Positions 1 to 64,000 of a stretch of DNA of 64,000 bases are shown here, piece by piece. The position numbers and the translations under genes were made by a program. The stretch is from Psychroserpens burtonensis DSM 12212. GTDB taxonomy: Bacteria; Bacteroidota; Bacteroidia; Flavobacteriales; Flavobacteriaceae. The stretch spans positions 248,001 through 312,000 of the forward strand of contig NZ_AUDE01000001.1 of the NCBI RefSeq assembly GCF_000425305.1, read 5' to 3'. The stretch's first letter is position 1. Each line of letters opens with the position of its first letter. The notes under the pieces were generated by a model, which searched no databases, was not told the origin of the DNA, and saw only the letters and a program-made list of their open reading frames with translations.

Positions 1-746
1 TGCTCAATTCGCTGTAGAGCATGATCATTGTCAATCTCAATTTTCACACGAATGAACCCTTCTTTTTCTGCTCTTAAGATAGCAAGTAATCTGTGTGACG
101 GAATGCGACTTAATGCTTCTTCCCATTCAAAATAATCTCTAAATTTTTGAGCATTATCATCGTCCTTTTTTGATTTTATCACTTTGGTCGAAATCATGGC
201 GTGACGTTCTAGTTGGGACCTAAGATTTGATCTTATATCTGATCGTTCGTTAATCCACTCAGCAATAATATGTCTTGCGCCTTCTAAAGCATCTTCCGAA
301 GAAGAAATCGCACCTTTTACATAACGTTGCGCAGTAGATTCTAGGTCACTATTATTTTGTGACATAATAACCTTCGCGAGAGGTTCCAATCCGTTTTGGC
401 GCGCAGTTTCTGCTTTTGTTTTTCTGCTTTTTTTATAAGGCAGGTATAAGTCTTCAAGTGTTGCGCTGTCTTGACAAGCGTTTACTTTGGCTTTTAATTC
501 TGATGTTAATACCTCTTGATCTTCTAAGGCTTTTAAAATGGTAGTTTTGCGTTTTTCTAAAGCCTCAAATTGCGCTTTGTATTTCACAATATCTCCAACT
601 TGAACTTCGTCTAAATTTCCTGTGGCTTCTTTTCTGTATCTCGAAATAAAAGGAATTGTACAGTCTTGATTTAGTAGATTAACTGTATTTTTTACTGAAG
701 ATTCTAGTAATCCTGTCTGAGAGATTATGAATTTTAATACGTGCAT
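1..746 (-). CDS. tex: Tex-family RNA-binding transcription accessory protein, N-terminal part (runs off window)
   Basis: The minus-strand frame starts at 746 and stays open to the window edge, giving about 248 residues. Text such as CTIPFISRYRKEATGNLDEV near residue 30, LEDLYLPYKKSRKTKA near 105 and FRDYFEWEEALSRIPSHRLL near 205 is characteristic of the Tex N-terminal region. The YqgF-like domain, helix-hairpin-helix and C-terminal S1 RNA-binding domains of the family would lie outside the window. Tex binds nucleic acid and associates with RNA polymerase in other bacteria (family knowledge). The ATG shares one base with the TAA of the upstream methyltransferase (TAATG), so the two are probably translated in series. 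Confidence 0.93.
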   Translation of the reverse strand, partial: MHVLKFIISQTGLLESSVKNTVNLLNQDCTIPFISRYRKEATGNLDEVQVGDIVKYKAQFEALEKRKTTILKALEDQEVLTSELKAKVNACQDSATLEDLYLPYKKSRKTKAETARQNGLEPLAKVIMSQNNSDLESTAQRYVKGAISSSEDALEGARHIIAEWINERSDIRSNLRSQLERHAMISTKVIKSKKDDDNAQKFRDYFEWEEALSRIPSHRLLAILRAEKEGFIRVKIEIDNDHALQRIE

Positions 747-1378
747 TATTGTTTTTGAAATAGTGTATAAATATAAGGGCGTTCACTTCCAAAGGGATTT
801 ATAAAGGTGTAATTAAAATTATCTATGAGTTTAAAAGCATTACCTAATTGTTGTTGTAACATCTCAACATTATAGCGTTTCAAATCTAATCCACAGCATT
901 TTTCTGCACCATTAAGTGCAAAAACAGCAATAAGAACAAAACCGTTTTTTGCAACAATTTTTTTAATGAGATTGAAATATGCATTTTGCTGGTCTTCTTT
1001 TAAAAAGAAATGAAGTACAGCTCTATCAATCCATAAATCCACATTTTTAAGATGTTGTAATTCCGAGGGGTTAATTAAATCGTCTGGAATACAATTTAAG
1101 TTATAATTATGTGATTTTTTAACGCGATCTTTTAGCTTTTGCAAAGCTAACTCACTTAAATCATTTGCTATAAGATTAGTGTAACCGTTATCTAAAAGGA
1201 TATCAATTAATGTTGTGGTTCCAACACCTACATTTAGTAGTGTAGCATCTTTGGCTAAATTAGTTTTAGCAATAAGATTAAGGGTTTGAGTTGGGTCTTC
1301 TTCAAACCAGCCTAATTGGTTGTCGGCCTTATTATAGGCAGTATCCCAATGTGTTTTTAAATTGTTAGAATCATTCAT
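746..1378 (-). CDS. Class I SAM-dependent methyltransferase
   Basis: A 210-residue cytoplasmic protein. A Rossmann motif I is visible as LLNVGVGTTTLIDILLDNG near residues 47-65, followed by the acidic strand-2 end ANDLSELAL and a later NVDLWIDRAVLHFF segment. The start reads HWDTAYNKADNQLGWFEEDP, a layout common in small-molecule methyltransferases of the Methyltransf_25/thiopurine-methyltransferase-like type. The substrate cannot be told. The stop overlaps the tex start by one base on the same strand, so co-transcription is likely. Confidence 0.8.
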   Translation of the reverse strand: MNDSNNLKTHWDTAYNKADNQLGWFEEDPTQTLNLIAKTNLAKDATLLNVGVGTTTLIDILLDNGYTNLIANDLSELALQKLKDRVKKSHNYNLNCIPDDLINPSELQHLKNVDLWIDRAVLHFFLKEDQQNAYFNLIKKIVAKNGFVLIAVFALNGAEKCCGLDLKRYNVEMLQQQLGNAFKLIDNFNYTFINPFGSERPYIYTLFQKQ

Positions 1379-1428
1379 TTAATAACCAATATGTTTCTCA
1401 GTTTCTATATTTAAAACTAACAGAAAAT

Positions 1429-1465
1429 AAAACTCGTCTTCAAAGTAACATTGAAAACGAGTTTT
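1429..1465 (-). terminator. Intrinsic terminator downstream of the OmpA lipoprotein gene
   Basis: Arms AAAACTCGT and ACGAGTTTT extend inward to about 14 paired bases with one mismatch, around a short loop. On the minus strand a T-rich stretch follows the hairpin, as expected for a terminator of the gene ending at 1490. Confidence 0.7.
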
Positions 1466-1489
1466 AAACAAATTTTTCATCTATTAAAA

Positions 1490-2194
1490 TTAATTTCCAG
1501 CTTGTTTTTGAGCGTCTTCAATCATTTTTTCATTTGGTAAAATAGCAATATTAACACGTCTGTTTTTTGCACGACCTGTAGCTGTTGAATTATCATGCAT
1601 TGGCTGGGATTCTCCAAACCAATTCGTATTAAAACGTCCGGAATTTAACCCTTTTCCTGTTAAATAGTTAGTAACAGCATAAGCTCTGTTTTTAGAAAGT
1701 GTCCTATTATAATCTTCTGCTCCAGTACTATCTGTATGTCCAACTATAAGTATATTGGTGTTTGGGTATTCTCTAAATATGGCTGCTAATTTATTTATTG
1801 TTTCCTGTGACGCAGAGTTAATATTGTATTTATTGGTATCAAAATAAACACCACTATTCTCATCAAAGGTCACCACAATACCGTCATCTACGCGCTCTAC
1901 TACTGCACCTGGTATTTCTTCTTCAATTTTTTGAGCTTGTTTATCCATTTTGTTCCCAATTAGCACACCAGCTCCTCCACCAATGACTCCGCCAATAACG
2001 GCTCCTAATTCTCCGTTGCCTCCTTTGCCAACATTGTTGCCAATTATAGCACCTAAAATAGCGCCACCAGTGGCTCCAATGACAGCACCTTTCTGTTTGT
2101 TGTTAGCATTTTTAACTGCTTTACAATTGGTCAAACTAAAGGCAATTATTAATGTAAAGAGTATAATGCTGCTTTTATTTATTATTGTTTTCAT
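1490..2194 (-). CDS. OmpA-family outer-membrane lipoprotein with glycine zipper
   Basis: A 234-residue protein with a lipoprotein signal peptide (LTNC, Cys24). A glycine-rich zipper at about residues 36-84 (GAVIGATGGAILGAIIGNN, then GAVIGGVIGGGAG) probably packs into membrane. The C-terminal half is an OmpA/Pal peptidoglycan-binding domain: FDTNKYNIN, NTNILIVGHTDSTGAEDYN and LSKNRAYAVTNYL with the terminal GRAKNRRVNI signature. It resembles E. coli YiaD in architecture and should tether the outer membrane to the cell wall. It lies 10 bases downstream of a second lipoprotein gene on the same strand. Confidence 0.9.
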   Translation of the reverse strand: MKTIINKSSIILFTLIIAFSLTNCKAVKNANNKQKGAVIGATGGAILGAIIGNNVGKGGNGELGAVIGGVIGGGAGVLIGNKMDKQAQKIEEEIPGAVVERVDDGIVVTFDENSGVYFDTNKYNINSASQETINKLAAIFREYPNTNILIVGHTDSTGAEDYNRTLSKNRAYAVTNYLTGKGLNSGRFNTNWFGESQPMHDNSTATGRAKNRRVNIAILPNEKMIEDAQKQAGN

Positions 2195-2204
2195 AGGTTT
2201 GGTT

Positions 2205-2675
2205 TTATAGTTTAGTAAAGTTCATTGTAATCGTAAAAGGTTTTCCTTCTACCGTAAGCGTTTGCTTCCATTGCATTTCTGTTTCTGAAAGCATTGAAAG
2301 ATTTAGTCGGAATCCTTGATTGGTTTCTGATTTATTCTTTGCATTTGTTGGTTTTAATAAGACGTCATAAAGTCCAGTTGTGTCATCTACTTCTTGAATT
2401 GTAAATACAAAGTTACGTTCACCATTGGAGCAATTAGAACTATTTATGGTGTAAATACCAGTGTTGTTATTTGGTATGAATTGCCAAGTGCTGGCCTCAA
2501 AACAAGATTTAGACGCGTCATCGAGTAAAGTGACGTTGTATGTTCCCTGTTGACTATAGGTAATTGTATTTAGCGACCAATTACCTTTAATTATTTTTTT
2601 AGATGCTCTTACGGTTTTTGAAGCACCACAAGACATCATACTAATTGAGATTAGTAATAGAAGTATTCGTTTCAT
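2205..2675 (-). CDS. Lipocalin-like lipoprotein
   Basis: A 156-residue protein with a short lipoprotein signal ending MMSC (Cys16). The mature part begins KKIIKGNWSLNTITY, a pattern of the lipocalin-like family found next to OmpA lipoproteins in flavobacteria, and the rest is rich in beta-strand-like segments. No catalytic residues are evident, and the ligand is unknown. It precedes the OmpA lipoprotein gene by 10 bases, so the two likely form an envelope operon. Confidence 0.65.
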   Translation of the reverse strand: MKRILLLLISISMMSCGASKTVRASKKIIKGNWSLNTITYSQQGTYNVTLLDDASKSCFEASTWQFIPNNNTGIYTINSSNCSNGERNFVFTIQEVDDTTGLYDVLLKPTNAKNKSETNQGFRLNLSMLSETEMQWKQTLTVEGKPFTITMNFTKL

Positions 2676-2865
2676 ATGCTATTGTATTTTAGTTAATAAT
2701 GGTACTATTATATACGAATTTAAAGCGTCGTTAGACGCTTGTATATGGGGAGTACTAAAACGTTCTGTTTTAATAAACCAAAACAATTTATTGCTTAGAT
2801 CATTGGCGAACAGTTGTTTAAAAAAATAGTATCATAAGTAATCTTGGAGAATTTTTAATAATAAA

Positions 2866-4923
2866 TTAACTTATTTGTAAACCACTTTTAACTGTAGTAT
2901 CAGGATTTACAAAAACCAGTTTCCCTTCCGCAGTTTCGGTCATTAAAATCATGCCTTCACTCTCTACGCCTCTTAATGCTCTTGGAGCTAAGTTGACTAA
3001 AACGGTTACTTGTTTTCCAATAACGTCTTCTGGTGTAAAACTTTCTGCAATACCAGACACTATCGTTCTTATATCAATACCTGTATCGACTTTTAATAGG
3101 AGTAGTTTTTTAGTTTTAGGCATTTTTTCTGCTTCGAGAATGGTTCCAACTCTCATATCGAGCTTCGTAAAATCTTCAAAAGTGATGATCTCTTTTTGAG
3201 GTTCTAAAGTTTTGTTGGCGGCTTCGTTTGCTCTTTTACTAGCTTCTAGTTTTTCCAATTGTTCTGCTATTGTTTTATCTTCTATTTTGCTAAATAATAA
3301 CTCCCCTTTTTCAATTTGATGTCCAGATGGTAAGAGCACATTTTTAGTCGAAATATCAGACCATTGATTCTCGAATCCGTTCGAACTGACAGAGAGAATA
3401 CCTTTTAGTTTCGTGGATGTAAATGGTAAAAATGGTTCACACAATGTTGCTAACGCACTTGAAATTTGAAGCGCGACGAACATAATTGTTTTTGTGCGAA
3501 CTTCATCGGTTTTGATTAATTTCCAAGGTTCTTCATCTGCTAGATATTTATTTCCTAAACGTGCTAAATTCATCAACTCTTGACTTGCTTCTCTAAAACG
3601 GTAACGTTCAATAGAGCTTTCAATCACTGCTGGATATGCTTTTATAGCAGCTAAAGTCTCGTTATCAATTTCTGAGAAATCTGAAGCTTCAGGTACGACA
3701 CCTTCGTAATATTTATTGGTCAAGACGACGACTCGATTTATAAAATTTCCGAAGATAGCCACCAACTCATTATTATTACGTGCTTGGAAATCTTTCCAAG
3801 TAAAATCGTTATCCTTACTCTCGGGAGCATTTGCAGTCAAAGCATAACGTAAGACATCCTGCATATTTGGAAAATCTTCCAAATAATCTGGTAACCAAAC
3901 AGCCCAATTTTTTGAGGTCGATAATTTTTTGCCTTCTAAGTTTAAAAACTCATTGGCTGGTACATTGTCTGGTAAGATATAAGATCCTTCTGCTTTTAAC
4001 ATCGCTGGGAAAATAATACAGTGAAATACGATATTATCTTTACCAATAAAGTGGACTAGTTTGGTGTCTTTATCTTTCCAATAGGGTTCCCAATCTTTAC
4101 CCTCTCTTGCAGCCCATTCTTTAGTTGAAGAAATATAACCAATAGGCGCATCAAACCAAACGTAAAGCACTTTGCCTTCTCCTCCAGAAGCTGGAACAGG
4201 AATTCCCCAATCCAAATCACGAGTTACTGCTCTTGGACGCAAACCATCATCAATCCATGATTTTACTTGTCCGTAGACATTAGGCTTCCAGTCTTTTTTA
4301 TGTCCTTTTAAAATCCATTCTTTTAAAAAGTCTTCATGTTTATCTAGTGGTAAAAACCAATGTTTTGTTTCTTTTAAAGAAGGAACATTACCCGTAATTG
4401 CAGATTTTGGATTGATTAAATCTGTGGCATTTAAACTCGATCCACAACTTTCACATTGATCACCATAAGCTTCTTCATTACCGCATTTTGGGCAGGTTCC
4501 TGTTACAAAACGATCTGCCAAAAACTGATGCGCTTCTGCATCGTACAATTGCTCAGTAACGTCTTCTATAAATTCACCTTTATCATTAAGTGTCTTGAAA
4601 AACTCTTGAGCAGTATCATGATGAATTTTCGCAGAGGTACGTGAGTAGTTGTCAAACGTAATACCGAAGTCTTCAAAGGATGTTTTAATATTCGCATGAT
4701 ACTTATCAACGATGTCTTGAGGTGTAACCCCTTCCTTTTTAGCTTTAATTGTAATAGGTACGCCATGTTCATCGCTTCCGCAGATGAAAGCTACATCATT
4801 ACCTGTTAATCTTTTATAGCGTGCATAAATATCTGCAGGCACATAAACACCCGCTAAATGTCCAATATGAATTGGACCGTTGGTGTATGGTAATGCAGCA
4901 GTAATCGTATAGCGTTTAGACAT
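2866..4923 (-). CDS. metG: Methionine--tRNA ligase
   Basis: At 685 residues this is the long form of MetRS, which charges tRNA-Met in the cytoplasm. The class I HIGH motif is at residues 19-22. A zinc knuckle with paired cysteines (CPKCGNEE, then CESCGSS) sits around 143-162, and the KMSKS loop appears as KLSTSK near 330. The C-terminal 110 residues form the EMAP-II/Trbp111-type tRNA-binding domain ([20 protein letters not shown]), which also dimerises the enzyme in the family. A TACTTTTG element lies just upstream. It is transcribed divergently from the LD-carboxypeptidase gene. Confidence 0.98.
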
Positions 4924-4946
4924 CTTATATTCGTTTTAACAGGCTA

Positions 4947-4954
4947 CAAAAGTA
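4947..4954 (-). promoter_or_regulatory. Candidate -7 promoter element of metG
   Basis: The minus strand reads TACTTTTG, a full match to the Bacteroidota TAnnTTTG consensus, about 24 bases upstream of the metG start codon. No convincing -33 TTG was found at standard spacing. Confidence 0.5.
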
Positions 4955-5009
4955 CGCATTTTGCAAGGGATATTGAAACGAGGATTTATAAATTTTGTAC
5001 ATTTACAAG

Positions 5010-6023
5010 ATGTCGAAAATTCGTTATTTATTAGTCTTGATTTGCATGTCTTTTTTCTTCGGAAATGTAACCGCTCAAGATAAACCTATCCAACAAAAAG
5101 AAACTGCTTTGATACAACCACCATTCCTTAAAGCTGGAGATACCGTTGCTATTGTAGCACCTTCAGGAATTTTAAAAAATAGAACTAGAGAAGTTGATCA
5201 AGCTGTTGCGCTTTTGAAAAGTTGGGGTTTACATGCTGTGGTTGGTAAAAATGTATTTAGTAATGGCAATCATTTTGCAGGTACAGATGAAGAGCGCTGT
5301 GAGGACTTTCAAAACGTATTAGATGACCCTAAAATTAGTGCGATTTGGTGCGCTAGAGGCGGTTATGGAACTGTTAGAATCTTAGATAAATTAGATTATA
5401 CTAAGTTTAAGGAGAATCCAAAATGGCTCATTGGATATAGTGATATTACAGCATTACATAATCAATTTCACAATGAAGGTTTTCAATCGATACATGCGTT
5501 AATGTGTGTGAGTTTGCCAGAAGATGTTTCAGAAATAAAAGAAACTATAGCAAGCTTTAAATCTACAATTTTCGGGAAACCGGTTGATTATATTTTAACA
5601 GGTTCAAATTACAACAGAGTAGGAGAAGCAACAGGGCCTTTGGTTGGAGGGAACTTAACAATACTTCATACGATGTTAGGATCAAAGGAGAGTCTTGATA
5701 CGCGTGGTAAAATCTTATTTATAGAAGACATAGGGGAATATAAATACCATATAGATCGCATGCTCCAAAGTTTAAAACGTGCAGGCTATTTCGATAATTG
5801 TGCAGGTGTTTTAGTTGGTGATATGAGCAGAATGCGAAAAAACACAACACCTTGGGGAGCTTCTGTAGAGCAACTTATTTTGGATGCTTTGTCAGATTAT
5901 GATTTTCCAATTGCATTTGGTATGCCTGCTGGACATGAGAAAGATAATCGTGCTATGGTTCTAGGGCAGACCATAAAATTAGAAGTCCAGAAAGATAAAA
6001 GTACTATGGTGTTTTTAAAATAA
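5010..6023 (+). CDS. LD-carboxypeptidase (peptidase family S66), secreted
   Basis: Cleaves the terminal D-amino acid from tetrapeptide stems during murein recycling, or related amide bonds in MccF-like relatives. The ATG at 5010 gives a clean signal peptide (residues about 1-23, ending VTAQ); an upstream TTG at 4995 only adds five residues and is not used here. The S66 serine lies in WLIGYSDITALH, with the Glu region LFIEDIGEYKYHIDRML and the catalytic His in GMPAGHEKDN. A signal peptide is unusual for classical cytoplasmic LdcA but common in Bacteroidota homologues and implies a periplasmic site. The 3' end overlaps the convergent small membrane gene by nine bases. Confidence 0.9.
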   Translation: MSKIRYLLVLICMSFFFGNVTAQDKPIQQKETALIQPPFLKAGDTVAIVAPSGILKNRTREVDQAVALLKSWGLHAVVGKNVFSNGNHFAGTDEERCEDFQNVLDDPKISAIWCARGGYGTVRILDKLDYTKFKENPKWLIGYSDITALHNQFHNEGFQSIHALMCVSLPEDVSEIKETIASFKSTIFGKPVDYILTGSNYNRVGEATGPLVGGNLTILHTMLGSKESLDTRGKILFIEDIGEYKYHIDRMLQSLKRAGYFDNCAGVLVGDMSRMRKNTTPWGASVEQLILDALSDYDFPIAFGMPAGHEKDNRAMVLGQTIKLEVQKDKSTMVFLK

Positions 6024-6368
6024 GCGTTTTTGAAACACAAGAAAAAGAGTAGCGCCTACAAAATAGAGGCATACATCAATTAAATCTCCAGTATATCTTT
6101 CGTTTATTTGAGGCAATACCCACTCGAAATAAACCGTATAAAAAAAGGTTAATCCATAAACAATTGTGATAGGAGCATAGAGATTATTTGCTTTTTTATA
6201 GAGTCTTACCATTGCGAGGCAAACACTAAGTACAATGGGCATGCACAGTAAGTCGTTGAGATAAAACACCACCCAAGATGGTAATTTAATAGGTAGCCAA
6301 CTTGCTAAATACACTAAAAGTGCGGCGAGGCATAAAGCTAAGACTATTGAGTTTTTAAGAATTTTCAT
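6015..6368 (-). CDS. Small integral membrane protein, unknown function
   Basis: A 117-residue protein starting MKILKNSIV at 6368; an upstream in-frame extension would read through the neighbouring gene and looks artificial. Four hydrophobic segments are visible (about residues 7-25, 31-50, 62-78 and 92-110). A conserved-looking NDLLCMPIVLSVCLAMVRLY stretch marks a short flavobacterial membrane family with no experimentally assigned role that I know of. The start overlaps the stop of the upstream zinc-ribbon gene as ATGA, so translation is probably coupled. Confidence 0.65.
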   Translation of the reverse strand: MKILKNSIVLALCLAALLVYLASWLPIKLPSWVVFYLNDLLCMPIVLSVCLAMVRLYKKANNLYAPITIVYGLTFFYTVYFEWVLPQINERYTGDLIDVCLYFVGATLFLVFQKRLF

Positions 6369-6667
6369 GCTGCAATTGCTGAAACAAGCCAAGCGATAAA
6401 CACACCCACTGCGACAAAGGCCAACCAAATAGAGCGAACAGTTTTAGCTAAAACGCGAACGATTAAAAAACGATGTTTACTAAATCTTTCAATCCAAGAC
6501 ACCGCCTTTTCTTCTTCAAGATTCCTTTTTTCTTTACGTACTTTTTCTTGTGCTGCAAATTGTAACTCACGTCTCAATTTAGAGGATAAAAGGGTATTAC
6601 AATTGGTGCAATAATCTACGTTCGTATTATAAATTCCACAATTGGGACATTTAATTTGACTAACCAT
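6365..6667 (-). CDS. Zinc-ribbon protein with C-terminal membrane segment
   Basis: A 100-residue protein. The N-terminus holds two CxxC pairs (CPNCGIYN and CTNCNTLL, about residues 8-24) expected to bind one zinc. A basic/acidic linker follows (residues 32-55), then a hydrophobic helix near 78-98 (IWLAFVAVGVFIAWLV). This suggests a cytoplasmic zinc ribbon anchored to the inner membrane. It overlaps the following membrane-protein gene by four bases, so both likely work in the same process. No function is assigned. Confidence 0.65.
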   Translation of the reverse strand: MVSQIKCPNCGIYNTNVDYCTNCNTLLSSKLRRELQFAAQEKVRKEKRNLEEEKAVSWIERFSKHRFLIVRVLAKTVRSIWLAFVAVGVFIAWLVSAIAA

Positions 6668-6912
6668 TTATAGCATACTTTTGATGAACTTTAAAGTTAC
6701 AGTTTAATTGAAAATTAGTATGCGTTTTGAATGCTCTTAACATTTTTTTAAACATCTTCTTTTAGTTTTTAATAGTGTGATTTTTCAGTTTTAGATCAAT
6801 AGAAACTAATTGCCTATATTTAGGAGGAGTGCATATCACACTAATCTGTCTTTTATAGAAATCCGTAATATTTACGACTGCCAATTTAAGACGATCAACT
6901 GAATCCTTAATT

Positions 6913-7272
6913 ATGGCACAACACAATGAGTTAGGAAAAAAGGGAGAAGAATTAGCCACAGATTTCTTGCTAAAAAAAGGCTATGAAATTATTATTAGAA
7001 ACTATACCTATCAAAAGGCAGAAGTTGATATCATTGCAAAAAAGGAAAACATATTAGCAATTGTTGAAGTAAAAACGAGGACTAGCGCCAGTTTTGGGGA
7101 TCCGCAAGAGTTCTTAAAACCAAAACAAATGCAACGCATAATTAAGGCAGTAGATTTTTTCGTTAATGATAATGAAATGGAAATTGAAGTACGCTTTGAT
7201 ATTATCGCTATTGTATTAAATAAAAAAGGAATGAGTTTAGAGCATTTAGAAAATGCTTTTTATCATTTTTAA
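6913..7272 (+). CDS. yraN: YraN family (UPF0102) nuclease-like protein
   Basis: A 119-residue protein of typical family length. It starts AQHNELGKKGEELATDFLLK and carries the PD-(D/E)xK-like core AEVDIIAKKENILAIVEVK, where the Asp, the Glu and the Lys of EVK are the metal-binding/catalytic set shared with Holliday-junction-resolvase-like nucleases. The family's role is only loosely known (DNA repair/processing by fold analogy). It stands alone, followed by over 400 bases without an intact gene. Confidence 0.9.
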   Translation: MAQHNELGKKGEELATDFLLKKGYEIIIRNYTYQKAEVDIIAKKENILAIVEVKTRTSASFGDPQEFLKPKQMQRIIKAVDFFVNDNEMEIEVRFDIIAIVLNKKGMSLEHLENAFYHF

Positions 7273-7335
7273 AAAATGACTGAGATGTTCGCTAATACGA
7301 GTGAATAATAGAATACGTTTATCACTTTATTCTTA

Positions 7336-7519
7336 TTACTTAAGGTTAAATATCATTTTGAACTCTTCTCTAACTAGTTTTGATTTTAGACTAAATGATA
7401 TAATTATTACAACTAAAAAGATGAACCAATATAAAGAATCTGGATAATTTTTAAAGTAACCCGTAGGTATATAAGTGACTACTATTAGTAATGAAATAGT
7501 AAATTTAGTGCTTTCTCAT
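7336..7519 (-). pseudogene. Small membrane-protein gene with apparent one-base frameshift
   Basis: On the minus strand an ATG at 7519 opens M-R-K-H and then meets TAA. If one base at about 7507 is skipped, the frame continues for 56 codons to a TAA at 7336-7338. That stretch reads like a real two-helix membrane protein: FTISLLIVVTYIPTGYF, YPDSLYWFIFLVVIIISFSL, then a charged tail KSKLVREEFKMIFNLK. The intact product would be 60 residues. This is either a recently broken gene, a frameshifting site or a base-call error. It is preceded by a lipoprotein-like reading frame on the same strand. Confidence 0.45.
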
Positions 7520-7522
7520 TTA

Positions 7523-7669
7523 TTAAGATTTATACAGCTTATAACTTTGAATATCTAAAGGGAAACAAGAAAAAGGCCTATAATCAGTGTCATATTCACA
7601 TAAGCTTATAAAATTAGATAATAAAAGTAGAAGTGTTTTTACTTTACTATAGTTTATGATTTTATGCAA
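7523..7669 (-). CDS. Possible 48-residue lipoprotein-like peptide (doubtful)
   Basis: An open frame from a TTG at 7669 to TAA at 7523-7525 contains a basic start, a hydrophobic core (VKTLLLLLSNFISLC) ending in a lipobox-like ISLC, then EYDTDYRPFSCFPLDIQSYK. The stop is followed by another TAA and directly by the ATG of the broken membrane gene. There is no ATG start and no known family, so this may be decayed sequence downstream of nadD. It is listed because, with the next entry downstream, it fills the otherwise unexplained gap 7273-7704. Confidence 0.2.
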   Translation of the reverse strand: MHKIINYSKVKTLLLLLSNFISLCEYDTDYRPFSCFPLDIQSYKLYKS

Positions 7670-7704
7670 TTTGTGAGCACAACGTTTTTTTAAAATATGA
7701 CATA

Positions 7705-8283
7705 CTATCTGTAAAAATTCATTTCATCTAGGTATTCCCAAACATGTTCTGGGAGCATTGGTCTTACGTTTTTACGTTCTTTGATAGATTTGCGAATAAA
7801 TGTTGATGATAATTCCATAATAGGTGCATTTACTTTATGAATCTTATCATGATTTTCAAATTGTGTTTCTATTTTTCCTCCAGAAATTCTTGGATAGACA
7901 TAAATGTTATAATGCTCTAAGATAAGTTCATGGTTTTTCCACTTATGGAAATTTTTCAAGTTATCCTCACCCATAATCAATGAAAACTCATGGTTAGGGT
8001 GTTTTTCCTGAAGATATGTTAACGTGTTTATAGTATAATTTGGCTGAGGTAAATCAAACTCAATATCGCTAGGCTCTAATTTTTCATAGTCTTCTGTTGC
8101 GCGATAGACCATTTCAAATCGCTGACGATTATCCAACAACGAACTTTTCTTTTTAAACGGACTATGCGGAGTTACAACAAACCAGATTTTGTCTAAATCA
8201 CTATACTCAGCAAGATGATTTGCAATCGTTAAATGTCCAATATGAATCGGATTAAAAGTCCCAAAATACAAACCAATCTTCAT
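7705..8283 (-). CDS. nadD: Nicotinate-nucleotide adenylyltransferase
   Basis: Adenylates nicotinate mononucleotide to deamido-NAD in NAD synthesis. The 192-residue length is normal. The nucleotidyltransferase motif is GTFNPIHIGH at residues 8-17, and the C-terminal SSTFIRKSI is the SxTxxR signature that binds the ATP phosphates. The start codon lies three bases after the gmk stop, and yicC is immediately upstream, giving a yicC-gmk-nadD operon typical of Bacteroidota. Confidence 0.96.
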   Translation of the reverse strand: MKIGLYFGTFNPIHIGHLTIANHLAEYSDLDKIWFVVTPHSPFKKKSSLLDNRQRFEMVYRATEDYEKLEPSDIEFDLPQPNYTINTLTYLQEKHPNHEFSLIMGEDNLKNFHKWKNHELILEHYNIYVYPRISGGKIETQFENHDKIHKVNAPIMELSSTFIRKSIKERKNVRPMLPEHVWEYLDEMNFYR

Positions 8284-8286
8284 AAT

Positions 8287-8877
8287 TTATTCGGCAATAA
8301 AATTAGAAACTAAGGTGTAAGCATCATCGAGTGCTTTATCTAAATCTTTGTTAAGCACAATTTTGTCAAATAAAGGCGCAGTAGCTAGTTCTGCTGGCGC
8401 TTTTGCAACTCGCATATTAATTTTATCTTCGCTTTCTTCACCTCGTTCCTTAAGTCTTATAATAAGTTCGTTAAGATCTGGTGGTTTAATAAAAATAGCG
8501 ATAGTTTCATTTGGAAATTTCTTTTTTATACGTAAACCTCCAGAAACATCGATATCAAAAATGACGTTTTTTCCTTTACCCCAAATACGCTCAATTTCAG
8601 TTTTTAAAGTGCCGTAAAAATTATCACGATAGACTTCTTCCCATTCTAAAAACTCATCATTTTTGATTCTGTTTTTAAAATCCTTAATATCTAAAAAATA
8701 ATAATCTTTTCCATGAACTTCATTTCCCCGTTTTTCTCTCGAAGTTGCAGAAATTGAAAACTCAAGATTAAGTTCTTTTTGTTTTAGTAAATGTCTTACA
8801 ATAGTTGTTTTTCCAGAACCTGAAGGTGCTGAAAAGACTATTAATTTACCTCTGTTTTTGTTTTTTATTTCTGACAC
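8287..8877 (-). CDS. gmk: Guanylate kinase
   Basis: Phosphorylates GMP to GDP. This 196-residue protein has a P-loop APSGSGKT at residues 17-24, the GMP-binding region with SATSREKRGNEVHGKDYYF, and a lid-type segment KERGEESEDKINMR. It is second in the yicC-gmk-nadD operon, 25 bases after yicC. Confidence 0.97.
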   Translation of the reverse strand: MSEIKNKNRGKLIVFSAPSGSGKTTIVRHLLKQKELNLEFSISATSREKRGNEVHGKDYYFLDIKDFKNRIKNDEFLEWEEVYRDNFYGTLKTEIERIWGKGKNVIFDIDVSGGLRIKKKFPNETIAIFIKPPDLNELIIRLKERGEESEDKINMRVAKAPAELATAPLFDKIVLNKDLDKALDDAYTLVSNFIAE

Positions 8878-8902
8878 ATGTTTACTTTAATAGGTTCTGA
8901 AA

Positions 8903-9763
8903 TTACAGCACATTCAATAATTGCTCCTTAATTTTCTCTAGCTCATCTTTCATTTGCACTACTAATTTTTGCATGGGTGCATGATTTGACTTTGAACCAA
9001 TAGTATTGATTTCTCGTCCCATTTCTTGAGAAATAAACCCTAGTTTTTTTCCGTTAGAATCATCAGATTTTAAAGCCTTTTGAAAATATTCTAAATGGTT
9101 TTTTAGCCTTACTTTCTCTTCTGTGATGTCAAATTTTTCTATGTAGTAAACCAGTTCTTGTTCAAAACGATTTTCGTCAACTTTTTCTTTTATGTCAGCA
9201 ACACCCTTAGTTAAGCGCTCACGAACACCATCAATACGATCTGGATCCATAGCAATGACAGCATCTAAAAGACTAGAGATAATGTTTACACGACCTATAA
9301 AATCGTCCTCCATCATTTGACCTTCATCTAATCTATATTGTTGGATTTTTTCTAAACTACTATCTATTATCGCTGCAATTTCGCTCCATTCATTTTCATC
9401 AATCTCTTCACGTTCAGTAGTTAAGGCATCTGGCATGCGAATGGCCATTTTAAGATATTCAGTCTCTTCTCCTGTGTTAATAACGTCTTTTAATTGTTTA
9501 ATGTATTGTTTAACTACAGTCTTATTGATTTGTGTTGAGATTTCCTCGCCAGTAATTTCTATGTAAAGTGAAAAATCTATTTTACCCCTCACCAATTTAG
9601 ATGCAATAAGTTTTCTAATTGCCAGTTCTTTTTCACGATACATGGAAGGCATGCGTGTATTTAGATCTAAATTTTTACTGTTTAGAGATTTGACTTCTAT
9701 AGATATTTTTTTCGTCGGAAGCTGCAGTACAGACTTACCATAACCTGTCATTGATTGTATCAT
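8903..9763 (-). CDS. yicC: YicC family endoribonuclease-like protein
   Basis: A 286-residue protein starting IQSMTGYGKSVLQL, the family signature, with KSLNSKNLDLNTRMP following. The C-terminal half (DUF1732) contains EKVRLKNHLEYFQKAL and KLGFISQEMGREINTIGSKS. E. coli YicC has been linked to RNA cleavage and small-RNA decay. The N-terminal YicC domain covers about residues 1-155. It is the first gene of the operon with gmk and nadD, with a TACCTTTG element upstream. Confidence 0.94.
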   Translation of the reverse strand: MIQSMTGYGKSVLQLPTKKISIEVKSLNSKNLDLNTRMPSMYREKELAIRKLIASKLVRGKIDFSLYIEITGEEISTQINKTVVKQYIKQLKDVINTGEETEYLKMAIRMPDALTTEREEIDENEWSEIAAIIDSSLEKIQQYRLDEGQMMEDDFIGRVNIISSLLDAVIAMDPDRIDGVRERLTKGVADIKEKVDENRFEQELVYYIEKFDITEEKVRLKNHLEYFQKALKSDDSNGKKLGFISQEMGREINTIGSKSNHAPMQKLVVQMKDELEKIKEQLLNVL

Positions 9764-9783
9764 GAGCGCATTTTAAAGTTGCG

Positions 9784-9791
9784 CAAAGGTA
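9784..9791 (-). promoter_or_regulatory. Candidate -7 promoter element of yicC-gmk-nadD
   Basis: The minus strand reads TACCTTTG, matching TAnnTTTG, 20 bases upstream of the yicC start. It lies in a 104-base divergent intergenic region shared with the thioesterase gene. Confidence 0.5.
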
Positions 9792-9841
9792 ACGAAAATC
9801 ATAAAGTTATAAAGCGCTTCGTTAGGCTTTATAAAAATCAA

Positions 9842-9849
9842 TAACTTTG
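9842..9849 (+). promoter_or_regulatory. Candidate -7 promoter element of the thioesterase gene
   Basis: TAACTTTG matches TAnnTTTG, 18 bases before the ATG at 9868, which predicts a leader of about a dozen bases. Confidence 0.5.
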
Positions 9850-9867
9850 CAGACTTAAATTTAAGCG

Positions 9868-10365
9868 ATGTATAAAAAAGATTTTGAAATAAGATGGAGT
9901 GATGTTGATGCAAATGGTCATTTGGCTAATTCTGCATATTTAAATTTTATGAGTCACACACGAGTAGGGTTTTTGAATGAACATGGGTTCTCGATGAAAA
10001 AACTTATAGAACATGGTATTGGTCCTGTGGTATTTTCTGAGCAAATTCATTATTTCAAAGAATCGTTTCTAGGTCAAACGTTAACCGTTACATTGGCAGT
10101 TTCAGGATTGAGCGAGGACGGGATGTTCTTCAAATTTGAACATAATTTCTACAATCAAAAAGGAAGTCATGTTGCCACTTGTGATATTTTGGGTGCTTGG
10201 ATGAATTTAAAAACGAGAAGTCTAACGGTTTTACCAGACCAGCTTAAAAGTCTAGTTTTAAAATTTCCGAAGTCACCAAATTTTCAAACCCTTACAAAAG
10301 AAGACACACGTCAATCTGGAAAAAAGCCTCAAGATCTAATATCAAATGAACTTCAAAAGGGTTGA
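9868..10365 (+). CDS. Acyl-CoA thioesterase (4HBT hot-dog fold)
   Basis: A 165-residue cytoplasmic protein. The N-terminus FEIRWSDVDANGHLANSAYL is the 4-hydroxybenzoyl-CoA thioesterase signature with the catalytic Asp (SDVDANGH), and HYFKESFLGQTLTVTL fits the central hot-dog strand. It resembles YbgC/FadM-type enzymes that hydrolyse acyl-CoA; chain-length preference cannot be read. It stands alone, ending two bases before the end of the convergent transporter gene. Confidence 0.85.
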   Translation: MYKKDFEIRWSDVDANGHLANSAYLNFMSHTRVGFLNEHGFSMKKLIEHGIGPVVFSEQIHYFKESFLGQTLTVTLAVSGLSEDGMFFKFEHNFYNQKGSHVATCDILGAWMNLKTRSLTVLPDQLKSLVLKFPKSPNFQTLTKEDTRQSGKKPQDLISNELQKG

Positions 10366-10367
10366 AG

Positions 10368-11270
10368 CTAATTGATCGTGTTTGATACTTTAGGTTTTTT
10401 TGTTACTAAATAAACACCAGAAAAAATTAAGCACATGGCCATAATTTTAATGGAATCAATATTATCTGCTCCCATAATAATTGCAAAAAGGCCTGCAATA
10501 ACTGGCTGTAGATAAATAAACACACCTACTGTTGACGCTTTGAGAGATTTTAAGGCTAACGGGTTTAAAAAGTATGTTCCAAAAGTTGCTCCAATAACTA
10601 CAAATAATACCGAAAACCAAATGTATGGTGAAAAGCTATTCCAGTCGACCTCTGTAATTTCAGTATACCCAAAAGGAAGCACTAAAATTAGTCCGAATAA
10701 AAAGAGCCACTTAATAAAAGAAAAGGGATGGTATTTGGCGGTTAATCTTTTAATAATTATGACATAAATACTATAGGAAATAGCATTGATAAATATAAAC
10801 ATATTACCCAATGCAACGTTGTCTCCTAAGCGGTCAGATTTGCCTAAAGCAGTTAATAAAATACCTCCACAAAATGCTAAAACAATACCTCCTATTTTTA
10901 GTTTAGTCAGCTTTTCGCCTAAGAAAAAAATAGACAATATCATGATGATAACTGGTATAATTGTCATGATTACAGACGCATGAATTGGAGATGTAAATTC
11001 TAAGCCTTTTAAAAAGAGGAGCATGTTTATACCAACACCAAAAACAGCAGCAAAAAAGATAGTGATGAAATCTTTTCGCTCTATTTTTTCACTTTTAAAG
11101 ACAAATCCCATTAACCAAAACAGTACCGTTGCTCCAACAACCCTAAGAAGTACAAATCCAAAAGGTTTTATGAAGTTCTCATTCATAACGGTTTTGGCAA
11201 ACGTGTAATTTAAACCATAGAGAAGTTGCACCAAAAAGAGCGCAACTAAAGCAAACGTTCTACTATTCAT
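10368..11270 (-). CDS. EamA-family (DMT) transporter
   Basis: A 300-residue inner-membrane protein with about ten hydrophobic helices in two EamA repeats: the first has LLRVVGATVLFWLMG and SPIHASVIMTIIPVIIMILS, the second LNPLALKSLKASTVGVFIYL and QPVIAGLFAIIMG. Members export metabolites or amino acids, and the substrate is not predictable. The start overlaps the end of the ArsC-like gene by eight bases, so the two are probably co-translated. Confidence 0.88.
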   Translation of the reverse strand: MNSRTFALVALFLVQLLYGLNYTFAKTVMNENFIKPFGFVLLRVVGATVLFWLMGFVFKSEKIERKDFITIFFAAVFGVGINMLLFLKGLEFTSPIHASVIMTIIPVIIMILSIFFLGEKLTKLKIGGIVLAFCGGILLTALGKSDRLGDNVALGNMFIFINAISYSIYVIIIKRLTAKYHPFSFIKWLFLFGLILVLPFGYTEITEVDWNSFSPYIWFSVLFVVIGATFGTYFLNPLALKSLKASTVGVFIYLQPVIAGLFAIIMGADNIDSIKIMAMCLIFSGVYLVTKKPKVSNTIN

Positions 11271-11622
11271 TAGTTTGAATAAAAGCTTTAGCTGCTTCTA
11301 CTGTTTTAGCACTATTACCGATAAAGATTTGGTTTTTATATACTAGTACTGGACGTTTTAAAAAGGTATAATGTTTCAAAAGGTAGTATTTAAAGTCATC
11401 CTCAGTAAGGGTTTTATCTTTTAGGCCTTCAGATTTATACAATTGTGCGCGTTTAGAAAATAAGGCTTCATAACTTCCAGCTAAATCTTTTAAATTATGG
11501 AGTTGTTTCTCACTAATTTGTTCTGATTTAATCTCATGCATAATCACATGACGTGGTAAGTTTAAGTCTTTAATAATGCGACTACAAGTACTACAGCTTT
11601 TAAGATGAAAAAATGTATTCAT
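11263..11622 (-). CDS. ArsC/Spx-family thioredoxin-fold protein
   Basis: A 119-residue protein from the ATG at 11622; a TTG further upstream would add seven residues but sits on the likely promoter. The start MNTFFHLKSCSTCSRIIKDL has a CxxC (Cys10, Cys13) as in Spx and YffB/ArsC-like proteins. Later LLKHYTFLKRPVLVYKNQIF matches the conserved lKRPvl region of the family. True arsenate reduction is not implied. It is translationally linked to the downstream EamA transporter. Confidence 0.8.
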   Translation of the reverse strand: MNTFFHLKSCSTCSRIIKDLNLPRHVIMHEIKSEQISEKQLHNLKDLAGSYEALFSKRAQLYKSEGLKDKTLTEDDFKYYLLKHYTFLKRPVLVYKNQIFIGNSAKTVEAAKAFIQTNE

Positions 11623-11697
11623 AAGTTGGCTTTTGAATTGCAAAGTAAATAGATTTCAAAGTAAAATTACTTACTTTTATTGAAAATTTAGATACCT

Positions 11698-12945
11698 ATG
11701 GATTATTATGCAATTGCATCTGTATTAATTGTACTATCGGCACTTTTTGGCTATATCAACGTGAAGTTTTTGAAATTACCAATAACTATAGGCTTAATGC
11801 TCATTACTATTGTATTTACAATTATAATAGTCGCAATCGGTCAATTTGATGATACCTTATTACTTCGAGAAAAGGCACTCATTTCGCAAATTGATTTCAA
11901 GACTGTTTTGTTAGATATTATGTTGAGTTTTCTATTGTTTGCAGGCGCTTTACATACTAATTTCAATCAACTTAAAATCCAGCGATGGCCTGTATTTGTC
12001 TTTGCAACTCTAGGTGTATTAGTCTCTACTTTTTTAGTAGGAATTTTAACCTTTTATGTCTTGCAAATACTAGGGCTTGATGTGGCCTTTATATATTGTC
12101 TATTATTTGGAGCACTAATTTCTCCAACCGATCCAATTGCAGTTTTAGGAATTTTAAAAAAAGCAGGAGCTCCTAAAAAACTGGAGACTAAAATTGTAGG
12201 AGAATCCTTATTTAATGATGGTGTTGGTGTCGTTGTATTCTTAACCATTTTTGCAATTGCAGCAAAGCCTGATGCAGCAATTGAGTTAAATGAAATCGCT
12301 AAATTATTTGGGCAGGAAGTTTTGGGAGGAGTAGCACTCGGTCTCATTTTGGGATATATTACCTATAAACTTCTAAAATCTATAGATGATTATGAAGTTG
12401 AGGTTATCATTACCATGGCGACTGTAATGGGTGGAAGTTTGCTGGCACATCACTGGCATTTATCTGCGCCATTGGCTATGGTTACTGCTGGGTTAATTGT
12501 AGGTAATGATACTGTTAGAAAAAATTCTATGTCAGATATTACTGAAATTTATGTAGATAAATTTTGGGAGCTAGTTGATGTTTTACTCAATACCGTTCTT
12601 TTTGTGATGATAGGTATGGAAATGCTCGTACTTACATTTAGATTTGATTATATATTGGCTGGAGTAATTGCTATCCCTTTAGTTTTACTGAGTAGATATG
12701 TGTCATTGTGGTTGCCCATTAAATTCTTTGATAAACGATTAGAGTTTGTTAAGCACACTAATTTAATTATGACTTGGGGAGGATTAAGAGGTGGTATTTC
12801 TATCGCTTTGGCACTAAGTTTAACGCCAGAAATGTACCGAGAATTGTTTTTGGTAATTACCTATATCATCGTCGTATTTTCAATTATAGGCCAAGGTTTA
12901 ACTGTTGGGCCAGTCATTAAAAGATTGTCAAAAGATGCAGATTAA
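11698..12945 (+). CDS. Na+/H+ antiporter, CPA1/NhaP type
   Basis: A 415-residue membrane protein with about twelve helices. The paired acidic ion-binding motif appears in ESLFNDGVGVVVFL (helix 6 region, about residues 170-185), with the preceding LISPTDPIAVLGILKKAG, both hallmarks of NhaP-type exchangers. It contains only the transport domain, with no TrkA-C or cyclic-nucleotide domain. It should exchange cytoplasmic Na+ for external H+ or the reverse. The last four bases overlap the convergent lipoprotein gene. Confidence 0.93.
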   Translation: MDYYAIASVLIVLSALFGYINVKFLKLPITIGLMLITIVFTIIIVAIGQFDDTLLLREKALISQIDFKTVLLDIMLSFLLFAGALHTNFNQLKIQRWPVFVFATLGVLVSTFLVGILTFYVLQILGLDVAFIYCLLFGALISPTDPIAVLGILKKAGAPKKLETKIVGESLFNDGVGVVVFLTIFAIAAKPDAAIELNEIAKLFGQEVLGGVALGLILGYITYKLLKSIDDYEVEVIITMATVMGGSLLAHHWHLSAPLAMVTAGLIVGNDTVRKNSMSDITEIYVDKFWELVDVLLNTVLFVMIGMEMLVLTFRFDYILAGVIAIPLVLLSRYVSLWLPIKFFDKRLEFVKHTNLIMTWGGLRGGISIALALSLTPEMYRELFLVITYIIVVFSIIGQGLTVGPVIKRLSKDAD

Positions 12946-13664
12946 TTTAATTTTAAAAATTGCTTTACTTCTAAAAATGGAATAGTAAATTCTACGATTC
13001 CTTGAGAATACGATGCAATTTCATAAGGATTATATAGTACGGTTAAGCCGTCGTCGTTATAACCTAAAGTTTCTGGGAGTTGAAAGTCTTTTCCGAAGAA
13101 TACATCCTCAATAAGTTGATGGTTATTATCTGCTTTAATGTCTTCTTTTAGCTTTTCTTCGATAACTTCGGAAAGTCCTTGCATATTGCTAACCAGGTCT
13201 TTTTTAGTATACTGATTACCAGTTTGTGGATTAAAATTAAAAAACCTTACGTTGGTATTACCATGAGCACCACCAGTATCTAGATATGATGTTATGGCAA
13301 TACTGATAATCTCGGGAGAGCGATAAGTAACTTCTCCATCTATGAAAACTTCCCATTGCTGAGCCGACTCCGGGAAATTATTTTTGAATCTTTTATACTC
13401 GTAGTTAAATTTTGCGATAGCATCGTATAAGTTTCCATCTGTATCATCATTTTTAGATACATTTATTTGATTTGTAATGTAGTTCTCGAGAGTATGGTTA
13501 ATACCTTTTACTATAGCCTCAGTACCCTCTGCTTTAGGGAAATTAAGAGCTATTTCGGCTCCTTCTGATGTTTCAATAATTTCTTGTGAAAAATCAATTT
13601 TCACTTTTTTTTCACAAGAAACAAGAAATATAAGGAGTAAGATAATTAGACTTGCTTTTTTCAA
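12942..13664 (-). CDS. DUF3298/DUF4163 lipoprotein
   Basis: A 240-residue protein with a lipoprotein signal ending FLVSC (Cys17). The C-terminal half has TSYLDTGGAHGNTNVRFFNF, the GGAHGN-containing core of DUF3298, a domain also found in the extracellular part of the anti-sigma factor RsiV. In RsiV it is linked to binding of lysozyme-like ligands. Here there is no membrane-spanning anti-sigma part, so its role is unknown: a periplasmic or outer-membrane lipoprotein. Neighbours give no functional hint. Confidence 0.8.
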   Translation of the reverse strand: MKKASLIILLLIFLVSCEKKVKIDFSQEIIETSEGAEIALNFPKAEGTEAIVKGINHTLENYITNQINVSKNDDTDGNLYDAIAKFNYEYKRFKNNFPESAQQWEVFIDGEVTYRSPEIISIAITSYLDTGGAHGNTNVRFFNFNPQTGNQYTKKDLVSNMQGLSEVIEEKLKEDIKADNNHQLIEDVFFGKDFQLPETLGYNDDGLTVLYNPYEIASYSQGIVEFTIPFLEVKQFLKLN

Positions 13665-13814
13665 AATTCAGAGTTTATTTTAGACAGTACATAAAGGTAT
13701 TATATAGATTTGAATACAACGAATTAAACCTTAGATTTGTTAATAACGTTTACATTTTGAAATTATTTGAGTTCATTTATTGTCACGTAGTTTTAGAAAT
13801 AATAGAAAAGGATT

Positions 13815-14954
13815 ATGAAATTTAATACAAAGACAATACATGGCGGTCAAGAACCAGATCTGGCTTATGGTAGTGTTATGCCTCCAATTTATCAAACATC
13901 AACTTTTGCGCAATCTACTCCAGGTGGTCACAAAGGGTTTGTATATTCTAGAAGTGCGAATCCAACAAGGAATGCTTTAGAAAAATCTTTTGCTAGTATA
14001 GAAAATGGTGAATTTGGATTGGCTTTTGGTTCTGGATTAGCTGCTATTGATGCGGTTATAAAACTATTAGAGCCAGGAGATGAGGTTATTTCAACTAATG
14101 ATTTGTATGGTGGAACGTATAGACTATTTACTCGTGTTTTTGAGAAATTTGGTATCAAGTTTAACTTTATAGGTATGGAAAAAGCCTCAAATATTGAGAA
14201 CTATATCACTGACAATACGAAGTTGATTTGGGTAGAAACACCTACAAATCCAATGATGAATATCATTGATATTAAGACAACTGCAGCAATAGCGAAGAAG
14301 TATAATGTGCTTTTAGCGGTAGATAATACGTTTGCAACGCCCTATTTACAACGCCCTTTAGATTTAGGAGCAGATATAGTAATGCACTCAGCAACAAAGT
14401 ATTTAGGTGGCCATAGTGATTTAGTCATGGGAGCACTAGTTGTTAAAGACAAAGATTTAGCAGATCGGTTGTATTTTATTCAAAATGCAAGTGGAGCAGT
14501 ATGTGGCCCACAAGATAGTTTTTTGGCTTTGAGAGGAATTAAAACTCTACACATTAGAATGCAACGCCATTGCGAGAATGGTAAAGCGGTTGCAGAGTAT
14601 TTAGCAAATCATTCAAAAATTGAAAAGGTGTATTGGCCAGGATTTAAAAGTCACCCTAATCATGATATTGCAAAAGCGCAAATGAATGATTTTGGAGGGA
14701 TGGTATCCTTCACTGCAAAAGGGAATAATTATAACGAAGCGATTAAAATCATTGAAAACCTTAAAGTTTTCACATTGGCAGAATCTCTTGGAGGTGTGGA
14801 GTCTCTAGCTGGCCATCCCGCAAGTATGACGCATGCCAGTATTCCTAAAGAAGAAAGAGAAAAAATAGGTGTTGTGGATTCGTTAATTAGATTGAGTGTT
14901 GGTATTGAAGATGAAGAGGACTTAATTTCAGATTTGAAACAAGCTATTGGATAA
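13815..14954 (+). CDS. Cystathionine gamma-synthase/lyase (Cys/Met metabolism PLP enzyme)
   Basis: A 379-residue PLP enzyme of the trans-sulfuration family. Typical signatures are TIHGGQEPDLAYGSVMPPIY at the start, YSRSANPTRNALE, and the PLP lysine Lys195 in HSATKYLGGHSD. ESLGGVESLAGHPASMTH near the end matches cystathionine gamma-synthases and gamma-lyases; the choice between the two cannot be made safely by eye, with synthase (homoserine ester plus cysteine to cystathionine) slightly favoured. It stands as a single gene. Confidence 0.92.
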   Translation: MKFNTKTIHGGQEPDLAYGSVMPPIYQTSTFAQSTPGGHKGFVYSRSANPTRNALEKSFASIENGEFGLAFGSGLAAIDAVIKLLEPGDEVISTNDLYGGTYRLFTRVFEKFGIKFNFIGMEKASNIENYITDNTKLIWVETPTNPMMNIIDIKTTAAIAKKYNVLLAVDNTFATPYLQRPLDLGADIVMHSATKYLGGHSDLVMGALVVKDKDLADRLYFIQNASGAVCGPQDSFLALRGIKTLHIRMQRHCENGKAVAEYLANHSKIEKVYWPGFKSHPNHDIAKAQMNDFGGMVSFTAKGNNYNEAIKIIENLKVFTLAESLGGVESLAGHPASMTHASIPKEEREKIGVVDSLIRLSVGIEDEEDLISDLKQAIG

Positions 14955-15019
14955 TAAGCCATATCATAATACTAAAAAATTAAGTATAACTTGGTCTTTT
15001 GCTTATTTATAGGTGTGTT

Positions 15020-15838
15020 TTAATCAAGATAGTAAATATATCCAAAGTTGAGCCAAACAAGCCAATCGTTGGCTTTATTAGAGGCAAGGTTGTGGTCTAA
15101 TCCATCAACTTTATCATTGAAATAATATTGCCACCTTAGGTCGATCATTAAATCTGAAAGCACAGTAAGTTTATACCGTGTGCCAATACTTCCAACTACA
15201 GACCAGGCGGTTTGATTTCCATCGAATAAAAAAGAATCAGTATTAAAATCTGGGTCTGTAGCATTTACCCAAGGTTGATAAAAATTATTAGAATCATCAA
15301 TATTAGTAGAGCCATTATAAACTGTTTCGACATCTGGATTAGAGGCGGTTAAATGCACGCCTAAACTTACAAAAGGAGCAAAAGAATAGCCAAAGGCTTG
15401 GAATGAGCGAATGCTTTTAGGGAAGAATTCTATTTGAGTACCAATGTCAAAATTTTGTGCAGTACCAGAGTGTGTTCTTAAACGTTCTGCATTAGCCCCA
15501 GTTTGAGAGGCATCTGCCCATTGCCCAAAATGGTTGAGTTCTGTTTTATTCCAAGAAATTTCATTACGTAATTTAAAATGGTCGTTAAAAAATGTATCTG
15601 TAGAATAACAGTTACAATCTGCTCGGTATGCAAAATTAATGTAGTGCACAACACCAATACCAATACCAGTATTTCCAGAGTTAGTAGCAAAATCACTTCG
15701 CTCTCCAAAATCTGATTGAAAAGCAACTGGACCAGCAATGACACCAATCTCGTTAGAAAAACCAAGTTGCGAGTAACATTTGTTTATGCCTAGTATAAAA
15801 ACGAAAATAAAAGTTAATTGTTTAAAATTAAGCGTCAT
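15020..15838 (-). CDS. Secreted barrel-like protein, possibly THC0290_0291 family
   Basis: A 272-residue protein with a signal peptide (residues about 1-24, ending CYSQ). The mature part begins LGFSNEIGVIAGPVAFQSDF and alternates polar and hydrophobic residues, ending in aromatic LVWLNFGYIYYLD, as expected for an outer-membrane beta-barrel. The overall text resembles the flavobacterial family labelled THC0290_0291, which has no known function; this assignment is from memory and uncertain. It is divergent from gdhA. Confidence 0.6.
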   Translation of the reverse strand: MTLNFKQLTFIFVFILGINKCYSQLGFSNEIGVIAGPVAFQSDFGERSDFATNSGNTGIGIGVVHYINFAYRADCNCYSTDTFFNDHFKLRNEISWNKTELNHFGQWADASQTGANAERLRTHSGTAQNFDIGTQIEFFPKSIRSFQAFGYSFAPFVSLGVHLTASNPDVETVYNGSTNIDDSNNFYQPWVNATDPDFNTDSFLFDGNQTAWSVVGSIGTRYKLTVLSDLMIDLRWQYYFNDKVDGLDHNLASNKANDWLVWLNFGYIYYLD

Positions 15839-16011
15839 GGGTATTTTTCTTAGGGCTTATTCCCTAGCAAATATATAAAAAGTGGATGAACTATCAACTA
15901 AATAGATGAAATGTAAAAAATACCCGAAGAACGACAGTTTGATAAATAAACACTCAAATAAGTTTTCACTGAGAATATTGAAATTAATAGACGAACATTT
16001 TAAAGATAATG

Positions 16012-16019
16012 TATCTTTG
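16012..16019 (+). promoter_or_regulatory. Candidate -7 promoter element of gdhA
   Basis: TATCTTTG matches TAnnTTTG, 39 bases upstream of the gdhA ATG. Confidence 0.5.
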
Positions 16020-16058
16020 TACTACAAAAATCAACATAGATTATTAATACTTTAATAG

Positions 16059-17402
16059 ATGAAAGATAAAATTGAAGCTTTTTTAAAACTTGTAGAAGAC
16101 AAAAACAGTCATGAGACTGAATTTTTACAAGCTGTACACGAGGTTGCTGAAACAGTTATTCCTTTTATTGAGGATAATCCCAAGTATCAAGGGAAAATGC
16201 TCTTAGAGAGAATGGTTGAGCCTGAACGTACCATAATATTTAGAGTGCCTTGGATAGATGATCAAGGTAATACTCAAGTTAATAGGGGATTTAGGGTAGA
16301 ATTTAATTCTGCAATTGGACCTTACAAAGGAGGATTACGTTTTCATCCATCTGTAAATTTAAGTATTCTTAAATTTTTAGGATTTGAGCAAGTTTTTAAA
16401 AACTCGTTAACCACATTACCAATGGGTGGTGGAAAAGGAGGAGCCGACTTTAACCCAAAAGGAAAGAGCGATAATGAAGTTATGCGTTTCTGCCAGTCAT
16501 TTATGTCAGAATTATTCAGACATATAGGAGCCAATACAGATGTTCCCGCTGGTGATATTGGAGTAGGTGGTCGTGAGATCGGGTATATGTTTGGTCAATA
16601 TAAAAGATTACAGAATGAGTTTACAGGAATTTTAACTGGTAAAGGTATCAGTTATGGAGGCTCGTTAATTAGACCAGAAGCTACAGGCTATGGTTGTGTC
16701 TATTTTGCTAAGAATATGTTGGCTACTAGAGGTGATTCTATTAAAGGAAAAACCGTTGTTATCTCTGGATCAGGAAACGTAGCGCAGTATGCTTGCGAAA
16801 AAGTAATCCATTTAGGTGGAAAAGTAGTTACAATGTCTGATTCTGGTGGATATATTTATGCTCCGGATGGAATTCATTCTGAAAAATTAGACTTTATAAT
16901 GAACCTTAAGAATGTAGAAAGAGGAAGAATTAAAGAAGTTTCAGAAAAATTTGAAGGTGTTGAATACTTCGAAGGAGAAAGACCTTGGTCTGTTAATTGT
17001 GACATAGCACTGCCTTGTGCAACTCAAAATGAATTAAACGCTGATGAAGCAAAACAATTAATAAATAATAATGTAATTGCTGTTGTAGAAGGGGCTAATA
17101 TGCCTACAACACCAGAGGCTATGCAAGCTTTGCAAAATGCTAAAGTATTATTTGCTCCAGGAAAAGCATCTAATGCTGGAGGTGTTGCAACGTCTGGGTT
17201 AGAAATGAGTCAAAACTCATTAAGATTAAGCTGGACAAGAGAAGAAGTTGATGAAAAACTCAATAGAATAATGGACGACATTCATGCTTCTTGCGTAGAA
17301 TATGGCACAAGAGATGATGGATATGTTGATTATGTAAAAGGAGCTAATGTTGCTGGTTTTGTAAAAATAGCAGATGCAATGCTCGCTCAAGGTGTCGTTT
17401 AA
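16059..17402 (+). CDS. gdhA: Glutamate dehydrogenase, NADP-type
   Basis: Interconverts glutamate and 2-oxoglutarate plus ammonium. The 447 residues match the hexameric short enzyme. The substrate-binding lysine region is visible in GPYKGGLRFHPSVN and LPMGGGKGGADFNPKGK, and the NAD(P)-fold motif in GKTVVISGSGNVAQYACEK. The length, with KGKSDNEVMRFCQSFMSEL, fits the NADP-dependent anabolic subfamily. It is monocistronic, with a good terminator directly after it. Confidence 0.97.
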   Translation: MKDKIEAFLKLVEDKNSHETEFLQAVHEVAETVIPFIEDNPKYQGKMLLERMVEPERTIIFRVPWIDDQGNTQVNRGFRVEFNSAIGPYKGGLRFHPSVNLSILKFLGFEQVFKNSLTTLPMGGGKGGADFNPKGKSDNEVMRFCQSFMSELFRHIGANTDVPAGDIGVGGREIGYMFGQYKRLQNEFTGILTGKGISYGGSLIRPEATGYGCVYFAKNMLATRGDSIKGKTVVISGSGNVAQYACEKVIHLGGKVVTMSDSGGYIYAPDGIHSEKLDFIMNLKNVERGRIKEVSEKFEGVEYFEGERPWSVNCDIALPCATQNELNADEAKQLINNNVIAVVEGANMPTTPEAMQALQNAKVLFAPGKASNAGGVATSGLEMSQNSLRLSWTREEVDEKLNRIMDDIHASCVEYGTRDDGYVDYVKGANVAGFVKIADAMLAQGVV

Positions 17403-17419
17403 TACTTTATATTTTATAG

Positions 17420-17456
17420 AAAAAAGCTCTCAAATTTAATTTGAGAGCTTTTTTTA
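17420..17456 (+). terminator. Intrinsic terminator after gdhA
   Basis: An AAAAAAGCTCTCAAA arm pairs with TTTGAGAGCTTTTTT around a small loop and ends in a T-tract, a near-perfect 15-base stem. Confidence 0.85.
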
Positions 17457-17503
17457 TATGTACCACTTATATTATAAGTAGTTAAAAAGTCGTTAGATAT
17501 AAA

Positions 17504-17511
17504 TATATTTG
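17504..17511 (+). promoter_or_regulatory. Candidate -7 promoter element of porZ
   Basis: TATATTTG matches TAnnTTTG, 17 bases before the porZ ATG, so the leader would be about a dozen bases. Confidence 0.5.
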
Positions 17512-17528
17512 ACAAAAAAATAATTGAT

Positions 17529-19895
17529 ATGTTTAAAAGAATAGCATTTATCCTTTTAGCTTTAATATCCTTTGAAGGTGTTTCTCAAGATTTCTCATCA
17601 CTTTGGGAAGGCTATTTTTCATATTTTGGAATTAAAGATGTCTCTAGAGGGAATGATAAAATTTTTGCAGCCTCAGAAAATGCTATTTTTACTTATGACG
17701 TTTTTTCAAATGAAATAAATAAAATAACGACTATTGAAGGGCTTTCAGGCGAAACAATTTCTACCATTTCATATAGCGAATATTTTGGTTTATTAGTAGT
17801 GGGATACGAAACAGGTTTAATAGAAGTCGTTTTTGATGATGGTGAAATATTATCTGTGGTTGATATTCTTGAAAAAGAAAGTATTTCTCCAGTATTAAAA
17901 AAAATAAATCATTTTAATGAAAGTGAGGGGCTTTTGTATATCTCTACAGATTATGGAATCTCTGTATATGATTTAGGTCAATTACAGTTTGGGGACACTT
18001 ATTTTGTTGGAGATGGAGGAAGTCAAATTTCAATTAGTCAAACAGCAGTTTTTAATGGTTTTATGTATGTAGCAACGAGTTCAAATGGACTAAGGAAAGC
18101 CGATGTAACAAACCCTAATTTGATTGATTTTCAACAGTGGACAACAATTGTTAGTGGCAGTTTTATTGCGATTCAAAAAGTGGGTAGTAAACTATATGCT
18201 GTCGCTCAAAATAAAGTTTTGTCTGAAGTTGTGAGTGATAATTTAAGCCCATTATTTACTTATGCAACATTACCTGAGGATGTACGATCTATTAATTTAA
18301 ATTTGGTCGTTACTCTTAAAGAAGATGTTTTTGTTTATGATGAAAATTTTAATCAAATACAAACAGCATCTACAAATGAGGAGTTTGACACAGATTTCAC
18401 ATCGGCAACGATATCTAATGATAATATTTATATTGGAACAACCACTAGTGGTGTTTTGAAAACAACTCCCGAGAATTCACAAATATATGACGTCATATTG
18501 CCAGATGGACCAACAAGTAATGCTGCATTTAAAATCCAAACTGGAAATAGTGAGTTATGGTTAACTTATGGTGAGTACACCGTATCATTTAATCCCGGTC
18601 CGCTGAACTCTAGAGGTATAAGTATTTTGAGGGATTCTGAGTGGAAGAATATTCCTTATGACAGCTTGCTCACTGCAAAAAATTTAGTGGATATTGCCAT
18701 TAATCCATTTAATCCAAGTCAAGTATTTATAAGTTCTTTTCAATTTGGAATTTTAGAAATGAATAATAATGAAGCAACTGTGTTATATGGTCAAGACAAC
18801 AGTGGCTTAGAATCTTTAGTATTACCTAATAATCCAAATTTTGTAAGTATTCGTCAGACCGCTTCCAAATTTGATAGAACAGGTCTAATGTGGACACTAA
18901 CTTCAAAAGCAGATAGAGCTTTGAAGTCTTATGACCCAGCTACAAATCAATGGGAAGGCTATAGTTTCTCAGAATTAATACCTAATGCGCGAACAGGAGA
19001 GCAAGGTTTTGCTGATTTAGAAGTGGGCAATGGAGGTATGAAATGGTTAGCATCTTATAAAAATGGAGTTATAGGGTATAACACTGAAACAGAACAAATT
19101 AGTAATGTGTTTTCCGAAGAACAAAATATGCCATCTGCTCAGGTCAGAGCAATTGCTTTAGATAGCAGAAATCAACTCTGGATCGGCACAAATAAAGGAT
19201 TAAGAGTATTATTTAATACTTCTAACTTTATTAATGATCCAGATCCTAGCGTGAATGAAATAGTGATTTTAGAAGATGGTATACCAACGGAGCTACTCTC
19301 TAATCAATTTATTACAGATATTAAAGTAGATGGATCAGATAATAAATGGGTTGGAACTTTAGATTCTGGAATATTTTATTTCTCTGCAGATGGGCAAGAA
19401 ACCATATATCAGTTTACTACAGATAACTCTCCATTACCCTCTAATGCAATATCTGATATTTCTATAGATTCAGAATCTGGTAGGGTTTATATCGCTACAG
19501 ATAGAGGTTTGGTGTCTTTTTCATCTGGAGGGACAAAGCCGCAAGAAACACTAGAGGAAGCCTACGTTTATCCAAACCCGGTACGGCCAGAATATGATAT
19601 TTTAGGTTTTGACGACTTAAATAATATTAATAATGGTGTCAAAGTATCTGGACTTACCGAAAATGTAAATGTAAAAATTACTGACATCGCAGGAAACCTT
19701 GTTGCCGAAGCTCAATCTAGAGTCAATCAAAGATCCTCAAGGCAAAATTATAATTTTGCTATTGATGGTGGTACAGGAATCTGGAATGGTAAGAATTTAA
19801 GAGGAAATGTCGTGGCTTCTGGAGTATATTTGTTTTTAATATCAGATTTAGATTCGTTTGAGACGAAAGTTTTAAAATTACTGATTGTTAGATAA
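17529..19895 (+). CDS. porZ: T9SS-associated protein PorZ
   Basis: A 788-residue secreted protein. A signal peptide (residues about 1-20, ending GVSQ) is followed by SSLWEGYFSYFGIKDVSRG and KIFAASENAIFTYDV, the PorZ start pattern. Two beta-propellers follow, with repeats such as QLWIGTNKGLRVL, NKWVGTLDSGIFYF and RVYIATDRGLVSF resembling two-component-regulator propeller blades. The C-terminus (EEAYVYPNPVRPEY to FETKVLKLLIVR) is a T9SS sorting-type Ig domain. In Porphyromonas, PorZ sits on the surface and helps deliver A-LPS to cargo proteins. It is followed by recO after 12 bases, a conserved flavobacterial arrangement. Confidence 0.9.
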   Translation: MFKRIAFILLALISFEGVSQDFSSLWEGYFSYFGIKDVSRGNDKIFAASENAIFTYDVFSNEINKITTIEGLSGETISTISYSEYFGLLVVGYETGLIEVVFDDGEILSVVDILEKESISPVLKKINHFNESEGLLYISTDYGISVYDLGQLQFGDTYFVGDGGSQISISQTAVFNGFMYVATSSNGLRKADVTNPNLIDFQQWTTIVSGSFIAIQKVGSKLYAVAQNKVLSEVVSDNLSPLFTYATLPEDVRSINLNLVVTLKEDVFVYDENFNQIQTASTNEEFDTDFTSATISNDNIYIGTTTSGVLKTTPENSQIYDVILPDGPTSNAAFKIQTGNSELWLTYGEYTVSFNPGPLNSRGISILRDSEWKNIPYDSLLTAKNLVDIAINPFNPSQVFISSFQFGILEMNNNEATVLYGQDNSGLESLVLPNNPNFVSIRQTASKFDRTGLMWTLTSKADRALKSYDPATNQWEGYSFSELIPNARTGEQGFADLEVGNGGMKWLASYKNGVIGYNTETEQISNVFSEEQNMPSAQVRAIALDSRNQLWIGTNKGLRVLFNTSNFINDPDPSVNEIVILEDGIPTELLSNQFITDIKVDGSDNKWVGTLDSGIFYFSADGQETIYQFTTDNSPLPSNAISDISIDSESGRVYIATDRGLVSFSSGGTKPQETLEEAYVYPNPVRPEYDILGFDDLNNINNGVKVSGLTENVNVKITDIAGNLVAEAQSRVNQRSSRQNYNFAIDGGTGIWNGKNLRGNVVASGVYLFLISDLDSFETKVLKLLIVR

Positions 19896-19907
19896 CCAAC
19901 TCCCAAT

Positions 19908-20627
19908 ATGCTTAATAAATCAAAAGTTATTGTGCTCTCTAAACTTAAATATAGAGACAATGACCTTATAGTAAAATGCTTTACACGGCATCGAGGTGTT
20001 GTTAGCTACTTACTTAGAGGGGTTTTAAATACCAAGAAAGGTAGTTCGAAAGCCGCATATTATCAGTTATTATCTCAACTTGAGATAGAAGAAAATTATA
20101 GGCAAACTCAATCTTTACAATACATTAAAGATGTTCGCTTAGATTATAATTACACCACACTACATACTAATTTATTTAAGGGTTCTATAGTGATGTTTCT
20201 TTCAGAGGTGCTGTCTTCGGTACTAAGAGAAGAAGAAGAAAACCAACCGCTCTATCATTATTTAGAAACGACATTGAGATGGCTAGATACCAAAGATGAA
20301 TTTTCAAATTTCCACTTGCTCTTTCTGCTAAACCTAACTAAGCATTTAGGGTTTTATCCAGATATTTCAGATACAAATCAGAGGTATTTTAATTTAAATA
20401 ACGGTCTTTTTGAATCTAAAAAACAAGATGTTTACAGTATTTCCGGTGAAAATTTAACAATTCTCAAACAGTTGTTAGGCACAAATTTTGATGCCTTGGA
20501 TGGTATTAAATTAAGCTCAAAACAAAGACAGTCATTTCTAGCAATGCTATTGCTATATTTTGAATTACATTTGGGCAGTTTTAGAAAGCCAAAATCACTA
20601 AAAATTTTCAATCAGATATTCAATTAA
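19908..20627 (+). CDS. recO: DNA repair protein RecO
   Basis: A 239-residue protein. The N-terminal OB-fold starts KSKVIVLSKLKYRDNDLIVK, with RHRGVVSYLLRGVLNTKK following. The C-terminal helical part lacks obvious zinc-binding cysteines, as in many Bacteroidota RecO proteins. It loads RecA on SSB-coated DNA together with RecR. It sits 12 bases after porZ and 5 bases before the TonB receptor, so all three may share a transcript. Confidence 0.93.
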   Translation: MLNKSKVIVLSKLKYRDNDLIVKCFTRHRGVVSYLLRGVLNTKKGSSKAAYYQLLSQLEIEENYRQTQSLQYIKDVRLDYNYTTLHTNLFKGSIVMFLSEVLSSVLREEEENQPLYHYLETTLRWLDTKDEFSNFHLLFLLNLTKHLGFYPDISDTNQRYFNLNNGLFESKKQDVYSISGENLTILKQLLGTNFDALDGIKLSSKQRQSFLAMLLLYFELHLGSFRKPKSLKIFNQIFN

Positions 20628-20632
20628 AATGT

Positions 20633-23041
20633 ATGACGTTAAGACTTTCAGTTTTATTTATTTTTTCTTTCATAATAGGCCATTCTCAAACTGTAACAGT
20701 TTTAGAAGAGGGTACAAAAAAACCTATAGTTGGTGTTACTATTTTTAATTTCGAAAAAGATAAATTTGCTATAACTAATTTAGAAGGTAAAGCCTCATTA
20801 GAGCGTTTTGATATTAATGAGACTATCTATTTTCAAAACTTATTATACAAGAAGACATCTATAAAGATTGTAAAGTCAGGTCTTGATTTCACGGTGTATT
20901 TGGTGTCTAAAATAGAAGGTCTAAATCAAATTGTTATTTCTGCATCTAAGTTTGAGCAAAGTAAACGCGATATACCGCAAACTATAGTTAATATTAGCAC
21001 AAAGGATATTGAATTTGAAAACCCACAAACTAGCGCAGACCTTTTGGAGAGTACAGGTAATGTCTATATTCAAAAAAGTCAATTAGGAGGAGGAAGTCCG
21101 ATGATTAGAGGGTTTTCTACAAATCGATTGTTAATTACAGTAGATGGTGTTAGAATGAATAATGCCACATTTAGAGGCGGAAACTCACAAAACGTAATTT
21201 CTATTGATCCATTTACAATTCAAAATACAGAAATAACTTTAGGAGCAGGTTCAGTAGTTTATGGAAGTGATGCCATTGGTGGTGTCATGAGTTTTTATAC
21301 CCAAAAACCGCAATTATCATATAAAGATTCCTTGTTTTTTAGTGCTAATACAGCGGTTAGATACGCTTCTGCTAACAAAGAAAAAACAGGACATTTAGAT
21401 TTAAATTTTGGGTTAAAAAAATGGGCCTTTTTGACCAGTTTGAGTTATACAGACTTTGATGACCTTAGAATGGGAAAACATGGGCCTGATGATTACTTAA
21501 GAACAGAATATGTTGAAACCATCAATGGTGAAGACGTTATCGTTCAAAATGAAAACCCTCGCATTCAAACGCCGACAGGATACGATCAAATCAATGTTTT
21601 ACAAAAAGTTAGGTACGAACCAAAGGAAGATTTAAGTTTTGATTTAGGACTGTATTATACAACAACATCTAGCTATCCAAGATATGATAGGTTGCTGAGG
21701 TATCGCGATGATCAATTACGTTCTGCAGAGTGGGATTATGGACCGCAACGTTGGTTTATGGGTAATCTTCAAGTGACCAAATTAAGTAGTAGTTCAAACT
21801 TGTATGATAAAATTCAAGCAACAGCTGCATATCAAAATTTTCAAGAAGGTAGATTCGATCGAGATTTTCAATCAAGCATTAGAAATGTAAGGGAAGAAGC
21901 AGTAGATGCGTATTCTCTTAATGTTGATTTCGAAAAAGGCTTGAATGAAAAGAGTAAACTGTTTTATGGCTTGGAGTATGTTTATAATCATATAAACTCA
22001 ACTGGAGAAGAGGTCGATATCGTTACAAATACGGCGAGTCCAACAGTATCGAGATACCCAAATGGTTCTAATTGGCAATCTTTAGCGGCTTATGCGAGTT
22101 TTAAATACAAACCAAATACCACGTTTGTGTTTCAATCGGGTTTACGCTATAATCATGTGGTTGCTAATGCCGATTTTAGTGAGAATAATGAGTTTTTAAA
22201 CCTCCCTTTTAATTCAGCAAAACTTGATGCAGGAGCGTTAACAGGGACTGCTGGTATAAGTTGGATTCCTAGTGAGATGATACAATGGAAATTAAATGCA
22301 TCTACGGCATTTAGAGCTCCAAATATAGATGATATCGGTAAGGTGTTTGACTCTGAACCAGGTTCTGTTGTTGTACCAAATCAAAATTTAAAACCAGAGT
22401 ATGCTTATGGAGTTGAATTAGGTCTAAAGCTTAATTTTGACAATATATTCGTTTTAGATATGGCAACGTATTATACGTTTCTGGATAACGCTCTCATAAG
22501 AAGAAATTATACTTTAAATGGAGAATCTCAAATTTTATATGACGGAGAATTGAGCAATATACAAGCGATTCAAAATGCTTCTAAAGAGTGGATTTATGGA
22601 TTTGAAGTAGGAATGAAATTAAATATTTCTGATAAACTAAGATTGACATCACAATATAATATTATAGGAGGTACTGAGGAAGATGATGGTGTTGAGGTTC
22701 CAGTGCGACATATAGCTCCAAATTTTGGAAACACACATATTACATGGGAATCTGGTAGATTTTTAATAGATGCTTTTGCAGAGTACAACAATGAATTATC
22801 ATTCAATAAACTAGCTCCTTCAGAGCAATCTAAAGATTTTATATATGCTTTAGATGCTAATGGAAATCCTTATTCGCCTTCATGGTACACGTTAAATTTG
22901 AGAACTAGGTATCGCTACTCTAAAGTGCTAACAATAACAGCTTCTTTAGAGAATATGACAGATCAACGGTATAAAACCTATTCTTCTGGTATTGCAGCGC
23001 CAGGAAGAAATTTAATTATTTCTCTTAGATATAGTCTATAA
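20633..23041 (+). CDS. TonB-dependent outer-membrane receptor
   Basis: An 802-residue receptor. It has a signal peptide (residues about 1-18, ending GHSQ), a carboxypeptidase-like beta-sandwich domain (about 20-95, KKPIVGVTIFNFEKDKFAI), a plug (SKFEQSKRDIPQTIVNIS to SVVYGSDAIGGVMSFYTQKP, about 105-225) and a 22-strand barrel ending in GRNLIISLRYSL. The plug and barrel resemble haem/vitamin-type receptors more than SusC, and no SusD partner is adjacent, so the ligand is open. It follows recO by five bases and ends at a strong terminator. Confidence 0.93.
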   Translation: MTLRLSVLFIFSFIIGHSQTVTVLEEGTKKPIVGVTIFNFEKDKFAITNLEGKASLERFDINETIYFQNLLYKKTSIKIVKSGLDFTVYLVSKIEGLNQIVISASKFEQSKRDIPQTIVNISTKDIEFENPQTSADLLESTGNVYIQKSQLGGGSPMIRGFSTNRLLITVDGVRMNNATFRGGNSQNVISIDPFTIQNTEITLGAGSVVYGSDAIGGVMSFYTQKPQLSYKDSLFFSANTAVRYASANKEKTGHLDLNFGLKKWAFLTSLSYTDFDDLRMGKHGPDDYLRTEYVETINGEDVIVQNENPRIQTPTGYDQINVLQKVRYEPKEDLSFDLGLYYTTTSSYPRYDRLLRYRDDQLRSAEWDYGPQRWFMGNLQVTKLSSSSNLYDKIQATAAYQNFQEGRFDRDFQSSIRNVREEAVDAYSLNVDFEKGLNEKSKLFYGLEYVYNHINSTGEEVDIVTNTASPTVSRYPNGSNWQSLAAYASFKYKPNTTFVFQSGLRYNHVVANADFSENNEFLNLPFNSAKLDAGALTGTAGISWIPSEMIQWKLNASTAFRAPNIDDIGKVFDSEPGSVVVPNQNLKPEYAYGVELGLKLNFDNIFVLDMATYYTFLDNALIRRNYTLNGESQILYDGELSNIQAIQNASKEWIYGFEVGMKLNISDKLRLTSQYNIIGGTEEDDGVEVPVRHIAPNFGNTHITWESGRFLIDAFAEYNNELSFNKLAPSEQSKDFIYALDANGNPYSPSWYTLNLRTRYRYSKVLTITASLENMTDQRYKTYSSGIAAPGRNLIISLRYSL

Positions 23042-23080
23042 AAAAAGAGGTTTTAGTGTCGACCAAAACCTCTTTTTTTT
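23041..23080. terminator. Bidirectional terminator between TonB receptor and T9SS cargo gene
   Basis: AAAAAAGAGGTTTT and AAAACCTCTTTTTTTT pair around a ten-base loop, with A- and T-tracts on the two sides. It can serve the receptor gene (+) and the convergent large gene ending at 23099 (-). Confidence 0.85.
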
Positions 23081-23098
23081 TAAAACATAGTATCTGTT

Positions 23099-26000
23099 TT
23101 AATTTGTTTTTACAGCCTTTTTAGTAATCGTTTGTCCGTTAGATAGCCTTACTCTAGCGATATAAGCAGCCTTACTTAATTGCGATAAATTATACGTTTC
23201 AGTATTATTTTGACCTCTTAGTTTGTAGATCGTTCTCCCTAAAATATCTAGGATTTCAACAGCATTGATAGTCATATTCTTCCCTACGGAAAATTTCACA
23301 TCTCCATTACTTAGTTCTATAATGGTTAAATCGTTAGGAGATACCTCGTTCTCGTTTATTGAAAGTGATTCGGGTTGAAAAACAATTTCAAAACGGTCGT
23401 TGAATTCTCCAGTTTCCGAAGTAAATGTATAATCATTTGAGCTTAAGTTATGAGTGATATTCATAAGCATATCTTTAAGATAAACGGTGTTAGTCGTCAT
23501 GAATTCACCTTCTAATTGATAAATAGAGAAAGTATATAATGTGGCGTCATCAATTGAAGTGTAAAAGCCAATAGGTATAATTTCCTCAGTGTCTAAACTG
23601 TTTGGTTCTTTACCTTGAATTGCAAATTTTGTAGGAGTACTATTTTCAATTATAGAATAAATTATTGAGTTAGCGTTTGTTGAAAGGTTTTTAGAGGCAT
23701 CAAAATACATACCATCATTACCATCTGTCGCGCCATCTATGTAAGCGACTAGAATTTGATTAAACACACCATTATCAGACGTTAAGTTTAACCAAATTTT
23801 GTTGTCTTGATTAGCACTATTGTTTCTAAAGAATTGGTCGTTATTTCCAGTAACTCTCATGCTATTATTGAAAATTACATCTGTTGTTCTAATGGTGCCG
23901 GTGCCACCTACCAAAGTTGAACTAGAGCCATCATCCATAGATACAAAGAATCCTTGTCCTGAAGGGATATGTCTTGTTGGCATAAGTAGATCTCCACCCA
24001 TAGTTTGCCCAGATCCGTTTATAATAGCATAATCACTTTGTGAGTAGTTTAAGTTTTCATTACCATTGGTAGTGCCATCAGCATTAGTTTTGTGCGACCA
24101 AAAGAAAATAGCACCACTGGTAGAACCTACTGTTTGATCTATACTTGTGTTAGCCGTTAAAAACAAATCGGCATCTATTGCAGAAGGGTAGGGGTTACCA
24201 ATAAAATTCCAGTTGTTGTCCATAGTTTCAACATCATTCCTGTAAATAGGAACAGTAATGATACCATTGTTGAATGGTCCTTGGAAGTCATACTTATATC
24301 TTGCTGGAAAAGTAAACAGGAATGATTTAAGTGTGGAAGCGTATCCCACACCAGCAAGCATTGTGCTAGCAGCAGCAGCAGGTGTCCAATCATTAGCATC
24401 ATCATCTATGTCATCTTGTCCATCTAATGTAGCGTCATCGTTATTCGTTTCTTGGGTTTCGTCTAAATAGTTTTGGGCATTAAACCAAAAGCGTCTTACA
24501 GCAGAAGCTTCGTTTAAACCGTCTTCAATAGTCTCTCCAGAAACGGGAGATGACCAATACGTATATTCTTGATAAGTATTTAAAAATGCGGTTTCTTTTT
24601 CAACAGTTATTTTTGTTTTATCAGTCAAAACATCTCCATCAACGATGGCTAAGTCATCAACTTGTACAAAAGAGCCGTCTGTTTTAATGATGATATTTCC
24701 ATTAACCGTTAGATTATTTTGAACTCTAACAAACGTATTATTTTCTATGCTTAAAGTATGTCCTGTATTAACAATTAATTGACAGGCTTCAAAGCTCGTC
24801 TCGTTATTTGGTCCACCAACACTGGTGTCATAATCACCATCAATAAACACAATGCTATCAATAGCAGGTGGAGAAGACCAATTAGTGCCATCCCAAACAG
24901 ATTTACGGATATCTAAAAGAACAGCGTTAGTTGCAATATAGCAAGTAATATTATCTTCACGCACTTGACAGTAATATTGATAGTCATTGAAGTTAGACGT
25001 ATCTAATATATTTAAAGTTACAGATTGTTGACCAGTGTAACTTGTATTAGATGTTAAGATTTCATCCCAAGTATTTGATCCAGGTGCATTAAAAAACCAT
25101 CTGTATTCTAAATCTTGAGTATCTGTTGGTTCGTCAAAGCCTTCTATTCCCGCTATCGTTAAACTTGCTGAGAAGTTACATGCAAAAGTTGGATCAATGG
25201 GTTGTAAAGTAACTGTTGGTGCTACACCCGTAGAGAAGTCATAAGCTCCCATCGTAGAATAATCAACATCACTACAATCTGTATCATTCCAATCTGTTAT
25301 TATCCATGCTGTAGCTATAAAATTCGGATCTGGGTTTGGTATTATTGAAGAGGTATCTCTTTGGAAATTAGCACCTTTATTATTCAATCCTAAACCAGTG
25401 GCCCATGTTTCATCTCCAGAAGTTCCCCAAGCATCAACGATTCCATTAGGATTAGCACCAGTAATAGCAGCTGGTGAGTTTAAACTAATAAAATCATGTC
25501 CCAGATTTGGGTTATCTACTCCAGAAACCTCCCTAAAGAAGTTAATACTTGCGCCTACTAGTGATTGTTCTATTTGAGCTAAACTACCATCGCCACCTGC
25601 AACAGCGCACTGAGAAGATGCTGGTAATACGCCCATTGCTATGACATAGGTACTATTATTAGTAACAGAGCCTGAGTCCAAGACTAGTGTTTTTGGTGCC
25701 GTTCTATTTCCATTGTTGTAGAGTACTATACTGTAATTGGTCGTTGCAAAATTGATTGTTGCTCCAGTAGCATTATATAATTCAACATAAGTTAAACTGC
25801 CCGAAGGAGAATCAGTGACTTCACTAATAAATAAGTCTGACACTGTTGCACTAGTGCTTGTTTCACAACCAGAAATAGTGTCATTTAAAAGCGTGAATGT
25901 ATTACTGAAAACACAACTGGTAGTAAGCTGAACACTCAATGGTCCACCTACAGTAATTGTATTAGGCAGTCTTACAACAAGCTCTGCAGTTGTATCTGAG

Positions 26001-28543
26001 ATTGTTGTAAGGGCAACACCATTTAAAGTGGCAGTGGCTCCTGTTAAATCATTTCCAGGAGAAAGGATTGTCACCGTTGTACCTGCAGGACCCTCAATAG
26101 GAGATAATGTTCCACTTACTGATGGACAATTTGCTGTTCCTCCCACAACAAATGTGTAGGGATTTTTATTGGGATCAGAGTTAGCTATAGACACCGTAAC
26201 ACTTCTAAATCCAGATAATGTGGTAGGTTGAAAAGTAATTGTGAAATCTTGTGAAGTTTCAGCTGCAAAAGGGTTTGTAAAACTTGAAGTCACAAAAAAG
26301 TCTGCTGTATCTCCAGTGAGTGTTATATTAGAGACTGTTAAATCTGCTGTTCCTCCTTCATTTCCAACCCTAAAGGACTTTGTTTGTTGTGTTGCATTAA
26401 TAGTTTGTTGTGCGTATAATGTATTGTTAAATCCTAGTGTTGATGTACTACCATTCGCAATAGTTGGATTACTACCTGTCACTCCTCTAACTATGATATT
26501 AGGACTAGGCGTAAACCCCTCTCCTGTTAAATTGACAATACATGAACCTTCGTCAATATCATTATTATTGATTATTAAAACGCTTGTCAATATGATATCA
26601 GAAGTTGGTGTAAACTGTACTGTTATAGTTTGAGAATTCCCAGCAGTTAAAGTCAATGGCGCTGTTGGAGAAACAATAGTGAAATCTCCAGCAGTTAAAT
26701 TTAGTGACGAGATATTTAAATCTGCAGTTCCATTATTTTCAATATCAAAAGTTAAATTTGAAGAACTTCCATCACTAGCTAAGCTACCAAAATCAATGGT
26801 ATAGCCACAATTTTGATTTGACGCTGTATTATCAACTAATTGAAGTTCTGGGTTCGGAGTACCCGTATAGCAAGTCCAAGATAAATTAGAAATAAGGGTT
26901 CTATTTCCAGAATTTCTTAATTCGATATCTATGGTTCCAGTTACGTTTATGGTTGCTGTAAAGGTGCTTGAGGTAGTATTACTTACTGTTATATTTCCAC
27001 CATATTGTGTTCCTCCAACAAAGACTTGTAATGTAGAGTTTCCTGTGAAAATTCGAGCATAATCAAATGTGATAATACCACAACCTCCTGGAAAAGAAGT
27101 ATCGTTAGTTAACGAGCCAGTTCTTAGCATTATAGCTTCATCACCATTCAAATCTTGATCAGACCTTGAGTCTGTGGCAGTCCAATCTATACTATTATCA
27201 CCAGTCCAGTTTTTTGTGTTATAAGTACCATCATCACTAACGTTAACAAAAGATTCACTAGCACAAGGTCCAGTAATCGTGGTTGCATTAGCGGTTAAAG
27301 GATTAGTGCTATTGTAAGCAGGACCTCCTGCACAAGGAGAATTGTTATATGCAAAAACGAAAAAATAATATTGAGTTGTTTGTGATAATCCAGAAGCTAT
27401 AAATATTGTAGCGTTAGAGCTTTGCACGACAGTTCCTCCACCTAACGGGTCTCCATTTGTATATATAGTTCCATCAACAGGGTTTCCACTTAGAGTAGCC
27501 GATGTACTTACAATAATTAAATATTCATCAGCAGTTGCTGCGGTAAAAGAACCATCAATTGATGACCCAGTAATGTTTGTTAATGTTAAACCTGTTGGCT
27601 GTCCTGAAGGGGCGACACAAAGTGCTTGTGTCACTTCACCACTCACATTTATGGTTGGTGTACTAGATAGTCCTGGTGTGGTATTGGTGATTGAAATCGA
27701 ATTACTGTAAGTGTTTTCAGTAAGACCAGCTACTAATCTAGTATAAATTGTAGTTGTACCATTTAGTGTTGCAGCAGGTATGTTTACAGCATTAGCATAA
27801 CCACCAACAGCGGTAAGTGATACTTCAAAATCTGTAGAATTAGAAGTTACTGTTGTTGTTGTTCCAGCAACTAATAGGTCTCCAGTAACATCAAAACTTT
27901 GTGAAGCGGATGGGCCAGAACCAAAAGCATAGTCTAAATTATTAATAGTTGTTGGTGTGGCTGTGATGTTGGGAGATGGAGTGGCAGTCGTTCCTTCTAA
28001 AATAATATTATCAAAAGCTCCAAAGTCAGGGCCATTTTGTTTTGCAGATAAAACAATTCTAACATCAATTGTCGCATCAGGAATAGTTATAGTTTCTGTT
28101 AGCCATCCACTAGTCGTAAAATTATCAGTTCCATCAACCAAAAGCACATCACCTTGGCTTAAATTATCAAAAAACACTTCATAAAGGATATCATCCCCAT
28201 TGTCAAATCCGATAATATTATAATCAAACGAAATTGTTTTGCTTATGTATGCCGATGTATCAAAATTTGGTAAGGATATAGTTTCAAAATCGTTACCACC
28301 ACAATTCCCGTTTAAATCTGTAATTCCCCAAAATTGAGGACCATCACTGGGGTTTATTGCACTTAACGTAGTCGAGTAATCCCATCGATCATCTCCATTT
28401 GTACAAGGAGGAGTCGAAAAAGTTAAAGGAGTCCATGTGTCTCCTGAAGTTTCAAAACTTTGTTTAGCAAATGTCACTTGCCCATAACCAGACCATACTG
28501 CACACAAAAATGCAATTAAAACGAGGGCGTAATTCTTTTTCAT
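23099..28543 (-). CDS. Giant T9SS-exported multidomain surface protein
   Basis: An 1814-residue protein. In order: signal peptide (1-22), a lectin-like N-terminal module with Asp/Asn-rich strands, an FN3-like segment near 310-420, two choice-of-anchor D type Ig modules near 565-800 (LTAGDFTIVSP, ADLTVSNITLTGD), an IPT/TIG domain near 804-890, a lamin-tail (LTD) domain near 900-1010 (FISEVTDSPSGSLTYVELYN), an Ig-like part near 1110-1190, a module with YTYWSSPVSG near 1325, and a C-terminal T9SS type A sorting domain from about 1730 (AVEILDILGRTIYKL to AYIARVRLSNGQTITKKAVK). It is probably an adhesin or matrix protein anchored on the cell surface. No catalytic motif was seen. Confidence 0.88.
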   Translation of the reverse strand: MKKNYALVLIAFLCAVWSGYGQVTFAKQSFETSGDTWTPLTFSTPPCTNGDDRWDYSTTLSAINPSDGPQFWGITDLNGNCGGNDFETISLPNFDTSAYISKTISFDYNIIGFDNGDDILYEVFFDNLSQGDVLLVDGTDNFTTSGWLTETITIPDATIDVRIVLSAKQNGPDFGAFDNIILEGTTATPSPNITATPTTINNLDYAFGSGPSASQSFDVTGDLLVAGTTTTVTSNSTDFEVSLTAVGGYANAVNIPAATLNGTTTIYTRLVAGLTENTYSNSISITNTTPGLSSTPTINVSGEVTQALCVAPSGQPTGLTLTNITGSSIDGSFTAATADEYLIIVSTSATLSGNPVDGTIYTNGDPLGGGTVVQSSNATIFIASGLSQTTQYYFFVFAYNNSPCAGGPAYNSTNPLTANATTITGPCASESFVNVSDDGTYNTKNWTGDNSIDWTATDSRSDQDLNGDEAIMLRTGSLTNDTSFPGGCGIITFDYARIFTGNSTLQVFVGGTQYGGNITVSNTTSSTFTATINVTGTIDIELRNSGNRTLISNLSWTCYTGTPNPELQLVDNTASNQNCGYTIDFGSLASDGSSSNLTFDIENNGTADLNISSLNLTAGDFTIVSPTAPLTLTAGNSQTITVQFTPTSDIILTSVLIINNNDIDEGSCIVNLTGEGFTPSPNIIVRGVTGSNPTIANGSTSTLGFNNTLYAQQTINATQQTKSFRVGNEGGTADLTVSNITLTGDTADFFVTSSFTNPFAAETSQDFTITFQPTTLSGFRSVTVSIANSDPNKNPYTFVVGGTANCPSVSGTLSPIEGPAGTTVTILSPGNDLTGATATLNGVALTTISDTTAELVVRLPNTITVGGPLSVQLTTSCVFSNTFTLLNDTISGCETSTSATVSDLFISEVTDSPSGSLTYVELYNATGATINFATTNYSIVLYNNGNRTAPKTLVLDSGSVTNNSTYVIAMGVLPASSQCAVAGGDGSLAQIEQSLVGASINFFREVSGVDNPNLGHDFISLNSPAAITGANPNGIVDAWGTSGDETWATGLGLNNKGANFQRDTSSIIPNPDPNFIATAWIITDWNDTDCSDVDYSTMGAYDFSTGVAPTVTLQPIDPTFACNFSASLTIAGIEGFDEPTDTQDLEYRWFFNAPGSNTWDEILTSNTSYTGQQSVTLNILDTSNFNDYQYYCQVREDNITCYIATNAVLLDIRKSVWDGTNWSSPPAIDSIVFIDGDYDTSVGGPNNETSFEACQLIVNTGHTLSIENNTFVRVQNNLTVNGNIIIKTDGSFVQVDDLAIVDGDVLTDKTKITVEKETAFLNTYQEYTYWSSPVSGETIEDGLNEASAVRRFWFNAQNYLDETQETNNDDATLDGQDDIDDDANDWTPAAAASTMLAGVGYASTLKSFLFTFPARYKYDFQGPFNNGIITVPIYRNDVETMDNNWNFIGNPYPSAIDADLFLTANTSIDQTVGSTSGAIFFWSHKTNADGTTNGNENLNYSQSDYAIINGSGQTMGGDLLMPTRHIPSGQGFFVSMDDGSSSTLVGGTGTIRTTDVIFNNSMRVTGNNDQFFRNNSANQDNKIWLNLTSDNGVFNQILVAYIDGATDGNDGMYFDASKNLSTNANSIIYSIIENSTPTKFAIQGKEPNSLDTEEIIPIGFYTSIDDATLYTFSIYQLEGEFMTTNTVYLKDMLMNITHNLSSNDYTFTSETGEFNDRFEIVFQPESLSINENEVSPNDLTIIELSNGDVKFSVGKNMTINAVEILDILGRTIYKLRGQNNTETYNLSQLSKAAYIARVRLSNGQTITKKAVKTN

Positions 28544-28597
28544 AAGGATGAATTAATTGTAATATATATGCTAACAATATACGCGCACAAAATTACG

Positions 28598-28605
28598 CAA
28601 ATATA
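28598..28605 (-). promoter_or_regulatory. Candidate -7 promoter element of the giant T9SS protein gene
   Basis: The minus strand reads TATATTTG (TAnnTTTG), 54 bases upstream of the start. A second match, TAATTTTG, lies at 28588-28595. They face the recX promoter in a divergent region. Confidence 0.4.
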
Positions 28606-28652
28606 CGTACTACTGAATCAGTTAAGGTATGACTTTTATTAACAAAACGTTA

Positions 28653-28660
28653 TATATTTG
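28653..28660 (+). promoter_or_regulatory. Candidate -7 element of recX; decides the start codon
   Basis: TATATTTG matches TAnnTTTG and ends only four bases before the ATG at 28665. Transcription would begin at or next to that ATG, so the in-frame ATG at 28629 lies upstream of the promoter and is unlikely to be used. Confidence 0.5.
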
Positions 28661-28664
28661 CCCT

Positions 28665-29138
28665 ATGAATCTACAAAAAACATATACCGTCGATGAAGCG
28701 CAAAAAAAGCTAGAGCATTATTGCGCCTATCAAGAGCGTTGTCATAAAGAGGTCACCCAGAAATTATATGATATGAAAATGATTCCTGAGGCGAGAGACA
28801 AGATTATTGTACACTTATTACAACATAATTTCTTGAATGAAGAGCGTTTTGCTCAGGCTTATACACGAGGGAAGTTTAGAATAAAAAAATGGGGCAAACA
28901 GCGCATCCAGATAGAACTCAAACGACGAGATATTAGTAAAACCATAATAACCATTGCGCTCAAAGAAATTAGTGATGTGGATTATTACAATACGTTTCAC
29001 GCTTTAGCAGAAAAAAAAGCAGAGACCATTAGAGAAACGAATGCTCAAAAGAAACGAAAAAAATTAGCAGATTACCTTTTTTACAGAGGTTGGGAAAGCC
29101 ATTTGGTGTATGATAAAATACGAGAGTTAATTCCATAA
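28665..29138 (+). CDS. recX: Regulatory protein RecX
   Basis: A 157-residue protein from the ATG at 28665. Three-helix RecX repeats are visible: TVDEAQKKLEHYCAYQERCH, then LLQHNFLNEERFAQAYTRGK and KKWGKQRIQIELKRRDIS, and the C-terminal ADYLFYRGWESHLVYDKI. It modulates RecA filaments. The extra N-terminus from 28629 (TFINKTLYICP) has no counterpart in the family. It is divergent from the giant T9SS gene and ends at a terminator. Confidence 0.93.
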   Translation: MNLQKTYTVDEAQKKLEHYCAYQERCHKEVTQKLYDMKMIPEARDKIIVHLLQHNFLNEERFAQAYTRGKFRIKKWGKQRIQIELKRRDISKTIITIALKEISDVDYYNTFHALAEKKAETIRETNAQKKRKKLADYLFYRGWESHLVYDKIRELIP

Positions 29139-29167
29139 AAAAAGCATCTTAATTTAAGATGCTTTTT
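29139..29167 (+). terminator. Terminator after recX
   Basis: AAAAAGCATCTT and AAGATGCTTTTT pair around AATT and end in a T-tract. The symmetry would also let it serve the convergent small barrel gene ending at 29191. Confidence 0.8.
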
Positions 29168-29190
29168 GATTCTATGTTTTAACTTGTAAC

Positions 29191-29682
29191 TTATAAATTA
29201 AATACAGCTCCAATATTTAAAGCGAACTGATTGTGAATGTAATAGCCAGCATCTGACTTGTCATTGCTGTATTTTGCTAATGGAAAAGTAGCTTCTGTAA
29301 ATACGCCAAAACCTTCAGAAAAGAAATAACGTGCACCTAAATGACCACCAAAATTCTTTAGACTTATGTTTAGACCAGGATATAAATCAAAATTATCATC
29401 AATATTCAATACATTACCTAGGTTAGCACTAAATCGTCCTCTTAAGTCAAAACGATCGCCAAAATCGGCATCTAATCTGTCATCAATTCCTAAGGCATAA
29501 CTTGAAGAGATTCCTACTGAAATATTTTCTCCTAAACCATAATCATAAGTCACATTGATTCCTGTTGCTTCATCTTGGATGTTTGCTCCAACTTGAAATT
29601 TTTGATCTCCTTTACCTGTAAATGCTTGCGCGTTTAACAATGAAACAGAGACTAGCGCTAAAATTAATAGTATGTTTTTCAT
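29191..29682 (-). CDS. Small outer-membrane beta-barrel protein (possibly DUF6646)
   Basis: A 163-residue protein with a signal peptide (residues about 1-19, ending LNAQ). The mature part alternates strands (GINVTYDYGLGENISVGISS, GGHLGARYFFSEGFGVFTEA) and ends in hydrophobic NIGAVFNL, a barrel-like C-terminus of about eight strands. It resembles a flavobacterial family I recall as DUF6646, with function unknown. Monocistronic. Confidence 0.6.
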   Translation of the reverse strand: MKNILLILALVSVSLLNAQAFTGKGDQKFQVGANIQDEATGINVTYDYGLGENISVGISSSYALGIDDRLDADFGDRFDLRGRFSANLGNVLNIDDNFDLYPGLNISLKNFGGHLGARYFFSEGFGVFTEATFPLAKYSNDKSDAGYYIHNQFALNIGAVFNL

Positions 29683-29784
29683 TTTTTTAAATTTTCAATT
29701 TAAGTGTTTTATCGACCGCCAGTCACGGCTCTTTTTTAATTTGAATATGCAAATATATTACAACTTTTTAATACTCAAGTGTTT

Positions 29785-30648
29785 TTATTTAAAACTCTTA
29801 TGGGTACGAGAAATAGCCTGTTCGTTTTTCCAATCAATCCAGGTTTGTCCTTTTATACGTCTCATGAGATTATCATAATTGCGCATAATGACAAGATTAT
29901 ATATGGCCTGGCCAAAGTTTTTGGGACGTCTCGCAATAGCACGTAAACTCATTGAAAACCCTGGAGTTAGGTATTTCATATAATGCCAATAGCCTTCTGG
30001 CATGTATAATACTTCGCCATGATTTAATTCACATTGCCAGCCTTTTGCATGTTGGAGTGCAGGCCATTTTTTGAAATCTGGATTTGAAAAATCAATATCC
30101 TCTCGAGTAATTAATGAATGCGGAATCTTATATAAATACTCGTTTTGTTTCTGGTCAAATAAAATGCATTCTTTTTTGCCTTCAAAGTGGAAATGAAAGA
30201 TATTGGCTAAGTCAATATCATAATGCATGAATGTATGGGAGTTTTTACCTCCAAAAAATAACATGGGAAGACGCTTCATTAATTTTAAACCAAAATCAGG
30301 AAACGTATAATCTTTTTGTAATTGCGGGATTTCCTTTAAGAGATTCCAAAGAAAAATACGGTATTTTGTGGGCTCAGATTGGAGTAAGGTAACGTACGCA
30401 CTCATTTTCATTGTCGCATGAGGCTCATTAAAGCCATCTTTGTAATCTACAGGACGGTCATCATACAAAGGTACGGTAAGATCTCCCGCAACATCTTTAA
30501 TGTAGTCTAAACTCCATTTATTATATGCAGGCCAGTTTGTTATACCCTGCTCAATCACCACAGGTTTTTGTGGTTTAAAGTAATCCTGTATAAAGTCCTC
30601 TTTACTAATGTTTTTAACACGAGGAATATCCTGAAGATTGAGTTTCAA
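29785..30648 (-). CDS. JmjC-like cupin (Cupin_8) oxygenase-type protein
   Basis: A 287-residue cytoplasmic protein. The start (IPRVKNISKEDFIQDYFKPQ, then KPVVIEQGITNWPA) is typical of Cupin_8/JmjC-like 2-oxoglutarate oxygenases. The iron triad is readable as His142 and Asp144 (HYDID) and His222 (YWHYMKYL), so the active site looks complete. Members hydroxylate proteins or small molecules; the target is unknown. It is monocistronic and followed by 102 bases without features. Confidence 0.82.
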   Translation of the reverse strand: MKLNLQDIPRVKNISKEDFIQDYFKPQKPVVIEQGITNWPAYNKWSLDYIKDVAGDLTVPLYDDRPVDYKDGFNEPHATMKMSAYVTLLQSEPTKYRIFLWNLLKEIPQLQKDYTFPDFGLKLMKRLPMLFFGGKNSHTFMHYDIDLANIFHFHFEGKKECILFDQKQNEYLYKIPHSLITREDIDFSNPDFKKWPALQHAKGWQCELNHGEVLYMPEGYWHYMKYLTPGFSMSLRAIARRPKNFGQAIYNLVIMRNYDNLMRRIKGQTWIDWKNEQAISRTHKSFK

Positions 30649-30788
30649 AAGAGGAAAAATTTAGATTTCAAAGTTAAGCAAACGTTACCAAATGAAATTA
30701 ATTGTTTACTAAAATGTATACGTTTCAATCAAGATGACGGTTTTTGGAAGGGGTTAATTTCCGAAGAAAAAATAATACGTATGCATTA

Positions 30789-31103
30789 TTAATCGTTCTT
30801 GATTTTATATTTATTCGAGTTTGAGACGATCAGTATATAAGGAAGCCCAATGGCAATGGATAGAAAAAATAGATATAATTCTATACGATCATCTGCAAGC
30901 CATAGAGACAACGCAGAACCTAAAAGCAGTAATGCAGCCATTCCAAACATCCCATTTCTAAACACACTGGCAATACCTCGAATGTCTACTTTTTTCTGTT
31001 CTTCTTTAGACATGGTATGATAACCTGCAATAAGCATATAGAGTTTGCCATATTTTATCAATAGGCCAAGAACTATAAAAATTATAGCAACCATTATATT
31101 CAT
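30789..31103 (-). CDS. DUF3784 membrane protein
   Basis: A 104-residue protein. It has a first helix (about residues 4-24), the family motif LIAGYHTMSKEEQKKVDIRG (the 'GYNTMSKEE' signature of DUF3784), then two helices near 52-70 and 76-94. It begins on the base after the bioB stop codon, so it is translated from the bioB message, although nothing links the family to biotin. Function unknown. Confidence 0.72.
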   Translation of the reverse strand: MNIMVAIIFIVLGLLIKYGKLYMLIAGYHTMSKEEQKKVDIRGIASVFRNGMFGMAALLLLGSALSLWLADDRIELYLFFLSIAIGLPYILIVSNSNKYKIKND

Positions 31104-32198
31104 TTATTTCAAAATTTTAGCTTTTTGTTTGGCCTCTTCATTACGCTCAATTTTGTGATTAGGACGTGTCCATTTTGGTTTTTCACCTAGCGTTTGATAT
31201 TGAGAATCAGTGGCCTCAATCGTTTCTGGTTGCGTTTTTTTGACGAATGGTTTTTGCGGATTTAAACCTAATAGTTTAAACATTTCCATATCCTCACCTA
31301 CATCTGGATTAGGTGTGGTTAATAGTTTATCACCAGCAAAAATAGAGTTAGCACCTGCAAAGAAACACATGGCTTGACCTTCACGAGACATTTCAGTTCG
31401 TCCAGCACTTAATCGCACTTGAGTTTCTGGCATCACAATTCTAGCAGTAGCAACCATACGCACCATATCCCAAATAGATACTGGTTTTTGGTCTTCAAGA
31501 GGGGTTCCTTCAACAGCAACTAAAGCATTGATTGGAACTGATTCTGGTTGGGGATTCAATGTCGCTAGAGCGACTAACATGCCCGCTCTATCTTCAATAT
31601 TTTCACCCATACCAATAATGCCGCCAGAGCAAACCGTTACATTGGTTTTTCTTACATTATCAATAGTTTCTAAGCGGTCTTCATAGCCACGGGTAGAAAT
31701 TACTTTTTTATAATATTCTTCACTAGAATCTAAGTTGTGATTGTAGGCATATAAACCAGCTTCGGCCAAACGCTGTGCTTGATTTTCGGTAATCATACCA
31801 AGTGTACAACACACTTCCATTTCTAGTTTGTTAATGGTTCTCACCATTTCTAAGACTTGATCAAACTCTTCGCCATCCTTTACATTACGCCAAGCTGCTC
31901 CCATGCAAACGCGAGAGCTTCCCGAAGATTTTGCACGCAACGCTTGAGCTTTTACCTGTTGTACGGTCATGAGATCATTACCTTCAATATCGGTATGGTA
32001 TCTTGCTGCTTGCGGACAATAACCACAATCCTCAGGACAACCACCAGTTTTTATAGATAATAATGTAGACACTTGAACCGTATTTGGATCGTGATGCACC
32101 CGGTGAATTGTGGCAGCATCAAAAAGCAAATCCATTAGAGGTTTGTTGTAAATCGCTAATACGTCTTCTTTGGTCCAATTGTGTTTCATCTCGCTCAT
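31104..32198 (-). CDS. bioB: Biotin synthase
   Basis: A radical-SAM enzyme inserting sulfur into dethiobiotin. It has 364 residues, with the 4Fe-4S cysteines Cys54, Cys58 and Cys61 in CPEDCGYC and the 2Fe-2S ligands including Cys98 (VCMGAAWRN) and the Cys pair in EVCCTLGM. ATARIVMPETQVRLSAGR holds the conserved C-terminal Arg. MSEM could be trimmed to the second Met (MKHNW) without loss. It lies about 7 kb from the bioF-bioD-bioA operon, downstream of a hydrolase gene, with its own TATTTTTG element. Confidence 0.96.
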   Translation of the reverse strand: MSEMKHNWTKEDVLAIYNKPLMDLLFDAATIHRVHHDPNTVQVSTLLSIKTGGCPEDCGYCPQAARYHTDIEGNDLMTVQQVKAQALRAKSSGSSRVCMGAAWRNVKDGEEFDQVLEMVRTINKLEMEVCCTLGMITENQAQRLAEAGLYAYNHNLDSSEEYYKKVISTRGYEDRLETIDNVRKTNVTVCSGGIIGMGENIEDRAGMLVALATLNPQPESVPINALVAVEGTPLEDQKPVSIWDMVRMVATARIVMPETQVRLSAGRTEMSREGQAMCFFAGANSIFAGDKLLTTPNPDVGEDMEMFKLLGLNPQKPFVKKTQPETIEATDSQYQTLGEKPKWTRPNHKIERNEEAKQKAKILK

Positions 32199-32223
32199 AG
32201 TAATGGGTTAGTCTTATTAAAAT

Positions 32224-32231
32224 CAAAAATA
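32224..32231 (-). promoter_or_regulatory. Candidate -7 promoter element of bioB
   Basis: The minus strand reads TATTTTTG (TAnnTTTG), about 25 bases before the bioB start in the 34-base gap after the hydrolase gene. Confidence 0.4.
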
Positions 32232-32232
32232 C

Positions 32233-33201
32233 TTATTTTACACCCATAAATTCATCAAAAATCGCATAAAATTTTTCAGGTTCTTCTAGGTAAGGGTTAT
32301 GGCCACTTTGTTCAAACATTTCAAATTGAGCTTGAGGCATGTAAGTTTTATAGTGTACTGCAAACTCTGGTGTTGATACACCGTCATATCGTCCAGCAAC
32401 AATTAATGTTTTAGCGTTCACATCTTTTAATTGTTGTCTATAGTCTTGATTAATCATACTCCCAGAGACATCAAAATCACCATCATTTCCAATAATTGCA
32501 GTATAGACATCTCCAGCCCAACCTCTGTATTTTTTCTTCGGAACTTTTGATCGTAACGCCGTATTATGATAGTAGATGTATTTTGTAGGGAAATCTCCAT
32601 AAACTGTTTTTAGTGGGTCTTGACTAGATACGTATCCTAATTTCCGAAGAGAATCTACAGCAACCCATTTCTCAGGAAAATGCGTTTTAGCATAATGGTT
32701 ATAGCTATCACAATTGGCTTGCCACATGGCTCCAGAATGGAACCCATTTATGAGTACCATATTTTTCACATTGTCTTTATATTTTATAGCATAGGCTTGC
32801 GCAGGAACGGTTCCATAAGAATGTCCAACAAGTGAGATTTTGTCAAATTTTAGAAGCGTTCTCAGTTTCTCAATGAGTTCAACATCTGCTTCTACACTGT
32901 ATTCAGTAGTGTTTTTGGCGTCATCACTCATACCGCGACCCAACCAATCAAAAAACACAACGGTATTGGTTTTATAATACTGCCCAAAAGCACCTTGCAT
33001 ATAATCATGAGAATTACCAGGACCTCCAGGAAGAAAAAATATGGGATCGCCTTCACCTAGAACTTCTACATTGATGTTGTAACCATCAATGTTATAAAAC
33101 TCGGATTCAAATTTATCGAAGATATTGGGATCTGTTTGTGAATAAACTGTTGAAAAAGTAAAACAAGCAAAAACAAATAAAACTTTTAGTGTAGAGGTCA
33201 T
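32233..33201 (-). CDS. Secreted alpha/beta hydrolase, proline-iminopeptidase-like
   Basis: A 322-residue protein. It has a signal peptide (residues about 1-21, ending VYSQ), the oxyanion region FFLPGGPGNSHDYM (HGGPG-like, with LPGGPG), the nucleophile elbow LVGHSYGTVPAQ, an acid in IVAGRYDGVSTPE and the catalytic His in EQSGHNPYLEEPEKF. This is the S33 peptidase/hydrolase layout, and the signal peptide places it in the periplasm. The substrate is not predictable. The gene is upstream of bioB on the same strand. Confidence 0.85.
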   Translation of the reverse strand: MTSTLKVLFVFACFTFSTVYSQTDPNIFDKFESEFYNIDGYNINVEVLGEGDPIFFLPGGPGNSHDYMQGAFGQYYKTNTVVFFDWLGRGMSDDAKNTTEYSVEADVELIEKLRTLLKFDKISLVGHSYGTVPAQAYAIKYKDNVKNMVLINGFHSGAMWQANCDSYNHYAKTHFPEKWVAVDSLRKLGYVSSQDPLKTVYGDFPTKYIYYHNTALRSKVPKKKYRGWAGDVYTAIIGNDGDFDVSGSMINQDYRQQLKDVNAKTLIVAGRYDGVSTPEFAVHYKTYMPQAQFEMFEQSGHNPYLEEPEKFYAIFDEFMGVK

Positions 33202-33241
33202 AATGATGAGTTTATTGTACCTGTAATTATAAAGAGCGTGA

Positions 33242-33270
33242 CAAAAAAAACCCGCTAAGAAGCGGATTTT
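33242..33270 (-). terminator. Terminator after the flotillin gene
   Basis: On the minus strand, CCGCT and AGCGG pair around TCTT and are followed by eight T residues. Confidence 0.75.
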
Positions 33271-33291
33271 TATAATGAGGTACTCACTCTA

Positions 33292-34722
33292 TTAACTCTC
33301 GTTGTCTTCTTTTTTATTCGGAAGTGTTTTCGTGTCTGCTGCAGCTGCTTTGTCTTTACCTTTTAAATACTCAGGCAAATCCATACCAGCCATATTAAAC
33401 ATGTCCTGTAATGGCGGAACCGATTTGTACATACCTGATAAAAAATTAGCTGTAGACGATTTTCCGTTTTCGCTAGTGGCACCGCTATCCCAAACAGTCA
33501 CTTTATCGATTTTGATATTTTTGATAGCTTCCGCTTGTGTTCTTACTAATTCTGGTAATTTATCAGCAATCAATAATAAGACAGCATCTCTGGTGCTATT
33601 TCCAGCAGCCTTTACAATTTGTTCCATACCAGCAGCTTGTTTTGTTAAGATTTCATACTGACCTTGCGCTTCGGCTTGTGCTTTAAACAGTATCGCATCA
33701 GCTTCTCCTTTTGCGCGTCTTCTAATACGCTCAGCCTCTGCTTCTGCATCTATTTCTACTTTGCGTTTATCAATTTCCGCAGGAATGATAATATCTGCCA
33801 TTTGAGATGAACGCTCACGCTCTGCTCTAGCGACTTCTGCTTGTTGTTCTGCAGAGTAAGACTCTTCTAGTGCTTTTGCCGTTTGAACTTTTTCAGATGC
33901 TATAGCCACACGTTCTGCTTCTGCCTCACGTTGACGACGTAATGAATCTGAATTTGCAACTGCGATTTTTGCTGTATTTTCTCCTTCTACAGCTTTTGCA
34001 TTGGCTGCAGCAACCTGTGTTCTTTCATCCTGTACAGCATTGGCTTCACCAATAGATCCATCTCTAGTTTTTTCAGCAACCGATTTACGTGCTGCGTTAA
34101 TAGCATGCGCTGCAGCTTCTTTTCCTAAAGCTTCAATATAACCAGACTCATCAACGATATCTGTAATGTTTACATTGATTAATTTTAAACCAACTTTCTT
34201 TAGTTCCGTTTCAACACTTTGAGAAATATTAGTTAAGAATTTGTCACGATCATTATTAATTTCTTCAATATCCATTGAAGCCACTACTAAACGTAATTGG
34301 CCAAAAATAATTTCTTGAGCTAATTCTTGAATTTCATTTTGACCTAGGCCTAATAAACGCTCAGCAGCATTTTGCATGACACCAGGTTCTGTAGAAACTC
34401 CAATAGTAAATCGTGATGGTACGTTTACACGAATATTTTGTTTAGAAAGTGCATTTACAAGGTTTACTTCAATAGATATTGGTGTTAACTCTAGAAATTC
34501 ATAATCCTGAAATACAGGAATGATGAATGCTGCTCCACCATGAATACATTTGGCAGATTGACCGCCACCTACTTTTCCATACACGACTAAAATGCGGTCA
34601 GAAGGACAACGTTTGTAGCGTTTTATAAGAATGATTAGAAAGACAAAGACGAAAAGTAATGCAGCAACTGCTGCAATAGGAAAGCCTAAATCAAAGCTTT
34701 GTTGTATCACTAGGTAGTTCAT
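33292..34722 (-). CDS. Flotillin-family (SPFH) membrane protein
   Basis: A 476-residue protein. It has an N-terminal helix (about residues 13-33), then the SPFH/band-7 domain (CPSDRILVVYGKVGGGQSAK through EIIFGQLRLVVASMDIEEIN and VETELKKVGLKLINVNITDI), then a long Ala/Glu-rich coiled coil (about 220-380, with AEAEAERIRRRAKGEADAI) typical of flotillins. It should organise membrane microdomains. The gene overlaps the upstream NfeD-like gene by 32 bases, as a FloT/YuaF-type pair. Confidence 0.93.
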   Translation of the reverse strand: MNYLVIQQSFDLGFPIAAVAALLFVFVFLIILIKRYKRCPSDRILVVYGKVGGGQSAKCIHGGAAFIIPVFQDYEFLELTPISIEVNLVNALSKQNIRVNVPSRFTIGVSTEPGVMQNAAERLLGLGQNEIQELAQEIIFGQLRLVVASMDIEEINNDRDKFLTNISQSVETELKKVGLKLINVNITDIVDESGYIEALGKEAAAHAINAARKSVAEKTRDGSIGEANAVQDERTQVAAANAKAVEGENTAKIAVANSDSLRRQREAEAERVAIASEKVQTAKALEESYSAEQQAEVARAERERSSQMADIIIPAEIDKRKVEIDAEAEAERIRRRAKGEADAILFKAQAEAQGQYEILTKQAAGMEQIVKAAGNSTRDAVLLLIADKLPELVRTQAEAIKNIKIDKVTVWDSGATSENGKSSTANFLSGMYKSVPPLQDMFNMAGMDLPEYLKGKDKAAAADTKTLPNKKEDNES

Positions 34723-35341
34723 AGGTTTTTGTTTTAACTGGTTCTATTGTTTTAATTGGTTCTATTGGCTTTTTGGTGTGTTCTACTATTAATATGCCAT
34801 TGCTGGTGACGTCTACAACTTGAATGATGCTTCCTGATTTTAGTTCAGAAAGTGAATCTGAAAGCGCTTCAAGTTCTCTTAAAGTTCCTTGAACTCTTAC
34901 GCTTACTTTTCCCATCCTTGTGCGATTTGCGCCAATGGTAAGATATACCTCACCTATGGCATTAATGGCATTTTTGTAATCTAAAGTTCCGCTATCTGTT
35001 AGTTTTTTCATCCCATAAAACATAGCGCCCATGATACCCATCATTAGTAATCCGCAACCTAAAGCAACGATGACACTTACAGGTTTTGAAAACCCTACAT
35101 TGATACAAGCAATACCGATCCATCCAAAAATGGTAAGGAAGCCAACGAGATTTTTAAACGTGATAAATTGAAACCCGATACCTCCATCAGCATCAATTTC
35201 AGAATCTAGACCATCAAAGTCATCACTACCATCCATTCCAAGAAAGGTCGTTATGATTACAAAAACGAAAATTAGAGAGCCGATGAGCGCAATAATCCAA
35301 AAGAATTTAGAGAATCCATCTAAAGCTGAAAACCATTCCAT
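34691..35341 (-). CDS. NfeD-like/YuaF-like flotillin partner membrane protein
   Basis: A 216-residue protein with three hydrophobic helices (about residues 13-34, 65-85 and 90-112) and a C-terminal OB-fold-like segment (GEVYLTIGANRTRMGKVSVR, SGSIIQVVDVTSNGILIVEH) as in NfeD/YuaF proteins that accompany flotillins. An acidic loop (DGSDDFDGLDSEIDADGG) separates the first helices. There is no serine-protease domain, so this is the short NfeD form. Its last ten codons overlap the flotillin start, implying coupled translation. Confidence 0.78.
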   Translation of the reverse strand: MEWFSALDGFSKFFWIIALIGSLIFVFVIITTFLGMDGSDDFDGLDSEIDADGGIGFQFITFKNLVGFLTIFGWIGIACINVGFSKPVSVIVALGCGLLMMGIMGAMFYGMKKLTDSGTLDYKNAINAIGEVYLTIGANRTRMGKVSVRVQGTLRELEALSDSLSELKSGSIIQVVDVTSNGILIVEHTKKPIEPIKTIEPVKTKTYELPSDTTKL

Positions 35342-35401
35342 AGTCGGTTAGTGTTAAAAATTAATACTTAAAGATAAGACGTTTAAAAATGTCTTACAAT
35401 T

Positions 35402-36562
35402 TTATTTTGAAAGTAAAATAGAGACTGCGTTGCCACCAAATCCTACGGCATTTACAAGAACATATTTGATATATTTTGGTGTTTTGGCTTTTAAGTAGGG
35501 TATCGCGATGAATTCTTGATGTTGTAACATCATAACTGCCATCTCAATATTTAAAAGTCCTGAGGCACCAAGGCTGTGACCTATCTTCCATTTATTAGTA
35601 GTCAATGCAGGGATTTTGTTACAAAAAATAGTTGTAATTGCATTAATTTCTGCCTGATCACCTTTAATAGTTCCCGGAGTGTGTGTGACGATAACGTCTA
35701 TGTCTTCTGGATTTATATCGCCTAAAGCCATTCTCATTGACCGTTGAAAACAAATCGCGTTTGTTGATAATGACGCGTTATGTTCAAGGATTTCAGTAGC
35801 GTAACCAATACCAATAATTTGTGCTAAAGCGTTTTCGGTTGTTCCAGATTCTAGACAAGCCATTGCTGCACCTTCACCAAGAATCATGCTGTTTTCGGTT
35901 TTATTAAGGTTTAGGGCTTGGTTTGGGTAAAGCGTTTTGACTGCGCTCAAGGAGACATCGCTCTTGGCATAAATTTTTAAAGCCTGCATTTGTGCAATCG
36001 TAAACGCCGTTAAAGGCGCTTCACTACCACCTACTAAAAACTTGTCACACATGCCAGAATTGATCCAAGCAATTCCGTTGAGCATCGCATGTAATGCGGT
36101 AGAACAGGTTATAGAATGTGAGATTTCTGGACCTTGGGTTTGTAAATCATGAGCAACCCATGATGCGATATTTCCTAAGGTTGTCGTTGGTGAACTTAAG
36201 GTTTCTGCTTTCTTGTTTTTTAGAAATTCTTCATGATATGTTTCAAAAAGCGCTGTTGCACCTCTCGAGGACCCAATATTGATTCCAAAATTATCTGTCG
36301 CTTTCCATCCAGCACTTTTAATAGCGTTACGAGCAGAAAAAATAGCGTATAACACCGAATTGTCTAATGCTCTATATTTTGAGTTAGACTGCCGTAAATC
36401 TTCAATGTCTGCTTTTAATGCCTTCGGAAATGTAGCCACGAGAACACCGTCTTTTTCAGTGAAACAATGAGAATCATTCAAATAGTTATTCCAAATATCG
36501 ATAGGCGTTTTTCCTAAAGGAGAAATGGATGCTAGTGCAGTTATGGAAATAGGGTGTTGCAA
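35402..36562 (-). CDS. Beta-ketoacyl-ACP synthase of the biotin operon
   Basis: A 386-residue thiolase-fold condensing enzyme. The catalytic triad is complete: Cys153 in ITCSTALHAM, His294 in VTHTPGTIKGDQAE and His329 in KWKIGHSLGASG. It is shorter than FabF (about 410) and divergent (LNLNKTENSMILGEGAAMA). It is the last gene after bioF, DUF2007, bioD and bioA on the same strand, so it probably elongates the pimeloyl-ACP precursor rather than serving bulk fatty-acid synthesis (inference from context). Confidence 0.86.
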   Translation of the reverse strand: MQHPISITALASISPLGKTPIDIWNNYLNDSHCFTEKDGVLVATFPKALKADIEDLRQSNSKYRALDNSVLYAIFSARNAIKSAGWKATDNFGINIGSSRGATALFETYHEEFLKNKKAETLSSPTTTLGNIASWVAHDLQTQGPEISHSITCSTALHAMLNGIAWINSGMCDKFLVGGSEAPLTAFTIAQMQALKIYAKSDVSLSAVKTLYPNQALNLNKTENSMILGEGAAMACLESGTTENALAQIIGIGYATEILEHNASLSTNAICFQRSMRMALGDINPEDIDVIVTHTPGTIKGDQAEINAITTIFCNKIPALTTNKWKIGHSLGASGLLNIEMAVMMLQHQEFIAIPYLKAKTPKYIKYVLVNAVGFGGNAVSILLSK

Positions 36563-36648
36563 GTAAATTGGTTTTTGACAAAGATATTAATATCGCTTTA
36601 TTTTCTTGTACGGTTTTAGAGTCTTATTGATTTTGATTTAGGGTGCTA

Positions 36649-36704
36649 TCACATCGAGCGAAGTCAAGATGCTTAAGTGTCTCGACTCCCCTTGAAATGA
36701 CGGA
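36649..36704. repeat. Imperfect inverted interspersed repeat
   Basis: A TCGAGCGAAGTCAAGA arm and a TCTCGACTCCCCTTGA arm form an imperfect inverted repeat ending in GAAATGACGG. This is a degraded copy of the 'TCGAG..GTCGAGA / TCTCGAC..CTCGAAATGAC' type of palindrome scattered between genes in many flavobacterial genomes. It lies between bioA and the ketoacyl-synthase gene. Confidence 0.65.
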
Positions 36705-36711
36705 TGAAAAC

Positions 36712-37977
36712 CTATACAATCTCCAAAGCCTCTTCAATGACTTGATACACTTTTTTGAGCTGCGTATCTGAAATCACATAAGGCACTTGAATATAAATCG
36801 TATTTCCTAATGGTCTTAAAAAGACCCCTCGATCCATAAAGAATTTAAGGAGTTTATCCCTTAAATCACCATAACGTTCCATTTTGGTATGGAGGTCTAA
36901 TGCAAAAATAACACCTATATGTCGTGTTGATTTTACGTTTGGATGGTTTTTAATCTTTAGTTCAAATGCTTCATGAGCTTTGGAGATTTGTTTGATGTTG
37001 TGTTGAATTTCCGAAGAAATTAAAAGCTCAATTCCTGCAATAGCCGTCGCGCAAGCTATTGGATTTGCCGAATAGGTATGGCAGTGAAAAAAGCCTTTAG
37101 CCATATCATTACTTAAAAAAGCATCATAAATAGCTTGAGTACAAGACGTAATTGCCATTGGGATTAATCCTGCAGTTAACGCTTTACTCAAACAGATAAT
37201 GTCGGGTTTGGTCGTGATATGATCTGATGCAAAATAACGTCCTGTCTTACCAAAACCCGTCATGACTTCATCTGCAATAGTTAAGATTTGCTGTTGTTTA
37301 CAATAGGATAGGATCTCGTTTAAACCATGGGCATCATGAATTTTCATTCCTGCAGCACCTTGGACTAACGGCTCGTAGATAAATCCTGCTAGATTATCTT
37401 GTGTACTGTAATCTTTAATGAGGTTTAATATGTGCTGAGTATTGTTCCCATCTGGTGTTGGAATCCTTTTAACATCAATCAAGAACTCTTCAAATGGACC
37501 ATTATAAACCGATAAGCCCGAAACACTCATCGCTCCAAAAGTATCACCATGAAACCCGTTTTCAAACGCCATAAACACAGCGCGTTTGTCACCACTATTG
37601 AAGTGGAATTGCAATGCCATTTTGATGGCTGCTTCTACAGCAGTTGATCCGTTATCATTAAAGAAAATCTTGTTTTGACCGTCTGGCAGTATTTTTATAA
37701 GTTCTTCAGATAAGCTTATTGCAGGCTCATGTGTGAAATCACTAAACATGATTTGATCGAGTTGTTGCATTTGCTTGTAGGTCTTCTCGATGATATAATC
37801 GTTGCAATGTCCATACATGGAGGTGTACCATGAGGAAATGGCGTCTATATAGTCATTGCCATCTTCATCTGTAAGGATACAGCCTTTTGCTTTTATAATT
37901 GCAAGGCTTTCTGGATGCAGCTGGTGTTGCTTTAGTGGATGCCACAGGTGTTTTTTATCTCTTTGTTTTAGGGTCAT
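36712..37977 (-). CDS. bioA: Adenosylmethionine-8-amino-7-oxononanoate aminotransferase
   Basis: Converts 7-keto-8-aminopelargonate to 7,8-diaminopelargonate with SAM as amino donor. It is a 421-residue class III aminotransferase. Visible are HLWHPLKQHQLHPESL at the start, the substrate-pocket SSWYTSMYGHCNDYI, the PLP phosphate site NDNGSTAVEAAIKMA, the Asp in ILTIADEVMTGFGKTG and the PLP lysine in CLSKALTAGLIPM. It lies between bioD and the ketoacyl synthase gene. Confidence 0.96.
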   Translation of the reverse strand: MTLKQRDKKHLWHPLKQHQLHPESLAIIKAKGCILTDEDGNDYIDAISSWYTSMYGHCNDYIIEKTYKQMQQLDQIMFSDFTHEPAISLSEELIKILPDGQNKIFFNDNGSTAVEAAIKMALQFHFNSGDKRAVFMAFENGFHGDTFGAMSVSGLSVYNGPFEEFLIDVKRIPTPDGNNTQHILNLIKDYSTQDNLAGFIYEPLVQGAAGMKIHDAHGLNEILSYCKQQQILTIADEVMTGFGKTGRYFASDHITTKPDIICLSKALTAGLIPMAITSCTQAIYDAFLSNDMAKGFFHCHTYSANPIACATAIAGIELLISSEIQHNIKQISKAHEAFELKIKNHPNVKSTRHIGVIFALDLHTKMERYGDLRDKLLKFFMDRGVFLRPLGNTIYIQVPYVISDTQLKKVYQVIEEALEIV

Positions 37978-37978
37978 A

Positions 37979-38125
37979 ACATTTCCTGCAAAGGCAGGAA
38001 TCTCTTTTTTATTAAACTTGGTTTTTTTGACCTCGCAGGTTTTGAAACCGGTGAAGTCTGCTTGCTTTTATGTTGTTGTAACAAAACTAATTGTTTTTTG
38101 TCATTCCTACGAAGGCAGGAACCTA
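37979..38125. repeat. Cluster of small interspersed palindromes in the bioD-bioA gap
   Basis: The 359-base stretch 37978-38336 has no gene. It holds TTCCTGC-AAAG-GCAGGAA (37983-38000), a partial CCTCGCAGGTTTTGAAACCGG element (38031-38051) and a second TTCCT...AGGAA copy preceded by GTCA (38100-38122). These match the common 'GTCATTCCT.CGAAGGCAGGAATC' and 'CCTCGCAGGTTTTGAAACC' families of mobile intergenic repeats. An 80-codon minus-strand reading frame over them is composed of repeat-derived text (GSCLRRNDKK) and is not a gene. 38126-38336 shows nothing else. Confidence 0.7.
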
Positions 38126-38336
38126 CTTCCTTTTTTATTCTTTCATTCCTTTTGTCTTGAAACAAACTGCGGAGCACATCCTGAGGACCATAAAATAAGA
38201 ATAGACGAATAAACAAAACAAAAACTCAAGTTGAAATGAGGGGTTTTATAGTATGTATTTCAATGGTTAGTGCTTAGCATTGATTTGGGGTTTGAATATC
38301 CAACTTAATTACTGAGAACCCAAACGTCTGTTTCTT

Positions 38337-38954
38337 TTAAAGTGACTTTAACTGATCTCTAAATTTATCAGCATATTCCAAAATCACATTCTTGTCAAAA
38401 TAAGGCTCTTCGGCAATACGTCCAATAACGTTAACGTTCGTCATTTTAATGATGATATCTTCTGATGTTTTATGCTCATTTCCGGAGAACATAAGAGCGA
38501 TATCAAATCCTTTTTCTTTCAATAAATTAAGGGTTAAAAGGGTATGGTTAATGCTGCCTAAATAATGTCGAGATACCACAATCACCTTATAGTTTGGTTT
38601 GATAAGGTCTAAAATAGTGTTCTTTGTATTGATAGGAACGAAGACACCTCCAGCACCTTCAATGACTAAATTATTTTTAGTTTTAGGCGGTTTGATATTT
38701 TTCAATTCTATAGTAATATTGTCAATATCTGCAGCAGCATGCGGACTCATAGGCGTATGCAACGCATAACTATTGTCATAGAATTTTGTTGTTGTATTGG
38801 AGACCAAGCGCTTCACTTTTTTAGTGTCACAATTGTCTAAGTCGCCTGCTTGAATAGGCTTCCAATAGTCGGCTTCTAAAGCTTCAGTTACAATTGCAGA
38901 AACTATCGTTTTACCGACATCTGTACCAATACCTGTGATGAAATATGTTTGCAT
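38337..38954 (-). CDS. bioD: Dethiobiotin synthetase
   Basis: ATP-dependent ring closure of diaminopelargonate to dethiobiotin. A 205-residue protein with P-loop GIGTDVGKTIVSAIV at about residues 8-22, the catalytic region WKPIQAGDLDNCDT and NNLVIEGAGGVFVPI. It is slightly shorter than E. coli BioD but complete. Eight bases separate it from the DUF2007 gene upstream. Confidence 0.95.
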   Translation of the reverse strand: MQTYFITGIGTDVGKTIVSAIVTEALEADYWKPIQAGDLDNCDTKKVKRLVSNTTTKFYDNSYALHTPMSPHAAADIDNITIELKNIKPPKTKNNLVIEGAGGVFVPINTKNTILDLIKPNYKVIVVSRHYLGSINHTLLTLNLLKEKGFDIALMFSGNEHKTSEDIIIKMTNVNVIGRIAEEPYFDKNVILEYADKFRDQLKSL

Positions 38955-38961
38955 AATTTAT

Positions 38962-39402
38962 TTAAACGTTGTTGCTATTGGGTTTAATATCTTCTTTTGA
39001 AAATTGAGTATTACAATTTTCACATTGGTATTTATATCGTGTATGAAACGGAAGCGTGCCAAATATAAATCCAACCAAGAAAGCGAAGAAGGATTTAAAA
39101 TCGGTTATTGTCGAGAATAATTCAACGGTTCCGCTACTGCAATTTGGGCATTCAATTGGGTTACCGTCATCATCTATAGAATATTGGTTAATGGTACTTA
39201 ATATATGTTTTGCTTTCATGGCATCTTTTGCCAATACTTGGAGTTTTACACCTCCAATGGCATTACTCACCAGTGGATCTGTATCTATTGTTAAATGATC
39301 TTTTAGAAAGACTTTTATACCATCTGCTTCTAAGCGACCTCTGATGATTTGTGCTTCAGTTGTGTATTGAAATCTTGCAATGGTTATAAATGTATCGCTC
39401 AT
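38962..39402 (-). CDS. DUF2007 and zinc-ribbon protein inside the biotin operon
   Basis: A 146-residue protein. The N-terminal DUF2007 domain (FITIARFQYTTEAQIIRGRL, then VKLQVLAKDAMKAKHIL, about residues 3-70) is followed by a zinc site formed by CPNCSSG and CENCNTQ (about residues 84 and 128) on either side of a hydrophobic hairpin (FFAFLVGFIFGTLPF). DUF2007 proteins are called putative signal-transducing proteins, and the role is unknown. Its place between bioF and bioD suggests shared expression, not necessarily shared chemistry. Confidence 0.72.
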   Translation of the reverse strand: MSDTFITIARFQYTTEAQIIRGRLEADGIKVFLKDHLTIDTDPLVSNAIGGVKLQVLAKDAMKAKHILSTINQYSIDDDGNPIECPNCSSGTVELFSTITDFKSFFAFLVGFIFGTLPFHTRYKYQCENCNTQFSKEDIKPNSNNV

Positions 39403-39430
39403 TTTCCGAGGACAATAGTTTAATTTGATG

Positions 39431-40582
39431 TCAGGGTGTAAAGGTAGTGAGTAACTCTAAAACTTTGGTAATTTCTTTATGAGTATTATAACTATGTAAA
39501 CAGAAGCGTAAACGTTCTTTTGCCTTTGGAACGGTAGGAGAGAGGATCGCTTTAACGTCAAAACCGTTGTTTTTTAATGCTTCGGAAATGTGCTTGACCA
39601 GATCATTGCCAGAGATGATACAACATTGGATAGCAGAATTACTAGTTGTGAATAACTGCTGAAGTTGAAGTCGTTTTATTTCAGCCTTGAAAAAACTAAT
39701 GTTTTCTTGAAGTTCTATTTTGTCATGCTGAACCTGATTCAGCATCTCATCATAAGAAGCTTGGATGGTTGCTAAACTATGAGGAGGCAAAGCTGTGGTA
39801 TAAATAAAAGCTCTCGAAAAATTGATGAGATAGTTTTTAAGATCACGATGACCTAAAATTGCTGCACCATGACAACCTAGTGCTTTACCAAAGGTTATGA
39901 TTCTTGCAAAAACGAAGTCTTCGAGTTGTAGCTCGTTGACTAATCCGTTGCCTATTTCTCCAAAAATTCCAATGGCGTGTGCTTCGTCAATGATGAGGTT
40001 TGCTTTGTTTTTTTTGCAGATAGTGGCGAGTGTTTTTAGGTCTGGAGAATCACCATCCATTGAAAATACAGATTCTGTGATTATATACACGTCGTTTAAT
40101 TCGCTTCTAGACGCCGCTCGAAGTGATAGTTGGTGAGTAAGATCGTTTAAATCATTATGTTTAAACTTAAACGCTTTGGCGTTACTCATTTTGATGCCGT
40201 CACGAATAGAGGCATGGCAAAATTCGTCATATAGAATACTATCATTTCGTTGCGGTACACATGAAAAGAAGCCTACGTTAGCATCGTAGCCAGAGTTGAA
40301 AATAAGAGCGCTTTCTGTGTTATGGAATGTGCTTATTTGTTGCTCGACTGTGGTATATAAACTATGATTTCCAGTCAATAATCTTGAACCTGTTGCTCCA
40401 TTTTGTATGAGATTATGGTTTATTAGATATTGATGTGCCTTCTCAAAAATGGTTGTAGACCTTGAAAACCCCAAATAGTCGTTAGAAGAAAAATCAACTA
40501 AGGTATTTCCTTGTCCTAGATGTCTAAATGCATTGTCCTGTGTTCTAGAGCTGAGTTTGTTTTGTAGTTTTTTAGGAAGCAT
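39431..40582 (-). CDS. bioF: 8-amino-7-oxononanoate synthase, with repeat-derived insert
   Basis: PLP-dependent condensation of pimeloyl-ACP/CoA with alanine. It has 383 residues, including VDFSSNDYLGFSRS, NGATGSRLLTGNHSLY, HASIRDGIKMSNAKAF and the PLP lysine in IITFGKALGCHGAA. Around residue 285 the protein reads YDEMLNQVQHDKIELQ. EMLNQVQHDK is the translation of a common interspersed palindrome, lying in a surface helix region, so the reading frame has absorbed a repeat. It starts eight bases after the upstream membrane-protein gene. Confidence 0.95.
   Translation of the reverse strand: MLPKKLQNKLSSRTQDNAFRHLGQGNTLVDFSSNDYLGFSRSTTIFEKAHQYLINHNLIQNGATGSRLLTGNHSLYTTVEQQISTFHNTESALIFNSGYDANVGFFSCVPQRNDSILYDEFCHASIRDGIKMSNAKAFKFKHNDLNDLTHQLSLRAASRSELNDVYIITESVFSMDGDSPDLKTLATICKKNKANLIIDEAHAIGIFGEIGNGLVNELQLEDFVFARIITFGKALGCHGAAILGHRDLKNYLINFSRAFIYTTALPPHSLATIQASYDEMLNQVQHDKIELQENISFFKAEIKRLQLQQLFTTSNSAIQCCIISGNDLVKHISEALKNNGFDVKAILSPTVPKAKERLRFCLHSYNTHKEITKVLELLTTFTP
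39722..39750. repeat. Interspersed palindrome inserted in frame in bioF
   Basis: ATGCTGAA (39725-39732) and TTCAGCAT (39738-39745) are perfect 8-base arms around CCTGA, flanked by GTC and CTCAT. This is the widespread 'GTCATGCTGAAC..GTTCAGCATCTCAT' element. On the coding strand it supplies E-M-L-N-Q-V-Q-H-D. Confidence 0.75.
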
Positions 40583-40590
40583 GTTTGGAT

Positions 40591-41118
40591 TTAATCTGTA
40601 TAAACAATTTCACCTTTTTCTCTCAATGTGTCTTTGTCAACCCATTTATAATCATTTTTCACTGTAGCATCTAAAAGGTCAATGGCTAATGCATCTGCGA
40701 TATGTGAAGCCACGTCAAAAGCGTCTTTAAGTTCTTCTGTTTTGTAAACAGTTATTTTTTTGTTTCTCTCATAAAAAATGTTCAATACAATTACGGGAAA
40801 GTTATTTGTGGTTTCTGCAGTTACAACTCTTACAGTAATATTCTCAGTTGTATTAAAGACAGAGATATATTCTGGGTTTTGAAGTGTTTGCCATTTTCCA
40901 ATACTAAAACCTAGTAATGCATCTGTTTTTCTATAGGTTTTTGATTCTAAATCAATTTCAGAACCATCTGTTTTTAACATCATAAACCCAAAGAGAAGAG
41001 GAACTAAGGCTAAATATAGTAGAGATATTAAACCTAGAAGGCCTACAAGTATTGCAGCAAATCCTATAATAGTTTTCCATATAGGGACTTTTCTTGTATA
41101 TCTAATAATTGCATCCAT
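40591..41118 (-). CDS. Membrane protein with PH-like C-terminal part, first gene of the biotin operon
   Basis: A 175-residue protein from the ATG at 41118; a GTG at 41124 is also in frame but falls on the promoter. Two hydrophobic helices (about 14-35 and 36-50) are followed by a soluble domain with strands such as IDLESKTYRKTDALLG and ITVRVVTAETTNNFPVIVL. It may sense or scaffold at the membrane; no family is recognised. Eight bases separate it from bioF, so it leads the operon. Confidence 0.6.
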   Translation of the reverse strand: MDAIIRYTRKVPIWKTIIGFAAILVGLLGLISLLYLALVPLLFGFMMLKTDGSEIDLESKTYRKTDALLGFSIGKWQTLQNPEYISVFNTTENITVRVVTAETTNNFPVIVLNIFYERNKKITVYKTEELKDAFDVASHIADALAIDLLDATVKNDYKWVDKDTLREKGEIVYTD

Positions 41119-41123
41119 AGCCA

Positions 41124-41160
41124 CAAATATAGATAATGAATGGAGTAATCCAATGAAACT
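41124..41160 (-). promoter_or_regulatory. Promoter of the biotin operon
   Basis: On the minus strand TATATTTG (41124-41131) matches TAnnTTTG, and a TTG sits 19 bases upstream, within the 17-23 spacing described for flavobacterial promoters. The -7 element ends five bases before the ATG at 41118, so the mRNA should be nearly leaderless. No BirA-type palindrome is obvious. Confidence 0.6.
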
Positions 41161-41195
41161 TAAGAGACATTAAATATACATGTCTTGAATAAAAA

Positions 41196-41244
41196 ATTAT
41201 TGTTTATCAATAATTTTTGTACATTTGTTATTGTTAAACAATAA
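41196..41244 (+). promoter_or_regulatory. Twin-palindrome operator around the DUF2975 operon promoter
   Basis: ATTATTG-TTTAT-CAATAAT (41196-41214) is a perfect 7-base inverted repeat. TTATTG-TTAAA-CAATAA (41228-41244) has 6-base arms of the same sequence. Their centres are 31 bases apart, about three helical turns. Between them lies TACATTTG (41220-41227), a full TAnnTTTG element, with a TTG at 41200-41202 inside the first palindrome at 17-base spacing. The layout predicts repression by a dimeric HTH protein, most simply the one encoded at the end of this operon. Confidence 0.65.
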
Positions 41245-41262
41245 TTATTAGCAAGTTTTATT

Positions 41263-41772
41263 ATGAAAAAACTCCTCATTTTGAAATCATTAGTAGACTT
41301 TATATGGATAGTTACCTGTATACCGGTAATCCCTGTTTTACTATTTATAGCTGTCTATATGTTTATTGATCCTTCAATTTTAGAAATTCCTCTAGAAATA
41401 AATAATAGTAAGATTGAAGACTTAGGTCTTTCTTTAAAAATATCAACCTTAGTTTTATTTGTAATCGTATTTATAGGGATTTATTGTTTCTATGTATTTA
41501 GAAAAACGTTGCGTTATTTTCAAAAACATAATCCTTTTAGTGACTTTATTATAAATAGTTATAACACGATTGGAAATTTACTGGTGTTTTCTGGAATAAC
41601 TGCAAGTGTTTTATTTTTTGTGATTAAGTTGGTGTTTGAGTCGAGGATTGAGGTCAGCTTAGGTTTAAGTCCTTACATCTTTATCGTTTGTTTAGGCTTA
41701 TTTTTCATGGTCTTAAGTGAAGTATTTAAAGTTGCAAAGATTGCTAAGGAAGAAAACCAATTAACTATATAA
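41263..41772 (+). CDS. DUF2975 membrane protein, copy 1
   Basis: A 169-residue protein with four hydrophobic helices (about residues 13-32, 61-82, 107-126 and 136-155). Between helices 2 and 3 it has LRYFQKHNPFSDFIINSYN, resembling the 'F..nPF......i' pattern of DUF2975. The tail reads AKEENQLTI. In Bacillus subtilis a DUF2975 protein (YoaS) is encoded with the HTH protein YozG, the same pairing as here. The molecular role is unknown; a membrane partner of the regulator is an inference. Two bases separate its stop from the next ATG. Confidence 0.75.
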   Translation: MKKLLILKSLVDFIWIVTCIPVIPVLLFIAVYMFIDPSILEIPLEINNSKIEDLGLSLKISTLVLFVIVFIGIYCFYVFRKTLRYFQKHNPFSDFIINSYNTIGNLLVFSGITASVLFFVIKLVFESRIEVSLGLSPYIFIVCLGLFFMVLSEVFKVAKIAKEENQLTI

Positions 41773-41774
41773 TC

Positions 41775-42305
41775 ATGATACAAATAAAATCAGAACGAAT
41801 TTTCAATATCATGAATGTAGTCTCTTGGATTGTATTTATAGGTTATTGTATTAAAGCAGGAGCGATAACCACCGTCTCTATTATTAGTCTATTTGGAAAT
41901 AAAAGGGCTACCGAGAATTTGTATATGGGACTTGATCTGTCAACTCTTTATGATTTTAGTAGTACCCATTACACGATTGTAGTAATACTCCTTATACTGA
42001 TTACGGGTTTGAAAGCTTATCTCTTTTATCTATTAATTTCAATTTTTAAAACAATGAATTTTAAGAAGCCTTTTAACAAGGTTGTTGTGAACTTAGTTTT
42101 TAAAATTTGCTACTTAGCGTTGAGTATTGGTATTATTGGTATTGCTTTTAATGCTTATATTATCGGGTTACAAGTTAAAGTAATGTTCACTCAGTTAGAC
42201 ATAAATACATCTGCATATATATTCATGGCTGGAGTTATTTTTATTGTAGCCACGTTATTTAAGAGGGCTACAGAGATTCAACAAGAAAACGAATTAACGA
42301 TATAG
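41775..42305 (+). CDS. DUF2975 membrane protein, copy 2
   Basis: A 176-residue paralogue with the same four-helix plan (helices near 12-33, 65-88, 107-130 and 145-163) and the FKTMNFKKPFNKVVVNLVFK equivalent of the inter-helix motif. It ends QQENELTI. It differs from copies 1 and 3 over most of its length, so the duplication is old. Stop and next ATG are again two bases apart. Confidence 0.75.
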   Translation: MIQIKSERIFNIMNVVSWIVFIGYCIKAGAITTVSIISLFGNKRATENLYMGLDLSTLYDFSSTHYTIVVILLILITGLKAYLFYLLISIFKTMNFKKPFNKVVVNLVFKICYLALSIGIIGIAFNAYIIGLQVKVMFTQLDINTSAYIFMAGVIFIVATLFKRATEIQQENELTI

Positions 42306-42307
42306 CT

Positions 42308-42787
42308 ATGAAGAAAATAAAATTCTTAGACGGTTTTGTATTGGTTCTCATTGTAATTTATTTTATCCAATTTATGGCTAATTTTTACTTAGTAGTTTAT
42401 CCTCCAGACTTCATGAATTTCCCAAAAGGACATGAATTACATTTTGTATTTGGATATTATACACAGTTTGTAAGCTTAGCCTTTTCCGTAATATCATTTA
42501 CAGGTTTATTTTTTGTAAAAAGTGGTTTAGGAGAAATCATCAGAAGTGGTTTTTTCAATTCTAAAAGCGCAACTAAATTCAAAACTGCTGGAAAATTATT
42601 TTTGGTATCAGGGTTCTTGAACATGGTTTTCAATATGGTATTACTTTTACGTTCAGAAGAGATTTTATTTCTGGGTGAAACGGGACAGAGTTCTCTTTTA
42701 GTGATTATAGGTTTTAGTCTCTATATCATTTCAGATATTTTAGAAAACGGAAATCTTTTAAAACAAGAAAACGATCTAACCATATAA
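42308..42787 (+). CDS. DUF2975 membrane protein, copy 3
   Basis: A 159-residue paralogue. It has four helices (about 9-29, 46-66, 94-114 and 128-145), a short inter-helix GLGEIIRSGFFNSKSATKFK segment and the tail KQENDLTI. It directly precedes the HTH gene with the same two-base gap, which ties the membrane proteins and the regulator into one translational unit. Confidence 0.75.
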   Translation: MKKIKFLDGFVLVLIVIYFIQFMANFYLVVYPPDFMNFPKGHELHFVFGYYTQFVSLAFSVISFTGLFFVKSGLGEIIRSGFFNSKSATKFKTAGKLFLVSGFLNMVFNMVLLLRSEEILFLGETGQSSLLVIIGFSLYIISDILENGNLLKQENDLTI

Positions 42788-42789
42788 GT

Positions 42790-42996
42790 ATGCCCATAGT
42801 AGTTAATCTTGATGTAATGCTTACCAAGCGTAAAATGAAAAGTAAAGACTTGGCAGAAATTATTGGTATAACCACAGCCAATCTTTCTATCTTAAAATCA
42901 GGTAAAGCTAAGGCTGTTCGGTTTTCTACTTTGGAAGCTATTTGTGAAGCTTTGGATTGCCAGCCATCAGATATTTTAGAATATACGCAGGAATAA
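42790..42996 (+). CDS. YozG-like Cro/CI-type HTH regulator
   Basis: A 68-residue single-domain regulator. The HTH reads KSKDLAEIIGITTANLSILK followed by the recognition-helix segment KAKAVRFSTLEAICEALDCQ and PSDILEY, the COG3655/YozG signature. With no sensor domain it must take signals from a partner, and the three membrane proteins encoded just before it are the natural candidates. It likely binds the palindromes at 41196-41244 as an autoregulator (inference). Confidence 0.88.
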   Translation: MPIVVNLDVMLTKRKMKSKDLAEIIGITTANLSILKSGKAKAVRFSTLEAICEALDCQPSDILEYTQE

Positions 42997-43140
42997 ATTT
43001 TAACAATTCAACTATAATAGAGACTCAAAATTTAGAACGTTTGTTGTATATTCACGTTAGTGTTCGCATAAATAACAGTATCTTTTAATATGAATAGGAC
43101 TAAGATATAACTTGAAATTCAGCAATAGTATTATAGTAAA

Positions 43141-43581
43141 ATGGCATCAGACAAATCAGGAAGTTTAACGTTTTTCACTCCAGAAATTATTGAAGGGGCA
43201 GCAGCACAATTATTTGATGCAGGAATTTCTGCAGGTTTTCCATCACCAGCAGAAGATCTTCATGAGCAACATTTATCTTTAGATGAAGAACTTGTTAAAA
43301 ATAAAGAGACCACCTTTTACGCACGAGTAAGCGGACAGTCTATGATTGGAGCAGGTTTAGATGATAATGATTTATTGGTCATCGATCGAAGTCTTGAGCC
43401 TGTTAATAATAAAATAGCAGTATGTTTTCTCGATGGAGAATTTACCGTAAAACGGTTACGTGTCTCAGATGGAGAGGTATGGTTACAACCAGAAAACCCA
43501 AGCTATCCAATTATAAATATTACAGAAGACAATAACTTTTTAATTTGGGGTATTGTGACCAATGTAATTAAGAAAGTTTAG
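43141..43581 (+). CDS. umuD: UmuD-like self-cleaving translesion synthesis factor
   Basis: A 146-residue S24/LexA-superfamily protein. The cleavage site matches UmuD: SAGFPSPAEDL, with cut expected between Ala31 and Gly32. The serine-lysine dyad is Ser67 (GQSMIG) and Lys104 (GEFTVKRL). It lacks the LexA DNA-binding N-domain, so it is UmuD and not a repressor. UmuD' normally activates the UmuC polymerase, but no umuC follows: the next genes are a tiny membrane protein and atpC/atpD. Confidence 0.92.
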   Translation: MASDKSGSLTFFTPEIIEGAAAQLFDAGISAGFPSPAEDLHEQHLSLDEELVKNKETTFYARVSGQSMIGAGLDDNDLLVIDRSLEPVNNKIAVCFLDGEFTVKRLRVSDGEVWLQPENPSYPIINITEDNNFLIWGIVTNVIKKV

Positions 43582-43804
43582 CTTAAAGTAACATACCCTT
43601 TCTAGGGCTCGTCTCGTTATGAAGTTCATAATAAAACGAATCACAGCGGCTAGCCTAGCCTATTTAAGGATTTTAAAGTGGATTTAATAGATGTAATAAA
43701 ATTATAAACAATTGAAAATCAGCATCTAAATATCACAAAAGTTAATAACTTGTTAAAATAATTTAGTATTTTAGTGGTGATATTAACCAACCACTCAACT
43801 AAAA

Positions 43805-43972
43805 ATGGAAACAACTAAAAAAAATTTCCGGTTTTTAAGAACTTTAGACGTCACTGCATTTTTTCTATTAGTAGTCTTTGTAGTCTTCTTTGTTAAAACG
43901 ATTATAACTGTTTTTAATACTTTCCAATTAGAAGTATTCAATAGTGCTTTCGTTGGATTAAATAGCATGTAA
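43805..43972 (+). CDS. Small single-span membrane protein (55 residues)
   Basis: An ATG-to-TAA frame encodes METTKKNFRFLRTLDV, a strong hydrophobic helix (TAFFLLVVFVVFFVKTIITV, about residues 17-37) and a short polar tail. The basic start before the helix suggests the N-terminus stays inside. It ends just before a terminator. The surrounding 43582-44057 region holds no other gene. Not conserved in any family I know, but the composition and terminator favour a real small gene. Confidence 0.5.
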   Translation: METTKKNFRFLRTLDVTAFFLLVVFVVFFVKTIITVFNTFQLEVFNSAFVGLNSM

Positions 43973-44000
43973 TAGCTGTTTTAAATCCGGATTAAAAACA

Positions 44001-44034
44001 AAAAAACACCAAACAATTAAGTTTGGTGTTTTTT
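44001..44034. terminator. Bidirectional terminator between the small membrane gene and atpC
   Basis: AAAAAACACCAAAC pairs with GTTTGGTGTTTTTT around AATTAA, with T-tracts on both strands, so it can end the 55-residue gene (+) and the atpD-atpC transcript (-). Confidence 0.85.
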
Positions 44035-44057
44035 ATTATTTATAAATTAAGTAGTGC

Positions 44058-44333
44058 CTAATCTGCTAATACAATAACTTTATTATCTTTCATTTCAAGT
44101 GTTCCAGAAACTATTGGCAACCAAAATCCTTTATCAGATTTAGTGAATAATTTTTCAACCGTTTCTTCTAACGTGATATTACCGTTTATCTTAACATTAC
44201 CTTCTTTTAATAAAGAGATTACAGGTGCGTGATTGTTTAACAATTCAAATTCGCCGACTAAACCAGGAAGGATGACACTAGTCACTTCTCCACTAAATAA
44301 TGTCGCTTCTGGTGATACAATTTCTAAGTACAT
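44058..44333 (-). CDS. atpC: ATP synthase F1 subunit epsilon, short form
   Basis: A 91-residue protein, only the N-terminal beta-sandwich of epsilon (YLEIVSPEATLFSGEVTSVI, LPGLVGEFELLNNHAPVIS). The C-terminal two-helix domain that acts as a brake in E. coli and Bacillus (total about 135 residues) is absent, as is usual for Bacteroidota. It lies 78 bases after atpD, separated by a CAGT-rich repeat. Confidence 0.93.
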   Translation of the reverse strand: MYLEIVSPEATLFSGEVTSVILPGLVGEFELLNNHAPVISLLKEGNVKINGNITLEETVEKLFTKSDKGFWLPIVSGTLEMKDNKVIVLAD

Positions 44334-44347
44334 TTCTTTTAAGTCTT

Positions 44348-44383
44348 CAGTTTGCAGTCTTCAGTTTTCAGTACTGCAAACTG
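44348..44383. repeat. CAGT-rich inverted repeat between atpD and atpC
   Basis: CAGTTTGCAGT (44348-44358) and ACTGCAAACTG (44373-44383) form a perfect 11-base inverted repeat inside a stretch built of CAGT/TTCAGT/CTGCAGACTG units. It looks like a copy of a CAGT-type short repeat of flavobacterial intergenic DNA and could fold between the two ATP synthase genes. Confidence 0.6.
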
Positions 44384-44411
44384 CAGACTGTCAACTATCG
44401 ACTAAAAATTT

Positions 44412-45923
<1,512 letters not shown>

Positions 45924-45978
45924 TTATGTGTTTAATGTTTAGATATTTCAATGGAAAAAACATACGTTTTTCGCGCTG

Positions 45979-45986
45979 CAAAGATA
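45979..45986 (-). promoter_or_regulatory. Candidate -7 promoter element of atpD-atpC
   Basis: The minus strand reads TATCTTTG (TAnnTTTG), 58 bases before the atpD start. Confidence 0.45.
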
Positions 45987-46034
45987 TATTTTTTAATTTA
46001 AAACTAAAGTCTATTTTTTAGCTTTTTTCAGTAT

Positions 46035-46076
46035 AAAAAAACGCCACCTTTATTAAGTTTATAAAGATGGCGTTTT
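46035..46076 (-). terminator. Terminator after the SGNH-hydrolase lipoprotein gene
   Basis: On the minus strand, AAAACGCCATCTTTAT pairs with ATAAAGGTGGCGTTTT (one mismatch) and is followed by T residues. Confidence 0.8.
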
Positions 46077-46095
46077 GTAGGAATTAAAACTATAG

Positions 46096-47685
46096 TTAGT
46101 CTAAGTATACACCCGTATAATCAACAGAATTTACCGTTGGTAAATTTGAACCATATTTTGTATTAATAAGACCAATCATTTGATTAACAACCAAAGAATA
46201 TCCTCTAGGTGATGGATGAAATCCATCTAATGAAAATGTTCCTCCTGTAACATAATCGGCAGTCAAGAATGCACTTCCCGATTGGAATCCATTCGTAGCA
46301 ACACCATTAAAGAACGTATTCACATCAAAAAAGGCCAAATCAAATTGCGTTGCCAAATTACTTATGGTTTGATTAAATGCAGCTGTAGCATTTTGAATTT
46401 CAACAAGTTCAGTAGGAATAACAACCCATTTATCTTCTAAAGGTAATGATACACCCTCTACTGAAAATTGATTTGCTAGTGCTTCTGGTAACCCTGAAGT
46501 TTGTAGAAAAGTAGATTGTGCCTCGTTAACTGTACCAATCGTAGATCGACTTGGCAGTACTAATAAATCGTTAGCATTAGCTTGTCTTGCTTGACCATAG
46601 ACAACTCCAAATAAATTAGCTACAATAGGAGCAGCAGCAGCTGGTAATCCAAAGGATTGTACAAATGCTGGGAATGTAGGACTCGCGTTTAAAACACCTG
46701 TTATTTGAGCAGATAAATTCGCTAAACTTTCATCATTAATAACCACTGCACTTGCTGCTGTTTGAGAGAATACGATAGAACGCTCAGGTACTCCTAAAAA
46801 GGCAAATACTTGATTTAATTGTCCAAAGATACCGTTCAATGTTGGAATTTGAGATCCAAAATTTGGATCACTTGGGTCTAATGGTGCAAATGGTACTGTT
46901 GTAAAATAGGGGGCATCTGTGACATTTGGAATGTTAGAAATGATACCATTTGGACTGCTTGTAGCTAATGAAGAAACTATTGCAGTCATAGCGCCATCAA
47001 ATGTTGCCTGATCTGTTATTGGGTTTGTGCCGTCTGCACCCGAAGTTGCATATCCTAAGACATCGTTAGCACCAATCCATAGTGAAAAGAATGTTGGGTT
47101 TTGCGCTAATGCATCTTCTAAAACTGTTGCATTTGGTGAAGATGCCATTCTAATAAAGTAAGGGTTTGCTGCTGGGAAATTAGCAACATTTCCATATCCA
47201 GGTGCTAATAAATGAAAACTTTTTGCAGATGGAACTCCCATGTTGTTATATGGGCCAGGAGTTATAGATGTAACCTCCGTTGTTGGCGTACCATTTATTG
47301 GTTCAGGTGCTTGAGCTGCAGGATTAAATATTAATCTTGGCCCTGCAATTTGTGTACCTCCAAATAAAAGGCCTCCTATATCGTCACCAATTAAGGGTTG
47401 TGTAAAAGTTCCTCCTCCTGCTAATGCAAATTGCTGAGATAACACATTAGGAAACGAAACGTCTTGTCCCCTTTTAAATAGTGTACCATCAGATACTCCT
47501 GCAGTTAAAGAGTTACCTATGGCAACAAACGTTGAGAAATCTGCCGTTCCACTTGTGTAAACAGGCGTTGGTCCCGTTTGTGGATCTTCTATTAATGGGT
47601 CTGAAAGTGAATCATCATCACTCTCACATGCTGTAAAGCCTATTAAAATGAGAGCTAACAGCCATATATTATTATTTAATTTCAT
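46096..47685 (-). CDS. Surface SGNH/GDSL hydrolase lipoprotein
   Basis: A 529-residue protein from the ATG at 47685; an upstream start at 47715 would run into the receptor gene. The lipobox GFTAC puts Cys20 at the mature end, followed by ESDDDS, an acidic tract like the lipoprotein export signal that sends Bacteroidota lipoproteins to the cell surface. SGNH motifs: Ser59 in AIGNSLTAG, WIGANDVLGY, and DGFHPSPRGY with the Asp-His pair. It is about twice the usual length, with a long central insertion. It follows a TonB receptor gene by 11 bases, so it may release ester-linked substrate for that receptor. Confidence 0.85.
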   Translation of the reverse strand: MKLNNNIWLLALILIGFTACESDDDSLSDPLIEDPQTGPTPVYTSGTADFSTFVAIGNSLTAGVSDGTLFKRGQDVSFPNVLSQQFALAGGGTFTQPLIGDDIGGLLFGGTQIAGPRLIFNPAAQAPEPINGTPTTEVTSITPGPYNNMGVPSAKSFHLLAPGYGNVANFPAANPYFIRMASSPNATVLEDALAQNPTFFSLWIGANDVLGYATSGADGTNPITDQATFDGAMTAIVSSLATSSPNGIISNIPNVTDAPYFTTVPFAPLDPSDPNFGSQIPTLNGIFGQLNQVFAFLGVPERSIVFSQTAASAVVINDESLANLSAQITGVLNASPTFPAFVQSFGLPAAAAPIVANLFGVVYGQARQANANDLLVLPSRSTIGTVNEAQSTFLQTSGLPEALANQFSVEGVSLPLEDKWVVIPTELVEIQNATAAFNQTISNLATQFDLAFFDVNTFFNGVATNGFQSGSAFLTADYVTGGTFSLDGFHPSPRGYSLVVNQMIGLINTKYGSNLPTVNSVDYTGVYLD

Positions 47686-47696
47686 AGTGGTATTTT

Positions 47697-50471
47697 TTAT
47701 TGATTTATAGTCCATGATACGAAGTACTGTGCTCCTACTTGTCCGGCACCTGGTGCACTTACGTAGTCATGTGAAAGAATATTTGCGCCACCAACTTTGA
47801 AAATTGACTTAATTGATGGTACTGCTAAGTTTATTTGTGCGTCTATAATGTTTCTCGCAGGTAAAATACCATCAGCAAATGTAGATTCCCATAAAAAAGT
47901 ATCATTCCATCTCCAGTTGATATTGAATCCAAAGTTTTTTACCACATTGTTTTTACCAAAAGAGGCTTTTACTTTATGCTCAGGCGTGTTAAAACTCGTT
48001 TCAAAATCAGGATCTTCTGATTGATCAAAATCTAATTTAGCATAGGTATAACTTAAACCAACATCAAAACCATTTAAGATTCTAGTTTCAACACCGATAG
48101 ATGCTCCATATGAATTAATATCAGCATCGGTATTTGTGTAGGTTTGATACGCCTGAACATCACCATTTTGTAATGCTAACAATGACAAAGAGTTATCTCC
48201 AACTTCTCCATAAAGCGGTGTTAATACCGTTTTATTTGAGATAAAGTCTTGATAAGCATTGTAGTAAACACTCATGTCGATTACAAATCTGTTGACTTTA
48301 CCTCTATATCCGACCTCATAGGCTGTAACTTGTTCTGGTTTTACTAAGTCAACATCGGCAGATTCAGGAGCTCCAGCGTTTACTGAGGCTAAACTAAATG
48401 CATTAGAATAGGCATCTCCACCATTAAGTTGTACCGTGTTTGATCCCACTATATCTTGTCCTGCGGTACTTAATTCTGAACTTGTTGCAGTATAGCGATT
48501 TAAGTTATCAGGAGAAGAACCAACTAATATAGCACGTCCGCCGTCAAGTCCAATAAATAAATCTTGTGTCGTTGGGTTTCTAAACCCTGTTTGAAAAGAC
48601 CCGCGAATGTTATGGTTATCGTTTTGATCAGCGGTATAGTTAAAAGATGCTCTAGGGGATACGAAACCATCGAAAAATTCAGACTTGTCATATCTTACAG
48701 ATCCTGTAAGTTTTAGTCTGTCATCCATTAATTTTTTCTGTATTTGTGTATAGGCACCAAATTCGCTGTATTCAATAGGGCCATCAGTATCTGTGTAAAT
48801 AGTTCCTCCAGAGTTCAATGAATACTGTCTCCAAGACCCTCCTACTTGAATCTCTGCAAAATCTATTAAATGACCAAGATTATAGTTAACGTCAGCATGA
48901 TAAAGCTTAGAATTATCAACGAATTTAGAACCTGTTGTTACATCTCCATCGGAGGTTACGGTATCAAAAGCTTCATTAAACTCTGGAGTTCCAGGAATAA
49001 GACGTCCTGTATCTGCAGCACCTCTAGCTGCTATATGTGCAGCATCTATTTGAGCTTCTGTTGGAGTTCCAAAAACCCCTTGTCCAGCTAGATTACCAAT
49101 AAATCCACCAGCATAGTCTCTAAACCACTGTGTGTCTCCTTTCCATAATCTATTCATATTAACACCTGTTAAACGAGTGTCATAAGAGTTCCCTGCTTTT
49201 TCTGCTGTGGTATAGACTCTTGCAAAGAAATTATCATTTTTTATTTCTAATTTATGTTGTTGCATAAAAAAGTCTTGTATCGCATATCTATTTGCACCTT
49301 GATATATTGTATTTCCTCTACCAATTTTAGAGTTTAAAATAATTTCAAAGTCATCAGCCCAAGGTTTAAAATGTAAAGAGAAATCTGCTTTTAAACTTTC
49401 AGCTTCATAGTTCATCAAATCACGTTCCGCATATCCTGTTCTGCTTACAGTTTCAGCACCATAATCAGTCAATACAGGAATAGGTAACACGCCCGCTGCG
49501 ATTTCATCAAAGTCTAAAGACGTGGATACTTCATCACCGTAAGTATTTAAACCATCGTATGATGGGTCTAATCTTGTTTGGCCAGGATTTGCAAAATCGG
49601 TTTGGTCCGTAGCATACCATTCTGTTCCGTTAAGAAAAGATACAGAAGCCTTAGCTGCAAATTTATCAGAGAATGCTTTGGCAACTCTGATGCCTGCATC
49701 TACGAAATTATTGTCACCTGCATTATCACTAGACGTTATTCCTGTTTTTGCATAAAAACTAACACCTTGATCATCAAATGGATTTTTACTAGTCATAAAC
49801 ATAATACCATTAAAAGCATTCGCTCCATATAAGGCAGAAGATGCACCTGGTAGTAATTCAACACTGTTAATGTCTAGTTCAGACATTCCTAATAAGTTTC
49901 CTAAAGCAAAGTTTAAGGCAGGAGAAGAGTTGTCCATACCATCAACCAATTGCATAAAACGCGTATTAGAAAAAGCAGCAAAACCTCTAGTGTTAACCGA
50001 TTTAAAGGTTAAACTACTAGTATTCATATCGACACCTTTTAAGTTCTCAATACCGTCAAAGAACGATGGTGAAGACGTGTTTCGAATTTCTTTAATACCA
50101 AAACGCTCTACTGTAACAGGAGATTCAAAAATACGTTCTGGAGTTCTAGAAGCAGAAATAACGATTTCATCAAGAGATGTTCCTTCCATCATTATGATAT
50201 CGATGGTTTGTGGATTTGTAGTCACATCTTTGCTGATGCTTTCAAAACCAACGCTACTCACTGCTATAGTGAATGGAGGCGCTTGATTTACAACTAAGGT
50301 GTAATTACCATCAAAATCTGTAATTGTACCTGTTGTGGTTCCTACTACAATAATATTTGCACCTGGTAATGGAATACCATTATTGTCGATGACTTTACCT
50401 TTCACTGTCGTTGATTGCGCAAAAGTTAAAGCGCAAAAAAACAGCATCATAATTTTGAAAATTGTCTTCAT
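47697..50471 (-). CDS. TonB-dependent receptor with carboxypeptidase-like domain
   Basis: A 924-residue outer-membrane transporter. It has a signal peptide (residues about 1-18), the CarboxypepD_reg-like domain KVIDNNGIPLPGANIIVVGT (about 24-110), a plug (ISASRTPERIFESPVTVERF through LLPGASSALYGANAFNGIMF) and a barrel ending AQYFVSWTINQ. The N-domain and size are SusC-like, but the downstream lipoprotein is an SGNH hydrolase and not SusD. A two-gene uptake unit for an ester-bearing ligand is inferred. Confidence 0.92.
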   Translation of the reverse strand: MKTIFKIMMLFFCALTFAQSTTVKGKVIDNNGIPLPGANIIVVGTTTGTITDFDGNYTLVVNQAPPFTIAVSSVGFESISKDVTTNPQTIDIIMMEGTSLDEIVISASRTPERIFESPVTVERFGIKEIRNTSSPSFFDGIENLKGVDMNTSSLTFKSVNTRGFAAFSNTRFMQLVDGMDNSSPALNFALGNLLGMSELDINSVELLPGASSALYGANAFNGIMFMTSKNPFDDQGVSFYAKTGITSSDNAGDNNFVDAGIRVAKAFSDKFAAKASVSFLNGTEWYATDQTDFANPGQTRLDPSYDGLNTYGDEVSTSLDFDEIAAGVLPIPVLTDYGAETVSRTGYAERDLMNYEAESLKADFSLHFKPWADDFEIILNSKIGRGNTIYQGANRYAIQDFFMQQHKLEIKNDNFFARVYTTAEKAGNSYDTRLTGVNMNRLWKGDTQWFRDYAGGFIGNLAGQGVFGTPTEAQIDAAHIAARGAADTGRLIPGTPEFNEAFDTVTSDGDVTTGSKFVDNSKLYHADVNYNLGHLIDFAEIQVGGSWRQYSLNSGGTIYTDTDGPIEYSEFGAYTQIQKKLMDDRLKLTGSVRYDKSEFFDGFVSPRASFNYTADQNDNHNIRGSFQTGFRNPTTQDLFIGLDGGRAILVGSSPDNLNRYTATSSELSTAGQDIVGSNTVQLNGGDAYSNAFSLASVNAGAPESADVDLVKPEQVTAYEVGYRGKVNRFVIDMSVYYNAYQDFISNKTVLTPLYGEVGDNSLSLLALQNGDVQAYQTYTNTDADINSYGASIGVETRILNGFDVGLSYTYAKLDFDQSEDPDFETSFNTPEHKVKASFGKNNVVKNFGFNINWRWNDTFLWESTFADGILPARNIIDAQINLAVPSIKSIFKVGGANILSHDYVSAPGAGQVGAQYFVSWTINQ

Positions 50472-50603
50472 TTTAGGGAATTAGTTAATTTTATAAGAGC
50501 AATATATATATAATTATGACAGTCTAATTAAAAAAAATGAAAAAATTATGCGTGCATAGTAATTTTTAACAGAAAACGGAGGTGATTGTTGAGTAATTGA
50601 TAA

Positions 50604-50650
50604 AAAATAAAAGCTGAAAATGCGTAATTCACATTTTCAGCTTTATTTTT
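50604..50650 (-). terminator. Terminator after glmS
   Basis: AAAGCTGAAAATG and CATTTTCAGCTTT arms surround a short loop and are flanked by A- and T-rich tracts. It ends the transcript of the glmS gene, which stops at 50670. Confidence 0.8.
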
Positions 50651-50669
50651 AACACAGTTAAGAATTTCT

Positions 50670-52517
50670 CTATTCTACTGTAACTGCTTTTGCTAGATTG
50701 CGAGGTTGATCTACATTTCTGCCGAGCATAAGCGCTATATGATATGATAAAAGTTGAAGCGGGATTGTGGTTAATAAAGGCGTTAGACACTCTATAGTCT
50801 CTGGAACTTCAATAACATGATCTGCTAGATTTTTTACTTGTTCATCGCCAGCAGTAACTATACCAATTATTTTACCAGATCTAGATTTAATTTCTTGAAT
50901 ATTACTTACTACTTTTTCGTAGTGCCCCTTTTTTGTAGCGATTACGACTATTGGCATGTTTTCATCAATTAATGCAATAGGACCATGCTTCATTTCTGCA
51001 GCAGGATAACCTTCTGCATGAATATAAGAAATTTCTTTAAGTTTTAAAGCCCCTTCGAGGGCTACAGGGAAATTATAGCCTCTTCCAAGATATAAGAAGT
51101 TTTTAGCATTTTTGTATATGTCTGCAATAGTTTTGACATATGCATCAGACTCAAGAGCAATTTTAACTTTATCTGGTATGAGCTCTAATTCTATTAAATG
51201 ATGTCTATAATCTGAACTTGAAAGCGTTCCTTTTGCTCTTGCTAAACGCAGAGCAATTAATGTTAATACTGTGATTTGAGTTGTAAATGCCTTAGTCGAA
51301 GCAACTCCAATTTCTGGTCCTGCATGTGTATATGCACCTGCGTGGGTCTCTCTAGCAATTGAAGATCCTACTACATTACAAACACCAAAAACAAATGCAC
51401 CTTTAGATTTAGCAAGTTTTATAGCCGCAAGTGTATCTGCTGTTTCACCAGATTGAGAGATGGCTATAACTACGTCATTTTCATTAATGACTGGGTTTCT
51501 ATATCTAAACTCTGATGCGTATTCAACTTCAACAGGAATTCGAGCTAAGTTTTCAAAAATATATTCTGAAACTAAACCAGCGTGCCATGATGTACCGCAA
51601 GCAACTACAACAATTCTATTTGCATTAAGGAATTTTTTCATGTTATCTTCAACGCCTGCCATCTTTATGATCCCTTCGTTTGATAATAACCGTCCTCTAA
51701 AAGTATCTAAAATAGCTCTAGGCTGCTCGTAAATCTCTTTAAGCATAAAGTGATCATAGCCGCCTTTTTCGATTTGCTCAAGATTTAATTGAAGCTCTTG
51801 GATGTAAGGAGCAACTAGAGAATCATCTTTAATTTTTCTTATTTTAACGCCTTTATGTCGACGTACAATAGCCATTTCTTCATCTTCTAGATAAATAGCA
51901 TTTTTTGTATACTCAATAAAAGGAGATGCATCGCTGGCAATAAAAAACTCATCTTTTCCAACACCTATGGCAAGAGGGCTTCCAAGTCTAGCGACTACAA
52001 TTTCATTTGGCTTATTTTTGTCAAACACGGCAATTGCGTAGGCGCCAACAACTTGGTTTAGTGCAATTTGTACTGCTTTGCCTAATTTTATGTTTTCTTT
52101 TTTCTTAACGTCTTCAATTAAATTAACTAGAACTTCGGTGTCTGTGTCAGACTTAAAAGTGTATCCTCGTTTAATTAATTCTTTTTTTAGAGACTCATAA
52201 TTTTCTATGATGCCATTATGAATAATTACTAAATCTCCAGAATTTGAATAGTGTGGGTGTGAATTAACATCATTTGGTACACCATGGGTTGCCCATCGCG
52301 TGTGTCCGATTCCTAATGTGCCATTAGTAGAGATTTCTTTTTCAAGCCTCTCTTCTAAATCAGCAACTTTGCCTTTAGTCTTGGATAATTTAATGTCATT
52401 ACCATCATAAATAGCAATACCTGCACTATCATAACCTCTATACTCTAAACGTTTTAATCCTTTTAGAATTATTGGGTAAGCTTCTCTATGACCAATATAG
52501 CCAACTATTCCACACAT
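50670..52517 (-). CDS. glmS: Glutamine--fructose-6-phosphate aminotransferase
   Basis: Makes glucosamine-6-phosphate, the entry to cell-wall amino sugars. It has 615 residues. The N-terminal nucleophile Cys2 (MCGIVGYIGHREA) and the GHTRWATHG loop mark the glutaminase domain (1-240), and two SIS domains follow (CGTSWHAGLV, SQSGETADTLAAIK, KEISYIHAEGYPAAEMKHGP), ending in DQPRNLAKAVTVE. It is the third gene of an operon after a glycogen-synthase-like gene and DUF4270, with a five-base gap. Confidence 0.98.
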   Translation of the reverse strand: MCGIVGYIGHREAYPIILKGLKRLEYRGYDSAGIAIYDGNDIKLSKTKGKVADLEERLEKEISTNGTLGIGHTRWATHGVPNDVNSHPHYSNSGDLVIIHNGIIENYESLKKELIKRGYTFKSDTDTEVLVNLIEDVKKKENIKLGKAVQIALNQVVGAYAIAVFDKNKPNEIVVARLGSPLAIGVGKDEFFIASDASPFIEYTKNAIYLEDEEMAIVRRHKGVKIRKIKDDSLVAPYIQELQLNLEQIEKGGYDHFMLKEIYEQPRAILDTFRGRLLSNEGIIKMAGVEDNMKKFLNANRIVVVACGTSWHAGLVSEYIFENLARIPVEVEYASEFRYRNPVINENDVVIAISQSGETADTLAAIKLAKSKGAFVFGVCNVVGSSIARETHAGAYTHAGPEIGVASTKAFTTQITVLTLIALRLARAKGTLSSSDYRHHLIELELIPDKVKIALESDAYVKTIADIYKNAKNFLYLGRGYNFPVALEGALKLKEISYIHAEGYPAAEMKHGPIALIDENMPIVVIATKKGHYEKVVSNIQEIKSRSGKIIGIVTAGDEQVKNLADHVIEVPETIECLTPLLTTIPLQLLSYHIALMLGRNVDQPRNLAKAVTVE

Positions 52518-52522
52518 ATTTT

Positions 52523-54169
52523 TTAGTTGTTAGGTTCGGTGAAAAATACTTCTAAATATAATTTTTTTTCTTCTTCTAAGGTATTATTACCATACAAAAC
52601 AGTCCCTCTAGGGGTTAATATTGAACTTACCGGGACTTTATCATCATCATTATCATTGAGTAAATCGTATTGTACTGAGGCCCCTTCAAGATTAACATTT
52701 ACAGAAACGGATAAGCCAAGTTTCACATTTGTAGAGTCTCTAAGAATTAAATTATTAAGATGTTCTGTTATTCTAATTTTATATCTAATGCCATCTCCCG
52801 TAGCTTCATTGTCCTCTCTTTCTAAGGGAACTAAATGATTGCTTCTTGAGAATTCTGGAAATATTGTATTTGCAGTATCAAAGAAATAATCTGCTAAAGC
52901 AATATTGTTATTCATATCATATATGTAGATACGATTGGGTTCACCTTCGTTAACCTCATTTTGATTAACGTAAAAAATAAGATTAGCCTCATTAATTAGT
53001 TTTTTTGAACTAATAAAATTCCCATTATCATCAGTTTCTACAAATTCCTTTTTAAACAATTCAAAGGTATTATCTGTCAAATTATCTGAATCTAAATCAT
53101 CGCCACCAAATAGTTTTATTTCTGCGATAGAACCCTGGCCACCTTTTAAAAATAAATTTTCATCTCCCGTAGTTTCATTTCCATTAGAAATTGTAAAATC
53201 GTTTGCGATAAAGTTGACTCTGTTTCCTGTAAAGTTGAATGTATATGCTGTCTTAACTCTATCGGCACCTTCTGTGAATGCATCTTTTGTGTAGTAAATA
53301 ATTATACTGGATGAATTAGAGGTCATATTTAAAAGCATTAGTTGACCAGGATCATCAGTGATATTTGGTTCTGCTTTAAAGTAAATACCTCTAAAATAAT
53401 CATTAAAATTATTGATATTACTTAATTCTGTTTGACCAGCCATATCAATAATTTTTTCTTGCCAGAATTGCTGTACTATAACATCATCAAATTTGATTCT
53501 CATAGCAGGCGATAGTCTCGCTTCTATTTCGTCTTCACCTTCAGTTAGAATAATTTGTATTGGATCTGCTTTAAAGTTTGTGTTTTGATATAATAATTGA
53601 CCTTCCAATTGTTCGTTGCTAATTAGGTTTGAACCTGTCGATTTATTAGCATAGTAGTTTTGTGGACTGCCAAGTTCTGGCGCATTAGGATCAAAATCTC
53701 TTAAAAAATAATTGCTTTCGTAAATTGAAAGATTTATTGGTGAATTTCCAAATATAGAGTCTAAGTTAAATTCCGTTCGACCATTAGAGTCAACACCCGT
53801 AGGTGTGCTAAAGTAAGGTACTGTAAGGACTACAGAATCAATAATTGGGTTTGTGCCAAAATCTGGATCAGTAGTGTTGCCACGTATTTGTGACACAAAG
53901 CTCGCTGTACTACGACCATAATTCGAACCTGGATCCTCTGTATAAACACCTAAAAGATTTAGAGGCAGGGCATTGGTTTGAATAGGCTCTAAAGCTTTAG
54001 TATAGGCTATAACATCAAATTTTCTTGAACCTGTTTCAAAATGTGTAGCATTATCATTATTGATAATATCTGAGTCGATATTGGCAAAATCTTTGTCGCA
54101 AGCAATAAAGGAGCTTAACAAGAGGGTTAGTAATGTTAAATTTCTTAAGGCAATTTTTATTTTTTTCAT
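52523..54169 (-). CDS. DUF4270 lipoprotein
   Basis: A 548-residue protein with lipobox SFIAC (Cys24). SRKFDVIAYTKALEPIQTNA and LPLNLLGVYTEDPGSNYGRS are the start of DUF4270, a Bacteroidota-only family of extracytoplasmic lipoproteins. The rest is strand-rich with many Asn/Asp residues. Function unknown; its fixed position between the glycogen-synthase-like gene and glmS suggests a role tied to surface sugar or envelope metabolism. Confidence 0.85.
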   Translation of the reverse strand: MKKIKIALRNLTLLTLLLSSFIACDKDFANIDSDIINNDNATHFETGSRKFDVIAYTKALEPIQTNALPLNLLGVYTEDPGSNYGRSTASFVSQIRGNTTDPDFGTNPIIDSVVLTVPYFSTPTGVDSNGRTEFNLDSIFGNSPINLSIYESNYFLRDFDPNAPELGSPQNYYANKSTGSNLISNEQLEGQLLYQNTNFKADPIQIILTEGEDEIEARLSPAMRIKFDDVIVQQFWQEKIIDMAGQTELSNINNFNDYFRGIYFKAEPNITDDPGQLMLLNMTSNSSSIIIYYTKDAFTEGADRVKTAYTFNFTGNRVNFIANDFTISNGNETTGDENLFLKGGQGSIAEIKLFGGDDLDSDNLTDNTFELFKKEFVETDDNGNFISSKKLINEANLIFYVNQNEVNEGEPNRIYIYDMNNNIALADYFFDTANTIFPEFSRSNHLVPLEREDNEATGDGIRYKIRITEHLNNLILRDSTNVKLGLSVSVNVNLEGASVQYDLLNDNDDDKVPVSSILTPRGTVLYGNNTLEEEKKLYLEVFFTEPNN

Positions 54170-54180
54170 AAACTTGTTTT

Positions 54181-54990
54181 CTAATCTAAAACTTTTGTTT
54201 TGTAGAATTCTGTATAATGCTCAGCGAAATCTTCAATTGGAAAATAATCTAAGACAGGTTTTTCAGACGCATCTAAATACTCATTTAATTCTTTTGGTAA
54301 TTCGTCTGAGCCTCTAATAAGAGCATCAGAATTATCAATCGCAATTTTCATGAGATTATTGTAGGTTGGTTTCTCTAAATCTTTAATCTTACTGTCGTCT
54401 ATGTTATCAAATTTAACTTTACTAATCATGTTCTTATCTAACGTTCCTTCAAAGCTTTGATTGTATACAGACGTTACAATTTTACTTTCAGTAAATAAAG
54501 GTTCGTTTTTATAGAATTCTTTCAAGTATAGCGGTAATAAAGATGCTAACCATCCATTAACATGGATAATGTCTGGAGACCAATTTAATTTTTTTACTGT
54601 TTCAATAACCCCTTTTGCAAAGAAGATTGCACGTTCGTCATTGTCGCTAAACAGCTTTCCTTCTTCGTCAGTTAATGTTGCTTTTCTTTTGAAGTACTCT
54701 TCGTTGTCTATAAAGTATACTTGTATTCTTTCCTTCGGAATAGAAGCTACTTTAATAATCAAAGGCATATCTAGGTCGTTTATTACTAAATTAATACCAG
54801 ATAATCGTATCACTTCATGGAGCTGATGCCGTCTTTCATTGATGTTTCCATAACGAGGCATAAATATTCGTATTTGCCCTCCTTGTTTGTTTACCATTTT
54901 TGGAGCTTCAAATGACATTGAAGAAATCTCTGTTTCTGGTAAATATGGTACAACCTCAGATGACACATACAATATTCTCTTATCTTTCAT
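54181..54990 (-). CDS. Glycogen/starch-synthase-like protein, N-terminal GT5 domain only
   Basis: A 269-residue protein from the ATG at 54990 (MKDKRILYVSSEVVPYLPET), which lies downstream of a TACTTTTG element; a longer upstream start is not needed. It matches the first Rossmann half of GlgA (IRIFMPRYGNINERRH, DIIHVNGWLASLLPLYLKEF). The whole C-terminal GT-B half (about 200 residues) is missing, and the ADP-glucose-binding KxGG loop is replaced by TEISSMSFEA. Catalysis as a glycogen synthase is therefore unlikely. First gene of an operon with DUF4270 (11-base gap) and glmS. Confidence 0.8.
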   Translation of the reverse strand: MKDKRILYVSSEVVPYLPETEISSMSFEAPKMVNKQGGQIRIFMPRYGNINERRHQLHEVIRLSGINLVINDLDMPLIIKVASIPKERIQVYFIDNEEYFKRKATLTDEEGKLFSDNDERAIFFAKGVIETVKKLNWSPDIIHVNGWLASLLPLYLKEFYKNEPLFTESKIVTSVYNQSFEGTLDKNMISKVKFDNIDDSKIKDLEKPTYNNLMKIAIDNSDALIRGSDELPKELNEYLDASEKPVLDYFPIEDFAEHYTEFYKTKVLD

Positions 54991-55027
54991 AAATCTTTCG
55001 TTTTTGGAATTAAAAGTAAAAAACAGG

Positions 55028-55035
55028 CAAAAGTA
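55028..55035 (-). promoter_or_regulatory. Candidate -7 element of the GT5-like/DUF4270/glmS operon
   Basis: The minus strand reads TACTTTTG (TAnnTTTG), 37 bases before the ATG at 54990. It supports that start over the in-frame codon at 55050, which is upstream of the promoter. Confidence 0.5.
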
Positions 55036-55066
55036 CAAAAATTTATGCAAATTGCCAGTAAAATAT

Positions 55067-55074
55067 TAAGTTTG
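55067..55074 (+). promoter_or_regulatory. Candidate -7 promoter element of panC-panD
   Basis: TAAGTTTG (TAnnTTTG) lies 25 bases before the panC ATG, back-to-back with the divergent element at 55028-55035. Confidence 0.45.
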
Positions 55075-55099
55075 CAGGCTGTTAAACTTTTGTTACTAT

Positions 55100-55951
55100 A
55101 TGAATATTTTTGAAAATAAAAAAGAATTAATCGCGCATGTCGATGCACTAAAATGTGAAAAGAAAACACTTGGATTTCTTCCTACTATGGGAGCATTGCA
55201 CCAAGGTCATGCTTCATTAATTAGAAAAGGCTTGGATGAGAATGATGTTGTAGTAGTCAGTATTTTCGTGAATCCTACTCAATTTGATAATCAAGAAGAT
55301 TTGGTAAAATATCCAAGAACTTTAGATAGTGATGTTGAGTTACTTGAGACGATTTCCGAAGAGAAAGTCATAGTATATGCACCTTCAGTGGACGATATTT
55401 ATGGTAATAATGTCATATCAACGTCTTTTTCATATGATGGATTAGAACATGAAATGGAAGGACGTTTTAGAGATGGCCATTTTGATGGTGTTGGTACAGT
55501 GGTTAAAAGGCTTTTTGAAATAGTGAGACCTGACAAGGCTTACTTTGGAGAAAAAGACTTTCAGCAGCTTATGATTATTAAGAAGTTAGTAGAGAAGTAT
55601 AACATACCAGTTAAGGTTGTTGGTTGTAAGATATATAGGGCCAAAGATGGTTTGGCAATGAGTTCTCGCAATTTGAGATTAAAACCAGAATATCGTAAGG
55701 CTGCGCCTTTTGTGTATAAAACGTTAAAAGCTGCTAAAGATAAATTTGGCACAAAAAGTGCCGATAAATTGACAGAGTGGGTGACTAAACAATTTGCCGG
55801 ACATGATTTATTGACCCTAGAATATTTTATTATCGCAAATATTAGTACTCTAAAAACCGTTAAACGAAAAACAAACCAAAAATCATATAGAGCATTTATT
55901 GCTGTGTATGCAGATGATATTAGACTAATAGATAATATCGCACTAAATTAA
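55100..55951 (+). CDS. panC: Pantothenate synthetase
   Basis: Joins pantoate and beta-alanine with ATP. A 283-residue protein with the class-I-synthetase-like HxGH at His34 and His37 ([12 protein letters not shown]), [13 protein letters not shown], the pantoate/ATP region [10 protein letters not shown] and the KMSKS-like AMSSRNLRL. It is followed after 13 bases by panD, which supplies the beta-alanine. Confidence 0.97.
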
Positions 55952-55964
55952 TTATCTTTACCTC

Positions 55965-56315
55965 ATGCAAATTCAAGTAGTAAAATCTAAAATTCACCGA
56001 GTAAAAGTTACAGGTGCAGAGTTAAATTACATTGGTAGTATTACTATTGATGAGGATTTAATGGAAGCTGCAAATATAATTCAAGGTGAGAAAGTTCAAA
56101 TCGTTAACAATGATAATGGTGAGCGTTTAGAAACATATTGTATTCCTGGGCCACGAAATAGTGGAGAAATCACATTGAATGGAGCAGCTGCTCGTAAGGT
56201 AGCAGTTGGTGATACACTTATTTTAATCACTTATGCGTTTATGGATATTGAAGAGGCTAAAGTGTTTAAACCTTCTCTAGTGTTCCCAAATGAAGCTAAT
56301 AATCTCTTAAAATAA
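55965..56315 (+). CDS. panD: Aspartate 1-decarboxylase proenzyme
   Basis: Pyruvoyl enzyme making beta-alanine for PanC. It has 116 residues. Self-cleavage is expected between Gly24 and Ser25 ([10 protein letters not shown]), producing the pyruvoyl group. [11 protein letters not shown] and [20 protein letters not shown] are conserved. It is co-transcribed with panC. Confidence 0.97.
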
Positions 56316-56319
56316 GCTT

Positions 56320-57273
56320 TTGAGTCCTAAGCTTAAAAAAAGTCTAAGGTTAATAATTCCGCTAGCTTTAGCAGTATTCTTTGGGTGGTATACATTTTCT
56401 AAATTACCACTCTCAACAATAATCCCTTTTATTAAATCAGCAAATTATTGGTGGATTGCTTTAGGCGTTTTCTTTGGATTACTAAGTCATTTATCAAGAG
56501 CTTATCGTTGGAAATATCTTTTGGAGCCAATGGGGTATCAAATAAAATTACCAAATAGTGTCATGGCCGTTTTTATTACTTATTTAGCGAATTACGGAAT
56601 TCCAAGATCTGGAGAAGTTTTGAGAGCTGCTGTACTTACAAATTATGAGGACGTCCCTTTTGAAAAGAGTTTTGGGACGATAGTAGCAGAGCGAATAGCA
56701 GACCTGTTAGTCATGTTAGGGATTATAACAATGACATTGATTTTGGAATTTGATTTCATAGTGGAACTTCTTCAAAGGGCATTTCAACCTAATAAACTCA
56801 TATTATTTGGGTCGGTTGGAGGCCTTATATTGATCCTCGTTTTTTTATTTATAAATAGAAGCCAATCTAAATTTGCCATAAAAGTTAAAACATTTCTCAA
56901 AGGCTTAATGGAAGGGATGTTAAGTATTTTTAAGATGAAACATAAATGGGCGTTTATTGCGCATACCTTATTTATTTGGGGAATGTATGTCTTGATGTTT
57001 TACGTTACAACTTTTGCATTACCTGATTTAAATAATGTAAGTATTGGTGCAATATTAGTAGCTTTTATTTCAGCAAGTTTTACAATTGCAGCGACTAATG
57101 GAGGCATCTTTGTGTATCCAGTAGCAGTTATGGCTGCATTTACAGTTTTTGGAATTGCTAAAGATCCAAGCTTCGCTTTTGGTTGGATTATGTGGTCCTC
57201 ACAAACAATTATGGTTATCATTGCTGGAAGTTTATCGTTTATATATTTACCAATCTACAATAGAACTAAATAA
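56320..57273 (+). CDS. Lysylphosphatidylglycerol-synthase-like (UPF0104) flippase-type membrane protein
   Basis: A 317-residue protein with about eight transmembrane helices. YWWIALGVFFGLLSHLSRAYRW and NYGIPRSGEVLRAAVL, then FGTIVAERIADLLVML, are hallmarks of the MprF/YbhN-like flippase family. The enzymatic domain of MprF is absent. It starts with TTG four bases after the panD stop, the only sensible start, so expression depends on panD translation. Likely moves a lipid or glycolipid intermediate. Confidence 0.85.
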   Translation: MSPKLKKSLRLIIPLALAVFFGWYTFSKLPLSTIIPFIKSANYWWIALGVFFGLLSHLSRAYRWKYLLEPMGYQIKLPNSVMAVFITYLANYGIPRSGEVLRAAVLTNYEDVPFEKSFGTIVAERIADLLVMLGIITMTLILEFDFIVELLQRAFQPNKLILFGSVGGLILILVFLFINRSQSKFAIKVKTFLKGLMEGMLSIFKMKHKWAFIAHTLFIWGMYVLMFYVTTFALPDLNNVSIGAILVAFISASFTIAATNGGIFVYPVAVMAAFTVFGIAKDPSFAFGWIMWSSQTIMVIIAGSLSFIYLPIYNRTK

Positions 57274-57309
57274 TTTTTTACCTTGCTTTATTATTAATCC
57301 GAGCTTATC

Positions 57310-58449
57310 ATGAATAAATTTATCTTATTTCTATTATTTGGTTTCTTGTTCCACATAGCAAACTCTCAAGTGGCCTATGAGACAATTGAATCGTCTAAAC
57401 TTGGTGATACAAGAGAAATTAAAATTCAATTACCAAGAAATTATGATCCTGAAGGCGATATTTTATACCCTTTAGTCGTCGTACTAGATGGTGATTATTT
57501 ATTTGAGCCTGTAATTGGTAATGCAGATTATCACTCATATTGGGGAGATATGCCAAGGTCTATAGTTGTAGGTGTTAATCAAGCCCAAAAAAGAGATGTA
57601 GATTTATCTTTTAGTGGGACTACTTATTTTCCGTCAGACGAAGGAGGTTCTCAGTTTTTTGAGTTTATAGGAATGGAGTTGATACCCTATATAAATGAGA
57701 ATTATTTAACTTCAAATTTTAGAATTGTTGTAGGCCACGATCAAAGTGCAAATTTTATTAACTATTGGTTGTTTAAGGATAAACCTTTATTTAGAGGTTA
57801 TATTGCTTTTAGTCCAGATTTATCCCCAGAAATGGTAAATCGTCTACAAGAAAAACTATCGATTACTACTGAAGATACATTTTACTACTTGGCTACAGCA
57901 GATAATGATATCAAGGGATTAAGAGATGATATTTTAGCTTGTAACGCAGCATTAAGTGCTATTGAAAATGAGAAGTTACATTACCGATTTGATGATTTTA
58001 AAGATGCAGATCACTATTCTCTTGTAGGGCTGGGAATACCTAAAGCCATTAATGAAATTTTTGGTTTATACAAGCCTATAAATAAAAAAGAATATAACGA
58101 AAAAGTACTCACTTATGAAGAGGGGCCTTTTGCTTATTTGATAAAAAAATATGAAGATATTGAGTTTTTCTATGGCTTTGAAAAAAAAGTAGTTGAAAAT
58201 GACCTTAGAGCAATACTAGCGGCAACGAAGAAAAAAGATGATATAGAATCTATGAAAAGCTTAGCTAAGCTTACTCAAAAAGAATACCCAAAATCAATGA
58301 TAAGTTCTTATTATTCCGGGATCTACCATGAGATGAGTGGTAATGCGAGAAAAGCTTTGATAGAGTATCAATCTGGATTACTTTTAAAAGAATCTGAGTT
58401 CGTTAATAAGGATATGTTATTGGATAAAATCTATGATCTCCAAGAGTAA
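57310..58449 (+). CDS. Secreted alpha/beta hydrolase-fold protein, nucleophile replaced (copy 1)
   Basis: A 379-residue protein with a signal peptide (residues about 1-19, ending IANSQ). The esterase-D/IroE-like core is clear: SSKLGDTREIKIQLPRNYDP, YPLVVVLDGDYLFEP, MELIPYINENY. The elbow reads VVGHDQSANF with Asp144 where Ser is expected, while the His region DADHYSLV remains. The C-terminal 90 residues are helical with a TPR-like end (ARKALIEYQSGLLLK). The protein is either a noncatalytic binder or uses Asp chemistry. It precedes a paralogue. Confidence 0.75.
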   Translation: MNKFILFLLFGFLFHIANSQVAYETIESSKLGDTREIKIQLPRNYDPEGDILYPLVVVLDGDYLFEPVIGNADYHSYWGDMPRSIVVGVNQAQKRDVDLSFSGTTYFPSDEGGSQFFEFIGMELIPYINENYLTSNFRIVVGHDQSANFINYWLFKDKPLFRGYIAFSPDLSPEMVNRLQEKLSITTEDTFYYLATADNDIKGLRDDILACNAALSAIENEKLHYRFDDFKDADHYSLVGLGIPKAINEIFGLYKPINKKEYNEKVLTYEEGPFAYLIKKYEDIEFFYGFEKKVVENDLRAILAATKKKDDIESMKSLAKLTQKEYPKSMISSYYSGIYHEMSGNARKALIEYQSGLLLKESEFVNKDMLLDKIYDLQE

Positions 58450-58541
58450 AATTGAATTAAATTATGCATTTCATCGAATAAATTAGTACTTAAACCTAAT
58501 TTTAGGTATCTTTACAGTCCCCAAATTAAAACCTACTTAAG

Positions 58542-59717
58542 ATGAAGAATGCCCTTCTTTTTATCTTCTCATTATTATTTTGCGAATTAATTTTTGCGCA
58601 AGTTACTTATGAGAAGTTTGAATCTCAAAAACTCAACGCTACGAGAGAGTTAAAAATTAGACTTCCGGATGATTATAATCCCGACTCAGATTTAAAACAT
58701 CCTGTAATTATAGTCTTTGATGCTGAATATCTATTTGAACCTGTAGCAGGTCAAGTGAGTTACCAAACGTATTTTGATGAAATGCCAAAATCAATAATTG
58801 TGGGAGTCGTTCAAGGCAAAGAACGTTTTTATGATAGTTATTTTGATGAGGTTACTGGACTTCCATTTGAATCTGGTGATCGTTTCTATAACTTTATAGA
58901 TCAAGAATTAATTCCGTATATAGATTCTAAATATAATACGAGTAAATTTAAAGTGGCCGTTGGTCATGACTTAATGGGGAATTTTATCAATTCATTCTTA
59001 TTCCATGACACTCCAATTTTTCAAGCGTACATAAATTTAAGCCCTGATTTTAAAGGAACCATGAGTGAAAACGTTAAAACTCGACTGGAGTGGTTGGATA
59101 GTGATGTTTTTTATTATTTGGCAACGGCAGATGGAGATATTAAATCTATAAGAGACAGAATTAGAACGACAAATGACAATTTAAAAACGCTTGATAATCA
59201 AAACTTGACTTATTATTTTGATGAGCTCATTGGTGACTCTCACTATACATTGGTAAGTGGAGCTTTATCTAAAGCACTCGACAGGATTTTTGAATTATAC
59301 AAACCTCTTGACGATAAGGAATTAAGAGAGAAAGCACTTCCATATGAAGGCACCTTAGATGATTATATTGTAGATAGATATAAGCGGATTGATGATTTAT
59401 TTGGGATTTTTAAGCCTATTTCCGAAGAAGAATTACAACGATTAATCACTTTAGCAGATCAACGGGAAGACATAGAATCTGTCTATAAAATTGGGAAATT
59501 AGCTAATAAGCTCAATCCAAGTTCTTCCTTTGGAACTTATTATATGGCCCTTCATGCTGAAAAATTAGGTAAAACTAAAAGGGCAGTAAAATTATATCAA
59601 TCTGCACTTGACTTAAATGAAATGTCTCATATAAATAAGGAATTTATAATGTCTCACGTGGAAGATTTAAAATTTGTAGAAGACGACACAGAAACTGAAG
59701 ATGATGAAGAAAACTAA
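58542..59717 (+). CDS. Secreted alpha/beta hydrolase-fold protein, nucleophile replaced (copy 2)
   Basis: A 391-residue paralogue of the preceding gene, aligned almost without gaps over the core (SQKLNATRELKIRLPDDYNP, HPVIIVFDAEYLFEP). A signal peptide ends at about residue 20 (LIFAQ). The elbow is AVGHDLMGNF with Asp143, and there is no nearby Ser; the His motif GDSHYTLV is kept. The TPR-like end (TKRAVKLYQSALDLN) is followed by an acidic tail EDDTETEDDEEN. It is separated from copy 1 by 92 bases with a TATCTTTA near-promoter, so it may be expressed on its own. Confidence 0.75.
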   Translation: MKNALLFIFSLLFCELIFAQVTYEKFESQKLNATRELKIRLPDDYNPDSDLKHPVIIVFDAEYLFEPVAGQVSYQTYFDEMPKSIIVGVVQGKERFYDSYFDEVTGLPFESGDRFYNFIDQELIPYIDSKYNTSKFKVAVGHDLMGNFINSFLFHDTPIFQAYINLSPDFKGTMSENVKTRLEWLDSDVFYYLATADGDIKSIRDRIRTTNDNLKTLDNQNLTYYFDELIGDSHYTLVSGALSKALDRIFELYKPLDDKELREKALPYEGTLDDYIVDRYKRIDDLFGIFKPISEEELQRLITLADQREDIESVYKIGKLANKLNPSSSFGTYYMALHAEKLGKTKRAVKLYQSALDLNEMSHINKEFIMSHVEDLKFVEDDTETEDDEEN

Positions 59718-59912
59718 ACTAAGTATTTACTCAACAGACTATGTTTTTGTCTACTTGTTTCGTAAATTTAAAGAGTTTTTTATATCCAATTTAAATTTGA
59801 AACGGGTGGCGCTTAAATTTATAGCGGCAATAAGTTTGTTCAAGGATATCAATTAAAATATATTAATTTAGCTGAAATTTTAACTGCGGAAAATTCTTCC
59901 GAAGAAAGAAAT

Positions 59913-61271
59913 ATGGCTAAACTAAAAACAACATTTTTTTGTCAAAATTGCGGCAGTCAGTATTCTAAATGGCAAGGTCAGTGTTCCGCTTGTAAAGAGT
60001 GGAATACGATTACAGAGGAGGTCATCGAAAAGCCTGAAAAAAGTAATTGGAAAACACCTACTAATACTGCTAAGAGAGCTTCAAAGCCACTCCTAATAAA
60101 TGAGATAGATACCTCACAAGAAGCCAGATTAGACACCCAAGATAATGAGTTTAATCGTGTGCTCGGAGGAGGTTTGGTTCCAGGGTCTTTAACACTTCTA
60201 GGCGGAGAACCAGGAATTGGGAAAAGCACATTGTTACTTCAAATCTCACTAAAATTACCATATAAAACCTTGTATGTTTCTGGAGAAGAGAGTCAAAAGC
60301 AAATAAAAATGCGTGCTGAGCGCATCAATCCTAGCTCAAGCAACTGTTACATCCTTACCGAAACTAAAACTCAAAATATTTTTAAACAAATTGAATCACT
60401 AGAGCCAGATATTGTGGTTATAGATTCCATTCAAACGCTCCATAGTGATTATATAGAATCATCATCTGGAAGTATATCTCAAGTAAAAGAGTGTACAACA
60501 GAACTTATTAAATTTGCAAAAGAAACTGCCACACCAGTTATTTTAATTGGACATATTACAAAAGATGGTAATATCGCTGGGCCAAAAATATTGGAGCATA
60601 TGGTGGATACTGTTTTACAGTTTGAAGGAGATCGTAATCATGTGTTTAGAATCCTTCGCGCCAATAAAAATCGTTTTGGTTCTACAAATGAATTAGGAAT
60701 CTATGAAATGCAAGGTTCTGGTTTAAGGGAAGTTTCTAATCCATCAGAAATATTAATCTCTCAAAAAGATGACGATTTATCTGGGAATGCTATAGCAGCC
60801 ACTTTAGAAGGTATGCGTCCATTGATGATAGAAGTACAAGCTTTAGTAAGTACAGCAGTTTATGGGACTCCTCAAAGAAGTGCGACAGGCTTCAATGCAA
60901 AACGTCTTAATATGTTATTGGCAGTTTTAGAGAAGCGCGCAGGTTTTAGATTAGGTGCTAAGGATGTCTTTTTAAATATTACAGGAGGAATTACAGTTGA
61001 TGATCCTGCAATAGATTTAGCGGTTGTAGCTGCAATCTTATCTTCTAATGAAGACGTAGCGCTACAGAAAGATTATTGTTTTGCTGCTGAGGTAGGTCTT
61101 TCTGGAGAAGTACGCCCTGTTCAAAGAGTTGAGCAGCGCATTTTGGAAGCCGAAAAATTAGGATTTTCTACAATTTTTGTATCTAAATACAATAAGATTT
61201 CTTTAAAAAACACAGTGATTAAGATTCAATTAATTTCTAAGATTGAAGATGTGGTTGATTTAATTATATGA
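59913..61271 (+). CDS. radA: DNA repair protein RadA (Sms)
   Basis: A RecA-like ATPase that drives branch migration in recombination. A 452-residue protein with zinc finger Cys10, Cys13, Cys24 and Cys27, Walker A GGEPGIGKST near residue 97, the RadA-specific KNRFG motif near 250 (RANKNRFGSTNELG), and the Lon-like C-terminal domain from about 280 (AKDVFLNITGGITVDDPAID). It follows 195 bases with no recognisable feature after the hydrolase pair. Confidence 0.97.
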   Translation: MAKLKTTFFCQNCGSQYSKWQGQCSACKEWNTITEEVIEKPEKSNWKTPTNTAKRASKPLLINEIDTSQEARLDTQDNEFNRVLGGGLVPGSLTLLGGEPGIGKSTLLLQISLKLPYKTLYVSGEESQKQIKMRAERINPSSSNCYILTETKTQNIFKQIESLEPDIVVIDSIQTLHSDYIESSSGSISQVKECTTELIKFAKETATPVILIGHITKDGNIAGPKILEHMVDTVLQFEGDRNHVFRILRANKNRFGSTNELGIYEMQGSGLREVSNPSEILISQKDDDLSGNAIAATLEGMRPLMIEVQALVSTAVYGTPQRSATGFNAKRLNMLLAVLEKRAGFRLGAKDVFLNITGGITVDDPAIDLAVVAAILSSNEDVALQKDYCFAAEVGLSGEVRPVQRVEQRILEAEKLGFSTIFVSKYNKISLKNTVIKIQLISKIEDVVDLII

Positions 61272-61578
61272 TAAAACACAAAAAAGGAAGTTTTTAAATT
61301 GCTTTTTCTGTATTATAGTTTTGTTTAAATACGACCAATTTAGAGAGTCTTCTAAAGTGTTTTTTTGCTTTTTTATTATGGTAGTTTGCTATTCATCTGA
61401 TTTCCCAAACATTTCATCTAAATTAACTTTTATCTAATTTTTAAAACTATAACTAATACGTAATATTGTGTTGGATATGAGATGAATTGTATTACATAAT
61501 TTATAATATAACCAATAGATATCCCCTCCAAAAATCTATCTGACTAAGACATTAGTCTTTAAAATTAATCATTACGCT
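61272..61578. other. Gene-free gap of 307 bases before the LamG protein
   Basis: A very A+T-rich stretch. TAGTTTTG (61316-61323, TAnnTTTG) is present but about 255 bases from the next start. No open frame, hairpin terminator or repeat family was recognised here. Confidence 0.5.
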
Positions 61579-64000
61579 ATGAAGCGAAAACTACTATATA
61601 TAGTATCATTTTTAATCCTTTTTTCTGTGCCTCAGTGTGCTTTTTCCCAAGACACAGATAATGATACTTATGTAGATACTTCAGATTCTGATGACGATAA
61701 TGATGGTATTCTGGATAGTATAGAACAAGGCAGTTCCATAACCACCGCCAATGAGTGTGGCAGTGAAGAAGATTTTGATTTTAGTAGTATACCTACAGAG
61801 ATTTCAGGTGATGGAAATGTAAACACTTTGTTAGACGGTGAAGTTTTTAGATTTACTAATATTGGACCTGGAATAGATGGGCTCTTAACAATAAACACGC
61901 GAGTTAATGCGACTTGTGATTTGTTAGATGATAATTCATCACAGGCTGAGTATCTCAAGCCAGGGGTTAGATCAACGAGTTTAATAGCTGGACAAGAAGG
62001 ATACATAGAATATACTCTTCAGTTTGTAACTAGTGGCACTACTACAGCTGTAATTGTGCCCGAGTTTTTCATGAATCTCAATGACATTGATGGAGATAAC
62101 GAAAAGTTTGAACGTATTAAAATCCCTACACCTAACAGTTATGTGATTGATAATCCTACAAATGTTACAATTACCCAGGAGAACAATTTTTTAGTTACTA
62201 CTTCTGGTAACGTAAATTACCAAGGTACATCAAACGCATTTTCTACAATTAATGTAAAAGCACGTTATTTTAATCTTTCAAGTTTGACCTTTCAAATGGG
62301 AGTTCTTGCTAATACAAACGTGAGTAACGTCGTGCGATATTTCAGTTTAGAATTTTCATGTGTAAATAATTTCACAAATCCAGTGATAGTTTATAGTGAT
62401 GCAGATAATGATGGCATCCCAAATTATAGAGATATAGACAGTGATAATGATGGTATTCCAGACAATGTAGAAGCACAGTCAACAACAGGCTATATGCAGC
62501 CATCAGGAAGTATTAATGCTTCAGGGGTTACAGATAACTACGCAACAGGATTAACACCTCAAGATACAGATGGCGATGGAATTCCAGATTATCTCGATGC
62601 AGATTCAGATAATGACGGGACACTAGACATTTTAGAAAATGGTATGGTAAATACCGTTTCAGGTATAGACACAGATAACGATGGCCTAGATGATAATTTC
62701 GAGACTAATGGCATAAATGATGCTGTTTTCGATGTTAATGAAGATATCGATAACCCTTCAACTTTACCTGACGCTGACGGTGATTTACTAAGTGGAGGAG
62801 ATGTGGATTATCGTGATTTATTTGATAGTAATCCACCCATAAATGCAGCATTAGAATTTGATGGAGTAGATGATTATGCAACAGGCCGTGGCTTTGTTGA
62901 TGGCTTAGATCAGGTTACTATAATGGCTTGGGTGAAAATAGACAATTCTGCTTCTGGAACTATGACCATAGTGGGAGAGGATTTAAGTTGTAGACTATTT
63001 GTTGAAAATGGAAATACAATTGGATTTTTAATAAAGACAGTTGGGAATACCACACGTTCGGTTTTGAGTGCTGCTATAAATACTGATGAATGGCATCACG
63101 TAACAGGAGTATTTTCTTCAATAACGGGTCGGAACGAATTATACATAGATGGTGAGTTAGTAGGTTTTAATGCTGGGCCCACTGGAGCTAATATTGAAGT
63201 AACTTCAGGCAGTAACGGTGCTTTTGAGATAGGAAGGCGTTCTAGTAATTTAAGTAATAAAGAGTATTTTAATGGAGAGATAGATGAGATAAGAGTCTTT
63301 AATAAATCCTTATCTACGAATCAGATTCAGCAGATGGTTTTTCAGGAGATTGCTAATATCTTCGGAAATGTTAGAGGAACAATAATTGATAAAGATATTA
63401 TAGAATTTTCGAATTCTAACAATGTCTTATGGGCAAATCTATTGGCATATTATCCAATGTCTGAACTAAGAGGAAATGATTTAATCGATTATTCACAGTA
63501 CTCAAGAACTTTTAAACTTACTAATATTACATCAATACAAGTTCAAACTGCGCCAATGCCTTTTCAAACAAATGCTAATGGAGATTGGAGTGCAGAGAAT
63601 ACATGGTTATATGGTGATGTTTGGGATATTGAAAATGTGTTAACTAATAAGGATTGGAGCATTGTTCAAATCAATAATGAAGTAACTTCTTCAAGTTCAC
63701 ATACCAATTTAGGATTATTCATTAACCATAATGAAAAACTTATTATTAGTGGAGATCATAAAGTTGAAAACACATGGTATTTAGAACTTAATGGGACTTT
63801 AGATTTAAGTAATGATTCACAACTAATACAAAGTACTAATAGTGATTTGGTAACATCATCGCAAGGGGGAATATTACGACGACAAGAAGGAACTTCCAGT
63901 GTGTATTGGTATAATTACTGGGCTTCTCCAGTTGGTGAATTACGTGCAACTGCCTTAGTTGATAATAATACCAGCGTCAACAATGCAAATAATACGAATT
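61579..64000 (+). CDS. Secreted LamG/TSP3-repeat surface protein, N-terminal part (runs off window)
   Basis: Open for 807 codons to the window edge. It has a signal peptide (residues about 1-28, ending CAFSQ), then thrombospondin-type-3-like calcium loops ([16 protein letters not shown] near 36, [19 protein letters not shown] near 273, [19 protein letters not shown] near 330). A LamG/concanavalin-like domain follows at about 424-583 ([42 protein letters not shown]), then a repeat-rich region with GDWSAENTW and YNYWASPVG. The same YW(S/A)SPVG module occurs in the 1814-residue T9SS protein of this window, so a T9SS sorting domain is expected beyond the edge. Confidence 0.88.

Follow-up and report, generated by a model that had tools for sequence, protein, structure and literature searches.

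Sites of the Word in the 64-kb Window

The window analysed here, i.e., the whole 64-kb stretch of Psychroserpens burtonensis DNA, carries 19 copies of the octamer TTCCGAAG, 12 on the plus and seven on the minus strand, at the positions and in the orientations reported by an earlier sequence-only reading. Dinucleotide shuffles gave an expectation of 1.39 copies, and none of 100 shuffles reached 19. The ten copies said to extend to the decamer TTTCCGAAGA were all recovered as well, against an expectation of 0.13. Based on ORF calls, 17 of the 19 sites are coding, and those at 30759 and 59897 are non-coding, as previously claimed:

294–301, plus: TTCCGAAG, antisense within ORF 3–746
3746–3755, plus: TTTCCGAAGA, antisense within ORF 2866–4923
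5056–5065, minus: TTTCCGAAGA and a following A-tract, antisense within ORF 4995–6023
10265–10272, plus: TTCCGAAG, sense within ORF 9868–10365
13090–13099, plus: TTTCCGAAGA, antisense within ORF 12942–13664
13166–13173, minus: TTCCGAAG, sense within ORF 12942–13664
19111–19120, plus: TTTCCGAAGA, sense within ORF 17529–19895
23414–23421, plus: TTCCGAAG, antisense within ORF 23099–28543
30758–30767, plus: TTTCCGAAGA site with A-tract, between ORFs
32536–32543, minus: TTCCGAAG and A-tract, sense within ORF 32233–33201
32641–32650, plus: TTTCCGAAGA, antisense within ORF 32233–33201
36422–36429, minus: TTCCGAAG, sense within ORF 35402–36562
37008–37017, plus: TTTCCGAAGA, antisense within ORF 36712–37977
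39580–39587, minus: TTCCGAAG, sense within ORF 39431–40582
54733–54740, minus: TTCCGAAG, sense within ORF 54181–55050
55353–55362, plus: TTTCCGAAGA, sense within ORF 55100–55951
59419–59428, plus: TTTCCGAAGA, sense within ORF 58542–59717
59897–59904, plus: TTCCGAAG, between ORFs and 8 bases upstream of the initiation codon of RadA-like ORF 59913–61271
63359–63368, minus: TTTCCGAAGA, antisense within ORF 61579–63999

The coding sites of the window occupy all three phases and lie on either strand relative to the genes. Under a null preserving every protein and its codon usage, 1.08 coding sites were expected (maximum 6 in 1,000 shuffles) vs. the 17 observed; a codon effect is thus insufficient to account for them, in agreement with the sequence-only reading.

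Genome-Wide Excess, Strand Use and Flanks

The excess, which the sequence-only reading had left to be judged against the rest of the genome, is also present there: in 3.98 Mb, TTCCGAAG occurs 1060 times and the reversed word 173 times. This gives a density of 1 copy per 3.75 kb, with 509 copies in one orientation and 551 in the other, and the copies are spread fairly evenly (variance/mean 1.03 in 19 stretches of 20 kb). Under a synonymous-codon null, TTCCGAAG is the most over-represented coding octamer of P. burtonensis (115 vs. 8.0 in 444 kb), and it ranks first in two further genera (131 vs. 20.5 and 301 vs. 26.8); the congener G045 yielded 30 copies vs. 3.2. In the genome G012, which holds 2187 copies in 3.2 Mb, two low-GC stretches are nearly devoid of the word, with 2 and 1 copies per 20 kb (mean 15.3).

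Sites on the same strand as the gene, on the opposite strand and outside ORFs number 59, 56 and 14 in the P. burtonensis sample, where we found no gene-strand bias, 150, 151 and 21 in G012, and 54, 77 and 3 in G078. The coding occurrences are distributed over six phase-and-strand classes, hence no single codon pair explains the word, and intergenic enrichment was not seen. Replication polarity was examined in one complete chromosome (G078), in which no replichore bias was detected, the best two-breakpoint split giving a concordance of 0.575 vs. 0.593 under the null (134 sites, 18 stretches). Inverted pairs with gaps <100 bp occur at roughly the expected frequency in P. burtonensis and G012 and slightly exceed it in G078 (0.060 vs. 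0.037), for which reason terminator-like inverted pairing was dropped. The specificity is sharp: 16 of the 24 single-base neighbours of TTCCGAAG are under expectation or within 12% of the expected value, and the tolerated variants TTCCGTAG, TTCCGCAG and TTCGGAAG are identical in P. burtonensis and G012. Aligned sites are retained in the congener at a higher rate than matched words (9/29 vs. 85/800, p 0.002), and the persistence of 9 out of 29 implies a high turnover of sites.

The preferred context of the word consists of T or another non-G base on the 5′ side and an A-rich tract on the 3′ side (+8 to +13). In P. burtonensis, A is enriched beyond an amino-acid-aware control at +8 to +11 and +13, most clearly at +10 (0.77 vs. 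0.38, z 8.3); under the same control the tract is seen at +9/+10 in G012 and at +10/+13/+19 in G078, and a second A-rich zone (+16 to +20) mostly fades once amino-acid context is controlled. The flanking tract suggests that the word may be read as double-stranded DNA. The codon-aware null, the use of six phases, the near-equal strands and the genome-wide count support the proposal of the sequence-only reading that the word is a DNA-level signal.

Occurrence in Flavobacteriaceae and Related Words

Comparison with related Flavobacteriaceae, also recommended by the sequence-only reading, revealed a mosaic distribution. In 17 of the 199 family genomes TTCCGAAG is at least three-fold more frequent than the reversed word, a crude ratio by which we define motif-rich genomes; five genomes have a ratio between 2 and 3, 32 between 1 and 2, and 145 at or below 1. 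The motif-rich genomes carry about 130 to 680 copies per Mb. Outside the family, about 19 of the 179 genomes of the phylum sample exceed three-fold, by the crude ratio only, and reach at most ~120 copies per Mb (e.g., 424 copies vs. 74 of the reversed word in G217 and 395 vs. 106 in G377). G100 is a weak member of the motif-rich panel, TTCCGAAG being outside the top eight words of its 80-kb sample. In 60–80-kb samples of G059, G071 and G087, all of which carry DUF5689, no word of comparable strength was found, only weak ones such as CCGATTTA in G071 (16 vs. 2.6). The open-licence literature searched, with octamer-bearing papers covered in part, yielded no description of TTCCGAAG or of any DNA uptake sequence (DUS) from flavobacteria or their phylum, nor uptake experiments or binding data for the motif-rich species.

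Another word, TTTCGCGAAAG, has 1181 matches in G010 and 996 in G190, both genomes being depleted in TTCCGAAG, and it also marks loci of Nonlabens and Dokdonia. TTC/GAA half-sites are common to TTCCGAAG, TTTC[TA]GAA and TTTCGCGAAAG, and from this resemblance TTTC[TA]GAA and the palindromic GCTTTCGCGAAAGC of other lineages may be dialects of the same signal. As TTTCGCGAAAG is palindromic in most sampled sites (the Nonlabens word being a perfect palindrome), intergenic in more than half of the Nonlabens set and clustered in some further genomes, it may represent another type of element. In turn, TTTC[TA]GAA is up ~3-fold in both G100 (35 vs. 12.1) and G087 (19 vs. 5.8), and may therefore have a more generic occurrence than a dialect would. 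The named loci that were pooled (Nonlabens, Dokdonia, the TTTC[TA]GAA group, Winogradskyella and Mesonia) all represent one shared chromosomal neighbourhood, so that homologous sites may be counted repeatedly in them; the G010 and G190 counts and the samples of G012, G078 and G198 are free of this problem. An association of duplicated DUF5689 with TTTC[TA]GAA was dropped, since L107, L120 and L121 have long receptors and no excess, while L119, L129, L154 and L160 have single receptors and an excess.

Candidate Uptake Machinery

In Riemerella anatipestifer, a TonB-type barrel and a DUF5689 surface lipoprotein are described, on the basis of transposon mutagenesis, as essential for pilus-free transformation (PMC8459023). 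Counterparts of this machinery are present in P. burtonensis on contig C12; the barrel-lipoprotein locus contains DUF5689 and a DUF5017 match under Pfam's cut-off. Our competence inventory comprised ComEC, the DUF5689 lipoprotein and the barrel. ComEC was found in all 17 motif-rich genomes and in 39 of 40 genomes tested, and the barrel with the DUF5689 lipoprotein in 16 of the 17. DUF5689 is near-universal in the family (182/199 genomes), and the machinery is therefore no predictor of which genomes carry TTCCGAAG; none of the 17 genomes devoid of it is motif-rich, which is not significant (Fisher p 0.37). The type IV pilus/T2SS ATPase (PF00437, E<1e-100), detected in 37 of the 199 family genomes, is missing from 15 of the 17 motif-rich ones, P. 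burtonensis included, the exceptions being G090 and G114; on this ground a type IV pilus with ComP was rejected as the reader. The predicted structure of the DUF5689 lipoprotein (mean pLDDT 79.9) has its best Foldseek matches among cleaved-adhesin and MAM-type jelly rolls, presumably through its C-terminal half, and these matches are uninformative on DNA binding.

Possible Roles of the Word

We consider it probable, at roughly 0.6, that TTCCGAAG, together with the non-G 5′ base and the A-rich tract, is a DNA uptake sequence (DUS/USS-type) of P. burtonensis, and among the options listed by the sequence-only reading this one fits best. A surface receptor would bind the word on extracellular double-stranded DNA, and the DNA of close relatives would therefore be imported preferentially; repeated recombination of imported fragments would fix copies over the core genome (molecular drive), and copies would decay once the specificity shifts or disappears. 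The word would promote uptake, and by analogy with Riemerella its likely reader would be the pilus-free outer-membrane TonB-type barrel with the DUF5689 surface lipoprotein.

The main rival is a Chi site, i.e., an 8-base word read as single strand by the AddAB helicase-nuclease, which then halts degradation and loads RecA, a reading we regard as unlikely. An AddB-like PDDEXK protein (PF12705, ~920 aa) is encoded in all 40 genomes tested (in P. burtonensis at C12:87604–88410), in most of them with a second PDDEXK ORF (~1050 aa) within a few kb, as would fit AddA. At 1 per 3.75 kb the word has a Chi-like density, comparable to that of Escherichia coli Chi, and a core-genome excess with depletion in islands would be predicted likewise. 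Yet, the AddB-like enzyme occurs in motif-rich, motif-poor and TTTCGCGAAAG genomes alike, and with the word strong in 17 of 199 genomes, Chi would have to change between genera. E. coli Chi, moreover, has a replichore bias not seen in the single chromosome of G078, and the A-tract suggests double-strand reading. Chi of the RecBCD type is disfavoured and was dropped, because its reader RecC (PF04257) was found in only one of the 199 family genomes, which is not that of P. burtonensis.

That TTCCGAAG is the target of an orphan DNA methyltransferase or a related epigenetic mark, the role proposed for cyanobacterial HIP1, appears quite improbable: its HIP1-like abundance in coding DNA and the perfectly palindromic Nonlabens word would suit such a role, but TTCCGAAG is non-palindromic and ungapped with an A-tract on one side, and restriction-modification usually depletes its own recognition word. 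We give very little credence to a chromosome-organising or segregation site (a KOPS-type FtsK guide or nucleoid-protein site). Its copies are numerous, mostly genic and, in P. burtonensis, fairly evenly spread, as such a role would allow, but 145 family genomes hold no surplus of the word and must nonetheless segregate their chromosomes; KOPS are strongly polar, so the lack of strand bias in the only complete chromosome sampled speaks against the polar segregation motif that the sequence-only reading had entertained. A readerless by-product of codon-pair, amino-acid or mutational bias is scarcely tenable and is already refuted at the sample size used. The word does encode the common dipeptides S-E, P-K and F-G, and codon-pair preferences are not kept by the synonymous shuffle; against this stand the 115 copies vs. 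8.0 in those shuffles, the 16 of 24 neighbours not raised >12% over expectation, and the retention of sites in the congener above matched words.

A broader version of the uptake reading, in which a family of TTC/GAA dialects extends over much of Flavobacteriaceae and is read by a TonB-dependent barrel with a DUF5689 lipoprotein and not by a pilin, is tentative, and we rate it somewhat below even odds. Uptake sequences are known mainly from Neisseriaceae and Pasteurellaceae, in both via type IV pili. If true, reading by a TonB barrel would represent a second, independently evolved self-DNA recognition at the outer membrane, and a pilus-free lineage with uptake words would imply more than one origin of self-DNA preference. 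Foreign islands would be exposed through missing or wrong dialects, as they already are in Neisseriaceae (PMC7371117). It would also provide a way into the outer-membrane DNA importer of Bacteroidota, about which little is known, and open natural transformation to testing in many uncharacterised marine flavobacteria.

Comparison With Known Systems

Like the USS of Haemophilus influenzae and relatives, TTCCGAAG has a core followed by a one-sided A-rich tract and no strand bias. The USS combines a core of 8–9 bases with two A/T-rich tracts on one side, lacks strand bias and depends on a type IV pilus-linked reader; the flavobacterial word differs in its core and in that only the first tract is robust. 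Some known DUS are enriched in intergenic regions or paired as inverted repeats, whereas TTCCGAAG exhibits neither intergenic enrichment nor clear inverted pairing. With HIP1, a highly iterated palindromic octamer found mostly in coding DNA of cyanobacteria, it shares abundance and coding location but not the palindrome.

The DUS dialects of Neisseriaceae offer several parallels (PMC3630211). Both are short over-represented words, with lineage-specific dialects in Neisseriaceae and putative ones in flavobacteria, and copies run to thousands in Neisseriaceae (2426 of wadDUS in one genome; PMC3630211), compared with 1060 in P. burtonensis and 2187 in G012. The invariant core is CTG in the former (PMC3630211) and would be the TTC/GAA half-sites in the latter; wadDUS is a dialect with one inserted base (PMC3630211), and the flavobacterial spacer is N or GC. 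Both groups include relatives with no obvious word. They differ in the reader, which in Neisseriaceae is the type IV minor pilin ComP (PMC3630211); the pilus ATPase is lacking in most motif-rich flavobacteria. As for Riemerella, a k-mer count compared with base-composition expectation listed AT-rich words and is not reported to have identified an uptake word (PMC7965970). R. columbina is stated to favour its own DNA over that of R. anatipestifer and E. coli (PMC8459023, PMC7965970). Judging from domain content and gene order, R. anatipestifer and R. columbina appear to have the same barrel-lipoprotein pair as the flavobacteria described here, and no pilus (PMC8459023, PMC7965970).

Abundance of the octamer in the window and in the genome

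The sequence-only reading had located the octamer TTCCGAAG accurately, as all 19 copies in the window lie at exactly the positions it gave; 10 of them extend to TTTCCGAAGA, and 17 fall inside ORFs and 2 between ORFs, again as claimed. Synonymous-codon shuffling within the window's genes, which preserves all proteins and codon usage, gave a mean of 1.08 coding copies and a maximum of 6 in 1000 shuffles vs. the 17 observed, in agreement with the claim that a codon effect is not the cause. In the whole genome (G000; 68 contigs, 3.98 Mb, the window being C1:248001-312000), we found 1060 copies (509 on the plus and 551 on the minus strand) vs. 173 of the reversed word, our control. In a 444 kb sample comprising the window and 19 further stretches, TTCCGAAG ranks first among octamers both by a Markov model and under the synonymous-codon null (115 coding copies vs. 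8.0). Since the excess is genome-wide and holds the top rank in codon-aware counts, the proposed refutation, i.e., genome-wide counts within a codon-aware expectation, fails, and the suggested DNA-level signal is supported. The codon-aware excess was confirmed in comparison genomes G012 and G078, in G198 (24 vs. 4.5), in a pool of eight loci (27 vs. 4.2) and in the congener G045 (30 vs. 3.2); none was evident in the G100 sample.

One site in the window directly precedes a gene for an ATPase, which we take to be RadA-like, and several other loci were recognized.

Features observed in the window
19908-20627, RecO
28629-29138, RecX
31104-40582, apparent biotin synthesis cluster, with BATS and Radical_SAM domains at 31104-32198; the ORFs neighboring the latter are presumably bioA/bioD/bioF-like
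46096-50471, TonB-dependent receptor with a carboxypeptidase-regulatory domain adjoining a GDSL-lipase-like ORF, probably a nutrient-uptake pair
59897-59904, TTCCGAAG site 8 bases upstream of the start codon of ORF 59913-61271
59913-61271, RadA-like ATPase ORF with AAA_25, ChlI and zinc-ribbon matches

Anatomy, placement and maintenance of the word

The core is strict: of its 24 single-base neighbors in G000, 16 fall short of the expected count or lie within 12% of it, the former including TTTCGAAG (6 vs. 22.9) and TTCCGAAC (1 vs. 6.0). The most enriched neighbors are TTCCGCAG (22 vs. 5.0), TTCCGTAG (22 vs. 6.8), TACCGAAG (26 vs. 10.6) and TTCGGAAG (28 vs. 9.3), all counted in a set that includes one 20 kb stretch twice. 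G012 shares the enriched variants TTCCGCAG (52 vs. 13.4), TTCCGTAG (53 vs. 11.5) and TTCGGAAG (126 vs. 23.3). The base preceding the core is most often T (0.64) and rarely G (0.04), G is preferred at -10, -12 and -15 in G000, and an A-rich stretch follows 3' of the core at +8 to +13. When compared with word instances arising in synonymous shuffles, where amino-acid context is preserved, the positions at which this A-tract persists are +8 to +11 and +13 for G000 (where the frequency of A at +10 is 0.77 vs. 0.38), +9/+10 for G012 and +10/+13/+19 for G078. Against codon-phase composition, another A-rich zone can be seen at +16 to +20, but most of it is lost with the amino-acid-aware control, and it is no more than suggestive.

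In G000 the copies are indifferent to gene direction (59 on the same and 56 on the opposite strand); the corresponding counts are 150/151 in G012 and 54/77 in G078. Nor do the G000 sites favor intergenic DNA, as 14 of 129 (10.9%) fall in the 12.6% of non-ORF DNA. Short-range pairing of the word shows nothing striking. Replichore polarity is absent from the complete chromosome G078, where concordance at the best two-replichore split, fitted without locating the origin, was 0.575 vs. a null mean of 0.593. Mapping against replication strand in G078 and gene strand in G000, as the sequence-only reading had advised, revealed no bias.

The mean in G012 is 15.3 copies per 20 kb. Two of its low-GC stretches (GC 0.377 and 0.389) hold 2 and 1, and a further pair of comparable GC (0.398 and 0.393) holds 10 and 8. 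The word-poor stretches are as expected if they were recently acquired DNA lacking the word, a status suggested by composition. Of the 29 sites in 94 kb aligned with G045 (78% identity), 9 are the same in both genomes vs. 85 of 800 matched words of the same composition and containing CG (p 0.002); sites are retained beyond expectation, yet most turn over.

Distribution across genomes and related words

TTCCGAAG reaches at least three times the reversed word in 17 of 199 Flavobacteriaceae genomes, spread over 16 genera and with up to 2187 copies in 3.2 Mb, and is at or below the control in 145. Comparison with related Flavobacteriaceae, also proposed earlier, thus shows the excess to be lineage-specific. 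Among 146 genomes drawn from the order, none outside the family combined at least 3-fold excess with more than 20 copies. In a phylum sample of 198 genomes, 179 belonged to other families, and about 19 of these exceeded 3-fold, with densities of up to about 120 copies per Mb; this excess may be weak or compositional. We conclude that TTCCGAAG is a real, strong, lineage-specific DNA-level signal.

Other words are enriched as well. TTTC[TA]GAA was found in G078, G012, G198 and a locus pool including Cochleicola and Ulvibacter, and at about 3-fold enrichment in G100 and G087; the samples of G059, G071 and G087 that were searched gave weak words only. TTTCGCGAAAGC is common to six Nonlabens loci with strain BBFL7, three Dokdonia loci and G190, and occurs also in G010; the Nonlabens and Dokdonia loci were taken from 80 named ones. 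All the named loci represent one shared neighborhood, their counts not being independent. Across the 199 genomes, TTTCGCGAAAG matches number 1181 in G010 (control 2), 996 in G190 (control 8) and at most 45 elsewhere; as the palindrome CTTTCGCGAAAG matches both strands, sites are roughly half of these counts. In both genomes TTCCGAAG falls below its control (7 vs. 54 and 90 vs. 293, respectively). All these words keep the TTC and GAA half-sites around a spacer of N or GC, and we read them as dialects of one signal, with some uncertainty because the Nonlabens form is a palindrome and more than half of its sites are intergenic (about 13 of the 31 lie in ORFs). Each of the 31 TTCGCGAA in 148 kb is part of the complete 14-base palindrome GCTTTCGCGAAAGC, whose flanks are AT-rich. 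Among the matches listed, TTTCGCGAAAG, mostly as CTTTCGCGAAAG palindromes, clusters in limited regions of otherwise match-poor genomes. The G012 cluster contains both stretches nearly devoid of TTCCGAAG; such clusters may be DNA from other-word lineages or a mobile-element feature.

Loci and clusters of the related words
TTCGCGAA loci (BBFL7 and Nonlabens; homologous, so sites may be shared): L132, L135, L141, L153, L158, L164, L166
TTTCGCGAAAG clusters (among the matches listed): G012:C18:74148-174391; G078:C1:2826986-2841836; G087:C1:2540755-2562672; G102:C1:61724-111884

A second iterated word was observed in G012 (L021, L042-L061; CGGACTC 92 vs. 24.0, GCGGACTC 30 vs. 4.7). CGAGTCCG is also enriched in G078 (L022-L039; 15 vs. 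2.1), where no strand bias was detectable, and this second word is a candidate Chi or other signal. GATC-containing words (GATCACC, AAGATCG, ATGATCTC) are enriched in G078 stretches under the synonymous null.

Candidate reader and function

A Chi site of RecBCD would lack its reader, as RecC was detected in 1 of 199 genomes. Recognition by AddAB is possible, since an AddAB-type enzyme is encoded by all 40 genomes tested, but such a Chi would need to be unoriented, lineage-specific and A-tract-flanked. A role as KOPS is disfavored by the missing polarity in the G078 chromosome. By analogy and from its anatomy, TTCCGAAG is most likely an uptake sequence with dialects, which a pilus-free machinery would read.

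Pilus-free transformation is described for R. anatipestifer, where, in the transposon-mutant results of that report, a TonB-type barrel (RA0C_RS04915) and a DUF5689/DUF5017 surface protein (RA0C_RS04920) are required, as are an HHH protein, a DUF1343 protein, ComEC, DprA, ComF and RecA (PMC8459023). R. columbina prefers its own DNA; the k-mer counts of that account, made against base composition, yield AT-rich words only, and an uptake word is not identified there (PMC7965970). We detected DUF5689 in 182 of 199 family genomes, and a barrel gene followed by a lipoprotein gene in 16 of the 17 motif-rich ones, the remaining genome (G058, 80% complete) having a weak paralogue only. The type IV pilus/T2SS ATPase (PF00437, E<1e-100) occurs in 37 of 199 genomes and 2 of the 17.

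Barrel and lipoprotein pair in G000
C12 around 8-10.7 kb (L080), lipoprotein with DUF5689 (1.3e-43) and a DUF5017 match slightly below Pfam's cut-off

The C12 barrel fragment has no Pfam match and is therefore named from gene order and the Riemerella description. The DUF5689 gene behind a competence-type barrel is the one on C12, not the window's TonB receptor locus at 46096-50471.

ComEC is present in 39 of 40 genomes tested, and the presence of such near-universal machinery does not explain which genomes have TTCCGAAG. Specificity would have to differ among genomes, as in Neisseriaceae, for which the published survey of dialects describes them as tracking phylogeny, with some relatives lacking a word (PMC3630211).
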